Shown here: piece by piece, positions 1 to 64,000 of the stretch
Numbering within the stretch: the first letter of the stretch is position 1
Layout: each line of letters opens with the position of its first letter
Assembly (NCBI GenBank): GCA_947561395.2
Contig: OX387184.1
Span: 41,220,766-41,284,765 of the forward strand
Source: Buxus sempervirens
Lineage: Eukaryota; Streptophyta; Magnoliopsida; Buxales; Buxaceae
Reading direction: 5' to 3'
DNA length: 64,000 nucleotides
Notes under the pieces: model-generated
Seen by the model: the letters and a program-made list of their open reading frames with translations, nothing else
What the model was told of the DNA's origin: nothing
The model's database searches: none
Translations under genes and position numbers: made by a program

Positions 1-452
1 GCAGCATAAGACAGGTTCACTTTTGTGTGTGATAACTGAAATATTGCGTAATTGTGAATGCATGCAGGTCTTTTAATTTAAATTATAGTTTTGTTTAACA
101 TGAAAAGATAGAATTAATCTTGTAACATGGAGAGTTATTTGACTATTGGCCCTCAGTAGATTATTGAACACTTGAATGATAGATGAATTTCACTAAGGTG
201 GACAAGATGAGGTGTAGGGAAAATCTTGTTAATCACAGAAAACATGGCAAGCCTTATAAGTGTAGTGCCTCAATTTTCAAAGTTTATTGCTATTAGTCCT
301 TATTTGTCCGGACTTTTGTTGTTGTCTGTCATGTGATCCGGTGTGATCTGTAGCTAATTTCATCTTGTTCAATTTGTTAGGCGTAGTTTCTTCTGAACAA
401 GATCCATACACTTAAAGTTCATCACTCAAGAGGCGTTGATAACATTGATAAT
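1..452. other. upstream region of MULE1 gene
   Basis: No coding exon is recognised. A pyrimidine-rich stretch ending in AG at 379-380 could be a splice acceptor just before the first readable transposase exon, so a short 5' exon may lie to the left or outside the window. No terminal inverted repeat of the MULE was identified. Confidence 0.3.
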
Positions 453-3109
453 GTGGATGAGGACAGATATAGTTATCTTGATTTGGCGGATGATGCCATA
501 AATGTAGCTAAGGTTGATGTTGGTAATGCTTTCACCATCAAGTATCGTGCTCCTGGTTCACAAGATTTGCACGTTATTGATGGTGATACAATATTAATGA
601 AGGTGTTTGAGCTCTATAGCAATGTAAATGAGATCAACTTGGTCGTGGAGGAAGAGCCTGCAGTTCTAATATCCCAATGTACGCAAGAGGAAGCGGCTAC
701 TTCAGGTGGAAGAAGAAGTGAGGAGCAAGAATCAATAGATGATGAAGATTGGGTAGAGGAGGAGGTTATAATAAGATGAAGATGGAGATGAAGATGAAGA
801 TGAAGATGAAGATGAAGATGAGTTAAGTAATGAGGGAGAAGAAGAAGGTGAGGAAGTGTTGAATGACACACGTGTACCACGAGAACATGATGAAGTAGGT
901 TTTGAATATGAAGAAGATAATGGAAACCAACTCTCTGATTATGAATCCGATCCGAACTACCGAAGTTTAGCTGATTCAGATGAAGAACATGTTGGGGATG
1001 GGAGTTTTGAATTTGATATGGAACATGGTATGGAGGAGCCTAAACTTGAGAAAGGTATGCTATTTCCTAGCATCAATGATTTCAGAAAAGCCCTAATTGA
1101 GTTTGCGATTAGAGAAGGATTCAACATAAAGAGAATGAAGAATGAGCGAACTCGGGTCACAGTTGGGTGTGCTAATGCGGATTGTAGGTGGAGACTACAT
1201 GCATCACTGAGACCTGATGGGATGACTTTCATGATCAAGACAATTCAGCCAGAACATAATTGTACTCGTGTACACAAGAATATTGAAGCAAACTCTAGAT
1301 GGATATCGGATAAGAATATTCCACAACTTCGTGCAAATCCAAAGTTGCCTATTTCATCTATTAGAGAGATCGTCCATTCTCAGTACGGTATTGAGCCCAG
1401 TAATATGCAGTTAAGGAGGGCTAGGAGGAAGGCAATTGAAGACGTAGAGGGAACGCATGGACAGGCGTATGGGATGCTATGAAGATATTCTGAAGTTGTT
1501 AGAGCTACCAACCCAGGGAGTTTGGTAAAGATTGAGTCAGAGAGGTTGGGTCCCTCTGTAACTCCCAGGTTCAAGAGATACTTCATTAGCTTTAATGCAA
1601 TGAAGATTGGATTCATTCAAGGATGTCGACCATTTATTGGACTTGATGGTTGTCACTTGAAGGGTCCATTTGGAGGAGTATTGTTAGCTGCAATAGCATT
1701 AGATGGGAATGGTAGTTTGTTTCCTTTGGCTGTTGCAGTGGTTGAAGCAGAAACACAGTATAGTTGGTCCTTTTTCTTACAGCACTTATACATGATTCTT
1801 GGGAGTGTGGATCAACCATGGACTTTCATGTCAGGCAGACAGAAGGTATTTATTAATTTTTAACTTTTAAGTAATTAATTTGCTAGATTAGACACAAGGT
1901 ATTTAATTTGTTAGATTAGACAGAAGGTATTTATTATCTTTGTTTAACTTTTATGTAATAGATTATACTATAATTTGTAACTTTATTTTATTTTACACTT
2001 TATAGGGTATTATAAAGGCAATTGGAGACATCTTCCCTTATGCTAGCCAGCGCTATTGTGCAAGACATATTTATAGCAACTTCAAGACAGTTCACAAGGG
2101 TGTTTTATTGAAGAATTTATTCTGGACAGCAGCTAGAGCCTATCATGTATTTGACTTCGAGGAAGCAATGGAGCGGATCAAGAATGCATCACCTGCGGCA
2201 TATGATTGGTTGAAGGAAATCCCTCCATCTACTTGGTCGAGACACGCTTTTGATGTGCGTGTGAAGAATGACTACATTACAAATAACTTGACAGAGTCTT
2301 TCAATCAGTGGGTTGGTGAACATAGAGAGAAGTCTATCATATCTTTAGTGGATGGTATAAGGTCGAGGTGGATGGTAAAAATTCAAAAACGATACCAAAC
2401 TACATTGACATGGACTACATTGGTAACCCCCAAAGTTTGTGGCATATTGGATGCAAGAATCAGGGCTTCAAGGAACTGTCGTGTATTGTTTGCCGGTCAA
2501 GATGAATATGAAGTAAAGGAGGATGAAACAAGCAGATATATTGTAAAGGTCGGTCCACGGAAATGTACTTGCAAGGTGTGGGATTTGTCAAGGATACCAT
2601 GTAAGCATGCAGTACAATGCATAAGATGGAGAAGGGAGAATTTAGAGAACTATTGTGACCAATGTTATAGGGTTGACACATACTTGAGGGCATATGCTGA
2701 AATGATTCATCCAATTCCGGATCAGAAGATGTGGCCAACAGTTGAGGTGGAGCCATTGATGCCTCCTTGTCTTCGTCGTTTGACTGGAAGACCGAAGAAA
2801 AATAGGAGGAGGGAGGCAGATGAACCACGCACCACGGGTGAAGTACGTAGATCAAGTACACTATGGTGTTGTATCTGTAAACAATTTGGTCACAACAAAA
2901 GGACATGCCAGCGCGGCCCGACGAGGCGTAGCAGTAAGGCATCTAGTTCTAGAGGAGAGGTATGACAACGTAACCAATTAATGTTTGTATTTCTTTCTGT
3001 TGATTTCGTAATAAGTTTGACGATAAATTTCATTTATTTAATGCAGGGGAATAGTTCACACGGTGAACAAGAAGAACATCAACGTGGCAACACGTCAAGC
3101 AACAGGTAA
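453..3109 (+). pseudogene. mudrA-like MULE transposase gene, nearly intact (MULE1)
   Basis: A Mutator-like transposase, which would bind element ends and cut and paste the element in the nucleus. In order: a PB1-like N-terminal part followed by an Asp/Glu-rich linker; a MuDR DNA-binding domain with GCANADCRWRLHAS; the MULE catalytic core with GLDGCHLKGPFGGVLLAA, in which the first catalytic Asp is kept; a SWIM finger (CTCKVW...PCKHAV); and a CCHC knuckle (CCICKQFGHNKRTC). Exons read 453-1845, 2006-2959 and 3047-3109, joined by GT-AG introns of 160 and 87 bases that keep phase. Two faults are visible: a one-base frame change near 771-778 at the start of a GAT/GAA run, and an in-frame TGA at 1480-1482 where the family usually has Trp. 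Flanking TIRs were not found. The short last exon is the least certain. Confidence 0.85.
775..822 (+). repeat. GAT/GAA trinucleotide run in MULE1 coding sequence
   Basis: About 16 consecutive GAN codons encode an Asp/Glu tract between the PB1-like part and the DNA-binding domain. The frame change of MULE1 lies at its left edge, which fits replication slippage. Confidence 0.7.
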
Positions 3110-4688
3110 TTGGTTGAAACTAATTAACAGGGTCTCAGTATTTGCTTTGTAAAAATTTATACTTGTTACTTATTAGTTTTCTTATTGTGACAATAGGTGA
3201 TGGGGAGAACAGGAGAACAGGGTCTCAGTATTTTATACTTGTTGCAAGGATTTGTTCTTGGTTGGATTTTTACTTCATTTGTGGCCACCTCTTTCCTGTT
3301 AGTGTGGAGCTTTTGATCAATGGGTTGTTATAGGCTCCTTGTGTTTCCTTGTGCATGAAGAAAGTATTTTTGCTTTTGTTTCAAGTTTTCCCTTCTTTTT
3401 ATATGTGGGCTTCCTTCTTACTCTGCTTAAATGACTACTAACAATTGGATGTCAAAGTAATTTTGTATTGTGGTAGGCATTTGATCGTGTTTTGATGCTT
3501 AGGGAAGCAAAACAGAAGTTGCACATGTTGTTTTATTTCAATGTTTTCTTCATCTTCTTATTACAATCTAAATTTTTTGGGTTGATTCTCTTGCCTCTCA
3601 TAATCTAGGTGGAATGGGTTGATTATCTTTCTTCATCCTCTTATTACAAGCTCAAGGGGAATCCATGTAAGCTGCAAATGTGACAATGTGACACGAGCAG
3701 TCTTAGTAGTCTTAATGTGGTCTGATTTTGACAGGCATAACTGTATGCTCATGTTTCCATTGTTGGTGATCTTCGGCTCATTGGAAAATTTCTTCAAGAC
3801 CTGCAATGGTTATATTCACCCATTTTACTGGCATTTTAATGATTTGGTAGTCAAAATAGGGTTTAAAGTCATGTGAACTTATTTTGGTTCAATGAAAATT
3901 AGACTTTTCGCTTGAGTTATTTTAGGACATTTGGATTGCTTGGATAATCGTCCTGTAGGAGGTTTTTCTCTTTGGTTTCTCTATAAGAAACTTAGGTATC
4001 AACAGGGACCAAGGAAACTACACCATCACCTTCTAGGTGCATAGCAGGAGGTGAATCAAGTTTATATTACATTGTATGGTGTCACGAACAGTTGTCATGT
4101 ATCTTTGATTACTTAGTTATGAAATATCCACAATGGAAGGTAATACAATATTTGAATTCCTAAACATCAATGTTTGGACTTTGGAGAAAGATAGGGTTAA
4201 TTGAGAATCTCTACCAATGTTACAGGAAATTTAGATGAGAAAGATTTGATTCGTTGCAGGAGTTCATATTATGAGATGGATGTTTTCAACAATTGGCAAG
4301 TTATGATGAATCGTTTATGCAATTAGTTGTGACTGATTCTTTTCAAACAGGAGTCTTGACTGTTTCAATTTCAATGGATGTCCAGATATTCCCCAATAAA
4401 GGTTGTGGTTATTAACTCATCATGCAACGAATGGTTTTCCAATAAAGGTTGTCCAGATATTCTCCAATAAAGGTTGTGGTTATCCTCAGCCTTGTGCTAC
4501 CAAGTTATGAAAATTCCAAGACTCACGAGGTTTTGCTTATTATGGAACATCATAATGGAAGGACATCATAGCATACATCTCATGGTAAAAAACGAATAAA
4601 ACAAAATCCTACTGAGTGCACATATTTGATTAAAAGTATGTTTTGGACGAACCTTCATACATAACAAAATTAAACACACAACTTTCTC
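3110..4688. other. no gene recognised; small local duplication
   Basis: No conserved reading frame. The phrase CCAATAAAGGTTGTGGTTAT and neighbouring words recur between about 4380 and 4485, a short local duplication. This may include the 3' non-coding part of MULE1. Confidence 0.4.
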
Positions 4689-5097
4689 CTACAAGGGGAA
4701 TCCAATGCATAATGCTTTTGGTCGCAAACCCAATTCCACCATCTTTTTGAAATATCCTGTAGCATCATCGGTCGATTCTCTTCAAAGCAAGTATCCATCA
4801 GCAAAACATGAGTGAACTCATCTGGTTTAACGCCTTTCTCGCACATTTCTTTATAGAATTCCTCTGCATCGGCCATCATTCCGTTGCCACACAACTGTTC
4901 GATTAAATTATTATAGGACAAAGCGTCTGCACGGCATCTCTTCTCATCCATCCTCCTGAAAACCTCCATTGCTTCTTTAAATTTCCCTTCAGCACAAAGA
5001 CCATCCACAATAACATTAAAGCTCCCGAGATTTACAGTAAGACGTCTTGGAGGACTGTGCTCCTCCATCATTCTATCAAACAGCCGCATTACCTAAT
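4689..5097 (-). pseudogene. P-class PPR protein, C-terminal fragment
   Basis: Pentatricopeptide repeat protein of the kind that binds organellar RNA. About three 35-residue repeats are readable, with motifs such as [38 protein letters not shown] and the helix-ending [15 protein letters not shown]. The frame changes by one base near 4775, just after EENRP. In the other frame the protein continues as a normal PPR tail ([20 protein letters not shown]) to a stop at 4689-4691, so this is a one-base lesion in an otherwise ordinary C-terminus. The left end of the coding stretch abuts an AG near 5097 that could be a splice acceptor. No upstream exons were found, and PPR proteins usually have ten or more repeats, so this is a fragment. 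Confidence 0.75.
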
Positions 5098-5938
5098 CAA
5101 TGGGAGAATCTAGCTAGACAAATACTGACAAGTGTTGTAATCTACAAACAGGAAAAATTGACAGTTACCTCTTTAAATTGACAGCAAATAAGAACATCCC
5201 CGCTCCATTAATATATAAACTGAAAAGAGTGTGTTATGATGCATATATAAGGGATTGATTCCATGTACGAACTAATGGCAATTAACTAAGTCTGTAACAA
5301 GCTTTTGAGCAATACCCTATCATATTTAGAAACACATATAGTACCCCATGTTCTATCATATTTAGAAACACATATAGCCCTTAGTTTTTTTTTGGTAACA
5401 ATATAGCCCATAGTTAAGGCTGTCAGTTTGAAGGCCCTTAATTACATAACCCCACTGAACATAAGGTAACATGCTTCTTAATATTGAGAAGCATTCAAAC
5501 ATCAAACTGAATTCTAGAAAAGTATCATAGGAAAAACCTAAAAAATCAAAGAACAAGTCAAATATCCGAAAAGAGTCTCTACAAGCATGTTTAGGTAATA
5601 GAAAACAAATAAATCCACAAAGAGCCACTACAACATCAAGTTACAAATTTATCAAACATGCAACAGGCAATAGTAAATTAATACCTAACCATCTAAAACA
5701 AAATCTCAGCAAAACATTATGAATGAGTCAAAAAACAGGTTGCTACATAGGAAAACTGATATAAAACTTAATTAAGAATAAAATTGGTCAAATAGAAGTG
5801 AAACTTGTTTGATATTGTTGCATTCCACTTCAGAAAGAAACATGAGAGAGTTAAGACTGATAGAAAACTTAAAAACACAAGTGTTTAAATTACATCTTAC
5901 TCATCGTTCTCTTCTCTTTCCATTTAATGATAGTTCGT
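5098..5938. other. AT-rich intergenic, no gene seen
   Basis: Only short frames without recognisable motifs. A duplicated phrase (ATCATATTTAGAAACACATA) occurs at about 5319 and 5357. Confidence 0.4.
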
Positions 5939-6566
5939 CTAATTTTCTAAAATAAGTCTACCTAAGTTTGCAACTCTTTCCGAGGCTTCAACCTCCACTT
6001 CAATAATTCTTCTTATTGACTCAACACGGTCAGTGGAAGAAGGATTGGTGGAAGAAGTGGAGGCATCTTCAATGGAAGAAGTGGAGGCATCTTCGACATT
6101 TTCATCGACCCAGCAAAAATAACCGCACGCACGATCTTCTCGGTCTTCAGCCTATCAATTAGAGAGTTAAGGTTTAGCATGATATATACAATTCTTACTA
6201 AAAAACAAGAAAAGTAATAAAGACAGAGCTTTGATGCAGGACGCACGTAAAAGCGTCGTCCAAATGAACCCGGTTGCTTTGAGGTCAAGACTTTGCATGT
6301 ACCTCGATTGCAAGGGCATATTTTGCATTCATCAGCCCACAAAAAGAACCCACAGTCATTATTTTTCTGCATCAAAGAAAATAATCTATGTTTTTTTTAG
6401 TACATTTATAAAGACTTCTTTTGTTTTCATAATAGATTGAAATTGTTTAGAAGTTGATACTTACCCAACATGGGCATCGGTAGAATTCTCTACCAGGATT
6501 CTTTTGGGTGTGCGATTTTAGAATTAAACATTTCCCTTGTGCACATGGACATTGTATTGCAATCAT
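5939..6566 (-). CDS. small protein with two GRF-type zinc fingers (three exons)
   Basis: Exons 6465-6566, 6199-6366 and 5939-6151, all phase 0 with GT-AG introns, give about 160 residues. The start is the ATG at 6566-6564, 15 bases before the first zinc-ligand Cys. Finger 1 has CPCAQGKC, NPGREFYRCP, then CGFFLWADE across intron 1. Finger 2 has CPCNRGTCKVL, FGRRFYVRP, then CGYFCWVDE across intron 2. The introns therefore fall at the same place in each finger, which suggests an internal duplication. Finger 2 has Arg where the family usually keeps Cys in the FY.CP motif, so its metal site may be weakened. The C-terminus is a Ser/Thr and acidic linker plus a helical tail ending LGRLILEN. GRF fingers bind nucleic acid in larger enzymes. 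Plants have many short GRF proteins of unknown role, often near transposons. It could be intact or a recent duplicate. Confidence 0.7.
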
Positions 6567-7197
6567 TTTTCCTATCAAAGATGGAAAAACTCAATTCCAA
6601 TTACAACTGAACATAATTATAACTCAATTCCAATTAAAACTCAACATAATTATCCAACAATACACTTCAAACAATTACAACTTTACAACAAGCAAAACAA
6701 AATAAAGTAAAACAAAAGGTGGCCTAATCACTCATTCTTCCAACCAGAAATTTGACCCAAGATTAATGGTGTTTTGCAGACTGAAAATTATTAGTTTTTC
6801 TGATGTTTGACTCATGACAGTATGTGTGTATCTATCAACCCTTCTCCTAGTCATCTTGGAATCTGGAATGGGCTACTCTGATCTCAAGTTGAACTAAATG
6901 GTGTTTTGATGACTGAAAACATATTAGTCGTTTTGTTGTTTGGTTTCTGTGTATATAAATCCAAATTGTTTGTTACTTACACATATTAGCTGGAATTACT
7001 AAGTTTAGAAGCAGGATGGAATTTCCCATTTTTTTTTTTTTTGTTTTCTAGTGGACACCAAAGAAAACACAGCAAGCAAAGATTTAGCCTCATAAGACTA
7101 AGTTTAAAAGTTAAATCCATTCAACACATTAATGAAAGAGGATTTAGCCTCTACAACCACCAAAAGAAAAGAAGTATATAAGCATATCAACAAACAA
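6567..7197. other. no gene recognised
   Basis: AT-rich sequence with a T-run near 7031-7050 and a weak duplicated phrase (AATGGTGTTTTG...ACTGAAAA) near 6765 and 6899. No coding evidence. Confidence 0.35.
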
Positions 7198-7700
7198 TTC
7201 GAGTTTATGCTTCTACACTTGGAATACATATCAACAAGAGCACTACCGACAAAGACATTGTCCTTATAATCAGTCCTGATTATATAAGCATGGATCTGTC
7301 TGCCTTGTTCCAAGGCAAATAGACCTCCACAAGCAGTCAAAATGCTTTCAAAAGTGAATTGGTCTATAGCCAAGCCTTCCAATCTCATCTCTCTAAACAT
7401 GTCCAGTGCTTCTCTCTCCAAACCATTCTGTGTTAGCCCCGTAACCATCGTTGTCCATGAAATTGAATCCTTTTCAGGCATATCATAGAACAAATTCTTT
7501 GACTCTTCAATCATCCCAAACCGTAATAAACCTATGATCATAGTATTATATAAAACCAAGTTTCTCTCCAACATTTCATCGAAAACCTGATTTGCATCGC
7601 AAATTAATCCGGCTTTTGTGTACATATCGACCAAAGAACAACCCACGAAGACATATGCTTCAAACCCAAATTTCATTATTACCAACAACCCAATCCCCAT
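7198..7700 (-). pseudogene. PLS-class PPR protein fragment
   Basis: Internal piece of a plant-specific PLS-type PPR protein, a family linked to organellar RNA editing. Motifs follow the usual order: GFEAYVFVGCSLVDMYTKAG, NLVLYNTMIIGLLRFG, DSISWTTMVTGLTQNG, DQFTFESILTACGGL, QGRQIHAYIIRT and VFVGSALVDMYSKC. It breaks off after CRSINS, where related proteins continue with further repeats and E/DYW domains, and the N-terminal repeats are also missing, so both ends are lost. From memory it resembles Arabidopsis At1g68930-type proteins. Downstream sequence to about 7104 stays open but no longer looks like PPR. The phrase ATTACCAACAACCCAATCCC is repeated just upstream (7679 and 7721), so local rearrangement probably made the 5' break. 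Confidence 0.8.
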
Positions 7701-8371
7701 AAACAGTTCTCCAAATCAGATATTACCAACAACCCAATCCCCAAAAAAAAAAAGACAGAAAAGAAGACGAAAAACAAAAAACATGGATGGTTTATATGAT
7801 CAATCGTTTCCATGGAAGTAAGAAGTAGATGGAAAAGAAGACGAAAAACAAATTTCATTATTACCTGCGATGAGATGAGGCGTCAAAGAGAGCTTCCTGG
7901 AGTGAACCTCGCGGAGAGAGGACCAGAGAGAGAGCGAGCTTTCTGGAGTGAAAAACAGATAGAGAGAGAGAGGCTTCGTTCTCTCTTTATATTCTGTCGC
8001 TGACCTCTGGATGGAGCGAACGCATCTCATTTGGTTTCTTCTCGAAGGGGATGCGAAGGAGAAGGAACACGAAGCGATTAGGGCATCAGGGCATCTTCAC
8101 TTCGAGTTCTCAAAGGTGGAGAAGAGAACGAAGATGGCATTAGGGCATTAGGAAAACGAAGATGGCATTAGGTTATTAGGAAAACGAAGATGGCGATTAG
8201 GGATTTCGATTTCTCTCTTGGAGAAAGTTGAATGAACGAAGAAGGGTCTTGGAGATTAGGGCATTTCAATTTCTCGCTTGGAGAAAGGCGAACGAAGAGA
8301 AGAAAAGAGGTTTTTAAACAGGGGCATTTCCACCATTAGAACAAAATATCCAACGCCATTTGTGACCAAAG
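7701..8371. repeat. broken PPR upstream region with short duplications
   Basis: CT/GA-rich sequence resembling a 5' leader on the minus strand. Direct repeats include AGACGAAAAACAAA (7763, 7838) and three copies of ACGAAGATGGC(A)TTAGG (8127-8195). The right end already belongs to the degenerate minisatellite that continues after solo LTR A1. Confidence 0.4.
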
Positions 8372-8376
8372 TAACG
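8372..8376. repeat. target site duplication TAACG (left) of LTR A1
   Basis: TAACG occurs directly before the element at 8372-8376 and directly after it at 11458-11462, the 5-bp duplication expected of an LTR-retroelement insertion. Confidence 0.85.
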
Positions 8377-11300
8377 TGTAACGCCCCGAATCCGGGTTAC
8401 GTGAAATAAACCGTAACTCGTTCCGAAGGAGTTAGCTTTTCACACAGGATCTCTATATCAGAGTAAGGAAAACATGAAATGGCAACAACATAATCAGAGT
8501 CAACTAAAATTTTCCCCAACTCACCTGAACCAAGAATATACCCGCCTGAATCGTCCTCTCTAAGATCTGAAAACAAAACAAAACAAAACAGTGAGATACG
8601 ACTATCTCAGCAAGTAGCAATGCATGCACGAAATATAGTTATAACAGTACTAAAACATGCACGATTAAGAATACACAACGATTAACCACGGTTAATCCGT
8701 CTAATGTCGGAAATACATCGTCAATCACATTCGGAAAACTTTATATATATTGGGACTCATGAAGTTTGCCTATTTTGTGTGGCTAAGCACTAGTGTTCCA
8801 AACAATCCAGTCGAAATACTGCAACAGCTCAAATGACCCAATTCATCGCCCTCATGGCGGAAAATACTCAAGTGACCTCACCCTCATGGTGGAAACGGAG
8901 TTGCTGCAGCACTTCCCTCATGGAAGGCCTCTCCATCATGGAGGAAACGCATGAAGGAACCCTAGACTTAATCCAAACAAAATGTTCAAAATTCACTTAC
9001 AACTCGATTGTGGATCCACACTAAGTCTTGCCCTTATGTAACTTTGGCAAATTAATAAATATAATTTGCAAATCAGCTTACAATCATGCTCAATATAATT
9101 TCAGTCACTTATATAATAAACCAGAACAATTTAGTTCAGATAGCCGCTAAAACCATTCAATAATAAAACATAACAGCAATTGGTATATACCGTGAGAACA
9201 CCTTACACTTTAACCATTCATGATAACCAGTATTAACTAAGATGCCAATTCAGAATTTCCATAGATATAGAAGAAACCAGAAATTCCAAAGAGAGTTTGG
9301 AATTCAGCCCAAAAGAACATTTGGTTAATCACTTTACTTCACTAAACTTACTTTTGATAACATCCCCTTCATATAGATTCTTACTCATAATTCCCTAACT
9401 TTTATTGTCTAAAATTTATCTCCATAAGTTAATAACATATCTAGAATTCTCTATTTAATCTCTAATTAACTTAGGTATAATTATAAAAGAAAGAATAAGC
9501 TTAGAATAATCTTCAAAATCTGCTGCAGAAAAATTACAGCATACATGCTTGCATTTAGATCACCATATCCTTCTAATCAAGTTCAATCACTTATTTCCCA
9601 TAGGGTTCTAATAATACTTGGTTGCTCTTTAAAGTTCAACTAACTTATTTGAGTAGGTTCAGCAATCTATACTCAAGATAAAATGCTGTAGAAAAATTCC
9701 TAGCACCAAAGACTATTGAGTTGAACTGGTGCTAACCTCTTGGAGGTTAGCACACCTTGACTTACACCAATGCTTTCCCCAATCACCCCTTCAGTAACAC
9801 CACCAACACTGAATCAAACCCCTGGAGTGGTCTTTTGAAACTTTGAAACATAATTTATAGGTTCAGCAAAATAGCCGCACAGAATCTTTGATTTTTTTAT
9901 CTGGTGCTAACCGGAACAAGCTGGTGCTAACCTGGTGAGGTTGGCACCAGGTCAATTTCCCTTAGCGCTAGTTAATTCTTGAGTCTGGTGCTAACCTCTT
10001 TGAGGTTAGCGCCCAATACCAATAGGTTGGCTCCAGGTCTTGTTTCAACTGGGTAAGTCTCCAAACTTGCGGCGAAGGCTTATTCTACCATACTTGACTA
10101 AAACAAACCTTAAGAACCTACCAACATAGCACATACACTCTTAATAACTCAATAATTCTCCTTCGAAAATAAACCAACCAGATTATACAATTATTAAACA
10201 TCAAACGCTCGAAAATGTAAACGGAAACAGGAATTTCTTTAAACACAAATCTACCTTTATATGATCTTAAAAACCACAAGATTCATTTTATTTTCAAAGG
10301 TGCTAACTTGCATAAAATACCATCTAACTGACCATCTTTAAACTACTGTAAAAGTATTCTAAGCAGTCTTATTAAAACAAAATATTAAACGCCAGAAACA
10401 GAACCTGGAAATGGTGTTTCGTTTAATCCAATTCTACCTTTCTATACGTTCATGAAACCCCATGAAATCAGGAAATTATAGAAGATGCTACCTGTTGTTC
10501 CATTCTCCAGATTTTTCGGCAGGTTCTAGTTCTTCTTTTTGGAACCAAATGCTTCCATTCTAAACATGTCTAACATGATTAACAAGTGATAATTTAAACA
10601 ACTAACATATCCAACCTCACCCAGATTTGGTCAAATCCATAAACCAACAGTACTCTTAGAATAGACGTTTAAAACATGAACAGAACCTGGGCACTTGTTA
10701 CATTCCAATCTAAGTTCTACATGGTCACAAACACAACGAAAAACATGATGTTTTGAAAGGCTACTTGCCTCTTGTTTTCGTCTTCACCAACACAGCAACT
10801 CCTTTGGATGATCCTCACGTCCATAATCTCCAACAGCCAATCTGAACTGGACGTTTTCTTGCTCCAACAGCAATGGACAACTTCCTCTTTCTTCTCCAAC
10901 AAAACTCTCCCCTCTTTCTCAATTCTCAGATTTGAATTTCATCCATTTGGCCTTCTCCCAAGTTAAACCGGTTAGAAACGCTTGGAGAGAGAGCTGTTGA
11001 GACGATCAACAACTTCAACTTCCTTACGTTACAAAACTTTTGATTTTCTCTTATGATCCTATGCAATGCTCCACCACCATATCTCCTACACCAACCACTC
11101 ATCGATACTTGATCAAAATAATGCCTTCTCAAACACAATATTACCCATACTATAACTCAATTCTAATAAAAAATTATCAACAATAATTATTTAAGCTAAA
11201 CTATATTCTTACATGAAATATACACAAATCAAGATTCCTGAAAATTCCCATATTGCCCTTAAATAGTTTCCACCCTAAACCAATAAATAAAAATCTAATT

Positions 11301-11457
11301 AATGTTTCTTATCTTTTAATTAGAACTTCCACCCGGATTCACCCGAGAATGCCGGTTCGACCGCTCAATCTCTCTTTCTAGTCTTTCCCATCAATTAAAT
11401 AAATTAGTATTTCCCTAAAACAAAATTTTAATATTATTAAAATTTCGGGATTTTACA
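8377..11457 (+). mobile_element. solo LTR, family A copy 1
   Basis: A 3.1-kb fossil that begins TGTAACGCCCCGAATCCGGG, ends CGGGATTTTACA and is flanked by TAACG on both sides. Only one copy of each end is present and no internal domains follow, so it reads as a solo LTR left by recombination. Ends and several internal words (for example GAGATACGAC...CAAGTAGC near 8593) are shared with copies A2, A3 and A4. Between about 9720 and 10040 it holds a block of inverted words around GGTGCTAACC and GGTTAGCACC. The superfamily cannot be decided without internal domains. Confidence 0.8.
9720..10040. repeat. near-palindromic word array in LTR A1
   Basis: CTGGTGCTAACCTC and its inverse GAGGTTAGC recur at least six times, several as short hairpins (CTAACCTCTTGGAGGTTAG, CTAACCTCTTTGAGGTTAG). 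Confidence 0.8.
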
Positions 11458-11580
11458 TAACGGTAGGGGGTGTAACAGACACTTTTCCAAACTACGGGGG
11501 TAGTAAGTGATCGCTTCTGAACCACAGGGGGTGTCCGTGACACTTTCCCAAACCTCAGGGGTGTTAGTGTAAATTTCCCA
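11458..11580. repeat. degenerate ~31-bp minisatellite
   Basis: Four loose units, each with a G-run and a short tail: GGTAGGGGGTGTAACAGACA, ACTACGGGGGTAGTAAG, ACCACAGGGGGTGTCCGTG and ACCTCAGGGGTGTTAGTG. The part left of LTR A1 (about 8325-8376) has the same look, so the LTR landed inside this array. Confidence 0.6.
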
Positions 11581-11826
11581 ATATTTTTTTAATTTATTGG
11601 ATCGGTTTGGTTCGGTCTAAAGAATATATGAATTTGGTTCGGTTTCGGTTTTGATTCGGTTCGGTTCGGTTTAACCGAGCATCCTATCCAAAACCGAACC
11701 GATTTAATTCAGGGTTAAGAATTTTAGACCGAAACCGAACCGAAAATGTAAAAAATCGAACCAACCCGAACCAAAGTTGGTTTGGATCGGTTCGAGTTCG
11801 GTTTTAACTGGACCAAGTTGCAGCCC
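11581..11826. repeat. GGTTCGG/CCGAACC inverted repeat
   Basis: Many copies of GGTTCGGTTT on one side and AAACCGAACCG on the other form a long imperfect inverted repeat about the centre near 11690. This pattern is common in plant genomes. No protein potential. Confidence 0.65.
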
Positions 11827-12071
11827 TAGTACTTACCAGCTGTAAATCTCTACCACTGTTAAAAGTATTTAATGGCAAAAATTACCGCCACTATATATCG
11901 TACCACATGCAAAAACATCGCGTGTTATTTTATTGCTCGAAAAGGTTTTTTTTGAGTGAACTTTTAGAGGATGTTTATAATAGCCTTTTCCACCAATAAA
12001 GGTGTTTTTAGAGACGGAAATCATCTACCGCAGGTTAAAAGCCGCCTTCTCAACCTCTTTTTTTTGTAGTG
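11827..12071 (+). mobile_element. CACTA-like 3' end fragment
   Basis: Ends TTTTTTTTGTAGTG at 12071, matching the 3' terminus of CACTA2, and is preceded by short GC words in an AT-rich context (TTACCGCCACT, CTACCGCAGG, AAAGCCGCC) typical of CACTA subterminal repeats. No matching CACTAC 5' end was found nearby, so the left boundary is approximate. Confidence 0.4.
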
Positions 12072-12172
12072 ATTTGAAGAAACAAACACATATGAAATGA
12101 CAAAAAAAACTTGTAAACAAGTGAAGTTAGAAATTTATATTTTTTGTTGACATTAATTACTAAAATTTATTG

Positions 12173-12480
12173 TTCTTAACAATAGCAAATTTACATTCCA
12201 TACGAGAGGCAAATGTAATATTCATAGAAACATAAGTGGTTTAGATTATTTCGAAAATGTAATTGGAGGTTATTGTAATTTTATTAAACTTCAATACAAT
12301 ATAACGTAATTTTTATATTTCTTCTTTCTTCTTCTTAACAATATCAAATTTACATTCCATACAAAATGTAATATTCACAGAAACATAAGAGGTTTAGATT
12401 ATTTCAAAAATATAATTGGAGGTTATTGTAATTTTATTAAACCTCAATACAATATAGCATAAATTTTATACTTCTTCTTT
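12173..12480. repeat. 159-bp tandem duplication
   Basis: Two adjacent copies, starting at CTTAACAATAGCAAATTTAC and CTTAACAATATCAAATTTAC, about 159 bases apart and largely the same along their length. No coding potential. Confidence 0.7.
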
Positions 12481-12662
12481 CTTCTCCATACGAAGCATGT
12501 AATGCTTAGTATTATTTACTTTTTTTAAATGTTTTATGTAGGGCCACTTGGAAAAACATTAGTTGTAAGATGCTCTCTAAACCATTTTAGAAAGAGAAAT
12601 GCAGGTGATTTTAACCCCTTGAAAACTTATTTCTTTTAGGAAAGCCCTTGAAAACGAGCGTT

Positions 12663-12782
12663 CATCCTCTACAGCGGGGGCTGTTTACAGCCCCTCACAT
12701 TCCGTGGGGGCCCCACCATTCATTTGGGGGGCCCCACACCATACATGTGAGGGGTTGTTTACAGCCCCTGCTGTAGACGATG
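12663..12782. mobile_element. 120-bp GC-rich hairpin MITE
   Basis: The left arm CATCCTCTACAGCGGGGGCT and the inverse of the right arm CATCGTCTACAGCAGGGGCT pair over about 55 bases, with a small loop around 12720. It sits between copies of CTTGAAAAC, which recurs at about 12620, 12647 and 12790. The target duplication is not clear. Confidence 0.6.
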
Positions 12783-13122
12783 CCCACTCCTTGAAAACTA
12801 ATACGTGATGCTTTGGTCTGGCTGGCGACTGGTCTTCCCGATATAGTCCGTCAAAATGCTGCAAGAAATTGACAGGACATTACACTGCCTTGGGTATCTC
12901 ATCACGAGTTACATAGTACTATTACAGTCATCTTAATATCGTCTTATGGCTCTTGGCATTCTTACCAAACCCTTTTTCGTATTTTCTGTACTAATGCTTT
13001 GATGGTGCCAAAGAAAACGTCACAAATACCGACTGATAAGGGCTGGCTTCGCCTTTTGGCCTCTCCTTCCTGCTTTTGTTTGAGAATATAGAAGAATCTC
13101 TCTCATTATTGCAAGGATATAT

Positions 13123-13266
13123 ATGGGTGCTTCGCTAGATCAGGGCAAAAATACTGGAGGGGTTCCTCTGAGAAACCAGGGCACAGCCATTGGAGATCGC
13201 AAGGACTTAAAGAAAAGGAAGAAGAAAAAACCTTCAAAACGTGAGGATGGTATGAATTTCATCTAA
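13123..13266 (+). CDS. possible first exon, 47-codon frame, unrecognised
   Basis: Starts MGASLDQGKNTGGVPLRNQG and becomes strongly basic (DLKKRKKKKPSKRE) before a possible GT donor at about 13249-13250. Upstream sequence is promoter-like, with TATATATGG just before the ATG. No partner exon was found. It may be a captured or relict 5' exon or a chance frame, and no family is recognised. Confidence 0.3.
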   Translation: MGASLDQGKNTGGVPLRNQGTAIGDRKDLKKRKKKKPSKREDGMNFI

Positions 13267-15169
13267 CAATGCGTTGTTAGGGTTTGAGTCAGGTTTTTAG
13301 TCCTCCCTCTTCTGATCAGCACTTTGGTTTGTAGGAATTTATACCAAGCTATAATGATCTTTCCTCTCTTAAAGGTATTCTCTTTGCTCTTCATTCTATC
13401 ATTTTTTTGTTTTTTGTAATGATATTATATTGGTTTCCTTATTATTATTATTGTTATTGCTATTTTGTTATTATTTTTAATTAGTTTATGTATTGATAAA
13501 ATGAGATCTCTCGAGTTTTATTTATTTATTTTTGCTGTTGTACACATTTGGAAGAAATCAATCTCTAAGTAGGTTCTTTAGTATTTTCGTTTGATTTATG
13601 GATTTTTTATTGAGTTTATTTCTTTTCCTCTTTTACATTTTCTAATTAATCCGATTGACATAAAGCAGGGAAAAAACAGTCTATTGGATTTTTTTTTCTT
13701 ATGCTAGTCTAATTGATATCTAATATGAACTAATGTTCAAAAATCTTTGTTCTTTCTTGCTTTTCATTTTCTTGTCTATAGATAATGGTTGAGGCCATTG
13801 ATTTGAATTTTGATCTTTACCTTTGATTCATTGTAAGGAGTTGAATTTATGTTAAGAAGATAATTAAAGTTCCAAATAGGTCTCCACTTGAAGAAGCAGT
13901 GTAATACCTCACTACCATCTTTCAGTGAAAGCAAGTTGTGGGAAAGGGAAATGAGAAGGCCAGATTTGTGAAACTTCAATCTTGTATCACCATACCCCCA
14001 TTGCATTACCAAAGAATATTAGTCCTTCGGTTCTCTCTATAGAGGGATCTCGGTGTTCCTCGTGTATCACAATCTAAGGGTTCTCACAACTCCACGTTCT
14101 AGGGATAAATAAATCTTTGTACTTTACAACTTCCTTCTAACAAGGAAAACAATTTCTCATTGAAAAAACTCCTCCAACTATTTCTTCTCTCTGTCTTACC
14201 ATTCTTATTCTCTCTGTCTTTTGTTTACTGAAAAGAAAAGCTCCACAATTAGTATGATACCTATTTTTTGGAAGATCGTCTTCTTCTACCATTCCCTCTC
14301 TATATCTCCCATCTTTGTCTTGGCTAAATTGCATTTTAGTGATAATTTATGAGAATAATTCAGATTCAGTCACCTACTTTGGCGAAATTGGCTTTTAGTC
14401 GTACTTTTTCAAAACAATTAGAAACAAGTGGTGATTTACTGTTGACAAATGACAATGCCCTTTAAGACTTTCACTTACCGATTTTGCCCTTGTTTATGTT
14501 TACCCAAATGCCTTTCTTTGAAACAAAAGGGAAACGTCTTCTTCAAGCATGCCTTGTTCGTGAGCTTTCAATCTTGAGCGCCAAAACCGAAACATTAAGC
14601 ACCAAAACCAATGGTGATCGTACCGTCTTCACACCTTCGTCAAGCATCATGCGCCAAAACCATCTTGTTCGTGTTCTTCAACCATCGTGCACACTTTGAC
14701 TTCTTCAACCATCTTCGTGTGCTCCTGGTCTTTCAATCGTCTTCTTCAAGACGATTGATCGAAGCAATCGTCATGTCTTCGTACACTTCACACCTGCATC
14801 ATTGAAGCAACGATTGACCGAAAGTGTATATATATATATATAGATATATTAAGAAATGCCAATGTGGTTATTGATACTGACATTTTGCAAGACCCTGTGC
14901 ACCTTCAAACTCATGGAATGTTCTTCTCCCCCAATCTGACTTGTCGTATACCTAGTTACATTTCTATTGAGTATTATTAGTATTAAAAGCTATAATTAAA
15001 TCCCTCCTCCTCATGCATTTACTTAGCCACTGCAATCGATCTATCTACAACTAAAAGATTGTGAGACTCTAACCTAACTAAGATTCTGCATGACTGAAAG
15101 TTAGCAAAACATAATGTACTACCTAACCGACTCTTTTTCTGTGGCATTCTCCTTCATTTAGCTTCCCTT
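13267..15169. other. AT-rich, no gene recognised
   Basis: Homopolymer-rich sequence with a TA microsatellite at about 14829-14842. Repeated phrases such as CGCCAAAACC (about 14580-14660) and CTTCTTCAA suggest degenerate repeats. Open frames here show no family motifs. Confidence 0.4.
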
Positions 15170-15935
15170 TTCTTATCCTCACACCTTCAAAATTGATAAG
15201 GTTCTTATTCACTAATCGAAGGTATATATATATATTTTTTTTAAAGAAATGCCAATCTTTAAGTGTTTTCACACCTTCAATGTCATAAGTGCCTAATGTC
15301 GATTTCTTTTACACCTCCAATGTCGGTTTGCACGCCTTCAAACCTCCAATGTTGATTATTTTTATGTATTAATGATATTTATTTGTTTAACTACCTAATG
15401 TCAAATTCGCAAGTGTGAAAGCTGTGCGAAATTGACACCAATGTCGATTTTTTTATTCATTTGAGAGATACAACAATTTTAGTACGAAAGTTTTGCGAAA
15501 TTGAAACCAATGTGGATTTTTAGTGATGATGTTTTTTAACGATACAATTTTGAAAAGCTTTTTCAAGTGCAAAAGCTTTGAGAAATTGATGCCAATGTCG
15601 AGTTTTCTAATCGTTTAAGAGATACAATAATTTTGCAAAGCTTTCGCAACTGTAAAAGCTTTCCGAAATTGATACCAATGTTAATTTTTAGCGATGTTGT
15701 TTTTTAGTGATACAATTTCGCAAAGCCTTCGCATTTATTTATACCAAAGTTAATTTTTCTATGTAGTAATGATATTTATTTGTTCAAGTGCCTAATACCA
15801 AAGTTGCAAGTTCCTAGTGTCCATAATCGACATTAGGCACTTGTGACTAATCAAAAGTTTTTTTTTTTTTTTAGCAACATGCATTTGCGATTGATGGCAA
15901 GTGCCTATTAGGAATAAATTTGTACATTATTTTTG
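15170..15935 (+). repeat. GCACTTGCGA-type repeat block (inverse copy at 54.4 kb)
   Basis: Contains a tandem unit of about 110-130 bases built on GCGAAATTGA.ACCAATGT.GATTTTT (15425-15730), then ATTAGGCACTTGTGACTAAT and GGCAAGTGCCTATTAGGAAT. The last part is the reverse complement of sequence at about 54428-54510. The look is that of transposon subterminal repeats, but no terminal repeat or target duplication was found. Confidence 0.55.
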
Positions 15936-15959
15936 AAACCCTTTTTCCTGGTTTTTTTC

Positions 15960-17105
15960 GTAAGGTATTCTTTTCTCTTAGTTTTTAATGTATCCATCCT
16001 TAAAACCCAAGCATTATTTAATTTTTGTTTCTGAAATGTTATCAACAGTAGGAAGCAAGCATAGCGATTGCATGGCATTCCTCTTAGTTTGTTTTGTGTG
16101 GTATAACCTTTTTTTAAATCCTATTACATTGGCATTGGTATTCTTTTCTTGCGATTTCGATTATGGTACATAATTCATTGTTTTATTTGAGTTTTGGCTA
16201 TCATTTGGTTTTGTTGTTATTTTATTTTGTTTTTTTTTTACTTGGACATGTGAATCTTTGTATTGAGTGCTACATTTTTTTTGGAGGTTATTTTTATGGT
16301 ATATGTTTTATTTTTTGCATTTGAGTTTTGGATACACTTTGGTCTAGCTGGTTATTTTGCTTTGTTTTTGTTTTTTGTTTTCTACTTTGACGTGTAAATC
16401 ATTGTATTGAGTGATAAATTGTTTTTTCAAGTTCTTTTTAAGGTAATATTTTCACTTAGTTTTTAACGTATTCATCCTTAAAACCCAAGCTTTTATATTT
16501 TTCTTTTGAAATGCCAATGTAATCGATAGCAAGAAGCAAGCACAGTGATTTCATTGGCATCCCTCTTTTTTAATTTTTTTTTGTATAATATATTTTTTTT
16601 AAATCCTATTGCATCGACATTGGTATTATTTTCCAGCGATTTCGATTATGGTATATGTTCTATTTTTTTATTTGAGTTTTGGCTACACTTTTGTCTGGTT
16701 AGTTATTTTATCTTGGTTTTTTTTTTTGACATTGGCATGTAAATCATTGTATTGGGTGATACATTGTTTTTCTAGGTTCTTTTTAAGATATTATTTTTGC
16801 ATATTGTTTCACACATCCATCCTTAAAACCCAACCTTTTTTTTATTTTTTTTCTTTCCTGAAATGCCAATGTAATCGACGACAAGAAGCAATCACAACAA
16901 TTGAATTGGCATTCCTCTTTTTGTTTTTTTTGGTATAACCTTTTTTAAATCCTATTGCATTGGCATTGGTGTTATTCTCCCAAAATCAAGATTGGGGTAG
17001 ATATTTTATTTTTTGCTTAGAGTCTTGGCTACTCTTAAGTATGGTTGGTTATTTTATTTTGTTTTTTTTTATTTGGCTGTGTAAATCGTTGCATTGAGGG
17101 TATCA
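15960..17105 (+). repeat. ~340-480 bp AT-rich tandem array, three diverged units
   Basis: Each unit carries, in order, ATCCTTAAAACCCAA, a GGAAGCAAGC or CAAGAAGCAA word, TTGGCATTCCTC, AAATCCTATT.CAT, TTGGTATT and GTAAATCATTGTATTGAG. Units start at about 15966, 16442 and 16795. The first is longer because of a partial internal duplication. Confidence 0.7.
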
Positions 17106-18190
17106 CAAAGTTCAATCTTTATGCTTTCAGCTTCAAATTATGTTTGAATTGAAACTCTAATTCTGTTTTTGGTTTTTAGATATGATGAAATCTTATATTA
17201 GTTTGTTATTGAAAAAAGTTCAACATAACTTGCAGATCAATAGTCAATTATTATTCTTTATTTATAGATTATTTAATTCTCTAAGCTTGCCAATTATTAG
17301 TCTTCTTTCAACTCTCTTCTTTTCTTGCTAGTAACTTTAATGAAATGTCATTCAAAATTTTAATTTGGACTTACTGAGGCATAACACGTACACTTGGACT
17401 TGTTTTGAATATTCAATTCTTTTGCACTATTTTTTTGAGATATTAATATGTAGTCATGCCTCTTTTATAGTTGTCAATATTTTATCAAAACTTTTAATTT
17501 ATTTTCTCATTTCCCCATATTTTATCCCTTGATTTAGAAAATCTTACACAACATCCTTTCACATGATCCTCAATTTTATTGCTTTTTTGTTAAAATGGAA
17601 TTTTGTCATAGGATTCATGTATTTGATTTTGATGAGAATGGTGAATGCTTATGATATTCAATATGGTAATATAGTCATCTAATTATAATTATTATAGGTA
17701 AGACCTATCCTAATTCGGTTTGATTCTAGTGAGATTTTGAAGGATTGAAATCATCTACTGTCAAGCCCATAAAACGGCTCGACAATGGTCAACATCACCA
17801 TTGATCTTGGAAGAATCCTTAGCCACATTGTAGCCTATCACATGGGAAATATTTTAGCTTCTATACATTACCTTTGTCTTTGCCCAACTTTTTCCCTTTA
17901 CCACTAGGTGGCCTCCTTATGGCTGGCATTGTTGTCTTATCTATCTTTTGGATGATTTTCCTTAAAAGGAAATTGGTTTGTAAAAGTTAATATTTTTGAA
18001 TTCTATGGAATATGTTGATGTTAGCAATCCATGATTTTAAAACTTTCCTCCTCTATAAAATAGATGAACATAATATAAAGGTTTTGAAAAAGAAAAAGAA
18101 AAAAAAATCTCCTCCATGTATTAAGTAGTTGACCTTTGAACTCTTAAATTTCTTTCCAGCTAAATACTCCATAATTTTGTGAAAGTTTGT
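17106..18190. other. AT-rich, no gene recognised
   Basis: No conserved frame, terminal repeat or tandem array noted. Confidence 0.35.
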
Positions 18191-21143
18191 TGTAACGCTC
18201 CGGATCCGGGTTACGTAATAAAACCGTAACTCGTTTCCAAAGGGTTAATTTTTCACACAGGATTGATATATCAGAATGAAGGAAAACATGAAATAAACAG
18301 ATACCATAAAATTAGAGTCAACTAAAACCCAACTCAATATTTTTTTACTATATCTCAGAGACTGAACTCATATAATCCAGGCATCTACCCTCCAATATCG
18401 TTATTTCCATGAGTAGTTGAAAAAAAAAAACAAAACAAAACGGAATGAGATACAAATATGCTAGTAAGTAGCACATGCATGCTCAAATACCTTTTCATAG
18501 TTAATTATAAAACATGAATCAATTATAAAACATACAGTAGTGATGATAACACTAATAATTCAAATAATCCAACAATAATCCGGCGATCAAATATGATACA
18601 AACCCATATATTCCATCATGTAAATCAAATCAATAGTTTCGATATCAATTCACGTGAATAACCATAAAACCAAGTATAACCATGTAACAACGTGTCGATG
18701 AAACCAATATTCCAAAAAATCCTAAATAGATATATCTCCGATCATAACAAGTGTCAACATAGACAAAATCCCCATCATAGTCAAGTCCACGCCTCTATTT
18801 GTATATCTGGCCTACTCAGGGTTTCAGATATTGAAATGACAGCCTACTCTAAGTTTCGTCATCCAATGCTGGCCTATTTCGGGTTTCGGCATTGACAACA
18901 CTGGACTACCATAGTGTTGGTGTTGCTCTACACTGGCGGTGGAGATATAAATACCAATAAACCACATACGGTAATAACCAAGTACCGTTAAACTAGCTGG
19001 CAAAACATCTTGTGTCAAATCAAGTCTCAACATAGGCCAATGTCTTGTAGTTCACTTTAATTAGATAATTAGCATGCCAGAACAACATCCACACCTCCAT
19101 GTACACAGTCCGATCTACTCATAGTCCCTGTACTCTGAAATAACGGCCGACTCAGGTTTTCATCACCCAATGCTGGCCTACTCCGGGTTTCGATATTGAC
19201 AATCCGGCCTACTCTGGGTTTCGGGTTGCTTTACACCAGTCGTGGCAACACTCATGGCCATGCAATTACATCAATAAAGTCAACACATCACATTACTAAG
19301 CTTAAGTAATGGATCCAAGGCAAGCTGGACCAAATAGCTTGAACCAAATCAGCAAGTGACCAAATAAGTTCAATCCAAAACCATGGGTCAATCATGACCA
19401 AACCCACTCCATCATGGAGGATCTCAAATATATGCTTTTCAAGGCGAATAACATTATCCAAACCATAATGTATATCAAATCATTCATGAAACAAAACCAA
19501 TAATCCAAATCTATAGAACTAACTCATAATAAAGCAAATCCCATGCAAATTCCAATCAAATCCGGTGTAATCCAAAGTGATTCAAAAGAAAGTTCAAAAC
19601 ACCGATTTCCCAAATATGTCCAGAAACATGTTCTTAGAGAATTATTTATTTCCAACTAGTTTAGATGTGAGAGTTATATAGGTAGAAATCCTTAGAATCC
19701 TTACAAGTTAAATTGGAAACATAATATCCTTTTAAAACCCCAAATGTACTAATTTATAGGAATAGGTGGACAAATATTTAATATGAACTCTTTATTATAA
19801 TTGACCTTCAAAGACACCTTAAGAATGATCTTAGAGAGATGTTACAAGTGATAGAATAAAAATAAATTTATTCTATAATAATTTGGAACCAAAAGTCTCT
19901 CAAGAACCTAGTTTAGTAGAATATGCACATACTCTTCATTGTATTGAATTTTAATATAATTCCTGTGCAAGCACTTTCTAAATATCTAAATCTTATTTGT
20001 AAATGGGTTGGATTTGATTAAAAACAATTCCATAGTTAGTCGCTCGAGCGTCTTGTTGGGCGCTCGACTTGTCTGGAAAGTTGAACTTTTGGGTTCTGAG
20101 ATTTTAAGAAAACACAAGCTGGGCGCCTGGGATCGCACTTGAGCCCCATTGCAGGCGCCAGGCCAAATTTCAGGTTGCAAACAGAAATGTGAAATTTCCG
20201 AGTTTTTTGGAAATTTGAACTACCAAAACCTAATTTAATTACTCTAAAACCATGTAAACATCTTCTAAATCATTAATAGAAACTTTCTAATAGATTCAAC
20301 AACAATTAATCATGAAATTTAAATCAGATCCATACATGTTCTTCAAGTAACTCAAAAACACCAAAATCTGAGTTTCAAACACTCAAATTCGAATTCAATG
20401 CAATAAATCCACGAAATCCAATAGGAATTGGTTTAGAAGGGTGCTACTTACCTCTATGAAGTTCGAAACAACTCAATATCGAAGTCCTTAGATCTCAGAA
20501 ACTTCAGATCTCACAATTCTCTACAGTTTCCCACTGTTTTCATCAAAACAATTCCAGATCTGCTTAAATCTATTTCAAATCCTAAAATTCTCTTACACTA
20601 GATCACGAATTGAAAGTTAGAAGCACTCTTCCCAGTAAGGACTCTGATCTGATCAAGATGTCTCACCAATATCAATTGAAATCAAATTTCCAACTTGAAT
20701 TCTCCCTCAATTTCTTCTTTAACAGCAATCGATCAAGAGGTCTTCTTCTCTCTTCTTCAGATTCGTTCCTCAGATCTCCTTCCAGTTGCTGTTTCCAGAT
20801 TATTCCAGCTCTAACCAACCAAACTAACTCTCTTCTCTTTTTATACCCAAGATCTTGCTGCCCAATTCTCTTTTAAACACCACTGATGTGCTGATTGACA
20901 CTCCACCAACCTTCTCTACCTATTCAAGACCAAATCCAAATTAAAATACTCGATTAAATATTACTTATTAGCATTATGGAGTTATAATAATTATTCACCT
21001 CATTTAAGTAATTCCTTCATTAAATTTCTGGAATTCACCTAAATATCCTCTGACTCCTCTTTCTTGAAATTTCCACCAATAATAATAATTAATATTATTA
21101 AAAAAATTCCAAATTTATTAATCCAAAAATTTGGGGTTTTACA
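18191..21143 (+). mobile_element. solo LTR, family A copy 2
   Basis: Starts TGTAACGCTCCGGATCCGGG and ends TTTGGGGTTTTACA, about 2.95 kb, in the same orientation as A1. Shared internal words include GAGATACAAATATGCTAGTA near 18447 and GGTGCTACTTACCTC near 20440. A TATA-like word (CTTTTTATACC) lies near 20836. The flanks (TTTGT and ATCGC) do not match, so the target duplication has been lost or the copy arose by recombination between elements. A near-palindromic block lies at about 20036-20165. Confidence 0.75.
20036..20165. repeat. near-palindromic word array in LTR A2
   Basis: GTCGCTCGAGCGTC, GGGCGCTCGACTTG, GGGCGCCTGGGATCGC and CAGGCGCCAGG recur within 130 bases. The position corresponds to the block in A1 but the words differ. 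Confidence 0.7.
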
Positions 21144-21519
21144 ATCGCTTAGAAATCTATTATTTGGAGGCCCTATAAAAGTTATGATGTGCATTGTAGC
21201 TTCCTCTCCCTTTTTAGAAATGTAATCTTGAGTAGCACTCTATGCCACAAAAAGTCATCTAGCTCTTTGGTGTTTGTAGGCCTATTATAGGTATTAGGTC
21301 ATTGTGTCACCATGTCATCACCCTTGGTGGTGTACATGTATTTTTTTATTTTTTTGATGAATAATGAGTGCTATTATATGTTGTGGTGTCATTGCCCTAT
21401 TATAGGTATTAGCTCTTTGGTGTTCATTGGCCTGTTATATCTCTTGGATGTTCTTATATGAAGTCTTATATGCCATACATGCTTCAACTTGAGCCTGTAA
21501 CATCTCGAGGGTCTCCCAA
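21144..21519. other. short duplicated phrases, no gene
   Basis: CCTATTATAGGTATTAG occurs at about 21282 and 21392, and CTCTTTGGTGTT occurs twice. No coding evidence. Confidence 0.4.
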
Positions 21520-22510
21520 ACCCTAGATGTGACATCATTTTTTATTCGACTTATAAATGTAGTCCAAAGTTATTAGACTTGTAACTCCAGCTTAAAGACT
21601 ATAAACTTAGTTAATATAGGCGTGTAAATGAATTTCAAATACATAAAACAACTTCTTTGCAAACTTGTAAACTATGTTTTTTACTTGTAAACTCCATTAT
21701 TAGACTTGCCAATCCAGTTTAGATATTTGAAAACCCCTTTAGAGGACTTGTAAATATAAATCAAAGACTTGTAAACCCTGTTAGAAGACTTGTAAATCCA
21801 GTTTAGAAACTTGTAAACCACATTATTAGACATGTAAATGTAATCCAAAGAATTGTAAATCCTGTTATTAGACTTGTAAACTTGTAATAGACCTGTAAAT
21901 GTAGTTCAAATACCTAAATGGAACACTTTACTAACTTGTAAGCCCTATTGTTAGACATGTAGACTCTATTAGTAGACTTGTAAATCCAATTTTTGGACTT
22001 GTTAACTCCATTAATAGAATCGTAAATCCAATGTAGAGACTCTTAAACACCGTTAGTAGACTTGTAAGTATAATTTAGGGACTTGTAAACTCCATTAATA
22101 GACTTGTAAATCCAATTTAGAGACTTTTATACCCTATTAATAGACATGCAAATGCAGTTTAAATACTTGTAAACTATGTTATTAGACTTGTAAATATAAT
22201 CCAGAGAGTTTTAAACCTCGTTATTAGCTTTGTAACCTTGGCTTGGAGACTTGTAAACTAGGTTAATAGACCTGTAAATGAAGTTCAAATACTTGTAACA
22301 AAAACTTCAATAACTTGTAAACCCTATTTTTTGACTTGTAAATACAGTCTACAGACTTGTAAACCCCTTTAGTAGACTTGTAAATCTAGTTTCAAGACTT
22401 GTAAAGCATGTTAGTAAACTATTAAATCCAACATAGAGACCTATAAATCTAGTTATTGGTCCTATAAAGTCCATCAATAGACTTGTAAATGAAGTTCAAA
22501 CATTTATAAG
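21520..22510 (+). repeat. ~22-bp minisatellite, roughly 40 degenerate copies
   Basis: Monomers follow RGACTTGTAAAYYCNRTTA, for example AGACTTGTAAATCCAGTTT alternating with AGACTTGTAAACCCTGTTA, giving a two-monomer higher-order unit of about 43 bases. Units are contiguous, with no spacers. The array stops about 40 bases before the start of the MULE2 gene. Confidence 0.85.
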
Positions 22511-22551
22511 GGAAGTAGTGCAATATATTGATGTGCTACTTTTTGTGACAG

Positions 22552-24920
22552 ATGGCTCCAAGTAAGATGCTATTTTGCTACTGCTACATTGATGGAGAAG
22601 TACAAAGAAGTGTCGATGGGGAAATACTTACAAGTAGTGATGGAAATATTATTTATCGTAATGGTCGTGTCAATGTTGTACCTGTCAACGATTGTACACG
22701 ATTTGTTGAATTTGTATCATCTGTGGAAGAGAAGCTAAATGTTTCAATGAAGAATGAGAACATTAGATACACCAGTATGGCAGCAAGCAATATAATGTTA
22801 CCCCTTTGTAATGATGATGACTTGAGGAATATGGTGCGCTTCAATGAGAGCATTGCAAAAGTTTACATATTTGAAGATTTTGAAGGCACAAGTGGAAGTA
22901 GCTATCCTCCAAGGTTTAAATTTACCTTCTTCTTTACATTTATATTTAGTAGTAGCTAAGTAGTTAGGTACTCATTAAATAAAGCCCTTTCCATGTAGCC
23001 TATGGTATCATTGTATGGCATAGTCAATTCACTTATCCACTAACATAGATGATGTGTAACAGTGTGCTTATTATGTGATCTCATTTTAGGTTGGATGAGC
23101 ATGATAGGAGTGAAACAGCTTATATTGGTGGTAGTAGAACACCGGTTCAGGTTGATGACGTGGATATTACAGATGTTGTTGAGTTAGATATTCCTGGGAT
23201 TGCATTTGGACCACAGGCAGAGCTTCGTTCATCTCTATATGAAATTGTAAAACTGAAGACCAATTATTCGAAGGTGCAAATGCTTTTCAAAAAGCAGTGT
23301 ATTAGTTTAGTGTTGCCCTCCATTTTGCATATAAGTGGGCAAGAAACACTGCCACTTATTTAGATGTGAGGTGCCGTGTAGATGGATGTAGATGGTGAAT
23401 CACTGCAAGGAGAGTTAAAGATACACCAAATATCAAGGTGAAAGAATTTGTTAACGAGCACCAACATGACGCACATGATCACTTGAGTGTCCAACCACTT
23501 GTACGATCAATGTGGATTGCTACTATGATTGAACCAATCATAAAGCAGACTCCCAATTACTTGCCAAGGTAGATTGCAAAGGACATGAACCAAGATTATG
23601 CTTTGAAAGTAAAGTACAACCAATCATGGCAGTGCAAAGAGAGGGTTGTGATGAATATTACGGGTAATGTGAAAGATTCAGACAACCTTGTACCATGGAT
23701 GTGTAATAGGTTGGTTGAGATTATGCCTGGGAGTGTTGCAATATGCAATGTTGCAGATGGGAATCAATTTCATCAATTGTTCATTGCCTATCGTTGTAGC
23801 CTCAATGGGTTTAAGGCCGGATGTCGACCCATGTTATTTTTCAATGGCACATATTTGAGTGGGCCGTACAAGGGAACGTTACTTGCTGCCACAACGATTG
23901 ATGCCGACAATGCAATGTATCCAGTTGCATATGGTGGTTATCATTCGAGAATCATGCCGAGTGGTAATGGTTTTTGCAAAGTCTAAAGTCTGCAATAGAT
24001 GACTCAAGAGACATCATCATTATTTCAGACCAACATGAATCTATTATTGAAGGTGTGAGAGCTGTTTTTGGAAGCCATAATCATGCATTTTTCCTTCGCC
24101 ACTTAGAAGAAAATTTCTGCTCTTTGTTGAGGGGGGTAAGGGCCTTGGAAAGGATTCAAAGGATGTTGCTTTAAATTTGTTGACCGGAGTTGCTAAAGCA
24201 AGATTATCTGAAGATTTTTATGAGGTTAAAAGAGCTTGATGGTATTTATCCAGAATGCTCGACATGGGTTCGCAACAATTCGCCTCAACATTGGTCAAAC
24301 TTTTATTTTCATAAGAAACATTGGGATGTTTATCTTTGATTGAAGAAACATGAGTAAAGTTGGGAGACTTATTATTTAGGTGACACCAAGAGGTGAGTGG
24401 TTGGGATAAATCGTATGGACCCATGACAGCGAAGGAAATTAAGAAAATTTTTGACTTGGGTCGTGGTTGGATTGTGAGAAAGTATAATTCAGATCTATTT
24501 GAGATTGAAATGATGCAAGGGAAGAAGATAGGAGTTAACTTGACCAACATGACTTGCACATGCAAAAAGTGGCAAATGATCGGACTTCCCTATAAGCATG
24601 CATGCCAAGCCATAGAAAGGGCTAGGCTGAATGTATCTCAGTTTATTGATCCTTGCTACCATAAGGATGCACAGTTACGCATCTATTTGTCACTTATGTC
24701 TCCCGTGCCTAATGTTGATATGACAATTATTAATTGCCACAACACAAATGGCGATGATAATGCACAACCACTCGTAGTTGGTCCTCCAAATACGAAGTGT
24801 AGAGCTGGTCGTCCAAAAAGAAAGCGAATTGAGTCCCAGTTCATGGACAAGAGGACTGTGCATTGTAAACGGTGTCATCAATTGGGGCATAATCGGAAAA
24901 GTTGCAAGGAGGCAATCTGA
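22552..24920 (+). pseudogene. decayed mudrA-like MULE transposase gene (MULE2)
   Basis: A Mutator-like transposase of a different lineage from MULE1. The PB1-like N-terminal exon begins MAPSKMLFCYCYIDGEV. A second exon near 23091 leads to the DNA-binding part (YLDVRCRVDGCRW). The MULE core reads FKAGCRPMLFFNGTYLSGPY, in which Asn stands where the family has the first catalytic Asp. The C-terminus keeps a SWIM finger (CTCKKWQMIGLPYKHAC) and a CCHC knuckle (CKRCHQLGHNRKSC) ending at 24920. Three in-frame stops (23303, 23396 and 23570) share one frame, and further frame changes lie near 23270, 23950 and 24150. The copy is inactive and older-looking than MULE1. The minisatellite immediately upstream may belong to the same element. 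Confidence 0.8.
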
Positions 24921-25528
24921 CAGGGGGTCATTGTATCATCTACAATATAACCAAATGGGGTATTTTTTGTTTAAACCTGCTGAACATGTGAATTTTGTCA
25001 ATATCTTGTTCATATCATGATTATTTTATAATCCTTTTATACGACCTTGGAGGTCGCACTTTATACTTTTGTATGTGTTGAACATTGTAAATTCTTGTAA
25101 ATGTTTTTGGGACCAACAAAAGAAACTGTGGTGAACCGAAAGATTTTGGATATATAATGATTACGCATCATCTTTTTGTCTACGGTTTCTTTCAATTTCC
25201 ATTTTCTTTTTCTGTGTTGACAACTGAGTAGCTGATTTTCAATTTCAACATTTGTATCTGTAGCTGGTCGGAAACCAAATACAAATTAGGTTTTCTAATT
25301 GATCGCAGGTTGATATCGTTTGTCAAGGATAGCTCGTGCGGTTAAACGAATTTTCCTGGAATTTTTATCTCCTGCCAAAAGCAATTCAAGTTTGATTTTT
25401 TCCATGTTTTTCAAATTCGTTTATGCATTATATTAGGCTATTTAGATTACAATTTGTTTCTAACTTAGTTCCTTGTTTCTTGTTTTATGGATGTTATTGT
25501 TTTTATCTTATTCTTCTGCTCTCCTTTA
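24921..25528. other. no gene recognised
   Basis: Likely the 3' flank of MULE2 and the 5' flank of the next fossil. No repeats or motifs stand out. Confidence 0.3.
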
Positions 25529-26660
25529 GATGGTCAAGAAAAAGTCCTTTGGATCTAAGAAATGCAACAAAAGACCTAGGATTGAGGAGAATTCCTTTAT
25601 TAGTACAAAAGCCAAGAATTGTATGAGAAGACCTTTTGTAAAAGACCCCTCATACTTGAGAGGGAAGTTATAATGGTGGAGTTACCTGATGAAATACAGA
25701 CAGTCATTAAAGATAGAGGGTGGGAACCTATTTTCTCAAATTTCATCCTTCCCTCTTTGACAATGATCAAGGACTTTTATTCAAATATCCATGATATTTC
25801 AGTTTCTGAAAATTCCTTTTCCACATACTTGAGAGGTCAGGTGTTTAAGGTTTCTCCAGATGTTATCTCCCATGTTGTCAAGATTCCTAGGGTTCAAAAC
25901 GCTGATTATCCATATCCTGGTGTTAATGCTAACTTTCTTAATGAGATAGCAGCCACACTTCTCAATTATGTTAGAGGGAATTGGGTTTACAAAGGTTAAG
26001 CCTTAGACACAAATCAATTCTCTATTGAAACAAATATGGTTTTTAGGATTAAGAGCACCAATCTATACCCTGTGGCTCACCTTTCCTCCGACGCTTTGCC
26101 CAAGTTGAAATTGTTATTTGCACTTAAGAAAGGCCATTCAATAGATCTTCCATCTCATATATGCATACGCATGCTTGATTCCTTCCAACACTCCAAGAAA
26201 TCGTATGTATTTCCTTTTGGCTGTCTCATTGCTAGACTGGTTCATGGCTTACAGATTGCATACCCTAGATTGACACCTGTCTCCATAGGTCAACCAATTA
26301 GCATGGTGACCTATAACCAAAGTAAAGCCCACCTTTCATCTTCTTTAACTCCTCATCCTAATGATCCTCCTTCTCCTCGTCCCCCATCATCTATGTCTGA
26401 GGACATGTCCTTTATCAGATCTTCTATAGCATAGATTTTGGAGAGATAGACTTGCATGGAGACGCGCATGGAGGTGCAGCTTGCTGATGTGCTTAGGAGA
26501 TTGTAGAAGCTGCAGGTACGATAGGACCATATCTACAAGGAGCTTCAAGATTACATTCATGACGATGATGATATGAGTGCGGGTATGAGTGGACGAGCAG
26601 GAGCTAGTGCTGGTGATGGCACTTCTAGTGGAGTTGGAGCAGGACCATCTACTTCTTGAT
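25529..26660 (+). pseudogene. fossil 'putative plant transposon protein' gene
   Basis: Resembles the plant transposon protein family catalogued as Transposase_32, often found beside LTR elements. Recognisable parts are a basic N-terminus, the block DRGWEPIFSNFILPSL with an FYSNIHDISV segment, a YLRGQ.FKVS segment and a downstream part rich in Pro/Ser. It looks broken, with about three or more breaks. No long terminal repeats bound it. Its class is uncertain, so it is treated as a fossil only. Confidence 0.6.
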
Positions 26661-27722
26661 TATATGTAGCTCTATGTGTGTATTGATTTAGGGGTAGAGG
26701 ATTTGATGTGTATTTTGATTAGATATGTATTTTGATGTGTCTTTTATCTTCTATTCTTTTGCTTGATGCTGATACACTTGGATTATTTTTGTATACTGTG
26801 GATGTTATGGATGGTTAATGGGCACTTTGATATCGTAGACATTTGTATTTTGATATATGAAACTTGATTCATGGATCATATGGAATGTTTATCTTTGAGT
26901 TTCCAATACAGTTCCCCCCTGACTTGGACTATTGACAGGAGACAATATGAAAGTTGATACTTGTTTGTGGTATTACCACCATTGCTTCATAAATTATCTT
27001 GTACTTAACAATCCAGGTTTGAAGGTTGTCCGGGATTTCATTCATCTATGTAAGATATAGATGTCGATGTGTTGGGTTGTGCTCATGCTATTGTTCATTG
27101 TGTTACAAAATAGGGTAAACTTCACCAGCCCTTTCAGCATCTATTTTTGAATGCTATAATTGCAATGAATTTCACGGAAGCAAAATTAAATTTAAGGAAG
27201 TTTAAAGGAAGGCATTGGCTAATATAATCCTAAATGCCACTTTTCTTGGTGCACTCAAATACCTCACTTTTACTCAGCTCGATGTTAACTTTTCAACTAA
27301 TATTGCCAATCAATGCACAAGCCATAAGCACTCACATGACAGCTGGAAACTCTAGAGTTTTTGGATGATTAACGGTCTACAATGGGTGGGTCTATTTCTA
27401 TTGGACTATTTTAATATTCTGTTCTAGTATTGAAGCATTGTACACTTTTTTGTTGGCTGAAATAGCACAGATCTTGTTTTCTTCATTATCCTAAGTTGCT
27501 CTCTTTGTCGCCAATTGTGATAATGTCAATGCCACTTAATTAACAACCAAGACAATCTTTCATCCTTGTAGTTCTCTTTGTATGAATTACCTTCCCATGC
27601 ATGTTTTGTGGGCTTAATTCTATGCGAAAAGAGTCCTTAAATTGTTTAGAGTAGGTCATAGTGATTGTGTGTGGAAGGGCAATGCAAAGAGAATATAAAC
27701 ACACAATTTATAAAAGTCGCTA
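26661..27722. other. mostly unassigned; possible Copia remnant near 27.2 kb
   Basis: Between about 27200 and 27340 a frame reads LGALKYLTFTQLD, reminiscent of the GALQYLTLTRPD motif of Ty1/copia polyproteins. It is highly decayed with no bounding LTRs, and the assignment is weak. Confidence 0.25.
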
Positions 27723-27990
27723 GACACAGCTAGATTCAGGGCTCGAACTATGGAGGACAACCTGATCGCTTGAGCGGTCCATCAAGCTTTATCAAGCGGT
27801 ACACACTGTCGGATTTTTTCTGCATAACCCAAGACCAGAGCGAGACAGAACTAGATGCAGGGCTTGAGCTACGGAGGACAACCTGATCGCTTGAGTGGTC
27901 CATCAAGCTTTATCAAGCGGTACACACTGTTTGATTTTTTCTGCATAACCTAAGACCAGAGGTAGACAGAGCTAGATGCATGGCTCGAGC
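27723..27990. repeat. 121-bp tandem repeat, about 2.2 copies
   Basis: CTAGAT.CAGGGCT.GA recurs at 27730, 27851 and 27972, exactly 121 bases apart. The unit contains ATCGCTTGAGCGGTCCATCA and ATCAAGCGGTACACACTG, words like those in the LTR palindromic blocks, so it may be a piece of another LTR. Confidence 0.8.
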
Positions 27991-29071
27991 AGTTGAAGAA
28001 TAAAATTGATTTAACTCTCTTTTTTTTCTTTTTTTTCATTAAGTGGTTTGTAATTATTAAATCAGAAGGTAAAGTTATTATAAAATATTATCACAAAGTC
28101 TTAAAATATAATACATTTATATGAAGTCCCATTGAATTTAGATAAGTTGTTTTATTTTAGTTTCCAATTAGTTGATTAATAATATAAATTATCTCTTAAT
28201 AATTAGATTTTTCGATTATAAATTAACTGTTCAACTAATCTCTTGCTAATTAGACATGACAATAATAAAGTCCTTTTTTCTCTAGATTGGATCATCAGAA
28301 AAGTGTCGTAGAAGAACAATCCCAAATTATATGTTTCCAATTATTAAAGTTTATTTCGTTGTCTTCGTTGTTTCATTAGAGTAGGATTCTTACTAAAATG
28401 GACAAGTACGCTGTGGATATATTTTAATCTTTTATTTTTGTAAAAGGAAAATTACATTTCAGGGATATGAGCAAAATAAATAAAATCCTCCACATTATTA
28501 TAACAAGGTAATACTATTAATAATTTAAAGCTATGTGATAACAATTAGATATTTTTCCATTACAAATTAAAAGTTCAAATAATCTTTTAATAATTAGATA
28601 AGCATACGATACTTTACTAATCAGATTAGGTATGTTATTAATAATTTGAAGCTATTTCTATAACAATTAGATATTAATATAATTCTCTCTTTATTTTTTG
28701 ATTTAATAGATAATTATCCTGAAACTCTGATTTAATGGAAATGTCATGATCAATTGGGTAACTTATAAATTAGGTTAGACTTACCTCGTTGGAATCTAAG
28801 ATGAATGGCTAAATACGTGGGGTATATATCTATATCTATATTGCTATTACAAGCATAAACCACAAAGTGTATTTTAGTTAAAAAAAAAAAAAAAGCAAAT
28901 TACTAATCTCATAACCTTACACATTTATAGTTATCTTCTTCAAATTGCAAAGAAAATAGTTTTATTCAAATGGGGTATTTTAATAAAATTACATATTTAT
29001 AGTTTTATTATCTACTTAAACAAATGTTTATTAATAAAAAAAATATAAAATTGATTATAATTTTTCATAAC
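27991..29071. other. very AT-rich, no gene
   Basis: Repeated phrases such as AACAATTAGATATT and TTAATAATTAGAT suggest degenerate repeats. No frame or element boundary seen. Confidence 0.4.
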
Positions 29072-29074
29072 TTA

Positions 29075-30055
29075 GGTGGCATTTGGCTTTGCTAGTGCTA
29101 ATGGGTGAGCACTTATAAAGAAGACTTTTGATTGAAGGGCTTATCCACAGTTATAAGCTAGTGCTTATTTGGAAGAGATTGGCATTTGGTAAAACAAAAC
29201 GTTGTTATATCTATTGATTGTCCCTGTGACAATAGGGGAAGAATTGGGTTTGGGTAAAGGCGGGACAAGGGAAGGCAGATGATGCAAATGGAACCCAAAT
29301 TCATGTTATTTTTCAGAGAAGTTAGGAAATCACGATAGATTTACTCAGTTGGAAGCCCCACAGAATGGAAACAATTTGTTAGAGCAGGTGTTAATTCCCA
29401 ATTCTTCAAGTAAAGGGGGGTTCATCTTCAAAGCCAGCACCAATTGCGATACTATTACCGCCATAGATAGGAGGAGAGAAGGAAGTCGACACAGAGGCTA
29501 ATCCAACATCAAATGACAAGAAAGGGATATTAGGATTTGCAAGGCGAGGCAGCTGAAACAGCACCGTAGGGACTCAGCGCTACTGCACTCCAATACTAGG
29601 ATTTCTACCAAAAGGAAAAACCATTGACTGGACATTGAATTCCTTTGACATGAACGAGGGTACAAGAGCTTTGGTTTGGAATCAGAGCATAAACTATGAT
29701 TTTGGAAGAAACTTGAGATTTCGAGATTCCAAATCGGAATAACAACGGAAACTCGTTATTTGGAATTGCGTTTTTAATCAAAGATAATGAATAGAACGAG
29801 TGATCGATAGGGATTCCAATAGATCCACGTAAATATATATGGAATCAAGTATTGCAAGTTGATTGAGAGCTTACCGAATAAGTGGGAAGAGAAGCTACTA
29901 ATTGGGGCTTCTCCTTATGGGCAAGCTTTCTCTTCTTCTTATGGATAAGGAATTATCCGTTTTTCATTACCAAACAGGATTTCAACTTAAAAAAACACTT
30001 AAATAAGCTAAAAGCTCAAAATAAGTACTTAATTAAGCAATACCCAAACGCAACC
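29075..30055. mobile_element. non-autonomous PIF/Harbinger-like element, 981 bp
   Basis: The ends are GGTGGCATTTGG and the inverse GGTTGCGTTTGG (10 of 12 matching), flanked on both sides by TTA (29072-29074, 30056-30058). TTA flanks and TIRs of the GG...TTTGG type are the pattern of Tourist-like elements. Subterminal words such as GCTTATTTGG and AAATAAGCTAAAAGC are partly inverted. No transposase is encoded and internal frames show no motif. Confidence 0.6.
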
Positions 30056-30084
30056 TTAGTGTAAGTAGATATGTATGTTAAATT

Positions 30085-30290
30085 ATAATGTGCTCATATC
30101 CCACGTAGGATGCGCTTGTATCCCACAATGGACGTGCCTGTATCTCTCGTAAGATGAGTGTATACACAATAATTGCATATAGTTCCCCCATTGAAAATTA
30201 TATGACAGTTGTATCCCACGTAGGATGCGCTTGTATCCTGCATATGATGTGCTCGTATCCTACGGTATCGTGTGCTTATATCCCAATAAC
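30085..30290 (+). repeat. ~24-bp minisatellite, about eight copies
   Basis: Built on GTATCCCACGTAGGATGCGC with variants (GTATCCTGCATATGATGTGC, GTATCCTACGGTATCGTGTG), interrupted once by about 50 unrelated bases near 30160-30200. Confidence 0.75.
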
Positions 30291-30591
30291 AACACTTGCT
30301 TTGCGATAATTTATTTGCAAATAGGACACCAATTCATAAAGATGACTTTGATATACACCTTAAAGGAAATCCATGTAGGTAACTGAAAGTACCATATGTT
30401 TGACATTTTGAAACGTCTATAATATGTATACACTGAATATCAAATGGTATAATTTCTTTATTACATCAGTAAATCAAAACGAGAGATACGAAGTTCACAA
30501 GAAGATTTACATCAACGTTCTAGGAAGATGAATATGCTTCATCAACTGAATCTTATAATATTTTAGAAGGAATTTAATATAAGAGCCTGTA

Positions 30592-31131
30592 TTAGTTCGA
30601 AACTGAAAATCTGGTTCCCAAGAAGCGCATTCTCACTGATTTCCTCGTTCCTTCTCTGCAAAATTCCAAGTCCCTGGTGATGCCATGCTGAAAAGTTTCA
30701 CGTCCATCCAGTAAGGCAAAGTGATAGAATCCTGTGATTCTAGGTTCTTGATCCAGCCACACAATAAATAATTCACCACCTGCTTGGACATTGACGACTA
30801 GATCTCTATATCTGCCCCAAACACAGATAGCATAATGATTGGAAAAGTAAAAATGGATTGAGATTCACCAAAAGGTAAATCCGAACTTCTGTGTTCACTC
30901 ATTGGAACTTACATACAAGTTAAATAGGGAAGGCAATGCTAACTATATTTTAGATGATTCCAAGTGCAGATAACCATGTCGACTCAAGAATAACAGAATG
31001 GGGAACACCAAGCACTCGCATATTAACCAAAAAAACAGGATACATACCTCTGGGACATCACCAGAAGGAAACTTTCTTATCTACTCCCCATAAGAATATA
31101 GCTTCATCATAGTCCACCTAAAGCAGTAACA
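30592..31131 (-). pseudogene. 3' end of an unrecognised host gene, two exons
   Basis: The last exon, 30592-30811 after an AG acceptor, reads 73 open codons including GGELFIVWLDQEPRITGFYH, HFALLDGRETFQHGITRDL and a stop after GTRFSVSN. An upstream exon candidate at about 31062-31131 ends KFPSGDVPE before a strong GTATGT donor but contains one in-frame stop (SYGE then stop). The composition and splice sites look like a conserved host protein. I cannot name the family. The left end of CACTA1 lies 110 bases upstream, so the gene may have been cut by that insertion. Confidence 0.5.
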
Positions 31132-31262
31132 TAAAAAAAATGGAGGAAAAATTACCGCAATGAGTCAACCGTAGATAAAAACCAGTTGAGTATGCCCTTA
31201 TATACAATTAAGAAATAAATTTGCTGACTAAATATAAACTAACACTACAAAATTTCGGGTGT

Positions 31263-31440
31263 ATTAGAGGCGAGTTTTACCGGCGCTTTATAAAAACCGC
31301 CGGTAATAATATATACAGGGGCGCTCCTAACCCGAGCGCCCCAAAAATCCGGGTGGGTTAGAAAAGTCTTAGATATTAACGGCGTTTATTCTTGTAAGCG
31401 CCGTTAATTGTTTTAAGTGGCCGCCGCTAATAGGTGGAAA
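31263..31440. repeat. 5' subterminal hairpins of CACTA1
   Basis: Short inverted words: GGCGCTCC...GAGCGCCCC, TTTACCGGCGC...ACCGCCGGTAA and ACGGCGTTT...AAGCGCCGTTA. These are typical binding-site-rich ends of CACTA elements. Confidence 0.6.
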
Positions 31441-31945
31441 CCCTTACGCCCTTCGCCCTTCGCCCTTCTCTTCCATTCTTCCATTGCATTTCTCCCTTTG
31501 CCGTTTTCATCTCTGCCCCTTTTCTTCCATTGCATTTCTGCCTCTGCCGTTTTCATCGTGGAGGATATTACACCCGAGCGGCTTTGCATTTTTCTCTTAG
31601 CCGTTTTATTTTCTCTCAAGGAGTTGCGACGAAGGAGAACGCTCTCTTTGTGAGGTTAGAGGAATTTTAAGCCCTAATTTTTGGTTCCTTTTTTGTTTTT
31701 TAGGGATCTGAACGATTTTCATCATTTCTGGCTATTCAACGTGTTCGTGATTGATCAATTGCTATTTTATTTCGTTTAATCAACGTTTTTTTTGTTTTAT
31801 TTCTAGTTCGGAGTCTGTTCTCAACGGTTCCATGGAGTAGCAATTAAGCAATCAAGGTTAGGATACTGGACGGATCTTTCTCTAAATATTTTGAATCACT
31901 CAGAGGCCTCAATTCAAGCTTTGAAAGGTAAGGATTTCCCTTTAC

Positions 31946-32304
31946 CCTTCCCAAGCAGAAGTTAACAAGCTCTTGTATGGGGATCAGTAATGTTTGATGG
32001 AGCACAACATTGTCAGCTCCCAAAGCCTGCAAGAAATTGATTAAAATTGCAATTGAGATCTAGATCTAGATCTAGATCTCTACAATCTTTAAATTTACAC
32101 ATTATGATTTCATTCTCTGCATCTTGGCTGTTTGTAAGAAAAATGCTTAAGTGGATCTATATGAAGATTGCTGCTACCAAGCTGATTATTGATGTAAACA
32201 TATGCTCTTAATGAACATATTGTCCGACAGAAACCTTACCTTGATATTCACTAATGCTGTGTTGTTGGCATTTACAATCTCAAGTGAATAGGCAAGATGA
32301 GAAC
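31946..32304 (-). pseudogene. two exons of an unrecognised host gene inside CACTA1
   Basis: Exon 32240-32304 (SHLAYSLEIVNANNTALVNI then K) and exon 31946-32026 (ALGADNVVLHQTLLIPIQEL, then VNFCLGR) join in phase 0 with AG acceptors and strong GTAAGG and GTAAAG donors. Both are open. They look like neighbouring exons of a real protein with introns retained, as expected if genomic DNA was captured. Family unknown. The relation to the exons at 30.6-31.1 kb, outside CACTA1, is open. Confidence 0.5.
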
Positions 32305-32502
32305 CTATGCAAATACATTGCAGGATAAATATGAATCAATTCCCGTACAACATTTTAGCTAATAAATTTTGGTTATCTATGATCCTGAACTAGAGTATTA
32401 GATTGTCAACAAGCTGAGTTCCCTTCTGCCAAGCTCAAGCTGTTTTTAGCTAAAATATCTAATGCCTTTTTAGTTGACGGTCTTGGTGATGTTTTGAGTA
32501 AC

Positions 32503-32656
32503 AGAAGAATCACTGCGAATCTTCTGTGCCCATTAAGTGTGCCGGTACTATGTGCCACCTATAGCGACATGCCATGTGGCGGAGGAGAGAGAGAGACAAC
32601 GTTTTTGCTAAACGGAGAGTGGGGCGTTAGCAGCCCTCTCCTCCGTCCCGTTACAT
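32503..32656 (+). repeat. left TIR of the FAR1-type MULE
   Basis: Matches the reverse complement of 39571-39736 with scattered differences. It includes GTGCCACCTATAGCGACATG and ends near CCCGTTACAT. Confidence 0.75.
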
Positions 32657-32698
32657 CCAAGCGGCGTTAAATGAAAAAACAAAATAAAAAAAAATACC

Positions 32699-32888
32699 GC
32701 TGTACCAGAACGAGAACCAAAACCAGCGGCGCCAAAAAAAAATGCAGAGATTTATGGATGGCTTGGTGGGTTTTGAAGACGATGATTCGTTGGCATCCAG
32801 AACGAGAACGAGAACCAGCAGTGCCAAAAAAAAAACGCAGAGATTTATGGATGGTTCGTGGGTTTTGAAGACGATGATTCATTGGCAT
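32699..32888 (+). repeat. ~90-bp tandem duplication before the oleosin copy
   Basis: Two copies of a unit containing ACGAGAACCA, GCCAAAAAAAAA, CAGAGATTTATGGATGG and TTTTGAAGACGATGATTC. Confidence 0.8.
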
Positions 32889-32931
32889 CTGTTTCCAAGG
32901 AATTCAGAGATTTCTAAGTTGGGCCGATCGT

Positions 32932-33427
32932 ATGACAGGACCAATCGAAGCGCAGAGGTCTGCAAGGCCCAGTGGCGGTGATGGTGGTCGAGGAGGAGGT
33001 TCCACCACTGGTGTTGGACGTGCGTTTCCCTGGAAATTTCCTAATCACGCTCCTAGTTCAACCCAGGTCCTAGGTTTCTTGACCCTTGTGGTATCCGGTG
33101 CGATTCTGCTTCTACTCACGGGCCTAACCATCACTGCTACTGTACTAGGTCTAATCTTCTTCGCACCTTTGATTCTCTTGTCGAGTCCCATATGGATTCC
33201 TGTGGGTACGGTGCTCTTTTTTGTCATTGCTGGATTCTTAACCATGTGTGGGTTCGGTATCGCCTTCTTGGGCGGTTTGTCTTGGATTTACAAGTACTTC
33301 AGGGGGATGCATCCACCCGGTTCTGACCAGTTAGATTATGTGCGAAGTCGGATTGCTGAAAGATTATGCTCGGGAGTACGGTGGGTACTTGCAGAGCAAA
33401 GTGAAGGATGCAACTCCCGGTGCTTGA
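32932..33427 (+). pseudogene. oleosin pseudogene, C-terminal frame change
   Basis: Oleosins coat seed oil bodies. Residues 1-45 form a Gly-rich hydrophilic head, 46-118 the long hydrophobic hairpin and residues 79-90 (PLILLSSPIWIP) the diagnostic proline knot P-x5-SP-x3-[21 protein letters not shown] starts the amphipathic tail. After IAE the frame changes. The true tail ([20 protein letters not shown], then A and stop at 33425-33427) lies in another frame starting at 33362. A few residues usual between IAE and DYA are missing, so a short deletion is likely. The frame as it stands runs to 33519 with unrelated residues. There are no introns, as in many oleosins. It lies inside the FAR1-type MULE, which suggests capture. 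A pre-existing copy is less likely. Confidence 0.8.
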
Positions 33428-33641
33428 TGCTTGTGTGTCATTATAATATTGATTCATGTGCGTATGAGGAAATCGGATTTTGCTTCTCTTTTGTTCTCTT
33501 TCTTCACGCTCCTATATAAGTTGGGACTGTTTTTCTTTTTTGGGTGTAATGAGAACTTGTCTCTGTTATGAATTTCATATAGCACTTCTCTCATGTCTTT
33601 TTATTTAGTTAAGGGTCCATGGATTTTGAAAAATAGGGTTT

Positions 33642-34720
33642 TGAGTCTAACAACACCTAGAGGGGGGTGAATAGGTGTAGCACAGCAGAATAAAAATTTT
33701 CTATCAATTAAAGACAAGTCCTTAATTAATAGGCATGAACAAATCCTCAAGGTAATTCCAGAAAATCAAATAACTAATCGAAAGCAATTAACAAGCCACC
33801 CAAATTGCAAGCAAATAATTAAAGCATGTAAAGTAAGACAAAACAAGCAATTTGGTGGCGAAGGGAAAACTCTATGAGAACTCTCACTAGAGAAAAACCC
33901 TCCGGGCTATACAGGAGCCACCTAAAAGATCCAATATGAAAAGAAGACTTACAACCTGTAGTTCAGATGACTCAACATCCCTATGCTAGACTCTGCAACC
34001 CACAGACTTGAAAGTATCTGAGGAACTCCTCAGATTTGCTCCACAGCAACACTTCAGAACTCTAAAGATCTTCTCACACGATCACCCAAATGAAGTCGCC
34101 TGGTATCCGTAGGATCTCCCACGATCAATCTCCCCAACCCAGAACTCCAAGGTAGAGGAAGGAAGAAGAAAAGAAAGGTTTTATGGCTCAAAAGATGAAA
34201 ACCTAGAAGAAGGGTTTTCAGAAGAGAAAAGGATATTTAGGGCTTCTAAAACATAGCTCTCTTAGGTTTAGAAGGTCCCTAATCCTATTTAAAGGTTCCC
34301 CAAAAAGTTTGAAGTCAATCCGAATTGAAACGAGTAAGTTATGTAATTTTTCGTAACTTTTCGGAAATTTTTCTGTTTGAACGTTCGAACGCTCAGCAAA
34401 CGTTCAGCAAACATTGCCCTTTAAAACTTGAACGTTCGAACGGCCAGAGAACGTTGATCTCACACTAGTCTCGGGTTTGTCTGCAGAACATGAACGTTCG
34501 AACGGCCAGAGAACGTTGATCAAACGTTACTCTTCAGAAATTGAACGTTCGAATGACCAGAGAACGTTGATCAAACGTTGGGCATAACTTCTTCAATTTG
34601 ACTCCGATTTTGACGCCGTTTGAACCATGTCTTCTTGGACTCAAACTAAACATTCTAAACACACTGAAACACTTTCTTTTTGACACTGAATTAAGCCAAA
34701 CTAAAATATTAAACCTTACA
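33642..34720 (+). mobile_element. solo LTR, family B
   Basis: Starts TGAGTCTAACAACACCTAGA, carries the GGGGGGTGAATAGGTG phrase common in plant LTRs and ends TTAAACCTTACA. The flanks are GGTTT (33637-33641) and GATTT (34721-34725), a 5-bp duplication with one difference. One copy of each end and no internal domains indicate a solo LTR of 1.08 kb, inserted in the FAR1-type MULE after the oleosin copy. The palindromic block is at about 34378-34590. Confidence 0.6.
34378..34590. repeat. GAACGTTCGAACG palindromic array in LTR B
   Basis: GAACGTTCGAACG or a close variant occurs four times about 60 bases apart, each followed by CAGAGAACGTTGATC or CAGCAAACGTT. Confidence 0.85.
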
Positions 34721-34863
34721 GATTTGTTTTGCTACGTGCATTTGTTGGTGTGAATGTTCCCACAGATGCATCATGCTAAACATATCTTGAATACTTTTAA
34801 ATTTGGAATTGGTATTTTGACATTTTCTTTGAGCATCATGAAGCCACATTAACCATTCTCCAG

Positions 34864-34934
34864 GTTCTGCCAACAGAATTGTAAAATTTTGGGATCTTGA
34901 AACTTTTGAATTGATTGGATCTACAGGGCCTGAG
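34864..34934 (+). pseudogene. katanin p80 WD40-repeat subunit, single-exon fragment
   Basis: After CTCCAG the sequence reads SANRIVKFWDLETFELIGST then GPE, followed by a GTAAAC donor. From memory this matches one WD40 blade of plant katanin p80 (KTN80), the targeting subunit of a microtubule-severing complex (family form ADRTVKFWDLETFELIGSTR). Phase 2 at the acceptor and an intact donor show that it came from genomic DNA with introns. Upstream sequence to about 34820 (DIFFEHHEATLT) may be a worn piece of the preceding blade. It lies inside the FAR1-type MULE. Confidence 0.7.
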
Positions 34935-35626
34935 GTAAACTTTTCAGCCATATGGGACATTGGTCCTCAAATTATGCTTTTCATTACTACCACTTGGTGA
35001 TTTATTTCTTATGTTTTCTGCATCTTGTTCCCACATGCTATCTGGGGAATGGTGCACATGTTCATTTATGGTCTTGTATTTGTTGGAGTAATACTCCGTA
35101 GATAGGCAGGATTCGCTAGTTGTTGGTATTCATTTGTTATTCTTAGGCTGACTCTCTTGGAGCCTTTCTTTTAAGAAGGGATCCAAAGATAATGGATCTG
35201 GAGGACTCGTCAATATTATTTATGGTCTACCTTTCTTGATACTTGATTTTGGATCTTAGATCCCAGAGGGAGGTTTCCACTCGATTGTTTTTTGCCCTTA
35301 TTTGTACAGATGGCGGTCTTCCACCTGCTCTTTTTCTTACCTATCTCTTTGAAACATAGTATTCCACATGAAATCATTACTTTTGGCTGGACATCTACTC
35401 TTCTCACAATTACAGAAAAAAAAAACACAAATGAAACTGGAGCTGCACATTAAGAAGGGAGCTGCACATTCAATGTCTAGAAAGTCACAATTTGCAGCTT
35501 AGTTGATGACCATATCAAAAGCCTAGGAATACCATAGGACCATATTAAAAGCCTAAGAAACTAAATATAATTTTCAAAATAAATAGAAATACAAAAAAGA
35601 AAAAAAAATACCTACTAATTTATTAA
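34935..35626. other. interior of FAR1-type MULE, no exon recognised
   Basis: May include intron sequence captured with the katanin exon and other filler. A GATCCAAAGATAATGGATC phrase near 35179 and an A-run near 35416 are the only noted points. Confidence 0.3.
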
Positions 35627-38598
35627 TTACTCCTTATCATGATTCGATAGTACTTCATTTTGGGATTGACTCTCTTGAGTATAAATTACTTGATTCATGG
35701 ATTCCTGCATCAACTAAAGGAAAGACCAAGTATTAAAAGAGAAGAAAAAAAATTAATTTTGGCCGTGCACAAACTCTAACATAAAATAAAAAATAGTAAT
35801 ATAATTGTTTTTCAACTTACTTGTAACAATTGAGTGAAGCTATGTGAACCATGATGTTGTGATAAACTTTCAATAGTAGGACTCAGTTGATGTGGCATTA
35901 AACTCTAAACAATAGACATGAAAAATATATTAGCATTAAATATAAAACTATGATAATACTGAAGATTCTAGTCAAGAGTCAAACCATTTGAGCCATATGA
36001 TTTGAAGGGAATTGGACAGTCCGAAATTGGAAAGGATGCTGTAAAGATAATAAGATCAAACTTGTTAGACTAAGCATATATAATTCTGTATTTTATAAAA
36101 TATAAAATTAATAATTATAAATGTAAGTTTCATTTTACCTGATTAACAATTGGAATATTTTGGTTGACATGGTCTTGCACACGCTCCTTGTTCTTTCTTC
36201 TTTTTTTATTGACTGCTTTAGATAAAGCACCTTGTATTCTCCGAACACTTCCTCCAACACGGCTAGCTTTACCTTTTATTTTCACTCCTTTTGCTTGTTG
36301 CATAAGATTTTGGGCCTCTAAATCAACTTGTGACAGAACTGGATTAGTGATCTTATTTGGTCCATATATAATATTTTCATGATCACTTGCAAAGTCATTA
36401 GCATCAGTAGCATGCTCATCAACTGGATGTTCTTCTAAAGTACGTTTGTCATTTTGAATGTCTGTAAGTTTCACCTCTTTTAACAGCTTTTCCACAAACT
36501 CTACCATCACATTTGCTTGTTGCATAACATAGTTATGTGTTTTTTCAGTTAAACCAGCTCTACAAGCAATTTGCATAAAACGTTGACATGATTTTTTATA
36601 TCTGTGAGTAATTCCAATGTTTTTTCCTCTATCCATGTCTGAAGTACATGTGAAAACATGATTCATATGTTCACTTCTTGCATTTTTAGTCCACCGTTTC
36701 ATGATGTATTGTTCAGGTATCATATTTATATCATGTCTATTCAAAATCTTGAAAGCATATCTACATAAAATTCCAGCAAATTTGAACTTTTTGCAAACAC
36801 AGTTGACTTCAACTTGCACTCTATCAAAGGTAAGATTGTATTCTCTGTGCTTCTTTAGCTTTTGATCTAGTACAACATATTCAATCACAAGCCCACGTTC
36901 ACATGAACTTTGAATAACACACTCCCATATCTCATTTAAAGCTACCTGAATTTCATCATATATTTTTGGGGTAAAGATTACCTTAGCATGCTTATGAATG
37001 GTGGAATTTGCATCTGGCCTTGGTACACTATGCATCATGATGCAATCTGCCTCTAATTCACTATAACGACGATTTTGCAAAACTTTGTCAATGTGAACCA
37101 ACAGACGAGCCATACACTTTTGCTTGTTTAGATGCTTTTTCTATCATACTATGCATGACTTCTGACCGTTGTGTGCTACTCATATCAGCAAAAAAGGTAT
37201 TCTTACCATATGCAAGTGACCACTTCTCTTTATCTGTGTACTTCCTTTTCAACCAATCATTTGAAACCAGATTATATTTGGAAAGCATTATTTCCTAAGC
37301 TTCTTCAAATTCTTCACTATCATGACAATCATAAACACACCTTTTGAAATCCACAACCAGCTCCTTATTTGAATTGAATTCGTGGCTTAAGTGTTTAGCG
37401 GCATTCTGATATAAATGCCAAACACAATTTCTGTGGTATGTTCTAGGTAGCACCAACTTAATTGCATTAGCCATTGCTTGATCTTCATCTGTTAGAATTG
37501 TTTGAGGTTCTTTACCATTCATAGCCTTTAAAAATGTCCTAAACAACCACGAAAAGGACTCCACACTTTCATCATACAAAAGTGCAACACCAAATATAAT
37601 GCTTTGCTTATGATGGTTCACCCCAACAAAAAAGGCAAGTGGACGATTTTCTGTATTTGTTTTATATGTTGTGTCAAAACAAATTACATCACCAAAATGT
37701 ACATAATCCAAAATCATGCCACCATCAACCCAGAAAATATTGGTTATCAAATTGTCATCATCCAACTGTATATCATAACGAAAACTTGGGTCATCAGACT
37801 GCTTTCTTCCAAAAAATTGCATTAGTCCCCCAACATCTCCCTTACTCATGCTTATCTTATTCTTGGCATGCATGTGATTTCGTAAATCTACACGTGTAAA
37901 TCCAAGGTTTTCAATTCCACCATGTTCTACAGCCATTAGGTCTACTGTTTCCTTCTGTGTTAAGCCTGCACTATCTGCGATATCCACCTCTGCAGCTTGC
38001 GCCTAGCTAATATGCCTATGAGACCTCACTAGATGAGTCATTTGCCTGCTAAGAAGAGGATGATTGTGCCCCTCTTCAAATTTATGAACTTCATACTTCC
38101 CACAATCTGTCCACCGAATCTTTATGTGTGCTTTGCATCCTGTTCTTGTTGCAGCACGTGGTCTCTTTGTCATTGGATCTCTTTTATCCTTACGACGCAT
38201 GCCTTCTTTTGCATAACAAACCTCTCTGTCTATCACAACTCCAGCAAAATTTTTATGAAATCTACTCATTCGAGTGCTAAAACCAGCTTGTCGAGCATAT
38301 TCATTGTAGAAATTATGTGCCTCTAATTCTGACTCAAATTGTTGGCCAACTATTGGAACAAACTCAGTATTCATATTCATAGGAGGAAAGAACAATCCAC
38401 TAATTTCCCCTTCTTTTGCACCCTTTATATTAAGAAGCAATAAGTTACATGAGGATTATAAATGAGAAGAGCAGCAATCTAAATCGAAAAAATAAAGATT
38501 AATAAACTTATGAATACTCATGGTTTTACCTGAGTTTGTTGCTGTGAAGTTTCATTTTGCTCAAATAACCTAGCTTTAGTTGAAGAGCTTTGATTCAT
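35627..38598 (-). pseudogene. FAR1/FRS-type MULE transposase gene, five exons
   Basis: FAR1 proteins are MULE-derived and comprise a WRKY-GCM1-like DNA-binding domain, a MULE core and a SWIM finger. Exons, all phase 0 with GT-AG introns: 38530-38598, 36139-38422, 35985-36038, 35821-35904 and 35627-35713. Seen in order: FESELEAHNFYNEYARQAGF and CKAHIKIRW (DNA-binding domain); DVICFDTTYKTNTENRPLA, TDEDQAMANAI and HRNCVWHLYQNA (catalytic core); and a SWIM-like segment VNCVCKKFKFAGILCRYAF. The tail carries a basic stretch NKKRRKNKERV and Gln-rich short exons. Faults: an in-frame TAG at 38003-38005 after SHRHIS, a TAG at 37295-37297 where Trp is expected, and a frame change near 37090-37113. With only three lesions over about 850 residues it looks recent. 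A 5' untranslated exon may end at about 39421. Confidence 0.85.
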
Positions 38599-39570
38599 GC
38601 TGTTGCTTCAATTTGAAAAAAATTGACAAAAACGCAAGGAAAAAATTCGAATAAGAAATTCAATAAAAAAAAAAAAACTATAACAAGGTACGGCATAGCT
38701 ATCAGGTCTGTGTATTACATAATTACAACGTCTTTAAAAGAGAAGCCTCTAGTGAAGGTATATGGAGTTAAATTACCTTGGTTTAAGGCTTGGATAAAAC
38801 AAATGTTTACAGGGTAAAGCAGCAAATAAATTGTACAGTTGAAAAGATTGGCTTGGGAATCCCCTCATATAGAAGTTGGGTCAGGCACAGGAGCCAGACA
38901 AGCTAAGCTTAGTTCTAATTACCAAGAGGAGGCTACAACTGTGGTGGGTTAGGCTATGGTGTGCATATGAAGCAGAAACCGATCGAGAATTGTGTCTACT
39001 GTCTAGCCATAGAAATCAATGTGATTAGACAACTCCTAATGCATGGGTGGAAGCCTTTTTCACTTAACCATAAATATATTCTAAAAAATCAATGAAATCT
39101 GAAATATTTGAATATCATGTCAAATAATCTGTATCATGTCAAATAGTTGCAGGCAGAGCCGCCCCAATAAGTTATGTTCACACTTCATTATATGTGTACC
39201 TTGCATATAAAAAACAGTTAAATGAAACACTCCTTTCTGGAACTCCACGGAGCAAAACCAAATGGCATCCAAAATCAAAGTTGCAGGGCTCTCAAGTGGA
39301 AAATAAGAAGAAGAATGAGGGCAAAATTATGGGTCAGCATTGTTTGATTTGACGGCTATTTTGGTTATATATATATATTTTTTCAGACTCACACCAACAA
39401 ACGAAAACTAGGAGAGGCAATACCTGACGAAGATGGACAACAGAACGGCAGTAATTAGGGCTCATTGAAAACGGAGCTGGAAAGTGGAAACTTCGATTTT
39501 TGCCCTACGTTTTGGCGTTGCGGGTTCTGGCGTTTCTTTTTTCATTTTTTTATATTTTTTTAGAAAGTTA
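38599..39570 (-). promoter_or_regulatory. 5' region of the FAR1-type gene
   Basis: On the minus strand an untranslated exon probably ends at CTTCGTCAG followed by GTATTGCC at about 39421, with an intron up to the coding start. Promoter sequence would lie between there and the right TIR. No clear TATA box could be assigned. Confidence 0.35.
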
Positions 39571-39736
39571 ATGTAACGGGGCAGATCCGTCTAGAAACAT
39601 AAAGTTAACGTAACGCGCCACTCTCCGTTTTTGCTGTGTCTCTCTCTCTCCTCTGTCACATGGCATGTCGTTATAGGTGGCACACAGTACCGGCAGAGGA
39701 ATCGGGACAGAGAATTCGGAATGCAGAAGAATCGGG
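39571..39736 (-). repeat. right TIR of the FAR1-type MULE
   Basis: Reverse complement partner of 32503-32656. It contains CATGGCATGTCGTTATAGGT and AGTACCGGCAGAGGAATCGG. Confidence 0.75.
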
Positions 39737-40430
39737 TTTTGTAAGTTACTCTTACCTCCCTTCACTGTACGGAAATTATTGGGGGATAAGAAATATTTTC
39801 AGATATTTTTTAATTTATGAAGTATAAATTATCTTACACGGATAATTGATCTTTTGGTTACCAAAAAAAAGGATAATTGAACTTTGAAATAGGAAAAAAT
39901 AATACTTTTAAGCTGGAGAATTAACCTTAGAAAAAGGGGGAAAACCCCCCTTTTGGACTTCAGACTGAAATTTCGGAATATAATTCTGATAATATCTATG
40001 TCGGAAATTTTTTTCTCTCTCTCTACCCCTGTTTTTTTCTTTTTTGAAGGGCCTTTGACCCCAAGGGAATGATCTAAAAGGCCTATCAATCAAGACAATG
40101 CCCAGTTTGAACCTATAAGTCTCTACAAATTTCCTGCTCCCCCAAAAATTTGAAAAGCACCCAGAAGCAATAACAAGCAGTCGTAAATAAATAGAAACAA
40201 TAGAAAATTTTTCTGTAAATGCTAATTTTACATTTTTTTTTCTTCCCAGTTTACTGTGAGACAAACACAAGTTACACAACAGTCAATTACATGATCAGAA
40301 ACGAGTTTAATAATACAAAACCATTCTCAAGAAAAAATGAAAAAAAAAAAACTTGCTTCACTATGTATAATTCAAGAAAATGAAACATGAGCTATAGGGA
40401 AGAAAGAGCTTATATATCGATGATATTGCT
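39737..40430. other. CACTA1 interior between FAR1-MULE and gene-X fragment
   Basis: T-rich sequence with no recognised exon. Two overlapping minus-strand frames (39829-40279) show no motif. Confidence 0.3.
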
Positions 40431-40496
40431 TCAAAAAGGCAGAAAAAACAAACTTTTCAAAATCTCTTATCCAAGAAGATTCAACTTGAGACCTGT
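40431..40496 (-). pseudogene. gene-X fragment, downstream half (split by LTR A4)
   Basis: Continues the exon at 47726-47872 across the LTR insertion: GDRSQVESSWIRDFEKFVFL then PF and stop. The family is not recognised. The two halves meet exactly at the CCTGT target duplication. Confidence 0.5.
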
Positions 40497-41099
40497 TGTA
40501 AAACCCCGAATTTCCCTTAAATAATAAATTAAATTAGTAAATAATATTACCCAGAGTTATGATTGATAGAAACATTTTAATATTGTAGGGGGTGATCAAC
40601 TTAGCGGAGATCCAGAATTAGACGCAGATCTGACCGTCCGATCATGAGATATCAAGGTATGTATTCTGATTGGGCATGTGTATGGAATTTGGTATAGGTG
40701 AGACACATGGGATAAGTGAGTATAAGTATTAGTTTAATAACCTAATTTTATACGCGTGTATTTTCGCTCGTATTGATTAGCCGCAAGCGACAAGCGACCG
40801 AAGGAGAAGAAGAAGAAGGGGAAGAAGAAAAGCTTGGGTTTTTGGAGTTCTTCATCTTCCAGAGTGTTGCTGGGTGATAAAGAAGCGTGGTTGAGAGAAG
40901 TGAGGAAGAGGAACCTTCGTTCAAGAGGTAGGTGACACCGTTTTGGTTTTAAATTCGGATTTATCTCTGTTTAATCGCAAACGCATGTTTATATGATATG
41001 TAAAGTTGTATTTAGTTAGTTAAGCATGTTATAAATACATTAGAATGAGTTTAGACGAGAAAAATCGTGATTTAGAACTGTTTCTGTTCGATTTGGTGA

Positions 41100-41270
41100 G
41101 ACCGCCGACCTCGACTGTGCGAGGCGCTCATCGGCGATCTTAGGCGCTGGTTAAATATTTGAGGACACCGTGGACCGCGGGACGATGGACCGTGGGCGCT
41201 CGAAATTGCACTACCGCCGACTGATGACCGTCCGGAGCGATCCTGAGCGATCCCAGGCGCTCTCAGCAGA
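41100..41270. repeat. GC-rich near-palindromic word array in LTR A4
   Basis: Words such as GAGGCGCTCATCGGCGATC, TTAGGCGCTGG, GACGATGGACCGTGGGCGCTC and GAGCGATCCCAGGCGCTCT repeat within 170 bases in an otherwise AT-rich LTR. Confidence 0.7.
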
Positions 41271-42705
41271 ATTTCCAATTTTTCATAATTTCGAACCTAA
41301 TTCAATTCTAAACTATTTTTAGACAATTTTAATGATTAATTAAGGTGCTTTAAGACCAAAATAAACTACCTAAATCCCTGTTTTACAGAAAAACAAATTA
41401 GGGAGATATTTAGGACATTAGTTGCCAAGTTTTGAAGGTAAACGAGAAATGTGATTTTGGAAAAGCCTAACTACCATTTGACTATCTAAACACTTTTAAA
41501 TGGCATTATAAATCATAAGACATTATAAAGAGAGTTCATAATCCGAATGACTGAATAATGAAGTGAATGTACAGATATAACCATTATATGCCGCTAGGCA
41601 CCAACCCTTATAGAAATATGATACTTTAGGGAATTTTGGAGTCTAGTGGGCATAGCTGGTTATGGATCCATAGTCGTAGCTAGATAGCTGAGGGATATGT
41701 CATTTGGGTTGAGTTACTCCTATATGCGACGCGCTTCCTTTGCAATTTAGTTTGTCTGGGAAGGTCCTATGTCTGGAGAGACACCCCTGTGAGCCGCTGG
41801 TGATTTCCTATACATGTGGATAAGCAACCACCTCCATGTATTGATTCTGGTGCTGCATGCTGGTGGTACATACCAACTTTGATGGGTACGTGTGCAATAA
41901 GTCGGTGACTACGGCTCTTGTCTAAGCTGCACTGCATGGGGCTTGAGTATCATTAGTAGCATCGCTCCTAAGTCGCACGGTGGTATAGCAATTGGTTGAG
42001 AATCATCTCAAAAGGTTTATCTAACTTTGTGAGTCCTACAATGACACTGAAAACATAACACTTGATATGATTACTATTGTGCACGTGCGGGATGCATGTG
42101 ATTGGGATATTGGTTGGATGTGACTGCTTAGTACATCCTGGCAATGCATGGATTATGCTATTGATTTGTCTATTGAGATCTTATATTAAAACTTGCTGAA
42201 AATCATCTCTAGAACTATTTATCAAACTGTTTTGTGTTCATGAATAGTATAAATGATTATGCGAGCCTGATTTATCGATGTTGCTTTATCGTGCATGAAC
42301 TGTTACTTTCCGTATATTAACTGTTTAATCATGCATGTGTTACCTACTGAGATATTCGTATCTCACCCTACTTCTATTCCATTTTTTTCAGCTGATACGC
42401 GAGAGGGGGATCTTTTAGACTTCCAGGGAGAGATAGCCGAGTATTCGCCGGAGGATTATTATTATCCAGATCTTATCTGAGGTGGATTGATGTTATAGAC
42501 TTAGCATTTTTAATTGGTTTATTATCACTGAATTGGATTTGATGTATGAGAGAGACAAGAGAGAGTTAGTAACCAGTTCATTCTACCAGACTTTGATACT
42601 ATTGATTGATGGTCAAGCTTCATGCTTGTTTGATGATTTTAATCTACACTTCCGCACATACTTGTTTCCGCAACTCTGATACACTACAAAAAAGCGGAGC
42701 TTTAG

Positions 42706-43345
42706 CGGCGGGTTTTTAGCGGCGGTAGGCATTTACCGCCGCTAAAAGACCATAATTTCATTTAACCGGCGGAAGACAGTGTTCCGCCGTCGAAACAAGT
42801 ATTTAGCGGTGGTCATTTTCTACCGCCGCTAAAAGGGAATGGCGCCAAACCCATTTTCGCGCTAAGGTTTGGCGCGTGTTGTTACCGGCGGTAGTACCGC
42901 CGGTAATAACAACAATTACCGCGAAAATGGGTTTTTTCGCGGCGGTAATTAGTTACCGCCGCAGAAAGGCCATATGTTCTTTGCACGGGATGGGTTTTGA
43001 GCGGCGGTTACTAATTACCGCCACTGAAAGGCCATATGTCCTTTGCACGGAATGGGTTTTGAGCGGCGGTAACTAATTACCGCCGCGGAAAGCCCATATG
43101 ACCTTTCCGATGAATGGGTTTTTAGCGGCGGTAATTATATACCGCCGCTAAACGGCCATATGACACCGCGAGGAATTGGATTTTAGCGGCGGTAATTAGT
43201 TACCGCCGCTAAAAAGCCAAATGTGATCGCGCGACATGTGCTTTTAGCGGCGGTAATTATATACCGCCGCTAAAAGCCAATTGTGATCGCGCGAAATGTG
43301 CTTTTAGCGGCGGTAACTAATTACCGCCGCTAAAAGGCTATAAAT
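42706..43345. repeat. 5' subterminal hairpin array of CACTA2
   Basis: TTAGCGGCGGTAATTA followed by TACCGCCGCTAAA recurs about ten times, as tight inverted pairs spaced by AT-rich linkers. Confidence 0.9.
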
Positions 43346-43394
43346 CCCCAAATCGCGCGATTGGGGTTTTCTTCTCTGCGCGAAAAATCTCTGT

Positions 43395-43520
43395 TCGATC
43401 TCCCGGGGATTGCATCGCCTGCCGCCGGTCGCCGTTCGCCTGCCGCCGGTCGCCGTTCGCCTGCCGCCGTTCGCCTGCCGCCTTTCGCCTGCCACCGTTC
43501 GCCTGCCACCGGTCGCCCTA
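43395..43520 (+). repeat. GC-rich ~20-bp tandem repeat in CACTA2 leader
   Basis: CGCCTGCCGCCGGTCGCCGT is repeated with variants. It lies in what looks like a 5' untranslated exon ending at CTCA followed by GTGAGT near 43605. Confidence 0.75.
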
Positions 43521-44839
43521 CGCCGTTCGTTTGCTCGCCGGCGTCACCAAAAATCAGCTCGGTTCGTTCCCTCGGCTGCCACCAGTCGCTCGCCGCCGTT
43601 CGTTCTCAGTGAGTGAGCTATCAAATTTTCTGTTTTAGGATATGCCCTCAACGCCACATCCATGAGTGAGCAATAATCATCAAACCCTTAGTTCATTAAG
43701 CTTTATGCTAAAATTCGTGGGTAGCTTGCAAATAGTTTTGTCTTAAAAAAATTTTCATGCAAGTTTACAGAGACAACCCTCTATTTTTAAAAACTTTCAA
43801 TCCATAGAAGCACTACTGGCATGAGAACATTTTTCTTAATCGGCTTGAGAACATTTTTTTTTATTATTTAATACTAACGTTAACGTTTTGGTTAACGTTG
43901 CTGTTGGCTGGTGAACCCACGAGGATACATGGCGCAAGATGCGCATAGGTCTTAGAGATGGTCTGAGGAATTGGTTATCCTCTCAAAGTCTTCTTTCCAT
44001 TGATAACATCTTTGGTCGGTTGTTCCTTTATAAAAACTAGCAAACATCCTGTGGGAATGGGTAAGAAGTAATACATATCATTATATAAATAACTGTAATA
44101 TAAGGGAAATATGCTTTATTGAAATAATTTTGATGATTTTATTCTTTTTCTTAAATAACATCAATTTCTTTATTGAGTTTTCAATGATCCTTTTTCTTTT
44201 TTTTTCTAATTTTCAAAATTGAAAGTTGGTTCAAACTATGTGTTGTAAAACTCAAAAGATCAACTCCTCTAAAAATCCAAATTAAGTTTACAGGTTAGTA
44301 AAGTTGGTGTTAATAATAACCCAGAAAAATAAAAAAAGAACAAAAAAAAACAACAACAACATACATCATCATTATTTCAATATTTAAACAGGTAAGGTTG
44401 TCTACTCATTTTGATAGCACATCTATGGTGTGGAATAAATTAGAGGGACTCATGGCATCCATTTCAACAGCCACACCACTAGCTCCATCCATTTCTTGTA
44501 ATAGTTTCTGCAATGAGCTCCAAACCGTTGATAAATTTGTCGGAACTGCAATGAGCTCCAAACCATTTCTTGCCTCTTTCATCTGGAAGAGATTGGCTAT
44601 TGATTGCTCCTGTGATGCAGAATAGCAAAAAAGAAGCTCTTTCCTTCCTTATGGAAAGAGCTTCTTTATGTATGATACAAAAAGAAACCACATTATCATA
44701 TTAGCAAAAAGAAACTTTAAAATAAAATAAAATTCTAATTCTTTTTTGCCAGCTAGTCATTAGGATCTCAATTACTAGGTTTTGTCAAGTGTATCAATAA
44801 CCATTAGATGTGGTGGATATGGATGTGGATGCTTTTTTT

Positions 44840-45884
44840 GGATTGTATATGAATGCAATATTTCGACGAATCTTTTCTTTACAGGTTAAACCATTATTAT
44901 TTTAGACCAATTTGGTCTGGACAATCCTCTATTTTTAGGGGAGATGCTGCCGAAATTTTTAGGGAAGATAAATAATGGTTAAACTATTATTTATCTCTTT
45001 AAATTCCTTGTTGTGATATTTTTGTTCTAATGCTGTTCTAGTGTGATTGGGTTTATGATTAGCAGTTCTTTATTCTATTTTTTGGTTAACCTGGTTATTG
45101 TTTTTATATTTATTTATCTCATAAAAAAAGTGGGAACAATTCAAATACCCGTCTGAGAGGTTACATGTGTAACTAGGCCCATCATGTTTTGTGTACTTTG
45201 AAGATATTGCATCTTCGCAGTAAGTTTGCAATAATTCTTAGTATTTAAATATGAAGGCATAGATTTGCACATGTAACATCTTGGATTGTCATATTGACAG
45301 TTTGGATTGTCATACGAAACAAATGCTGAACGTATAAATCATCGCCCACCAGATGTGGTAGAGGATCAATGGGCAATTATAGTAGAGTACTGGAACTCAC
45401 AAAATGCCCAGGTAATTTGTTAATTAGTTAATATGTCTCATAAAGCTACTGCATCCTTGTTTATTGACTTTGTATGATTATATTTTGCAGAACTTGTCAG
45501 CAAGGAATAAAACTAATCGTGCCAACCAGACCCTTAATCATACAGCTGGGACAAAGAGCTTTGCCAGGGTCAGAAACGAACAGGTATAACAAATGGCCAT
45601 TTATGAATGTCTTGATATACTATTATAAATCTAGTCACCTCATCAACTTGATGATCGGTTTTCATAGTGTACGATCTTATTTTATTGCTTTCTTATCTCT
45701 TCTAAGTTGTATAGTAGCTTTTCAATTTTCTTGTATGATAAGATGTGATATTTATGTGAATGTGGATTGTATATGAATGCTACGTTTTGCATTCTTTTTT
45801 GTTTTTCAGGTTGAATGGCTTTATTTTAGACCAATTTGGTCTAGACAACCCTCTATTTTTAGGGGAGATGCCGTCGAAATTTTT
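44840..45884 (+). repeat. 121-bp direct duplication within CACTA2 gene
   Basis: Copies at 44840-44960 and 45763-45884 share TGGATTGTATATGAATGC, an AG-GTT acceptor-like junction, TTTTAGACCAATTTGGTCT and CTATTTTTAGGGGAGATGC. The second is still open across the junction (VEWLYFRPIWSRQPSIFRGD). The first is not. Confidence 0.75.
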
Positions 45885-46699
45885 ATTATTTTTTCTTTAT
45901 TTATCTCTACATGTGTTCTTTGTTTTTATTGCATCTTCATCTTTTTAATCTGGTCAATTGTATTAATTTCTGCTTGTGGATGTTTAAATGATTTATGATC
46001 AATTAACACCATATTTTTTCATTAGGGATTGGCGGGCCGTGCTGAGACTTTTATAAAAACGCATACTCGAAAAGATGGCACGCCAATCAATGATAAAGCA
46101 GCCGACAAGATAGTAAGTTATTTCCTCTTATTGTAGGTATACTTGTAGCATACGAATAACTTTATTAGCATCTATTTTGATAACTCAATGATTGCATAAA
46201 TATTTTTTTCAGGATCAAATGCGAACTATCATAGAACAAGGCACGCCAGATTCGACAGCCCGAGATGATGTATATACTCAAGTCATGGGGCATGACACAC
46301 ATGGTAGGGTGCGGTGTTGTGGGTTAGGCCACACGCCCACTAGGCTGTGGGGTGGTAGTGCATCCTCGAGTACGTCATCTCGGTATGTCGATATGGATGA
46401 ATTTAATAGGATGCGAGAACAATTACAACGTATAGAGGAGCGGCTAGAAGAAGAGATGCGACAACGACAAACAATTGAAGCAATTGTTGCACAGCATACC
46501 AGAGAATTTGAAGAATTTAGAAACTTTATGATGAGTAAACGTCAAATACAGGTATTATATAAATACCTTACAAAAATACGTATAGCACAAATTCATATCA
46601 TCTTTATATTTAAATACCACACTTAATGATCTTTCTTACAATTTATAGTCTCCTGGCGAAACTTCTGCAAATGATAGTCCTCCTCGGGATTTTAGCTAG
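45301..46699 (+). CDS. Transposase_24-type CACTA protein (five exons)
   Basis: Plant Ptta/En-Spm second-protein family, whose members accompany CACTA elements and are thought to bind the element ends. Exons 45301-45411, 45491-45583, 46026-46112, 46213-46551 and 46649-46699 are all phase 0, about 226 residues. Motifs: RPPDVVEDQWAIIVEYWNS; NRANQTLNHTAGTKSFARVR; GRAETFIKTHTRKDGTPIND; a region before DVYTQVMGHDTHGRVRCCGL; then a long acidic-basic coiled coil (MREQLQRIEERLEEEMRQRQ and onward) and a short tail ending SPPRDFS. No lesion is seen in these exons. The N-terminal exon or exons were not identified. A 5' untranslated exon and the duplicated segment upstream suggest rearrangement there. Confidence 0.8.
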
Positions 46700-47109
46700 A
46701 CAGACATGCATTCTTATTATTTGAGGTGAGTAACACAAGATAGCTTCGGTTCTATATATATATATATATATATATTAATTTTTTTTGGCTAAATTGATTT
46801 GTCTACTTATAATTTTACTGACGCATGATTCATTGTTATTTTCATGCAGGGCTATTAAATTGATACCAGTTGCAATTTCACTTGTTAACGGAAACCATTA
46901 ATTTACTGTTCTTTAGTTTAATTTATATGACATGAATGTTCAGAGTATTTTAATTTTATTAGAATTTCTTTTAATTCATTTTCTTTTTTGTAATTGTTTT
47001 GTTCTATTTGTTATACAATTTGCTACGAAATGAGATGTTTTACAGGTATTTTACAGGATTTTACAGGATTTTCGATACACCTAATTATAGTTTTTGTATA
47101 TGCAGGTAA

Positions 47110-47535
47110 TGGCTTTTAGCGGCGGTAATTACCGCCGCTTAAAACCACAGTCGCTTTCCCTATCCAAATTATTAGCGGCGGTACCTACCGCCGCTAAAGG
47201 AATATAAAAAGCACGTGAGTATATTAGCGGCGGTAAATACCGCCCCTAATGGAAGGTATTACCGGCGGTATATGTTACCGCCGTTAAACATTTCATATTA
47301 AGCGGCGGTAATACCCGCCGGTAAAAAGGCAATTTAACGGCGGTAATTACCGCCGTTAAACTCCCGCCGCCTATTAATCCGAAATAGCGGCGGTAATATT
47401 GCTACCGCCGTTGCTACCGTCGCTGATTCGTTTAGCGGCTCGATATTCAGCGGCGGGAGGATTTACCGCCGTTAAAGTTTTAACGGCGGTAATTTGACCT
47501 TTACCGGCGGGAAGCTACCGCCGGTAAAAATCGAC
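47110..47535. repeat. 3' subterminal hairpin array of CACTA2
   Basis: TTAGCGGCGGTAATTACCGC-type inverted pairs, at least eight, mirror the 5' array. Confidence 0.9.
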
Positions 47536-47725
47536 TTTTTTGTAGTGATAGTTTAATATATGGATTGGATTTACTTTCTTTGGTCTGGTATGTTATTGAT
47601 GTTGTAATTGATATGGGCCAGTAACACCTCGGATTTGGTTGTTGAACTAAATTCGGGTTGTTACAGTAGCGAACCGAATTCGGGTCGGGTGCCGGTTTGC
47701 ACTGACCCGGGTTCGGGGCGTTACA

Positions 47726-47872
47726 CCTGTCACCCATTTCACGACGCCATTTTTCGATGATGTTTTATACTTCTGAAAAGAACTCCAATTCCTGCTGAAA
47801 TGAGATCTAGTTGTTCAGGAGGCATTTGATTCCATGGATAAAGCTCCTTGACCATAAATTCCTCAGTGGGAT
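47726..47872 (-). pseudogene. gene-X exon fragment inside CACTA1
   Basis: After a TTTTCAG acceptor at 47873-47874 the minus strand reads DPTEEFMVKELYPWNQMPPE, then QLDLISAGIGVLF. One frame change near 47765 leads to IIEKWRREMGDR, and the reading continues beyond LTR A4 at 40496. It resembles a conserved host exon. No family is recognised. Its position in CACTA1 suggests capture. Confidence 0.5.
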
Positions 47873-48831
47873 CTGAAAATTGTTTTGATTACTGCCTTGA
47901 CGTTGCAAAAGTACTGGTTTAGTTCAATATCTAGAAGTTTACTCACCCCAAATAGATACAATGTGGAATTTCCCTGGTGGGAGCAAGAATACAATGCATA
48001 GAGTCACACCAGCAGAAATACCTTACTAATGTATTGACTTTGTTGTTATCTTTCTTTCTCAATTTTCCTTGCACTTTGATGTTTGTGTTTCGTTTTTTCT
48101 TCATTTGTTTTCAATTGCTAACAGCTACTTTAGACTATACAACTCCATCAATATTCAAACTTCATCCTTTACTGCAATTAATTAATTAGAATTAAGATGC
48201 TGTAAGCTACAGGTTCTCTCACCTTTTACCATTAATTCTTCTTATCTTTTTACTGGTTCTTAATTATGATGCAATTTCTTAGATTTTTAGTATATGCAGA
48301 CTTTTGTCATTCTTTTCATTTATGACTCCTGCTGTAGAGATCAGAAGGGCCAGATGTGCTAAGAATTGAATGATATTTTTGATTAACTTAAACTAGTTGA
48401 GTGATCTCTAACATGTTATCATTATAGCAAGATGAACTGAAATTATTTACTGTCTCTTTTGATTGATCAAGTAAGAGGAGCTGTAGAATGACATTATTTC
48501 TAAGAACTCAAGTAGACCAAAGATGAGAGAAAAACCAAAGAGCAGCAATCAGGTAAAACTTGAGGATACCAGTTTATACCCTCTCCAAAGATACAATGCA
48601 ACCACCCACAAATTACCAATCTGTTTGATTCCAAAATCTATTAACTCATAATCCAAAAAGAGGCAGAAGACTTTCACTTATGTATCGACCCCACCTCACA
48701 GAGTACACACACACACACACTTGATTATTATTGGTTATTACGTTATAAATTATTATTTATTATTAGTGTAGCATCTAATTGAAACACATCTTTTGTAATA
48801 AACAGGTAATCTCTTATCAATATATAATATC
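47873..48831. other. CACTA1 interior, no exon recognised
   Basis: Contains an (AC)n microsatellite at about 48704-48719 and possible intron sequence of gene X. No coding motif. Confidence 0.35.
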
Positions 48832-49041
48832 ATGGACAGAAGTTGGATTCAAAAATCAAGGCTTAGTGTAGATTACAGAGGAGTACAAGGATTTATTGAG
48901 CTAGCATTTGCTCGTGGAGCCACCTTGAATGGGAAGATAAGGTGTCCATGTCCAAAGTGCAACAATGTTTTCTATCAGGATAGGGACACATCATTCACCC
49001 ATATGATATTGAATGGATTTGATCAAAATTACAACATCTAA
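48832..49041 (+). pseudogene. CACTA transposase-associated domain (TnpD N-terminus) fragment
   Basis: MDRSWIQKSRLSVDYRGVQG followed by CPCPKCNN and HMILNGFDQNY matches the Transpos_assoc domain that begins En/Spm TnpD proteins (family form MD.SWM...CPC..C, GF...Y). It stops after 69 residues, where the family continues with W.HGE. The UBC piece starts within about 80 bases, so the capture junction probably lies just after it. This is the main coding evidence that CACTA1 is a CACTA element. Confidence 0.75.
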
Positions 49042-49124
49042 TGATACTGAAAATATGCTCTTTATTATCTGAATGCTGTCACTTCACTATTGGTATTTAC
49101 TGTTGCTGGCTCCTTGTTTTGCAG

Positions 49125-49313
49125 ATATTCTGAATGATTCATGGTCCCCAGCCATGACAGTTAGTTCAATCTGCATAAGCATTCTTTCCATGTTATCAAG
49201 CTCAACTGTGAAGGTTCGTGTCTAAGAAGCAATCAGTGGTTTGAATTTTTTTTTTTTTAAATATTAGTGTAGCGCTCACATGGTTTTAAACTTATATGCA
49301 GTCACGCCCAGCA
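49125..49313 (+). pseudogene. UBC15-18-type E2 ubiquitin-conjugating enzyme fragment
   Basis: Exon 49125-49213, after a TTTTGCAG acceptor, reads DILNDSWSPAMTVSSICIS, then ILSMLSSSTVK before a GT donor. It matches the post-catalytic segment of plant UBC15-18 proteins (family form CLDIL.DSWSPAMTV). About 100 bases later, after TATGCAG, the first residues of the next exon (RPA) remain and the match stops at 49313, where the 39-bp repeat starts. The Cys-bearing exon is absent. Retained intron borders show capture of genomic DNA by CACTA1. Confidence 0.8.
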
Positions 49314-50526
49314 GAGGAAGTGCACACGAACAAATGGACAGGAATTGATATAATTTTTCCATTTCAGTTAGATTTTCATGAAAAACTAATAGATATTTTT
49401 GTGATTCTGATCCTTGAACATGTTGCATTTTCTTAATGATCATGTTGTTGATTTTTTGAGCTGGGAGATGGAGAATAAAGCAGTGGTCCTTACAGTTGTG
49501 CTTGTCACGAAGTGCCATTTAGATTCCTTGTGCTTTCTTTTTCTCCCATATTACCTTAAAACATGCATATACTATTACCAGGCAAAGAAGGACAATGGGC
49601 CCCCTCTGCATTTGAATAACAGGACTCTGGCTCTCTGCTAGAACAACTCCAGATGTTATTGGGTAAATCCTGCTCTTCTTTTTACTCCTTTTGGTTGAAA
49701 TTTTCTGGGGTTTAATGCATTCTAATCAAAACTACCACAGACAAACCTGCTTTGGGAATCCTATGATCTCTCTGTAATAGTCTCATCTGAAGTGAATAAT
49801 AAAGGTGTTTGGATGATTGAAGCATTAAGGGAAGCTCCTGGGAGCTTCGATGCTTCCATCTTCACCTCGCCCCCTCGGTATGATTATCCTACTGTGGATC
49901 ATCCTTGTATGGCAATTTGAGTCCACAGAGAGTGAGGGAATGGCTTGCTTATCATGTGAGGCTGTTAGGGGTAAGATCACATTTTGTAATTCATGATGCT
50001 GGAGGGGTTCATAGAGAGGTTTTGGATGTTTTGAAGCCTTGGATGGAGAAAGGGTATGTGACATTGCAGGACATTAGAGAGCAGGAGAGGTTTGATGGGT
50101 ATTATCATAATCAGTTCATGGTGGTGAATGATTGTTTGCATCGGTATCGGTTTGCAGCAAAATGGATGTTCTTCTTTGATGTCGATGAATACGTGTATGT
50201 TCCTCCCAAGAGCACCATTAGATCGGTTCTTGATAGCCTCTCTGATTATACGCAATTCACAATAGAGCAGATGCCCATGTCAAACAAATTGTGTCTCGCT
50301 GCCGATGCTGGGAAAACTTTTAGGTATGAACTTGAACTCCGTGAGTGTGATGAGCTCCATTTTGCTTTTCTCAATTTACTGATAGATTGAATTAATGCCA
50401 CATATTTACTGAAAATTCATGTTGGTCGAAGAAACCCTTAACAAAACTGAAACCTATTAAGACAATCCCAAAAACCGACCCCTAATAGAGGAAGTGCACA
50501 TGAACAAATGGACAGGAATTGATATA
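49314..50526 (+). repeat. 39-bp direct repeats flanking the galactan-synthase insert
   Basis: GAGGAAGTGCACACGAACAA and the following 19 bases at 49314-49352 recur at 50488-50526 with one difference (CACATGAAC). The galactan-synthase fragment lies between them. Confidence 0.85.
49757..50323 (+). pseudogene. GT92 galactan synthase (GALS-like) fragment
   Basis: GALS enzymes extend beta-1,4-galactan in pectin, in the Golgi. The readable part includes SYDLSVIVSSEVNNKGVWMI, then GNLSPQRVREWLAYHVRLLG, HFVIHDAGGVHREVLDVLKP, DIREQERFDGYYHNQFMVV, NDCLHRYRFAAKWMFFFDVD (with the DVDE metal-binding motif) and FTIEQMPMSNKLC. One base is missing near 49885, where the family reads YDYLYCGSS, so the first 45 codons are out of frame with the rest. 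The exon ends with a phase-2 donor at 50323 and no following exon is present. The N-terminal membrane anchor and C-terminal third are missing. It is held within CACTA1 close to the right end. Confidence 0.85.
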
Positions 50527-50544
50527 GTAGGTAATTCACTCACA

Positions 50545-50799
50545 ACGGTTGTGGGCCGCTTAAATCAAGGTAATGGGCCGTCCCAACCGTTGGGGGCCAT
50601 CCCAATGGTCGGAAAAAGAAAATTCAAATAAACAATTACCGGCGGTTGTAAACCGCCAGTAATGGTCTAAACATACAATCGACAAACAGCGTTTCTTATT
50701 ACTGGCAGTTGGGGAAACGCCAGTAATATAATTACCGGCGGGTTTTTATTTTTACCGGCAGTTTTAAAACCGCCGGTAAAAACCTGTTTTTTAGTAGTG
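50545..50799. repeat. 3' subterminal hairpins and right end of CACTA1
   Basis: Inverted words ACCGGCGGTTGTAAACCGCC, ACTGGCAGTTGGGGAAACGC and TTTTACCGGCAGTTTTAAAA precede the terminal TTTTTTAGTAGTG. Confidence 0.75.
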
Positions 50800-51780
50800 T
50801 AATGTTACATTCATGCAAATAAGCATGAAAGATTGACTATAGCATTATCTGGGCATTATGTCTATCTTTCTCAAATCATAAAAAAAACAAGGCAGTAATT
50901 GATAACAAGCAAAATGGATTGACCGTCTTCCCTTCTTTTCTTTTTTTATTTCTGTATCCTTTTTTCTCTTCTCACCACAAAACTACAAAATGTAGATTTC
51001 ATATTGGTATCAAAGTATTGAGTTGCGAAACCATACTCAATACTCAAGTCAAATGATAACCCATATTCATTATTCATCCACAATTCACAGTAACTAAAAA
51101 AAAGGACAATAACCTTGTGTCATTCCCATATAAGAAAGGTGTTGGTAGGGGTAGATTATCAATAGACCTAAACTTTAAGATTTTTGTGCAAAGTGGCTGT
51201 AACCATATCTGAACTTGTGTTCTGTGTTTTCATGTTGGCAAGAGTATGCTTTTATCACCACACCAAGTGATGGTCCCTAAAATTCCAGACTATAAAAGAA
51301 CCATTTCTAACCATAACAAGGTTAGACAACATTCATGGAAATAGTTCTAGAATATTCTATAAAATGAAAGTTAAAGTAGATGTTAGAATAATCAAAATTT
51401 ATTTAGTTATTTAGTGTGAAAATGCCAAAGGCATGGGACACTAAAAATGAAAAATAAAGATCTGATATGAACTCCTATTTCAAGGATTTTAGCATACTGA
51501 CCTAACCCATGACACTAGAGATCACAATGGCAGCCAAAGAGCACTGAGATGGAGACATGTACGCATCAGTTAGCAAGTCCATTGGGCATGTCTGTCTCCC
51601 ACAATGGGATTTAGTAAACCTACATAAAAACCTTTAATAATAATTAGAAAAGTAGGTAGACTTTACCTGCTAAAAAAACTATTAGCACCCCAAATATATA
51701 AATAATAAGAAAAGTAGGTAAATATATAAATAATGAGTTACAGTGCTTTGAACAACAGGCTTTGAATTAAATTTAAGCTT
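50800..51780. other. AT-rich flank, no gene recognised
   Basis: No conserved frame. AAGAAAAGTAGGTA recurs at about 51645 and 51708. Confidence 0.35.
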
Positions 51781-53995
51781 TCAGACTGTAGCAGCTTTCT
51801 CCAGTACTGTAGACCGCACTTGATTTGCATGATGGAAGACAAGGTCTACTAACAACTTCTGGCGGAAGTACGTTATATCGGCCTAAACAATTAGATCAAT
51901 TCATTAACCAGTGCTTAAAGCAAGAAAGGCCAAAACACTTTCTTGGGAAAAATATCGTGTCAATTTGTTGCCATCCCATAACTCCATAAACTTTAGCATG
52001 AAGATTCCACAATCAACCCTAGGGTAAGAAAGTAGATTCATCAGGACCGTGAACAATCCCTTTAACTATGTAAGGATTAACTCATAACTATACCCATTAG
52101 TTTGATGCGGGACGTCAATGGAGACTACTCCCCATTATGTTATGGGGACCTGAACATTATGAGTCCGATATACATTTCCAATGCTTTAGCCTACACAAAA
52201 GCACATGTGCATGAGGGATGTGAGACAAAAACAGTCAACTCCATTACTATTATTATATACTTGGTGAAATAATAACAAACCAATCGCGAAACCAGTTTAT
52301 GATTTGCATCTATTCTTCTTGACAAGAGGGAATCCAGGAGCTCAATTCTAAGTCGTTGACATTGACGACTAAAAACCAATGCTCCTCATGACATACTGAG
52401 ATGAATATCTGTGAACTCCAACATATATCAATAAATAGTAGAAATAAAAAAGAAAAAAAGAAAAAACTGAAGACGACTCCATATATATAACTAATGCAAT
52501 GTCATTGGAACTTACCAATTCACATTGAACAATGTCAAAGCCAAGCTGGCAAACATCAAAAAAACATTTTTGCATATGTTCCAATGCATATTCTGATCCA
52601 AGTACCGTTTGCTACATGTGTATAGGTTGGATATAAGTACGATAGTATATGTTAGATGGGAGCCATAGAAAGTTCAAATCATAAGACAAATACCATCATA
52701 CTTACACTAAAATAACTTGGCAAATAGTGCTTTGAGACACCCTTGTCATTAGTCAATTGTTGTATCTTTATAAGACTAGTTGCATGTGCATGGACAACCT
52801 ATGGAAATAATAAACTGTGAAAAAATTGTCCAAATCAAATTATACAACATCCAATTCATAAAGTGGATAGCATAAGAGCATACGGTACTACTCACTCTTT
52901 CACCATCCGGTAGACATAAAAGCTCACTACGACATACATGCGTCATGCCAAAGTTTACTAAAATTTACAATAAACAAATATATGTGCATCAAGATAGTAA
53001 CAAAGATACATCGAAAAAAATTTTAAAAGTCAAAGTAAAAAAAAAAAAAGCCCAATATCCATATGGTGGATCATACTCTGGTTCATTGACTTGTTTGATG
53101 TACTTAAGGATGTGTACTTCGTCTTTACGTAATTTGGTTCGTCTTTGATAAACAAAAAATGGGCTTTTTACTGTTTGAGAACGTTGTTTTAGGCGCGTTC
53201 TCCTAACAAAACATTTCATTGGCTCCTCAGCTAATAACTCCACAATATCATCACAATCTACACCGAATACAAAAGGAGTTATGTCAAAGTTTCAATAATT
53301 GTCAAGTGATGGACTAGGCAACGATTTGAAATAGAGTTTTTCTTGAAGGTCGACTTACTAGTACCATGAATAGGAAAGAGGCTAGGCTCGGTTTGGAGAT
53401 TTGCATAATCATGGAGTTGCTCAACTGTACTTGGCATTTGTTCATGATAGTGAGAGCTTGATGCATGACTAGTACTCCTTGATCCAATATACATGGTAAA
53501 AATTTCATATTCAGCTTGGAACTTTTTCGCAAATGAGACCATTTTGCCAAGGTGTTGTTGAACAATCTGACATGCAAAAAACATTTTAGTCCATGAAAAT
53601 AACACAATTTATACGGCAAAAGTATTCAAAATCATATCAAAGTTATCTCACTGGATCTGGATCGTCCTAAAATCGTCTAAGGTCTCCACATTTTATATTG
53701 ATGTCATGCAAGATCTCATTGTGATCCGTGGAAACATATCTCTTGTCAACAATCTGCATGACAACCATTAGATTTGACAGCCATGTTATACATAGCACAA
53801 ACACCTAACTTTGAATGTAATACTAATATACTATATCTACTTAAATGAGCTTATAGTCATAATTTCAATTTGGTACCTTCCCACAACCATAGCCACCCAA
53901 CATCCTCTCATCGCTATCCCTTTTATTGATAATATCATTTGTCCAGGCCACTATATGTGGGGTCGTCGCTCAGTGGGGATATTTTCCCCTACGAT
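51781..53995 (-). pseudogene. Ulp1-like (C48) cysteine protease gene of transposon type
   Basis: Ulp1 domains cleave SUMO-like proteins. Plant copies often ride in MULE (Kaonashi-type) or CACTA elements. Exons run right to left: WTNDIINKRDSDERMLGGYG (about 53930); KSPFFVYQRRTKLRKDEV (53100-53200); RSELLCLPDGERV (about 52920); VVHAHATSLIKIQQLTNDKG (52708-52799); QTVLGSEYALEHMQKCFFDV (52517-52612); IFISVCHEEHWFLVVNV (52360-52410) with the catalytic His; LRIELLDSLLSRRIDANHKL with the Asp; VVSIDVPHQTNG with the Gln-type segment (about 52110); VDCGIFMLKFMELWDG with the catalytic Cys (51950-52018); and a last exon, 51781-51882, ending RSTVLEKAATV. One frame change separates the His and Asp segments. 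The triad residues are all present but the gene is damaged. Exon edges other than the last are approximate. Confidence 0.7.
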
Positions 53996-54416
53996 AACCC
54001 GCACAAAATACAAAAACTGTTGCATGTACAAACATTAGAAGAGATGTTAGGCAAACATTAATGCCTAATATGGTCAATCTCATAAAATCTTATTGGAATT
54101 TTAGTTTATTCATCAAATTTCCATTTCTTCGTAGAAGATATTAGTATTTTAAATGTTATAGAATTAAATGCTCTATCAATAAAGAATAATAATTGACTCT
54201 TGATCCACAAGTTTAGGCAAACATTTATTTTCAATAACAAAGTAATATAAAATTTCAAAATAGCTAAAAACCAATATATCATTTGAGTTACAATAGTTCA
54301 AACAAAATCTGAAACATAAAGCATGGAAATCAAACTCTATGACGCCTAAATACAATGATTTACACATCAAAGTAAAAAAAAGAAAAAAAGAAAAAAGGTG
54401 TGAAGTGACATTGTCA
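53996..54416. other. no gene recognised
   Basis: AT-rich flank between the Ulp1-like gene and a repeat block. Confidence 0.3.
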
Positions 54417-54720
54417 TTTCTAAAAATTTATTCCTAATAGGCACTTGCTATCAATCGCAAGTGCATAATGTCATTTATAAGAAAAAAATACCTTCGACTA
54501 GTCGCAAGTGCGTAATATTGATTAGGAACATTAGGCACTTGCGACTTTCGCATTAGGCACTTGAACAAATAAATAGTATGACTAGATAGAAAATGCGACA
54601 TTGGAAGTCTAAAAATTTGACATTAGGCACTTGCAACATTGAAGGTATGAAAGTGCGAAAACAATAAAAGCCATTAGCATTTGAAAAAAAAAACCTTTGA
54701 TCAGTCGCACCTTTTTTTTA
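54417..54720 (-). repeat. GCACTTGCGA repeat block, inverse of 15.2-15.9 kb
   Basis: TTTATTCCTAATAGGCACTT, ATTAGGCACTTGCGACTTTC, TCGCAAGTGCGTAATATTGA and ATTAGGCACTTGCAACATTG recur. The first part is the reverse complement of about 15840-15925. Confidence 0.65.
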
Positions 54721-57506
54721 TCATAAAAATTAGCAAGAACCCCATGCATCACATGGGGATAGATAATAGCTACATATAATTTTCTAAGGCATTTTTTAGA
54801 GTAATTATGAAGTTTTAGAAGATGCTTCCCCAAGTTGAAGGCATCCTATTATTATTGATATTGTTATAATTATTGCTATGTCAAGGAAAAATATTAGATT
54901 CACAATTGAACAACAGATCTTATAGATCTGAATCCAAGTTAAATGAAAATATTTTCACCAGAATATAGATAACATTATTTTAATTTTGGACTCCAAAAAC
55001 TAATACAGATTATAAAATAAGATTGAACAACAATGAATCATCAAGTCAAAAAAATAAAGGGTCACAACAAGGCTAGACAAATGTGTACCAGGAGGCAAAA
55101 TTTTACAAAGCACTAAACCAATTGAAGAAGTTAAAAACCTCATATGAAATGTATTAGAATTATGCTTCTCTTGATAGTCATTGGTGTCCTCTAGCATATG
55201 TATGAGTTTTTTGTGGCTAATTTTTGCCTTCAATACTGTGGAGCAATAGTTACTATAGTATACAATCATAATGATCTTTAAAACTTTTTTATTTAAGCTC
55301 CCATATAAATGTCAAAATTTCTCATTGAAAGATTTAAAAACATATTTGTCTCTTAGAATTTTAGCTAAAGCACCATATATGAGAAATTCACAAGAAAGGA
55401 AATATCACCATCCACCAAATTGGATTCAACATGAATCACAAGTGCATAACGATAAACAAAGATAATTTGGTTAGTGTCCCAGGACCTTCAGCAGCATATA
55501 ATTAATCTGGTCATAATGAAATGATTATAAATTATGGCCTTTTATTGCACTTGGTAAAGGCTTGAAACATCAGAAAGGCTGTAAAACCCGCCAACCATAA
55601 CAATCGACTAACTAAATCTGAAAGAATTTGAGGAGAGAACTTATTTGAGATACTAACATCCCTAATTGAAGTGATTAACTTGCTATAGGAATACACTGTG
55701 GGCTTAAGCAATGTAATTAGATATCATGGCTATTTACCCATTGTTGGTTTGAACAAAAACAAATGAAAATAAGCAATTCATAGAACACAGTTGAATGAAG
55801 ATTTCAGAAATTGAGACAGGTAAGTCTCATCACTTTAACTATCAGAAGGAATAGGAACAATTTCCGTTTTGTCATCAAAATCTAAGTAAAGATTTTCCCT
55901 TCTCTATCTGATAGGAAACCATCATATACTAAATATGGATGAGATATGCCAATGTTTTCAAATATTAGCCTTTTCTAAGACCATAAGAAATCTTATGTAT
56001 TGTTTATGCTGGTATTGTCACCACAATACAAAATTCATGAAACTGCAAAATGGTACTGTATGTCCAGTCCAACTCCCTCTAGAATCCATGTATAATACTA
56101 TAACACAAAGTTTTTGTATTGAGATCTATTCTTTATTATAAATGTCCCCAATCTACTATCAAGAACCTCAGAAACATCACAAACCAGTATAAGGCAATAA
56201 ATTCAACATTCTAGGTTTTTCTTATTAAGCAAACCTTAACTATCCCCTCCTACTTTGTTGCATCACACAAATACATGTTAAGCATTATAAATCCAATAGT
56301 TCAGCAACTTGGTGATACCTGGTGTGAATTTAGTACCATGAATAGAAAAAGAACTACTTGAACAGAGCAAAAAACCATAGCAGCAAAAGTAGAAATAATA
56401 GAAAATAAAATCACTATTAGAAACATAGGACGCATCTAGAGTTAGAATATCATCTAGCATAGGGCTATTGATTTTTAACAATCATTAAAAACATCGAGAG
56501 CCCAAAGAGAAAGCATAAAGCACAAAAATCATAGACATCAACTAATATGAAGAATATAAAAACTCATGGTACACTGGACAAATATATAATAATCCAGTTT
56601 GTGTTTGAACATATGACAGTAAAAGCATTGATACACTACAACTTAGACAAAAACGTATACATTGTACAAGTAAGTAGCCAAGTCATGGATGATGTGGAGC
56701 TTCAAGGATTTAGAGTTGGGAGTTTGGAGCTTTGTGGTGAGTCCTGAGAAAAGACCTGTCGCACCAAATAACCCAATAGATTGCCGGTGGCACCAGATTC
56801 CATAGTTTTTATAAACTAGACTTCCCTTTCTTCCACCCCAAGCCTCTATAGCATAACTGAATTTTCAGCATCATGGGGTTCTTTATTTACTAAGTTGACT
56901 TGTTGCTATCTACAGGCTTTAATCAAAATTATTGATGATAAAATGCAAGGCTTTTAGTGGTCAAATATATTAAAGAGCAGTATTAAGTGGATGTAGGTTA
57001 TTGACCCCATTAATGCTTAACAAACATTAAAACATCATAAGAATATCACATTAAATCTCCATGTTCTTGAACACCTTCCCTTTCCTGTCTTGGTTGTTAT
57101 CCAATAGAAGATGGATTTAAATAAAGACATTAATATACATACAAATTAATACAAATCGATGCCATATTGAATCTTGCTAGCTTTAAATGTCAATGACGAA
57201 TAAGTTGAAGAGGTGATGCTAAAGAACAAAATTTGACAGCAAATGATCTCATGAAACCTAATTCCACACCTTAGAAAAGAACTAAACATTTTAAATGGAT
57301 GACTGAACTCTAGTTATAAACAAGTGACCATCCAAACAGTAAGATCTCATAGATCATTTCAGCATATGAATCATCATAAAGAAAAGAATCAGACAAATTA
57401 ATCACAGGGACAAGATAAATTGGTTGTCTGCTTTCATTTGGTAAGAAACAATATGGCAAAAACCAAGGTACTTGGATTTTAGAGATTTAGGATAGAACAC
57501 TTACGG
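54721..57506. other. 2.8 kb AT-rich sequence, nothing assigned
   Basis: Only short frames without motifs. A single CACTAC near 56635 is not supported as an element end. Possibly the worn downstream part of the minus-strand CACTA3. Confidence 0.35.
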
Positions 57507-58464
57507 GGCATTGTGAGACATGGAAAAATCAATTCAATGACTTCCTAATCGTCACAGGGGATTGGTTAAAAACAAAGAGTCACCACCATTCTGTTTAGGT
57601 GTGAATGGACACCAAAATCTCAAATAAGCACAAAAAGACAAATTTAGGGTAAAAATAACCCTATTAGAAAAACAACCAGAGATGGGTAAGGGGATTAGGT
57701 TATGAACAGGGGAAGGTGTTAGGCACCCCTATTCATCCACACAAGGTGGTTGCTAGGTATTGTTCATGTTTTTCAAAGAAAAAAAGGGCTTGCTAATTAA
57801 AACAAAAGTAAAAGAAAAACAAAAGAATGTATGGCTTTTTCCCATGTGAATGATCCAATTAATTATGGATCCTTCTTGTGAAAACAAGAGCCATTTTCTT
57901 GGGTTTCACGATTGACTGAAATCAAAATAAAGAAAACAAATCTAAAGTGAAAACTTAAAAAATCTGGCTTCTAGTTAAATTTTGGAAATCTAAAAAAAAT
58001 ATGATTTTTATAAAATATTGTAGAATTGAACTTGAATAGTCCAGGACATAGATACAGCCCATATTTCACATTAGATCAAGAAATCAAAACCAAAAATACC
58101 CATGTTGATGAAGAACATCAAAAGGGGAGAACTTAGACCGTAGGGTCTTCTCTCAAAACTAAAAAACAACTCAAAAACCATCTCATGAAACCCTAGAAAT
58201 TACTTTCAGGCTTCTGATTCCAGATCTATCACATAGATCATGATAGATCCAGGATCTTAGCCTAATATCACAAAAATCACGAAAACAATGCTGTAGGTGC
58301 AAAGATGTGAAAATTCCAAATTTTTGAAAAAAGTGGGGATCTTATGCTATAAACGTCATGGATTCATATGATTCATTCAGATTCAACCCAAAATCATTAA
58401 AACATTAGCAGGATATCCAAAACAGCCACATCTCACAGATTAGAGCACATGGGGTCTACCTTAC

Positions 58465-58728
58465 GGATCCACCTGTTCTCTTTTCCCCTAGCTCTCTCTT
58501 CACGTTTTACGGCTAGAGAGGATTCTTGAGGTACTTGGAGGCAGGTTTGGGTATACAAGCACAATCAAAGGCCTTATTCTATAAAAAGAGAAAAACAGAT
58601 TATAGGGTTCTATTCTAGGGATCCACCTGTTCTCTTTTCCCCTAGCTCTCTCTTCACGTTTTACGACTAGAGAGGATTCTTGAGGTACTTGGAGACAGGT
58701 TTGGGAATACAAGTACAAGATGGCCTTA
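58465..58728 (+). repeat. 152-bp tandem duplication in LTR C
   Basis: GGATCCACCTGTTCTCTTTT and the following sequence through GAGGTACTTGGAG.CAGGTTT recur 152 bases apart. Confidence 0.85.
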
Positions 58729-59107
58729 TTCTACAGCAATGGAGAAGATCCTATTATCTCTAGAATTGAAGACAGAAAATAAAAGGGAAAAGGGACTTAC
58801 TTGGATTGAGCAAGCAGAGCAGCAGGGATTCCTCTTTTCACTTGGAGTTCTTCAGACTTCAAATTAATGGCCTTTTGCTTGAGGAGAGGCCCTCTATTTA
58901 TAGGCAAACCCAGGGGTATGGTTGGTCCAGAGGGATATACCATGATCCTCAAGATTTGATTGAAAATAAGGATAATGCCCATCTATGGCCAATCAAAGAT
59001 AAATAGGAGATTTCGATGGATAAATAAGAGAATTCAAATCTCTCAGAGAGATATTGGATGAAGATAAGGCTCAGAAATCGAGCAAAGATAAAATTCGCAC
59101 AAAAACA

Positions 59108-59215
59108 TTGCGCCCGTATATGCATTGCGGGCAAGTGGTGCCTGCATTCTTAATACGGGCGCAGCATGCCTGTATACAATTTTTGGGCGCGACCAGCCCG
59201 CAAATACAATATGGG
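59108..59215. repeat. near-palindromic word array in LTR C
   Basis: TTGCGCCCGTATATGCATTG, GCGGGCAAG, TACGGGCGCAGCATGCCTGT, GGGCGCGACCAGCCCGC and ATGGGCACTGC recur within 110 bases. Confidence 0.7.
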
Positions 59216-59493
59216 CACTGCTTAAATGATTAAATTTTATGCATTTTTGTCCTGTTTCAAATCCCAATTACATGTTTCAATTATTTTCTCATTTTGTAGT
59301 GCAATTTGGGATGTCTACAGGCATTTGGTGGGCATTTTGGATGAGATGTTAATTGAGGATTCCGTGAATCTACACAACTCAATTTGACAGTTTACACATT
59401 CTTAAGACCAAGAAATAATCTTAGAAGAATCACCCAGCGCAACAAAAAAACAATAACTCCTTACATTTTCACGAGAAAATAAAGTATGTATAC

Positions 59494-60208
59494 CTTCTCC
59501 TTTCAAACTCTAGCAAAACTTCAAGTGACAGCTATGTGTGCCAGCATCTGCTCGGCACAGTTGTTACGATTTCATTCCGACAAGTGTTGATACTTAAAAA
59601 ATATATTAACTGAGGATTTACAAATCTGCTACATGCTAAAAACGTACAATAGCATTTAGAAGAAATATATTTACCCGAGCTTCTTCAAAATTCCAGTGGT
59701 ATACAAGTACATTCCATTGTGCTTCAACCATTGACGGAGGACTATTTTTGAATCTTTCCTCATTGGTTTTATACGGATCTTAATACTTTCACTTCAACTC
59801 TGATTTGTAGTCTTTCCACTTTTTATTTATATACTGGAAGACAAAGCCCCTCGGTCTATCATCCACATCAAATTTACCTTGCATAAAAATGCACAAAATA
59901 ACAACAACCTTCAACACCAAACAAATAAATAAACAATAGTGAATAAATAAAACACTTTTACAATAGGTTGGAAACATTTTAGCCATACAAATGAGAAAGC
60001 ATGTAGTTTGTCATCATAATTTACCTTTTTCCATGATTTGTGGGTTAGTGGTATTAAAGAGCTATCTTGAGCCAATATACTGCAACATCGATATGGAATT
60101 TTTGCTCAAGTGGTGGCCAATGCACATCCACGCATCTGGTGGGACCCCTAGTCCTCCTCCTAGATGATGAGGAGGCCTCACCCACTTGCGTCGATTCATT
60201 TATCACAC
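59494..60208 (-). pseudogene. Transposase_24-type gene of CACTA3, damaged
   Basis: Same family as the gene in CACTA2. Exons (right to left): about 60044-60208 with RRRTRGPTRCVDV and, in a second frame, QDSSLIPLTHKSWKK; about 59676-59878 with GKFDVDDRPRGFVFQYINKK, WKDYKSELK and VEAQWNVLVYHWNFEEA; and about 59494-59595 with NRNNCAEQMLAHIAVT and SFARV, which has at least two in-frame stops. The frame change in the first exon and the stops in the third make it a pseudogene. Further exons would lie beyond LTR C. Confidence 0.7.
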
Positions 60209-60408
60209 CTGTATGCAGTTATGATCAAGGTACATTGTAAACAAATATTCCGTGCATCCATCATGCATAATATTTAAACTAACAAAGGTAAAGAGAGATA
60301 CTAATGTTCACCCTCGGAGAATCTCAATTTAATACAAAAAAATAAATAAATAAAAAGGAATTTGAAACTTTATACAAAGCATGTTAGTTTAACTTTATAC
60401 AATCCATA

Positions 60409-60592
60409 TCAATAATCATCTTCAACATCATCTGATTCATCTTCGTTTGAAACATCGTTAGTGGGAGGAATTTGTTTCTCCAACATTTTAGGAGCATCAA
60501 CTGTTATTGCAGGTACATCTGCTCTTGCCCAGCTTGCACCATCATCATCATCTCCACAACCCGTTAACTGCTATGGACTATATGGTTCACAT
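60409..60592 (-). pseudogene. TnpD C-terminal exon of CACTA3
   Basis: Reads GCGDDDDGASWARADVPAIT, then VDAPKMLEKQ and an acidic end DESDDVEDDY with a stop at 60409-60411. The WAR.D.P.I.VD.P motif and acidic tail are typical of En/Spm TnpD C-termini. LTR A3 interrupts the coding region on its right side. The preceding part is at 63036-63272. The gene order TnpD then Transposase_24 on one strand is usual for CACTA elements. Confidence 0.65.
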
Positions 60593-63035
60593 TGTAACGC
60601 CCCGGATCCAGGTTTATTTAAAAACATAAACCCAAATCTGGTTTGTAAGGGAAAATGGCCCAAACAACTAATCCAGACTTAAACAATTTCATTTATTATA
60701 TCTGAGTGCGGAAATAAAGACATCTTTCAAGAAGCGCGGAATTAAACCACCAAAATAATCCATTAAAGTTTCATCTATAAAGTCTGGAAAGGTTTCAACT
60801 AAATAAAATAGGTAAAATCCACCAAAGGGGTGTAATTAAGATACCAATAATCCTTTAAATAACATCAAAATCCTCAAATAAAATAACTAAAGTCAATCCC
60901 TCAAAATAAACTAATCATCTCTCAATGTCCTCATGGACCTAAACAGGAATAAAATAGTCTTCTTCGTGGTAATCACAGTAATCCCCCGGAATCTCTACCG
61001 CAGCAACATCCTCTCTAGGAATATCTGTAAACAAAACCGATAAAACAATAATGTGAGAAACAACATCTCAGTAAGTAGTCATGCAAATAGTTGACCACAA
61101 TAAAATATGCCATGCTTAATCAAGATAATCACAATAAGATACAAAACAACAATGAAATACAATTGTCCATTTCATGGGACTCACGAAATAGAATGCCAGA
61201 GAAAGAGAGTAGACATGTGTAAATATGCTACTTAACCGAATTACGATGGACCAACCACCCTGCAGTCTGACTATTCAACGCCAACGGAAGAACCCAACCA
61301 TGAGTTAGCATGTACAGCCCAACTTATCCAGGAGTGGGTAACGTAGTGACCGACCTATCTAGGAGCGGTACCACCCTCGAGATGATGGAATGCCTATGAC
61401 ATAGAATTCCAACCCCTCTAATAAACATTTCACTTACTAGCTATTCTATGGATCCATATAATCGCTAAACCCATTCAACAGTAAGAAAACAACCCAAGGA
61501 ATGGACATACTTCTCAATAACACCCACAAATACAGAACCTCATCTATATAACCAAATCCTCCCTGCGGAAATAATAAGTCAAACACCTGCCTTGTCACAA
61601 CTGTGACCCAGAAACCAAAACAGAATGCACCAAGTCATATGTCCAAAACTCCAGGTTTCAACGGGCAAATATGTCCTGAATGTGTATCGACTCCATCGAT
61701 GCACAAAATACCTTCATATCACCCAAACACAAGTGTATGAACTTACAAAATCAACTTTGGTTTAAAACAGAATCATTCGGAACAACGGTATCAAGTAAAA
61801 GTGTCACTTTGGTAAAATCTACCCAAAATCTTTATAAAATTGAATTTCAAACATCCACCAGTGCAAACAATCCCCAAATACCTTAAACTTGATGGTACAT
61901 AGGTTAAAATTGGATAAAAACAATTCCGTAGTGAAAAACTAGGCTAAAAGGCCAATTTCCAAAAATCTGATAGACAAGGTGCTCGAACAGCCTTATACAA
62001 TAGGTCGTTTCAGGGTTAGTCGCTCGATAGATTGCTCAAGCGACTGTTCGGGTGACAATTCAATCTGGAAAATTGCTCTCGGGTTTTGAAAAATACGAAG
62101 GGCGCTTGAGCGACTACTCAGGCGGCCGGTACGTAGAAAATCCGAAAATTTGCGAACTTCAATAAAAATTCCAAAACTCAATATCCAATGCATCAAATCC
62201 ATTCTAAATCATTCTAAAACACTTTATAAACATGTTATAACAATTTCCAACAATTAAAACATCATAAATCACGCAAACAACTCATCAAACCACCGAATAA
62301 CCATGCATATCGAATAAACACGAATTACTTTTTGTGCAAGTTTAAAGGGACTACTTACCTGTTTTTGGGAACTAAAACCTCTCCTAAAAGCTCTAAGATA
62401 TCACCACAAATATGCTCCAACAAATCTCAGAAAGCCTTGATCTCGTCTGGTTCAAAAATCACTCTTTTAGAACTCTTAAACATACTTAAACTCACAAAAC
62501 AGAAACTGATTTTTATCTTATCTCTTACCTGGGTTTCTGAACGAAAAATCCTCTCTTTTCCTTCTAAAAGATTTGCTCCAAAGGTTGTTTAAGGTTAGGT
62601 TAAATCTCTGGGAAGTGAAGGAAGAATATGGGAGAATAGAGGAAGTTGGCGGCTGTTCTATTGGACTTGGACGTGAACAGCTGATGGGTTTTTAGGTTTA
62701 TTTTATTTATTTCTCCCCTTTTACACAAATGCCCCCACTTCATTTAAATTAGCTCAAACCAGCCCAAATCAAACCATTCATGACCCAATTTAATCCCCAA
62801 TTTCAGGTCAACCCACTCTCTTTGGGTTTGACCAACTCCTTTGTTGTTTAAATTTTTTAATAGCTCTTTACTATAACAAATCTGAATATTTATTGTTAAA
62901 CTTCTCCTTAGTTTAAACTAAAATTCTCACCTTAAATTAGCTTTCCAAGTTCTCCTCCGGGTTGAACCTATATCTCATCTCCTGCATATTATTAACTCAA
63001 TTAGTTTATTTAATACTAAAATCTGGGATTTTACA
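60593..63035 (+). mobile_element. solo LTR, family A copy 3
   Basis: Starts TGTAACGCCCCGGATCCAGG and ends AATCTGGGATTTTACA, 2.44 kb, in the same orientation as A1 and A2. It shares the word CATCTCAGTAAGTAG near 61064. The immediate flanks (CACAT, TTCCC) do not match, so no target duplication is claimed. The palindromic block lies at about 62015-62130. It lies within the TnpD gene of CACTA3. Confidence 0.7.
62015..62130. repeat. near-palindromic word array in LTR A3
   Basis: AGTCGCTCGATAGATTGCTC, AAGCGACTGTTCGGGTGAC and GGGCGCTTGAGCGACTACTC, then AGGCGGCC, recur within 115 bases. Confidence 0.7.
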
Positions 63036-63272
63036 TTCCCTTTATTGATCATTGACGACTTCTCTCACATCGAACAAGTCCCTATGCTTGGTCTTTACAA
63101 CAACATTCCATTCTTCATTGACTGGATCTGGTGCATAAAAAACTTGCTCAGCTTGAGTTGCAAACACAAATGGATCATCCGTAACTTGCTGACCCGTATT
63201 CAATAAGCGCTTGTAATTCACCAGACATAGAGAAAAGACTGAAAAATACGGACAAGGGGATGATGATTTCAA
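63036..63272 (-). pseudogene. TnpD upstream exon of CACTA3
   Basis: After TTTTTCAG near 63240 the minus strand reads LVNYKRLLNTGQQVTDDPF, then VFATQAEQVFYAPDPVNEEW and NVVVKTKHRDLFDV. This is a well-known stretch of En/Spm TnpD proteins (family form DPF.LASQ..QVFYV.DP). A stop follows shortly before the LTR A3 junction. Confidence 0.7.
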
Positions 63273-63284
63273 GAGGTTTTTGTA

Positions 63285-63527
63285 TTGCTTGCATTGGGCT
63301 CATTTGTATGCCCTCAAGCTAAACTGGAGGCAAGTCTCAAGTTCTTAAATCTCCTAAGAGATACGGACAAAATCCTCAGTTATAATTGGTCAAAGTTTGT
63401 TCTTGATTGGCTTGTGGGCTCAATCTATCGCTTTAAGGAGAAAAACCAAAAATATGTCGGTGGTTGTTTGCTATTTTTACAGATAAGTTATTGTTATATA
63501 CAAATTTCATTTATTTCGTATTCTTAA
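63285..63527 (+). pseudogene. plant-mobile-domain/Ulp1-element protein fragment
   Basis: LGSFVCPQAKLEASLKFLNL, then YNWSKFVLDWLVGSIYRFK and KYVGGCLLFLQISY resemble the N-terminal domain of plant mobile-domain proteins that accompany Ulp1 in transposons (family form FLCP...W..FVL..L...I..FK...GGCLLFL). Both ends are missing. It lies on the opposite strand from the Ulp1-like gene at 51.8-54 kb and starts only 12 bases from the CACTA3 exon. Confidence 0.5.
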
Positions 63528-63550
63528 ATTTTAGTGCAACACGTGTTTAT

Positions 63551-63949
63551 TCAATTGTTGAGGTTCTCTACAATATCCAGACCAAGATTCTCAAAAATGA
63601 GCTCTCTAGATAAATCAAATGCCTTTCCCCTCACCCAAGCAGATACCTTTCCCTCATTGCTAAGATGAATATCGTGAAGGTTGGAGTAAAACTCTTTGAC
63701 GAGTTCTACATACACAAACCCATCGATATTGGAAAAATTTTTCCACCCCTGGTACGAAAATATGTTAGCAATGGGCGTATCCTCAAATAAATCAGGATTG
63801 ACTCTTTTCTTTGCAAGAATAGGTCTCCGACCAAAGTAAGTACCATAATCACTTTCTCCAGTGCCTCGAAAGTGACCAGAGGAGGATGAAGTGCTTGAGG
63901 GTCCAGCCTGAGATGAATAAGATATTCTTTGCTTCTTCTTTGGAGCCAT
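63551..63949 (-). pseudogene. fossil 'putative plant transposon protein', N-terminal part
   Basis: Same family as the fossil at 25.5-26.7 kb. It has a basic start (MAPKKKQRISYSSQ), a Ser-rich linker, then the block SYQGWKNFSNIDGFVYVELV, EFYSNLHDIHLS and AWVRGKAFDLS. Only the first third of the family's usual length is present. The readable part looks uninterrupted, and no bounding repeats are seen. Confidence 0.6.
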
Positions 63950-64000
63950 GAAACTAGGGCTTTGTACGCTTCAAAATGATAAATGGTGTAGGGCTTTCTA

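Follow-up and report, generated by a model that had tools for sequence, protein, structure and literature searches.

LTRs and their word blocks

The window analysed here, 64,000 nucleotides of Buxus sempervirens DNA, holds six LTRs of three families (A1–A4, B and C; Table 1), old copies of three plant retrotransposon lineages, with A4 split by a CACTA element. Matching 5-bp target site duplications (TSDs) were detected at four of the six (A1, A4, B and C), and none was found in a search at the ends of A2 and A3; of the six solo LTRs in the original prediction, all are real LTRs and four are thus shown to be bounded solo copies. The sense of A1 was read from a PBS-like word, TGGTATCAG, adjoining the LTR in one relative (L004).

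A GC-rich patch was identified in all six LTRs near the place at which a block of repeated near-palindromic words had been predicted, and, except in A1, the block exceeds the remainder of its LTR in CpG observed/expected (o/e); the A1 block is CpG-poor (o/e 0.25 vs 0.68). The words had been held to differ from one LTR to the next; within family A, they are less unrelated than thought, as a GGCGCT/AGCGCC/GGCGCC core, picked after the words were seen, is common to the A blocks, with 9 sites across the four of them and none elsewhere in the LTR sequence examined.

Table 1 Positions of LTRs, word blocks and associated features in the window
Feature	Position	Strand	Details
A1 solo LTR	8377-11457	-	3081 bp; TSD TAACG
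A1 predicted leader intron	8567-10768	-	GAG/GCAAGTAGC ... TTTTCAG; encloses block
A1 block	9720-10040	-	words GGTGCTAACC and GGTTAGCACC; sense offset 1418-1738
A2 LTR	18191-21143	-	2953 bp
A2 predicted leader intron	18417-20451	-	GAG/GTAAGTAGC
A2 block	20036-20165	-	GCTCGAGC and GGCGCC types; sense offset 979-1108
B solo LTR	33627-34720	-	1094 bp; Sirevirus-like; TSD GATTT
B TATA-like word	34286-34293	-	TTTAAATA; 85 bp downstream of block; word match only
B palindrome array	34378-34590	-	four CGTTCGAACGTTC-type cores, unit of ~51 bp; sense offset 131-343
A4 solo LTR	40497-47725	+	2360 bp without insert; TSD CCTGT
A4 predicted leader intron	40928-42391	+	GAG/GTAGGTGAC ... TTTTTTTCAG
A4 block	41100-41270	+	CpG- and GC-rich words; sense offset 604-774
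CACTA element	42682-47547		splits A4 LTR
C solo LTR	57512-59319	-	1808 bp; apparently Ty3/gypsy OTA (Ogre-like); TSD GGCAT
C TATA-like word	58897-58902	-	TATAAA; about 206 bp downstream of block; word match only
C array	59108-59215	-	GCGCCCGTAT and ATACGGGCGC, with GCGGGC and GCCCGC arms; sense offset 105-212
A3 LTR	60593-63035	-	2443 bp
A3 predicted leader intron	61025-62358	-	CAG/GTAAGTAGT ... TTTACAG
A3 block	62015-62130	-	word block; sense offset 906-1021

Structure and divergence of the blocks

The blocks, which had been chosen by eye for repeated palindromic words, were compared with dinucleotide shuffles (500 for inverted repeats, palindromes and 8-mers; 200 for fold energy). Short inverted repeats were matched or exceeded by 0 of the 500 shuffles for A1, 1 for B, 19 for A2 and 114 for A3, while none were observed in the A4 and C blocks, a value that all 500 shuffles reach. 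Perfect 8-base palindromes were in excess in the B block only (10; 0/500 shuffles), with 0 or 1 in each of the A1–A4 and C blocks. Fold energy was as low in 0 of the 200 shuffles for A1, A3 and C, 2 for B, 11 for A2 and 103 for A4, and repeated 8-mers were as numerous in 0 of 500 for A1 and B, 4 for A3, 11 for A4 and for C, and 50 for A2. After control for composition, structure thus stands out in four blocks (A1, A3, B and C), is marginal in A2 and is lacking in A4.

A scan of the LTRs in 120-bp windows (A4 only to 42681) placed the most CpG-rich window within the block in five of the six (the A1 block ranks 10th) and the lowest fold energy likewise in five (the B block ranks 4th). Corrected for composition, structure was highest in the A1, A3 and C blocks, with C nearly tied with another window, followed by B (2nd), A2 (14th of 95) and A4 (21st of 69). 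A near-palindromic block in every bounded solo LTR was therefore too strong a claim, with A2 marginal and A4 showing no palindrome excess.

Comparisons with fetched copies covered A1, A2, A3, B and C, and none of A4. In the copies read, the block lies at a constant place between alignable flanks, as had been predicted. Fold z-scores below -2, not to be counted as independent events since the copies are related, were found (window copy included) in 8/8 copies of A1, 3/11 of A2, 12/13 of A3, 21/30 of B and 27/30 of C; the background within the window, read on the + strand in 160-bp windows without length matching, was 5/75 for LTR windows outside the blocks and 12.6% for 310 windows outside these LTRs. 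A module of 53–62 bases is present in 6 of the 10 A2-family copies and missing from the other 4 and from the window copy. All 10 also carry an extra 46–52 bases at the block edge, the absence of which is apparently a private loss of the window copy, and GCTCGAGC was found in 9 of them. Unit exchange was seen in B.

In A3, B and C, CpG columns, which diverge fast, account for 22% of block columns but 2–5% of those elsewhere. At non-CpG columns, the B block diverged 3.1 times as much as the rest of its LTR (0/17 same-size stretches as high) and the C block 1.5 times (1/75), whereas the A3 block was not faster (0.82 times); the ratio of 0.31 for A1 is biased, as the block itself served as the query that retrieved its copies. 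Within the blocks, cores, picked after the sequences were seen, showed lower non-CpG divergence than linkers in B (0.005 vs 0.077; 1/223 mask rotations as low) and in C (0.105 vs 0.171; 3/125), with no clear difference in A3 (0.104 vs 0.141; 19/126), and the B cores were also below the rest of the B LTR (0.022). When CpG columns were included, the values for cores and linkers were 0.039 and 0.078 in B, 0.149 and 0.178 in C, and 0.159 and 0.150 in A3, where the cores became slightly more variable. Hence, at non-CpG sites, the palindromic cores of B and C are the conserved part and the linkers vary. The predicted fast evolution holds for the B and C blocks as a whole, and module number differs in A2, but it holds neither for A3 nor for the cores within B and C; a functional module is still probably the best reading of what had been described as a module kept by turnover, although in B and C it is the words themselves that are kept.

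Host elements and the predicted leader intron

Each of the four A LTRs has a splice-donor-like site ahead of its block, and the block lies inside a predicted leader intron. No such site was found on the antisense strand of the A-LTR stretches examined, yet a donor-like match upstream of the block arises in 9–24% of shuffles per LTR. When A1 and A2 were compared over their first 1000 bases, just two 12-mers, overlapping and both at the donor, agreed at 11 or more of 12 bases at like offsets. The acceptor region is alignable among A1, A2 and A4; in the window copy of A2, the predicted acceptor reads CAA, not CAG. An interior piece (L069) beside an LTR 99% identical (A4 family) encodes RT, RNase H and integrase in Ty3 order; a candidate chromodomain after integrase in this family (PF00385, 2.7e-4) scored 21.2 bits, below the cut-off of 25.1. 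The A4 family is a putative Tekay chromovirus. A1–A3 are tied to A4 by LTR ends, local LTR similarity and one tRNA-Met-like PBS word in L004; family A is placed in Ty3/gypsy, as probably Tekay-type by a relative of A4.

The 3′ linker is present at 6 of the 14 B loci studied, and each of these 6 has 4–5 polypurine tract (PPT) octamers. In 5 of these, the octamer AGGGGGAG starts 10 bp before the 3′ LTR (octamer at 1491 and LTR at 1501 in L016, L026, L031, L032 and L033; not in L020), and the same 5 read TT/TG rather than the AT/TG attachment site of Sireviruses. Of the 14 loci, 7 have words of the TTGGTATC type, a tRNA-Met PBS, some of them altered, at a distance of 2 bases from the LTR end. A copia-type gag (PF14223, 2.7e-23) was detected for this element in L017. 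LTR pairs stand ~4.4–4.5 kb apart, leaving an interior of ~3.3–3.4 kb, and no pol was detected in the two flank ORFs scanned with Pfam. Element B appears to be Sirevirus-like, and we do not file it as a Sirevirus member.

For element C, the PBS is other than tRNA-Met, with PBS-like TGGCGACTCTGCTGGGGAC or near forms in 7 of the 30 loci. The plant mobile domain PF10536, reported in 57% of Ogre elements in PMC6317226, was detected at 2.2e-14 in a piece (L082) lying antisense to the neighbouring LTR (L041), and a gag-like piece (PF03732, 0.01) fell below the cut-off. Element C is probably a Ty3/gypsy OTA element, Ogre-like.

Possible functions of the arrays

We see about an even chance that the blocks are arrays of repeated dyad sites acting as enhancer-like cis-regulatory modules. 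The blocks are compact arrays in the control region of the LTR, rich in GC and mostly also in CpG, and their repeated words mostly have dyad symmetry. A dimeric host DNA-binding protein could bind the repeated sites, and the bound array would drive transcription of the element or make it inducible. The B and C arrays would act from 85 and about 206 bp upstream of the TATA-like word, and the A arrays, downstream of the splice-donor-like site in the predicted leader intron, could act as an intronic enhancer. Slippage and inter-repeat exchange would alter unit number and linkers, with the cores held in B and C, and RNA hairpins and CpG density would, as a by-product, make the arrays targets of small RNAs and methylation.

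Such cis-regulatory arrays are favoured because non-CpG columns of B and C show kept cores and varying linkers, the place is fixed and module number varies in the 10 A2-family copies, the block holds the CpG-richest window in five LTRs, TATA-like words lie downstream in B and C, and published Sirevirus arrays show a similar layout, with high variability and elevated small-RNA mapping in their maize counterparts. Against them stand A4 without palindrome excess, the marginal A2, the CpG-poor A1, the cores of A3, which are not clearly conserved, and the position of the A blocks downstream of a predicted donor rather than upstream of a recognised promoter; moreover, TATA-like words are common by chance.

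In the available text of Bousios et al. 2010 (PMC2829016), Sirevirus RM boxes are repeated palindromes that form a CpG island ahead of TATA and are suggested to hold sites for stress factors; they have a CGG-CCG core (Tnd-1 excepted) in at least 8 copies, and the classic (non-Sirevirus) copia elements compared there are said to lack them. The B block resembles them in its palindromic, repeated, CpG-rich words, which lie in the upper LTR half ahead of a TATA-like word, and, as with RM boxes, each element has its own word; element B also has the PPT octamer known from Sireviruses, with PPTs in several copies. Unlike RM boxes, the B array has 4 full cores in the window copy and no CGG-CCG core, the hosts of A and C are Ty3/gypsy, and the A block lies in a predicted leader intron. 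The accessible portions of PMC5311732 and PMC10760457 report that maize Sirevirus regions, as in a 2016 study described in both, are hairpin-capable and highly variable, like the blocks here, and show elevated small-RNA mapping.

Hairpins may instead act in genomic RNA, in dimerisation, packaging, polyadenylation or strand transfer, with the A block marking unspliced genomic RNA, as retroviral packaging signals do. The low fold energy of most A1, A3, B and C copies, the donor-like sites confined to the sense strand, the A1/A2 match at the donor and the alignable acceptor region are in line with this, as are 10 compensatory cells in C (shuffle mean 3.2, maximum 9; 200 shuffles), although such cells count relatives, not events, and the fold derives from the same alignments. 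Against this, compensatory cells are not in excess in B (0), A3 (2; shuffle maximum 4) or A1 (2; maximum 3), nor in the C fold when read antisense (4 vs a mean of 5.8); donor-like matches also arise in shuffles, and the B and C blocks, being in U3, would reach RNA only at its 3′ end. We regard a role in RNA as unlikely. It is also rather unlikely that reverse-transcription slippage and template switching made direct and inverted repeats in GC-rich spots with no function: the variable module number of A2, the exchanged units of B and the lack of palindrome excess in A4 would fit, but the conserved cores of B and C, the presence of blocks in three element lineages, each time at a single place in the LTR, and the Sirevirus parallel would not.

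Recognition by the host, in which small RNAs and methylation would be fed by hairpin-forming transcripts and dense CpG and linkers would change to escape, the palindromes being of no benefit to the element, is quite unlikely. It would account for the higher CpG o/e of five blocks and agrees with the small-RNA hotspots and rapid evolution of comparable maize regions, but offers no reason for the B cores to be better conserved, at non-CpG columns, than the remainder of their LTR; in addition, PMC10760457, in its available part, suspects a cost when hairpin structure is lost. That the blocks are CpG-rich remnants varying by CpG decay alone is extremely improbable. The abundant, fast-diverging CpG columns point that way, and CpG decay may be the source of much of the change in A3; as sole cause in B and C, it is mostly refuted by the faster divergence at non-CpG columns.

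Among copia elements, palindrome arrays have been reported for Sireviruses, and in maize they have been linked to targeting by small RNAs; a maize survey gives no obvious peak in Ty3/gypsy. Here, similar arrays occur in two Ty3/gypsy lineages of one genome. Together with the pattern of kept cores and varying linkers, seen in two lineages out of three, this would suggest a general solution to transcription control in plant LTRs. It is very unlikely, in our view, that Tekay-type LTRs in this plant have a leader intron holding the array, so that only unspliced genomic RNA carries it, as a dimerisation and packaging mark parting translation from replication RNA, and that Sirevirus-like and Ogre-like elements gained such arrays by convergence, as a general plant-LTR module rather than a Sirevirus trait. 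Plant LTR elements are generally without introns, Ogre and EVADE being the exceptions named in the available part of a 2025 review (PMC12786077). BARE, a plant LTR element with a spliced subgenomic gag RNA and separate spliced and packaged RNA pools (PMC3735527, as far as accessible), is comparable to what is proposed for the A LTRs; unlike theirs, its intron is 104 nt long and lies near the gag end, outside the LTR, and BARE is a copia element, not a chromovirus. The predicted leader intron of Tekay-type LTRs would offer a testable reason for the deep position of some blocks in the LTR.

LTR limits and the lineages of the three families

The limits of the six LTRs were set by matches across the 676.5-Mb genome, together with inspection of the LTR ends. 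The repeats of this genome have a plant-like appearance, with Tekay-type, Ogre-like and Sirevirus-like elements and a plant mobile domain among them. Matching 5-base target duplications were identified in A1, A4, B and C, and thus solo LTRs were shown for four of the six; a 5-base duplication was also looked for at the edges of A2 and A3 and was not found. The CACTA element that splits A4 holds, at 42926–43342, 62-bp repeats (TTTTAGCGGCGG...) that count as some of the window's strongest palindromes.

Coordinates of the LTRs, their word blocks, the predicted donor-like sites of family A (slash, predicted splice point) and the CACTA-type DNA transposon within A4
Feature	Position	Sense	Target duplication	Block	Donor-like site	Sense offset of donor
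A1 LTR	8377–11457	minus	matching 5-base	9720–10040	GAG/GCAAGTAGC	690
A2 LTR	18191–21143	minus	none found	20036–20165	GAG/GTAAGTAGC	693
A3 LTR	60593–63035	minus	none found	62015–62130	CAG/GTAAGTAGT	678
A4 LTR (split by CACTA element)	40497–47725	plus	matching 5-base	41100–41270	GAG/GTAGGTGAC	432
B LTR	33627–34720	minus	matching 5-base	34378–34590		
C LTR	57512–59319	minus	matching 5-base	59108–59215		
CACTA-type DNA transposon	42682–47547		3-base, ATA			

The LTR ends TGTAAAA ... GCGTTACA are common to A4 and, in minus-strand sense, to A1–A3. At one genomic locus (L069), the domains encoded by an interior piece adjoining a 99% identical A4-family LTR follow the Ty3 order (RT, RNase H, integrase). 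Farther on in the A4-family interior there is a chromodomain-like stretch (2.7e-4, under the curated cut-off), after which a stop, a purine-rich tract and then the LTR were read by eye. We take this layout to be that of a Tekay-type chromovirus, a putative clade assignment. A tRNA-Met-like PBS word adjoins the LTR in one A1 relative (L004).

Family B showed tRNA-Met-type PBS words, some of them altered, in 7 of the 14 loci examined and a copia-type gag match (2.7e-23). The six loci with a linker carry in it 4–5 copies of the octamer AGGGGGAG, the last of which is 10 bases before the LTR in five. These features make up the Sirevirus hallmark described in PMC2829016, save for the attachment site, which is TT/TG in B and AT/TG in Sirevirus. 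The B LTR pairs are ~4.4–4.5 kb apart and, since the interior is only ~3.3–3.4 kb, B is probably a non-autonomous element. In family C, a PBS-like word, not of the tRNA-Met type, was detected in 7 of 30 loci. The family also gave a weak gag-like match and, in one locus (L082, 1036–1800), an ORF that encodes a plant mobile domain (2.2e-14) and runs opposite in sense to the C LTR next to it. PMC6317226 reports this domain for 57% of Ogre elements, and we call C Ogre-like on these sequence features.

Structure and divergence of the blocks

The original prediction placed a near-palindromic block in every solo LTR. Compared with dinucleotide shuffles, this stood by folding for the blocks of A1, A3, B and C, was marginal for A2 and failed for A4, which exceeded its shuffles in word repetition only. 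Short inverted repeats were rich in the A1 and B blocks, and among the six blocks perfect 8-base palindromes were in excess in B only. When whole LTRs were scanned, the block had the highest CpG count in five of six (A1 being the exception) and the lowest fold energy in five of six (B being the exception), while composition-corrected structure ranked it first only in A1, A3 and C, the last nearly tied. A fold z below -2 was found in 8/8 fetched copies of A1, 3/11 of A2, 12/13 of A3, 21/30 of B and 27/30 of C (the copies covering all families but A4). The corresponding figures were 5/75 for windows within the LTRs but off the blocks and 12.6% for the 310 windows from the remaining DNA, the copy and window sets being unequal in length and strand. 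Across the 64 kb the most structured spots are not LTR blocks, and several fall in CACTA repeats; the minimum fold z among 160-bp windows (-12) is at 12641–12800, outside LTRs.

In the copies read, the block occupied a single alignment position, which bears out the fixed place expected of it. Faster evolution than the rest of the LTR was also expected, and it held for B and C and not for A3: non-CpG pairwise divergence of the block was 3.1 times that of the rest in B (a value reached by 0/17 stretches of equal size), 1.5 times in C (1/75) and 0.82 times in A3. The A1 ratio (0.31) is biased, as the block was the query used to fetch the copies. Because the excess persists at non-CpG columns, CpG decay as the sole source of variability was rejected for B and C. 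Units of the B block swap between two types, as read from the alignment. In the A2 family, a 53–62-base module was present in 6 of 10 copies and absent from the window copy and the other four, and GCTCGAGC was present in 9 of 10. Among the matches listed, 23 of 85 A2-family pieces end at query 1937–1938, the block edge (20036–20037); these breaks were rejected as hypervariability, since the window copy itself has lost 46–52 bases there that all 10 fetched copies have.

Turnover of the words themselves was not seen within B and C, because the cores (the mostly dyad-symmetric repeated words) are steadier than the linkers between them; the words stay and the spacing sequence changes. The cores were chosen post hoc, with the sequence already seen, and the core mask was rotated around the block as a control. 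Non-CpG divergence of cores and linkers was 0.005 and 0.077 in B (1/223 mask shifts as low), 0.105 and 0.171 in C (3/125) and 0.104 and 0.141 in A3 (19/126); with CpG columns included, the values were 0.039 and 0.078, 0.149 and 0.178, and 0.159 and 0.150, respectively.

The family A core (GGCGCT/AGCGCC/GGCGCC) has 9 sites in the four blocks and none in the other LTR sequence examined (A4 to 42683); including deaminated forms (GG[CT]GCT or AGC[GA]CC), the contrast is weaker, with 11 in blocks and 6 in the rest. GCGATCCCAGGCGC is common to the A2 and A4 blocks, and GGTGCTAACC in A1 looks like a deaminated GGCGCTAACC. An exact search of the genome with GACGCTCGAGCGCC, a word taken from copies of the A2 family, gave 49 sites, and the reversed control gave 0; GACGCTCGAGCGCC is a repeated word with at least two sites inside A2 copies and was therefore not counted as evidence of function. 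GAACGTTC, part of the B core, resembles a portion of a heat-shock element, a putative likeness on which no host-factor identity is claimed. At 27719–27990, a 121-bp tandem (2.2 copies) holds ggctcgagc-like and cgcttgagcg words resembling those of family A; it sits in another repeat family and was set aside as a candidate LTR block.

Putative roles of the blocks

Most likely, in our analysis, the block is a cis-regulatory array made up of repeated dyad sites, and its hairpins and CpG density may make the region a small-RNA target. A cis-regulatory role has been suggested for Sirevirus RM boxes (PMC2829016), and small-RNA targeting has been described for comparable regions (PMC10760457, PMC5311732). 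The main rival is that RNA structure is the trait under selection, for which C offers a slight excess of compensatory cells (10, shuffle maximum 9), with cells counting relatives. Against it, B had none (shuffle mean 1.0), and A3 and A1 had two each (means 1.1 and 1.0, maxima 4 and 3, respectively). Within-family covariation was thus rejected as proof of RNA structure, the excess being slight, in C only, and with relatives counted.

Block position and a predicted leader intron

The block is 85 bases before a TATA-like word in B and ~206 bases before one in C. In all four A LTRs, it lies downstream of a predicted splice-donor-like site, and a leader intron enclosing the block is predicted there. 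When A1 and A2 were compared over their first 1000 bases, just two 12-mers agreed in at least 11 of 12 positions at similar offsets; the two overlap and lie at the donor. The predicted A3 donor keeps GT in 11 of 13 rows and the full AGGTAAGT in 10. At the predicted A1 donor, seven of eight rows have letters (locus L005 is blank), with GAGGCAAGTAG in five and GAGGTATGTG in two relatives, whose mismatched flanks leave the alignment there uncertain. By chance alone, 9–24% of the shuffles per LTR had a donor-like match ahead of the block; therefore, the case for the intron rests on joint presence and conservation and on no single site.

RM boxes are termed Sirevirus-specific among the copia elements compared in PMC2829016, and maize Ty3 elements had no obvious peak in PMC10760457. 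Passages from three sunflower papers, from one paper each on LORE1 and BARE and from a review place no intron inside an LTR. Among the matches listed, in the accessible text of the open-access literature, no palindrome array in Ty3 LTRs and no intron in a chromovirus LTR was recognised outside the Sirevirus literature, which is no proof of absence. The blocks extend this kind to two Ty3 lineages within one genome and bring in the predicted intron setting.

Downstream of the A blocks there is a polypyrimidine-AG site, the region of which is alignable among A1, A2 and A4. The predicted acceptor CAG of A1 is kept in all six rows with letters, and the window copy of A2 has CAA at this site. An inverted repeat, GAGATA-n-TATCTC, is directly before the predicted acceptor in A1 (8593–8608) and A4 (42349–42364), and A3 has a related form.
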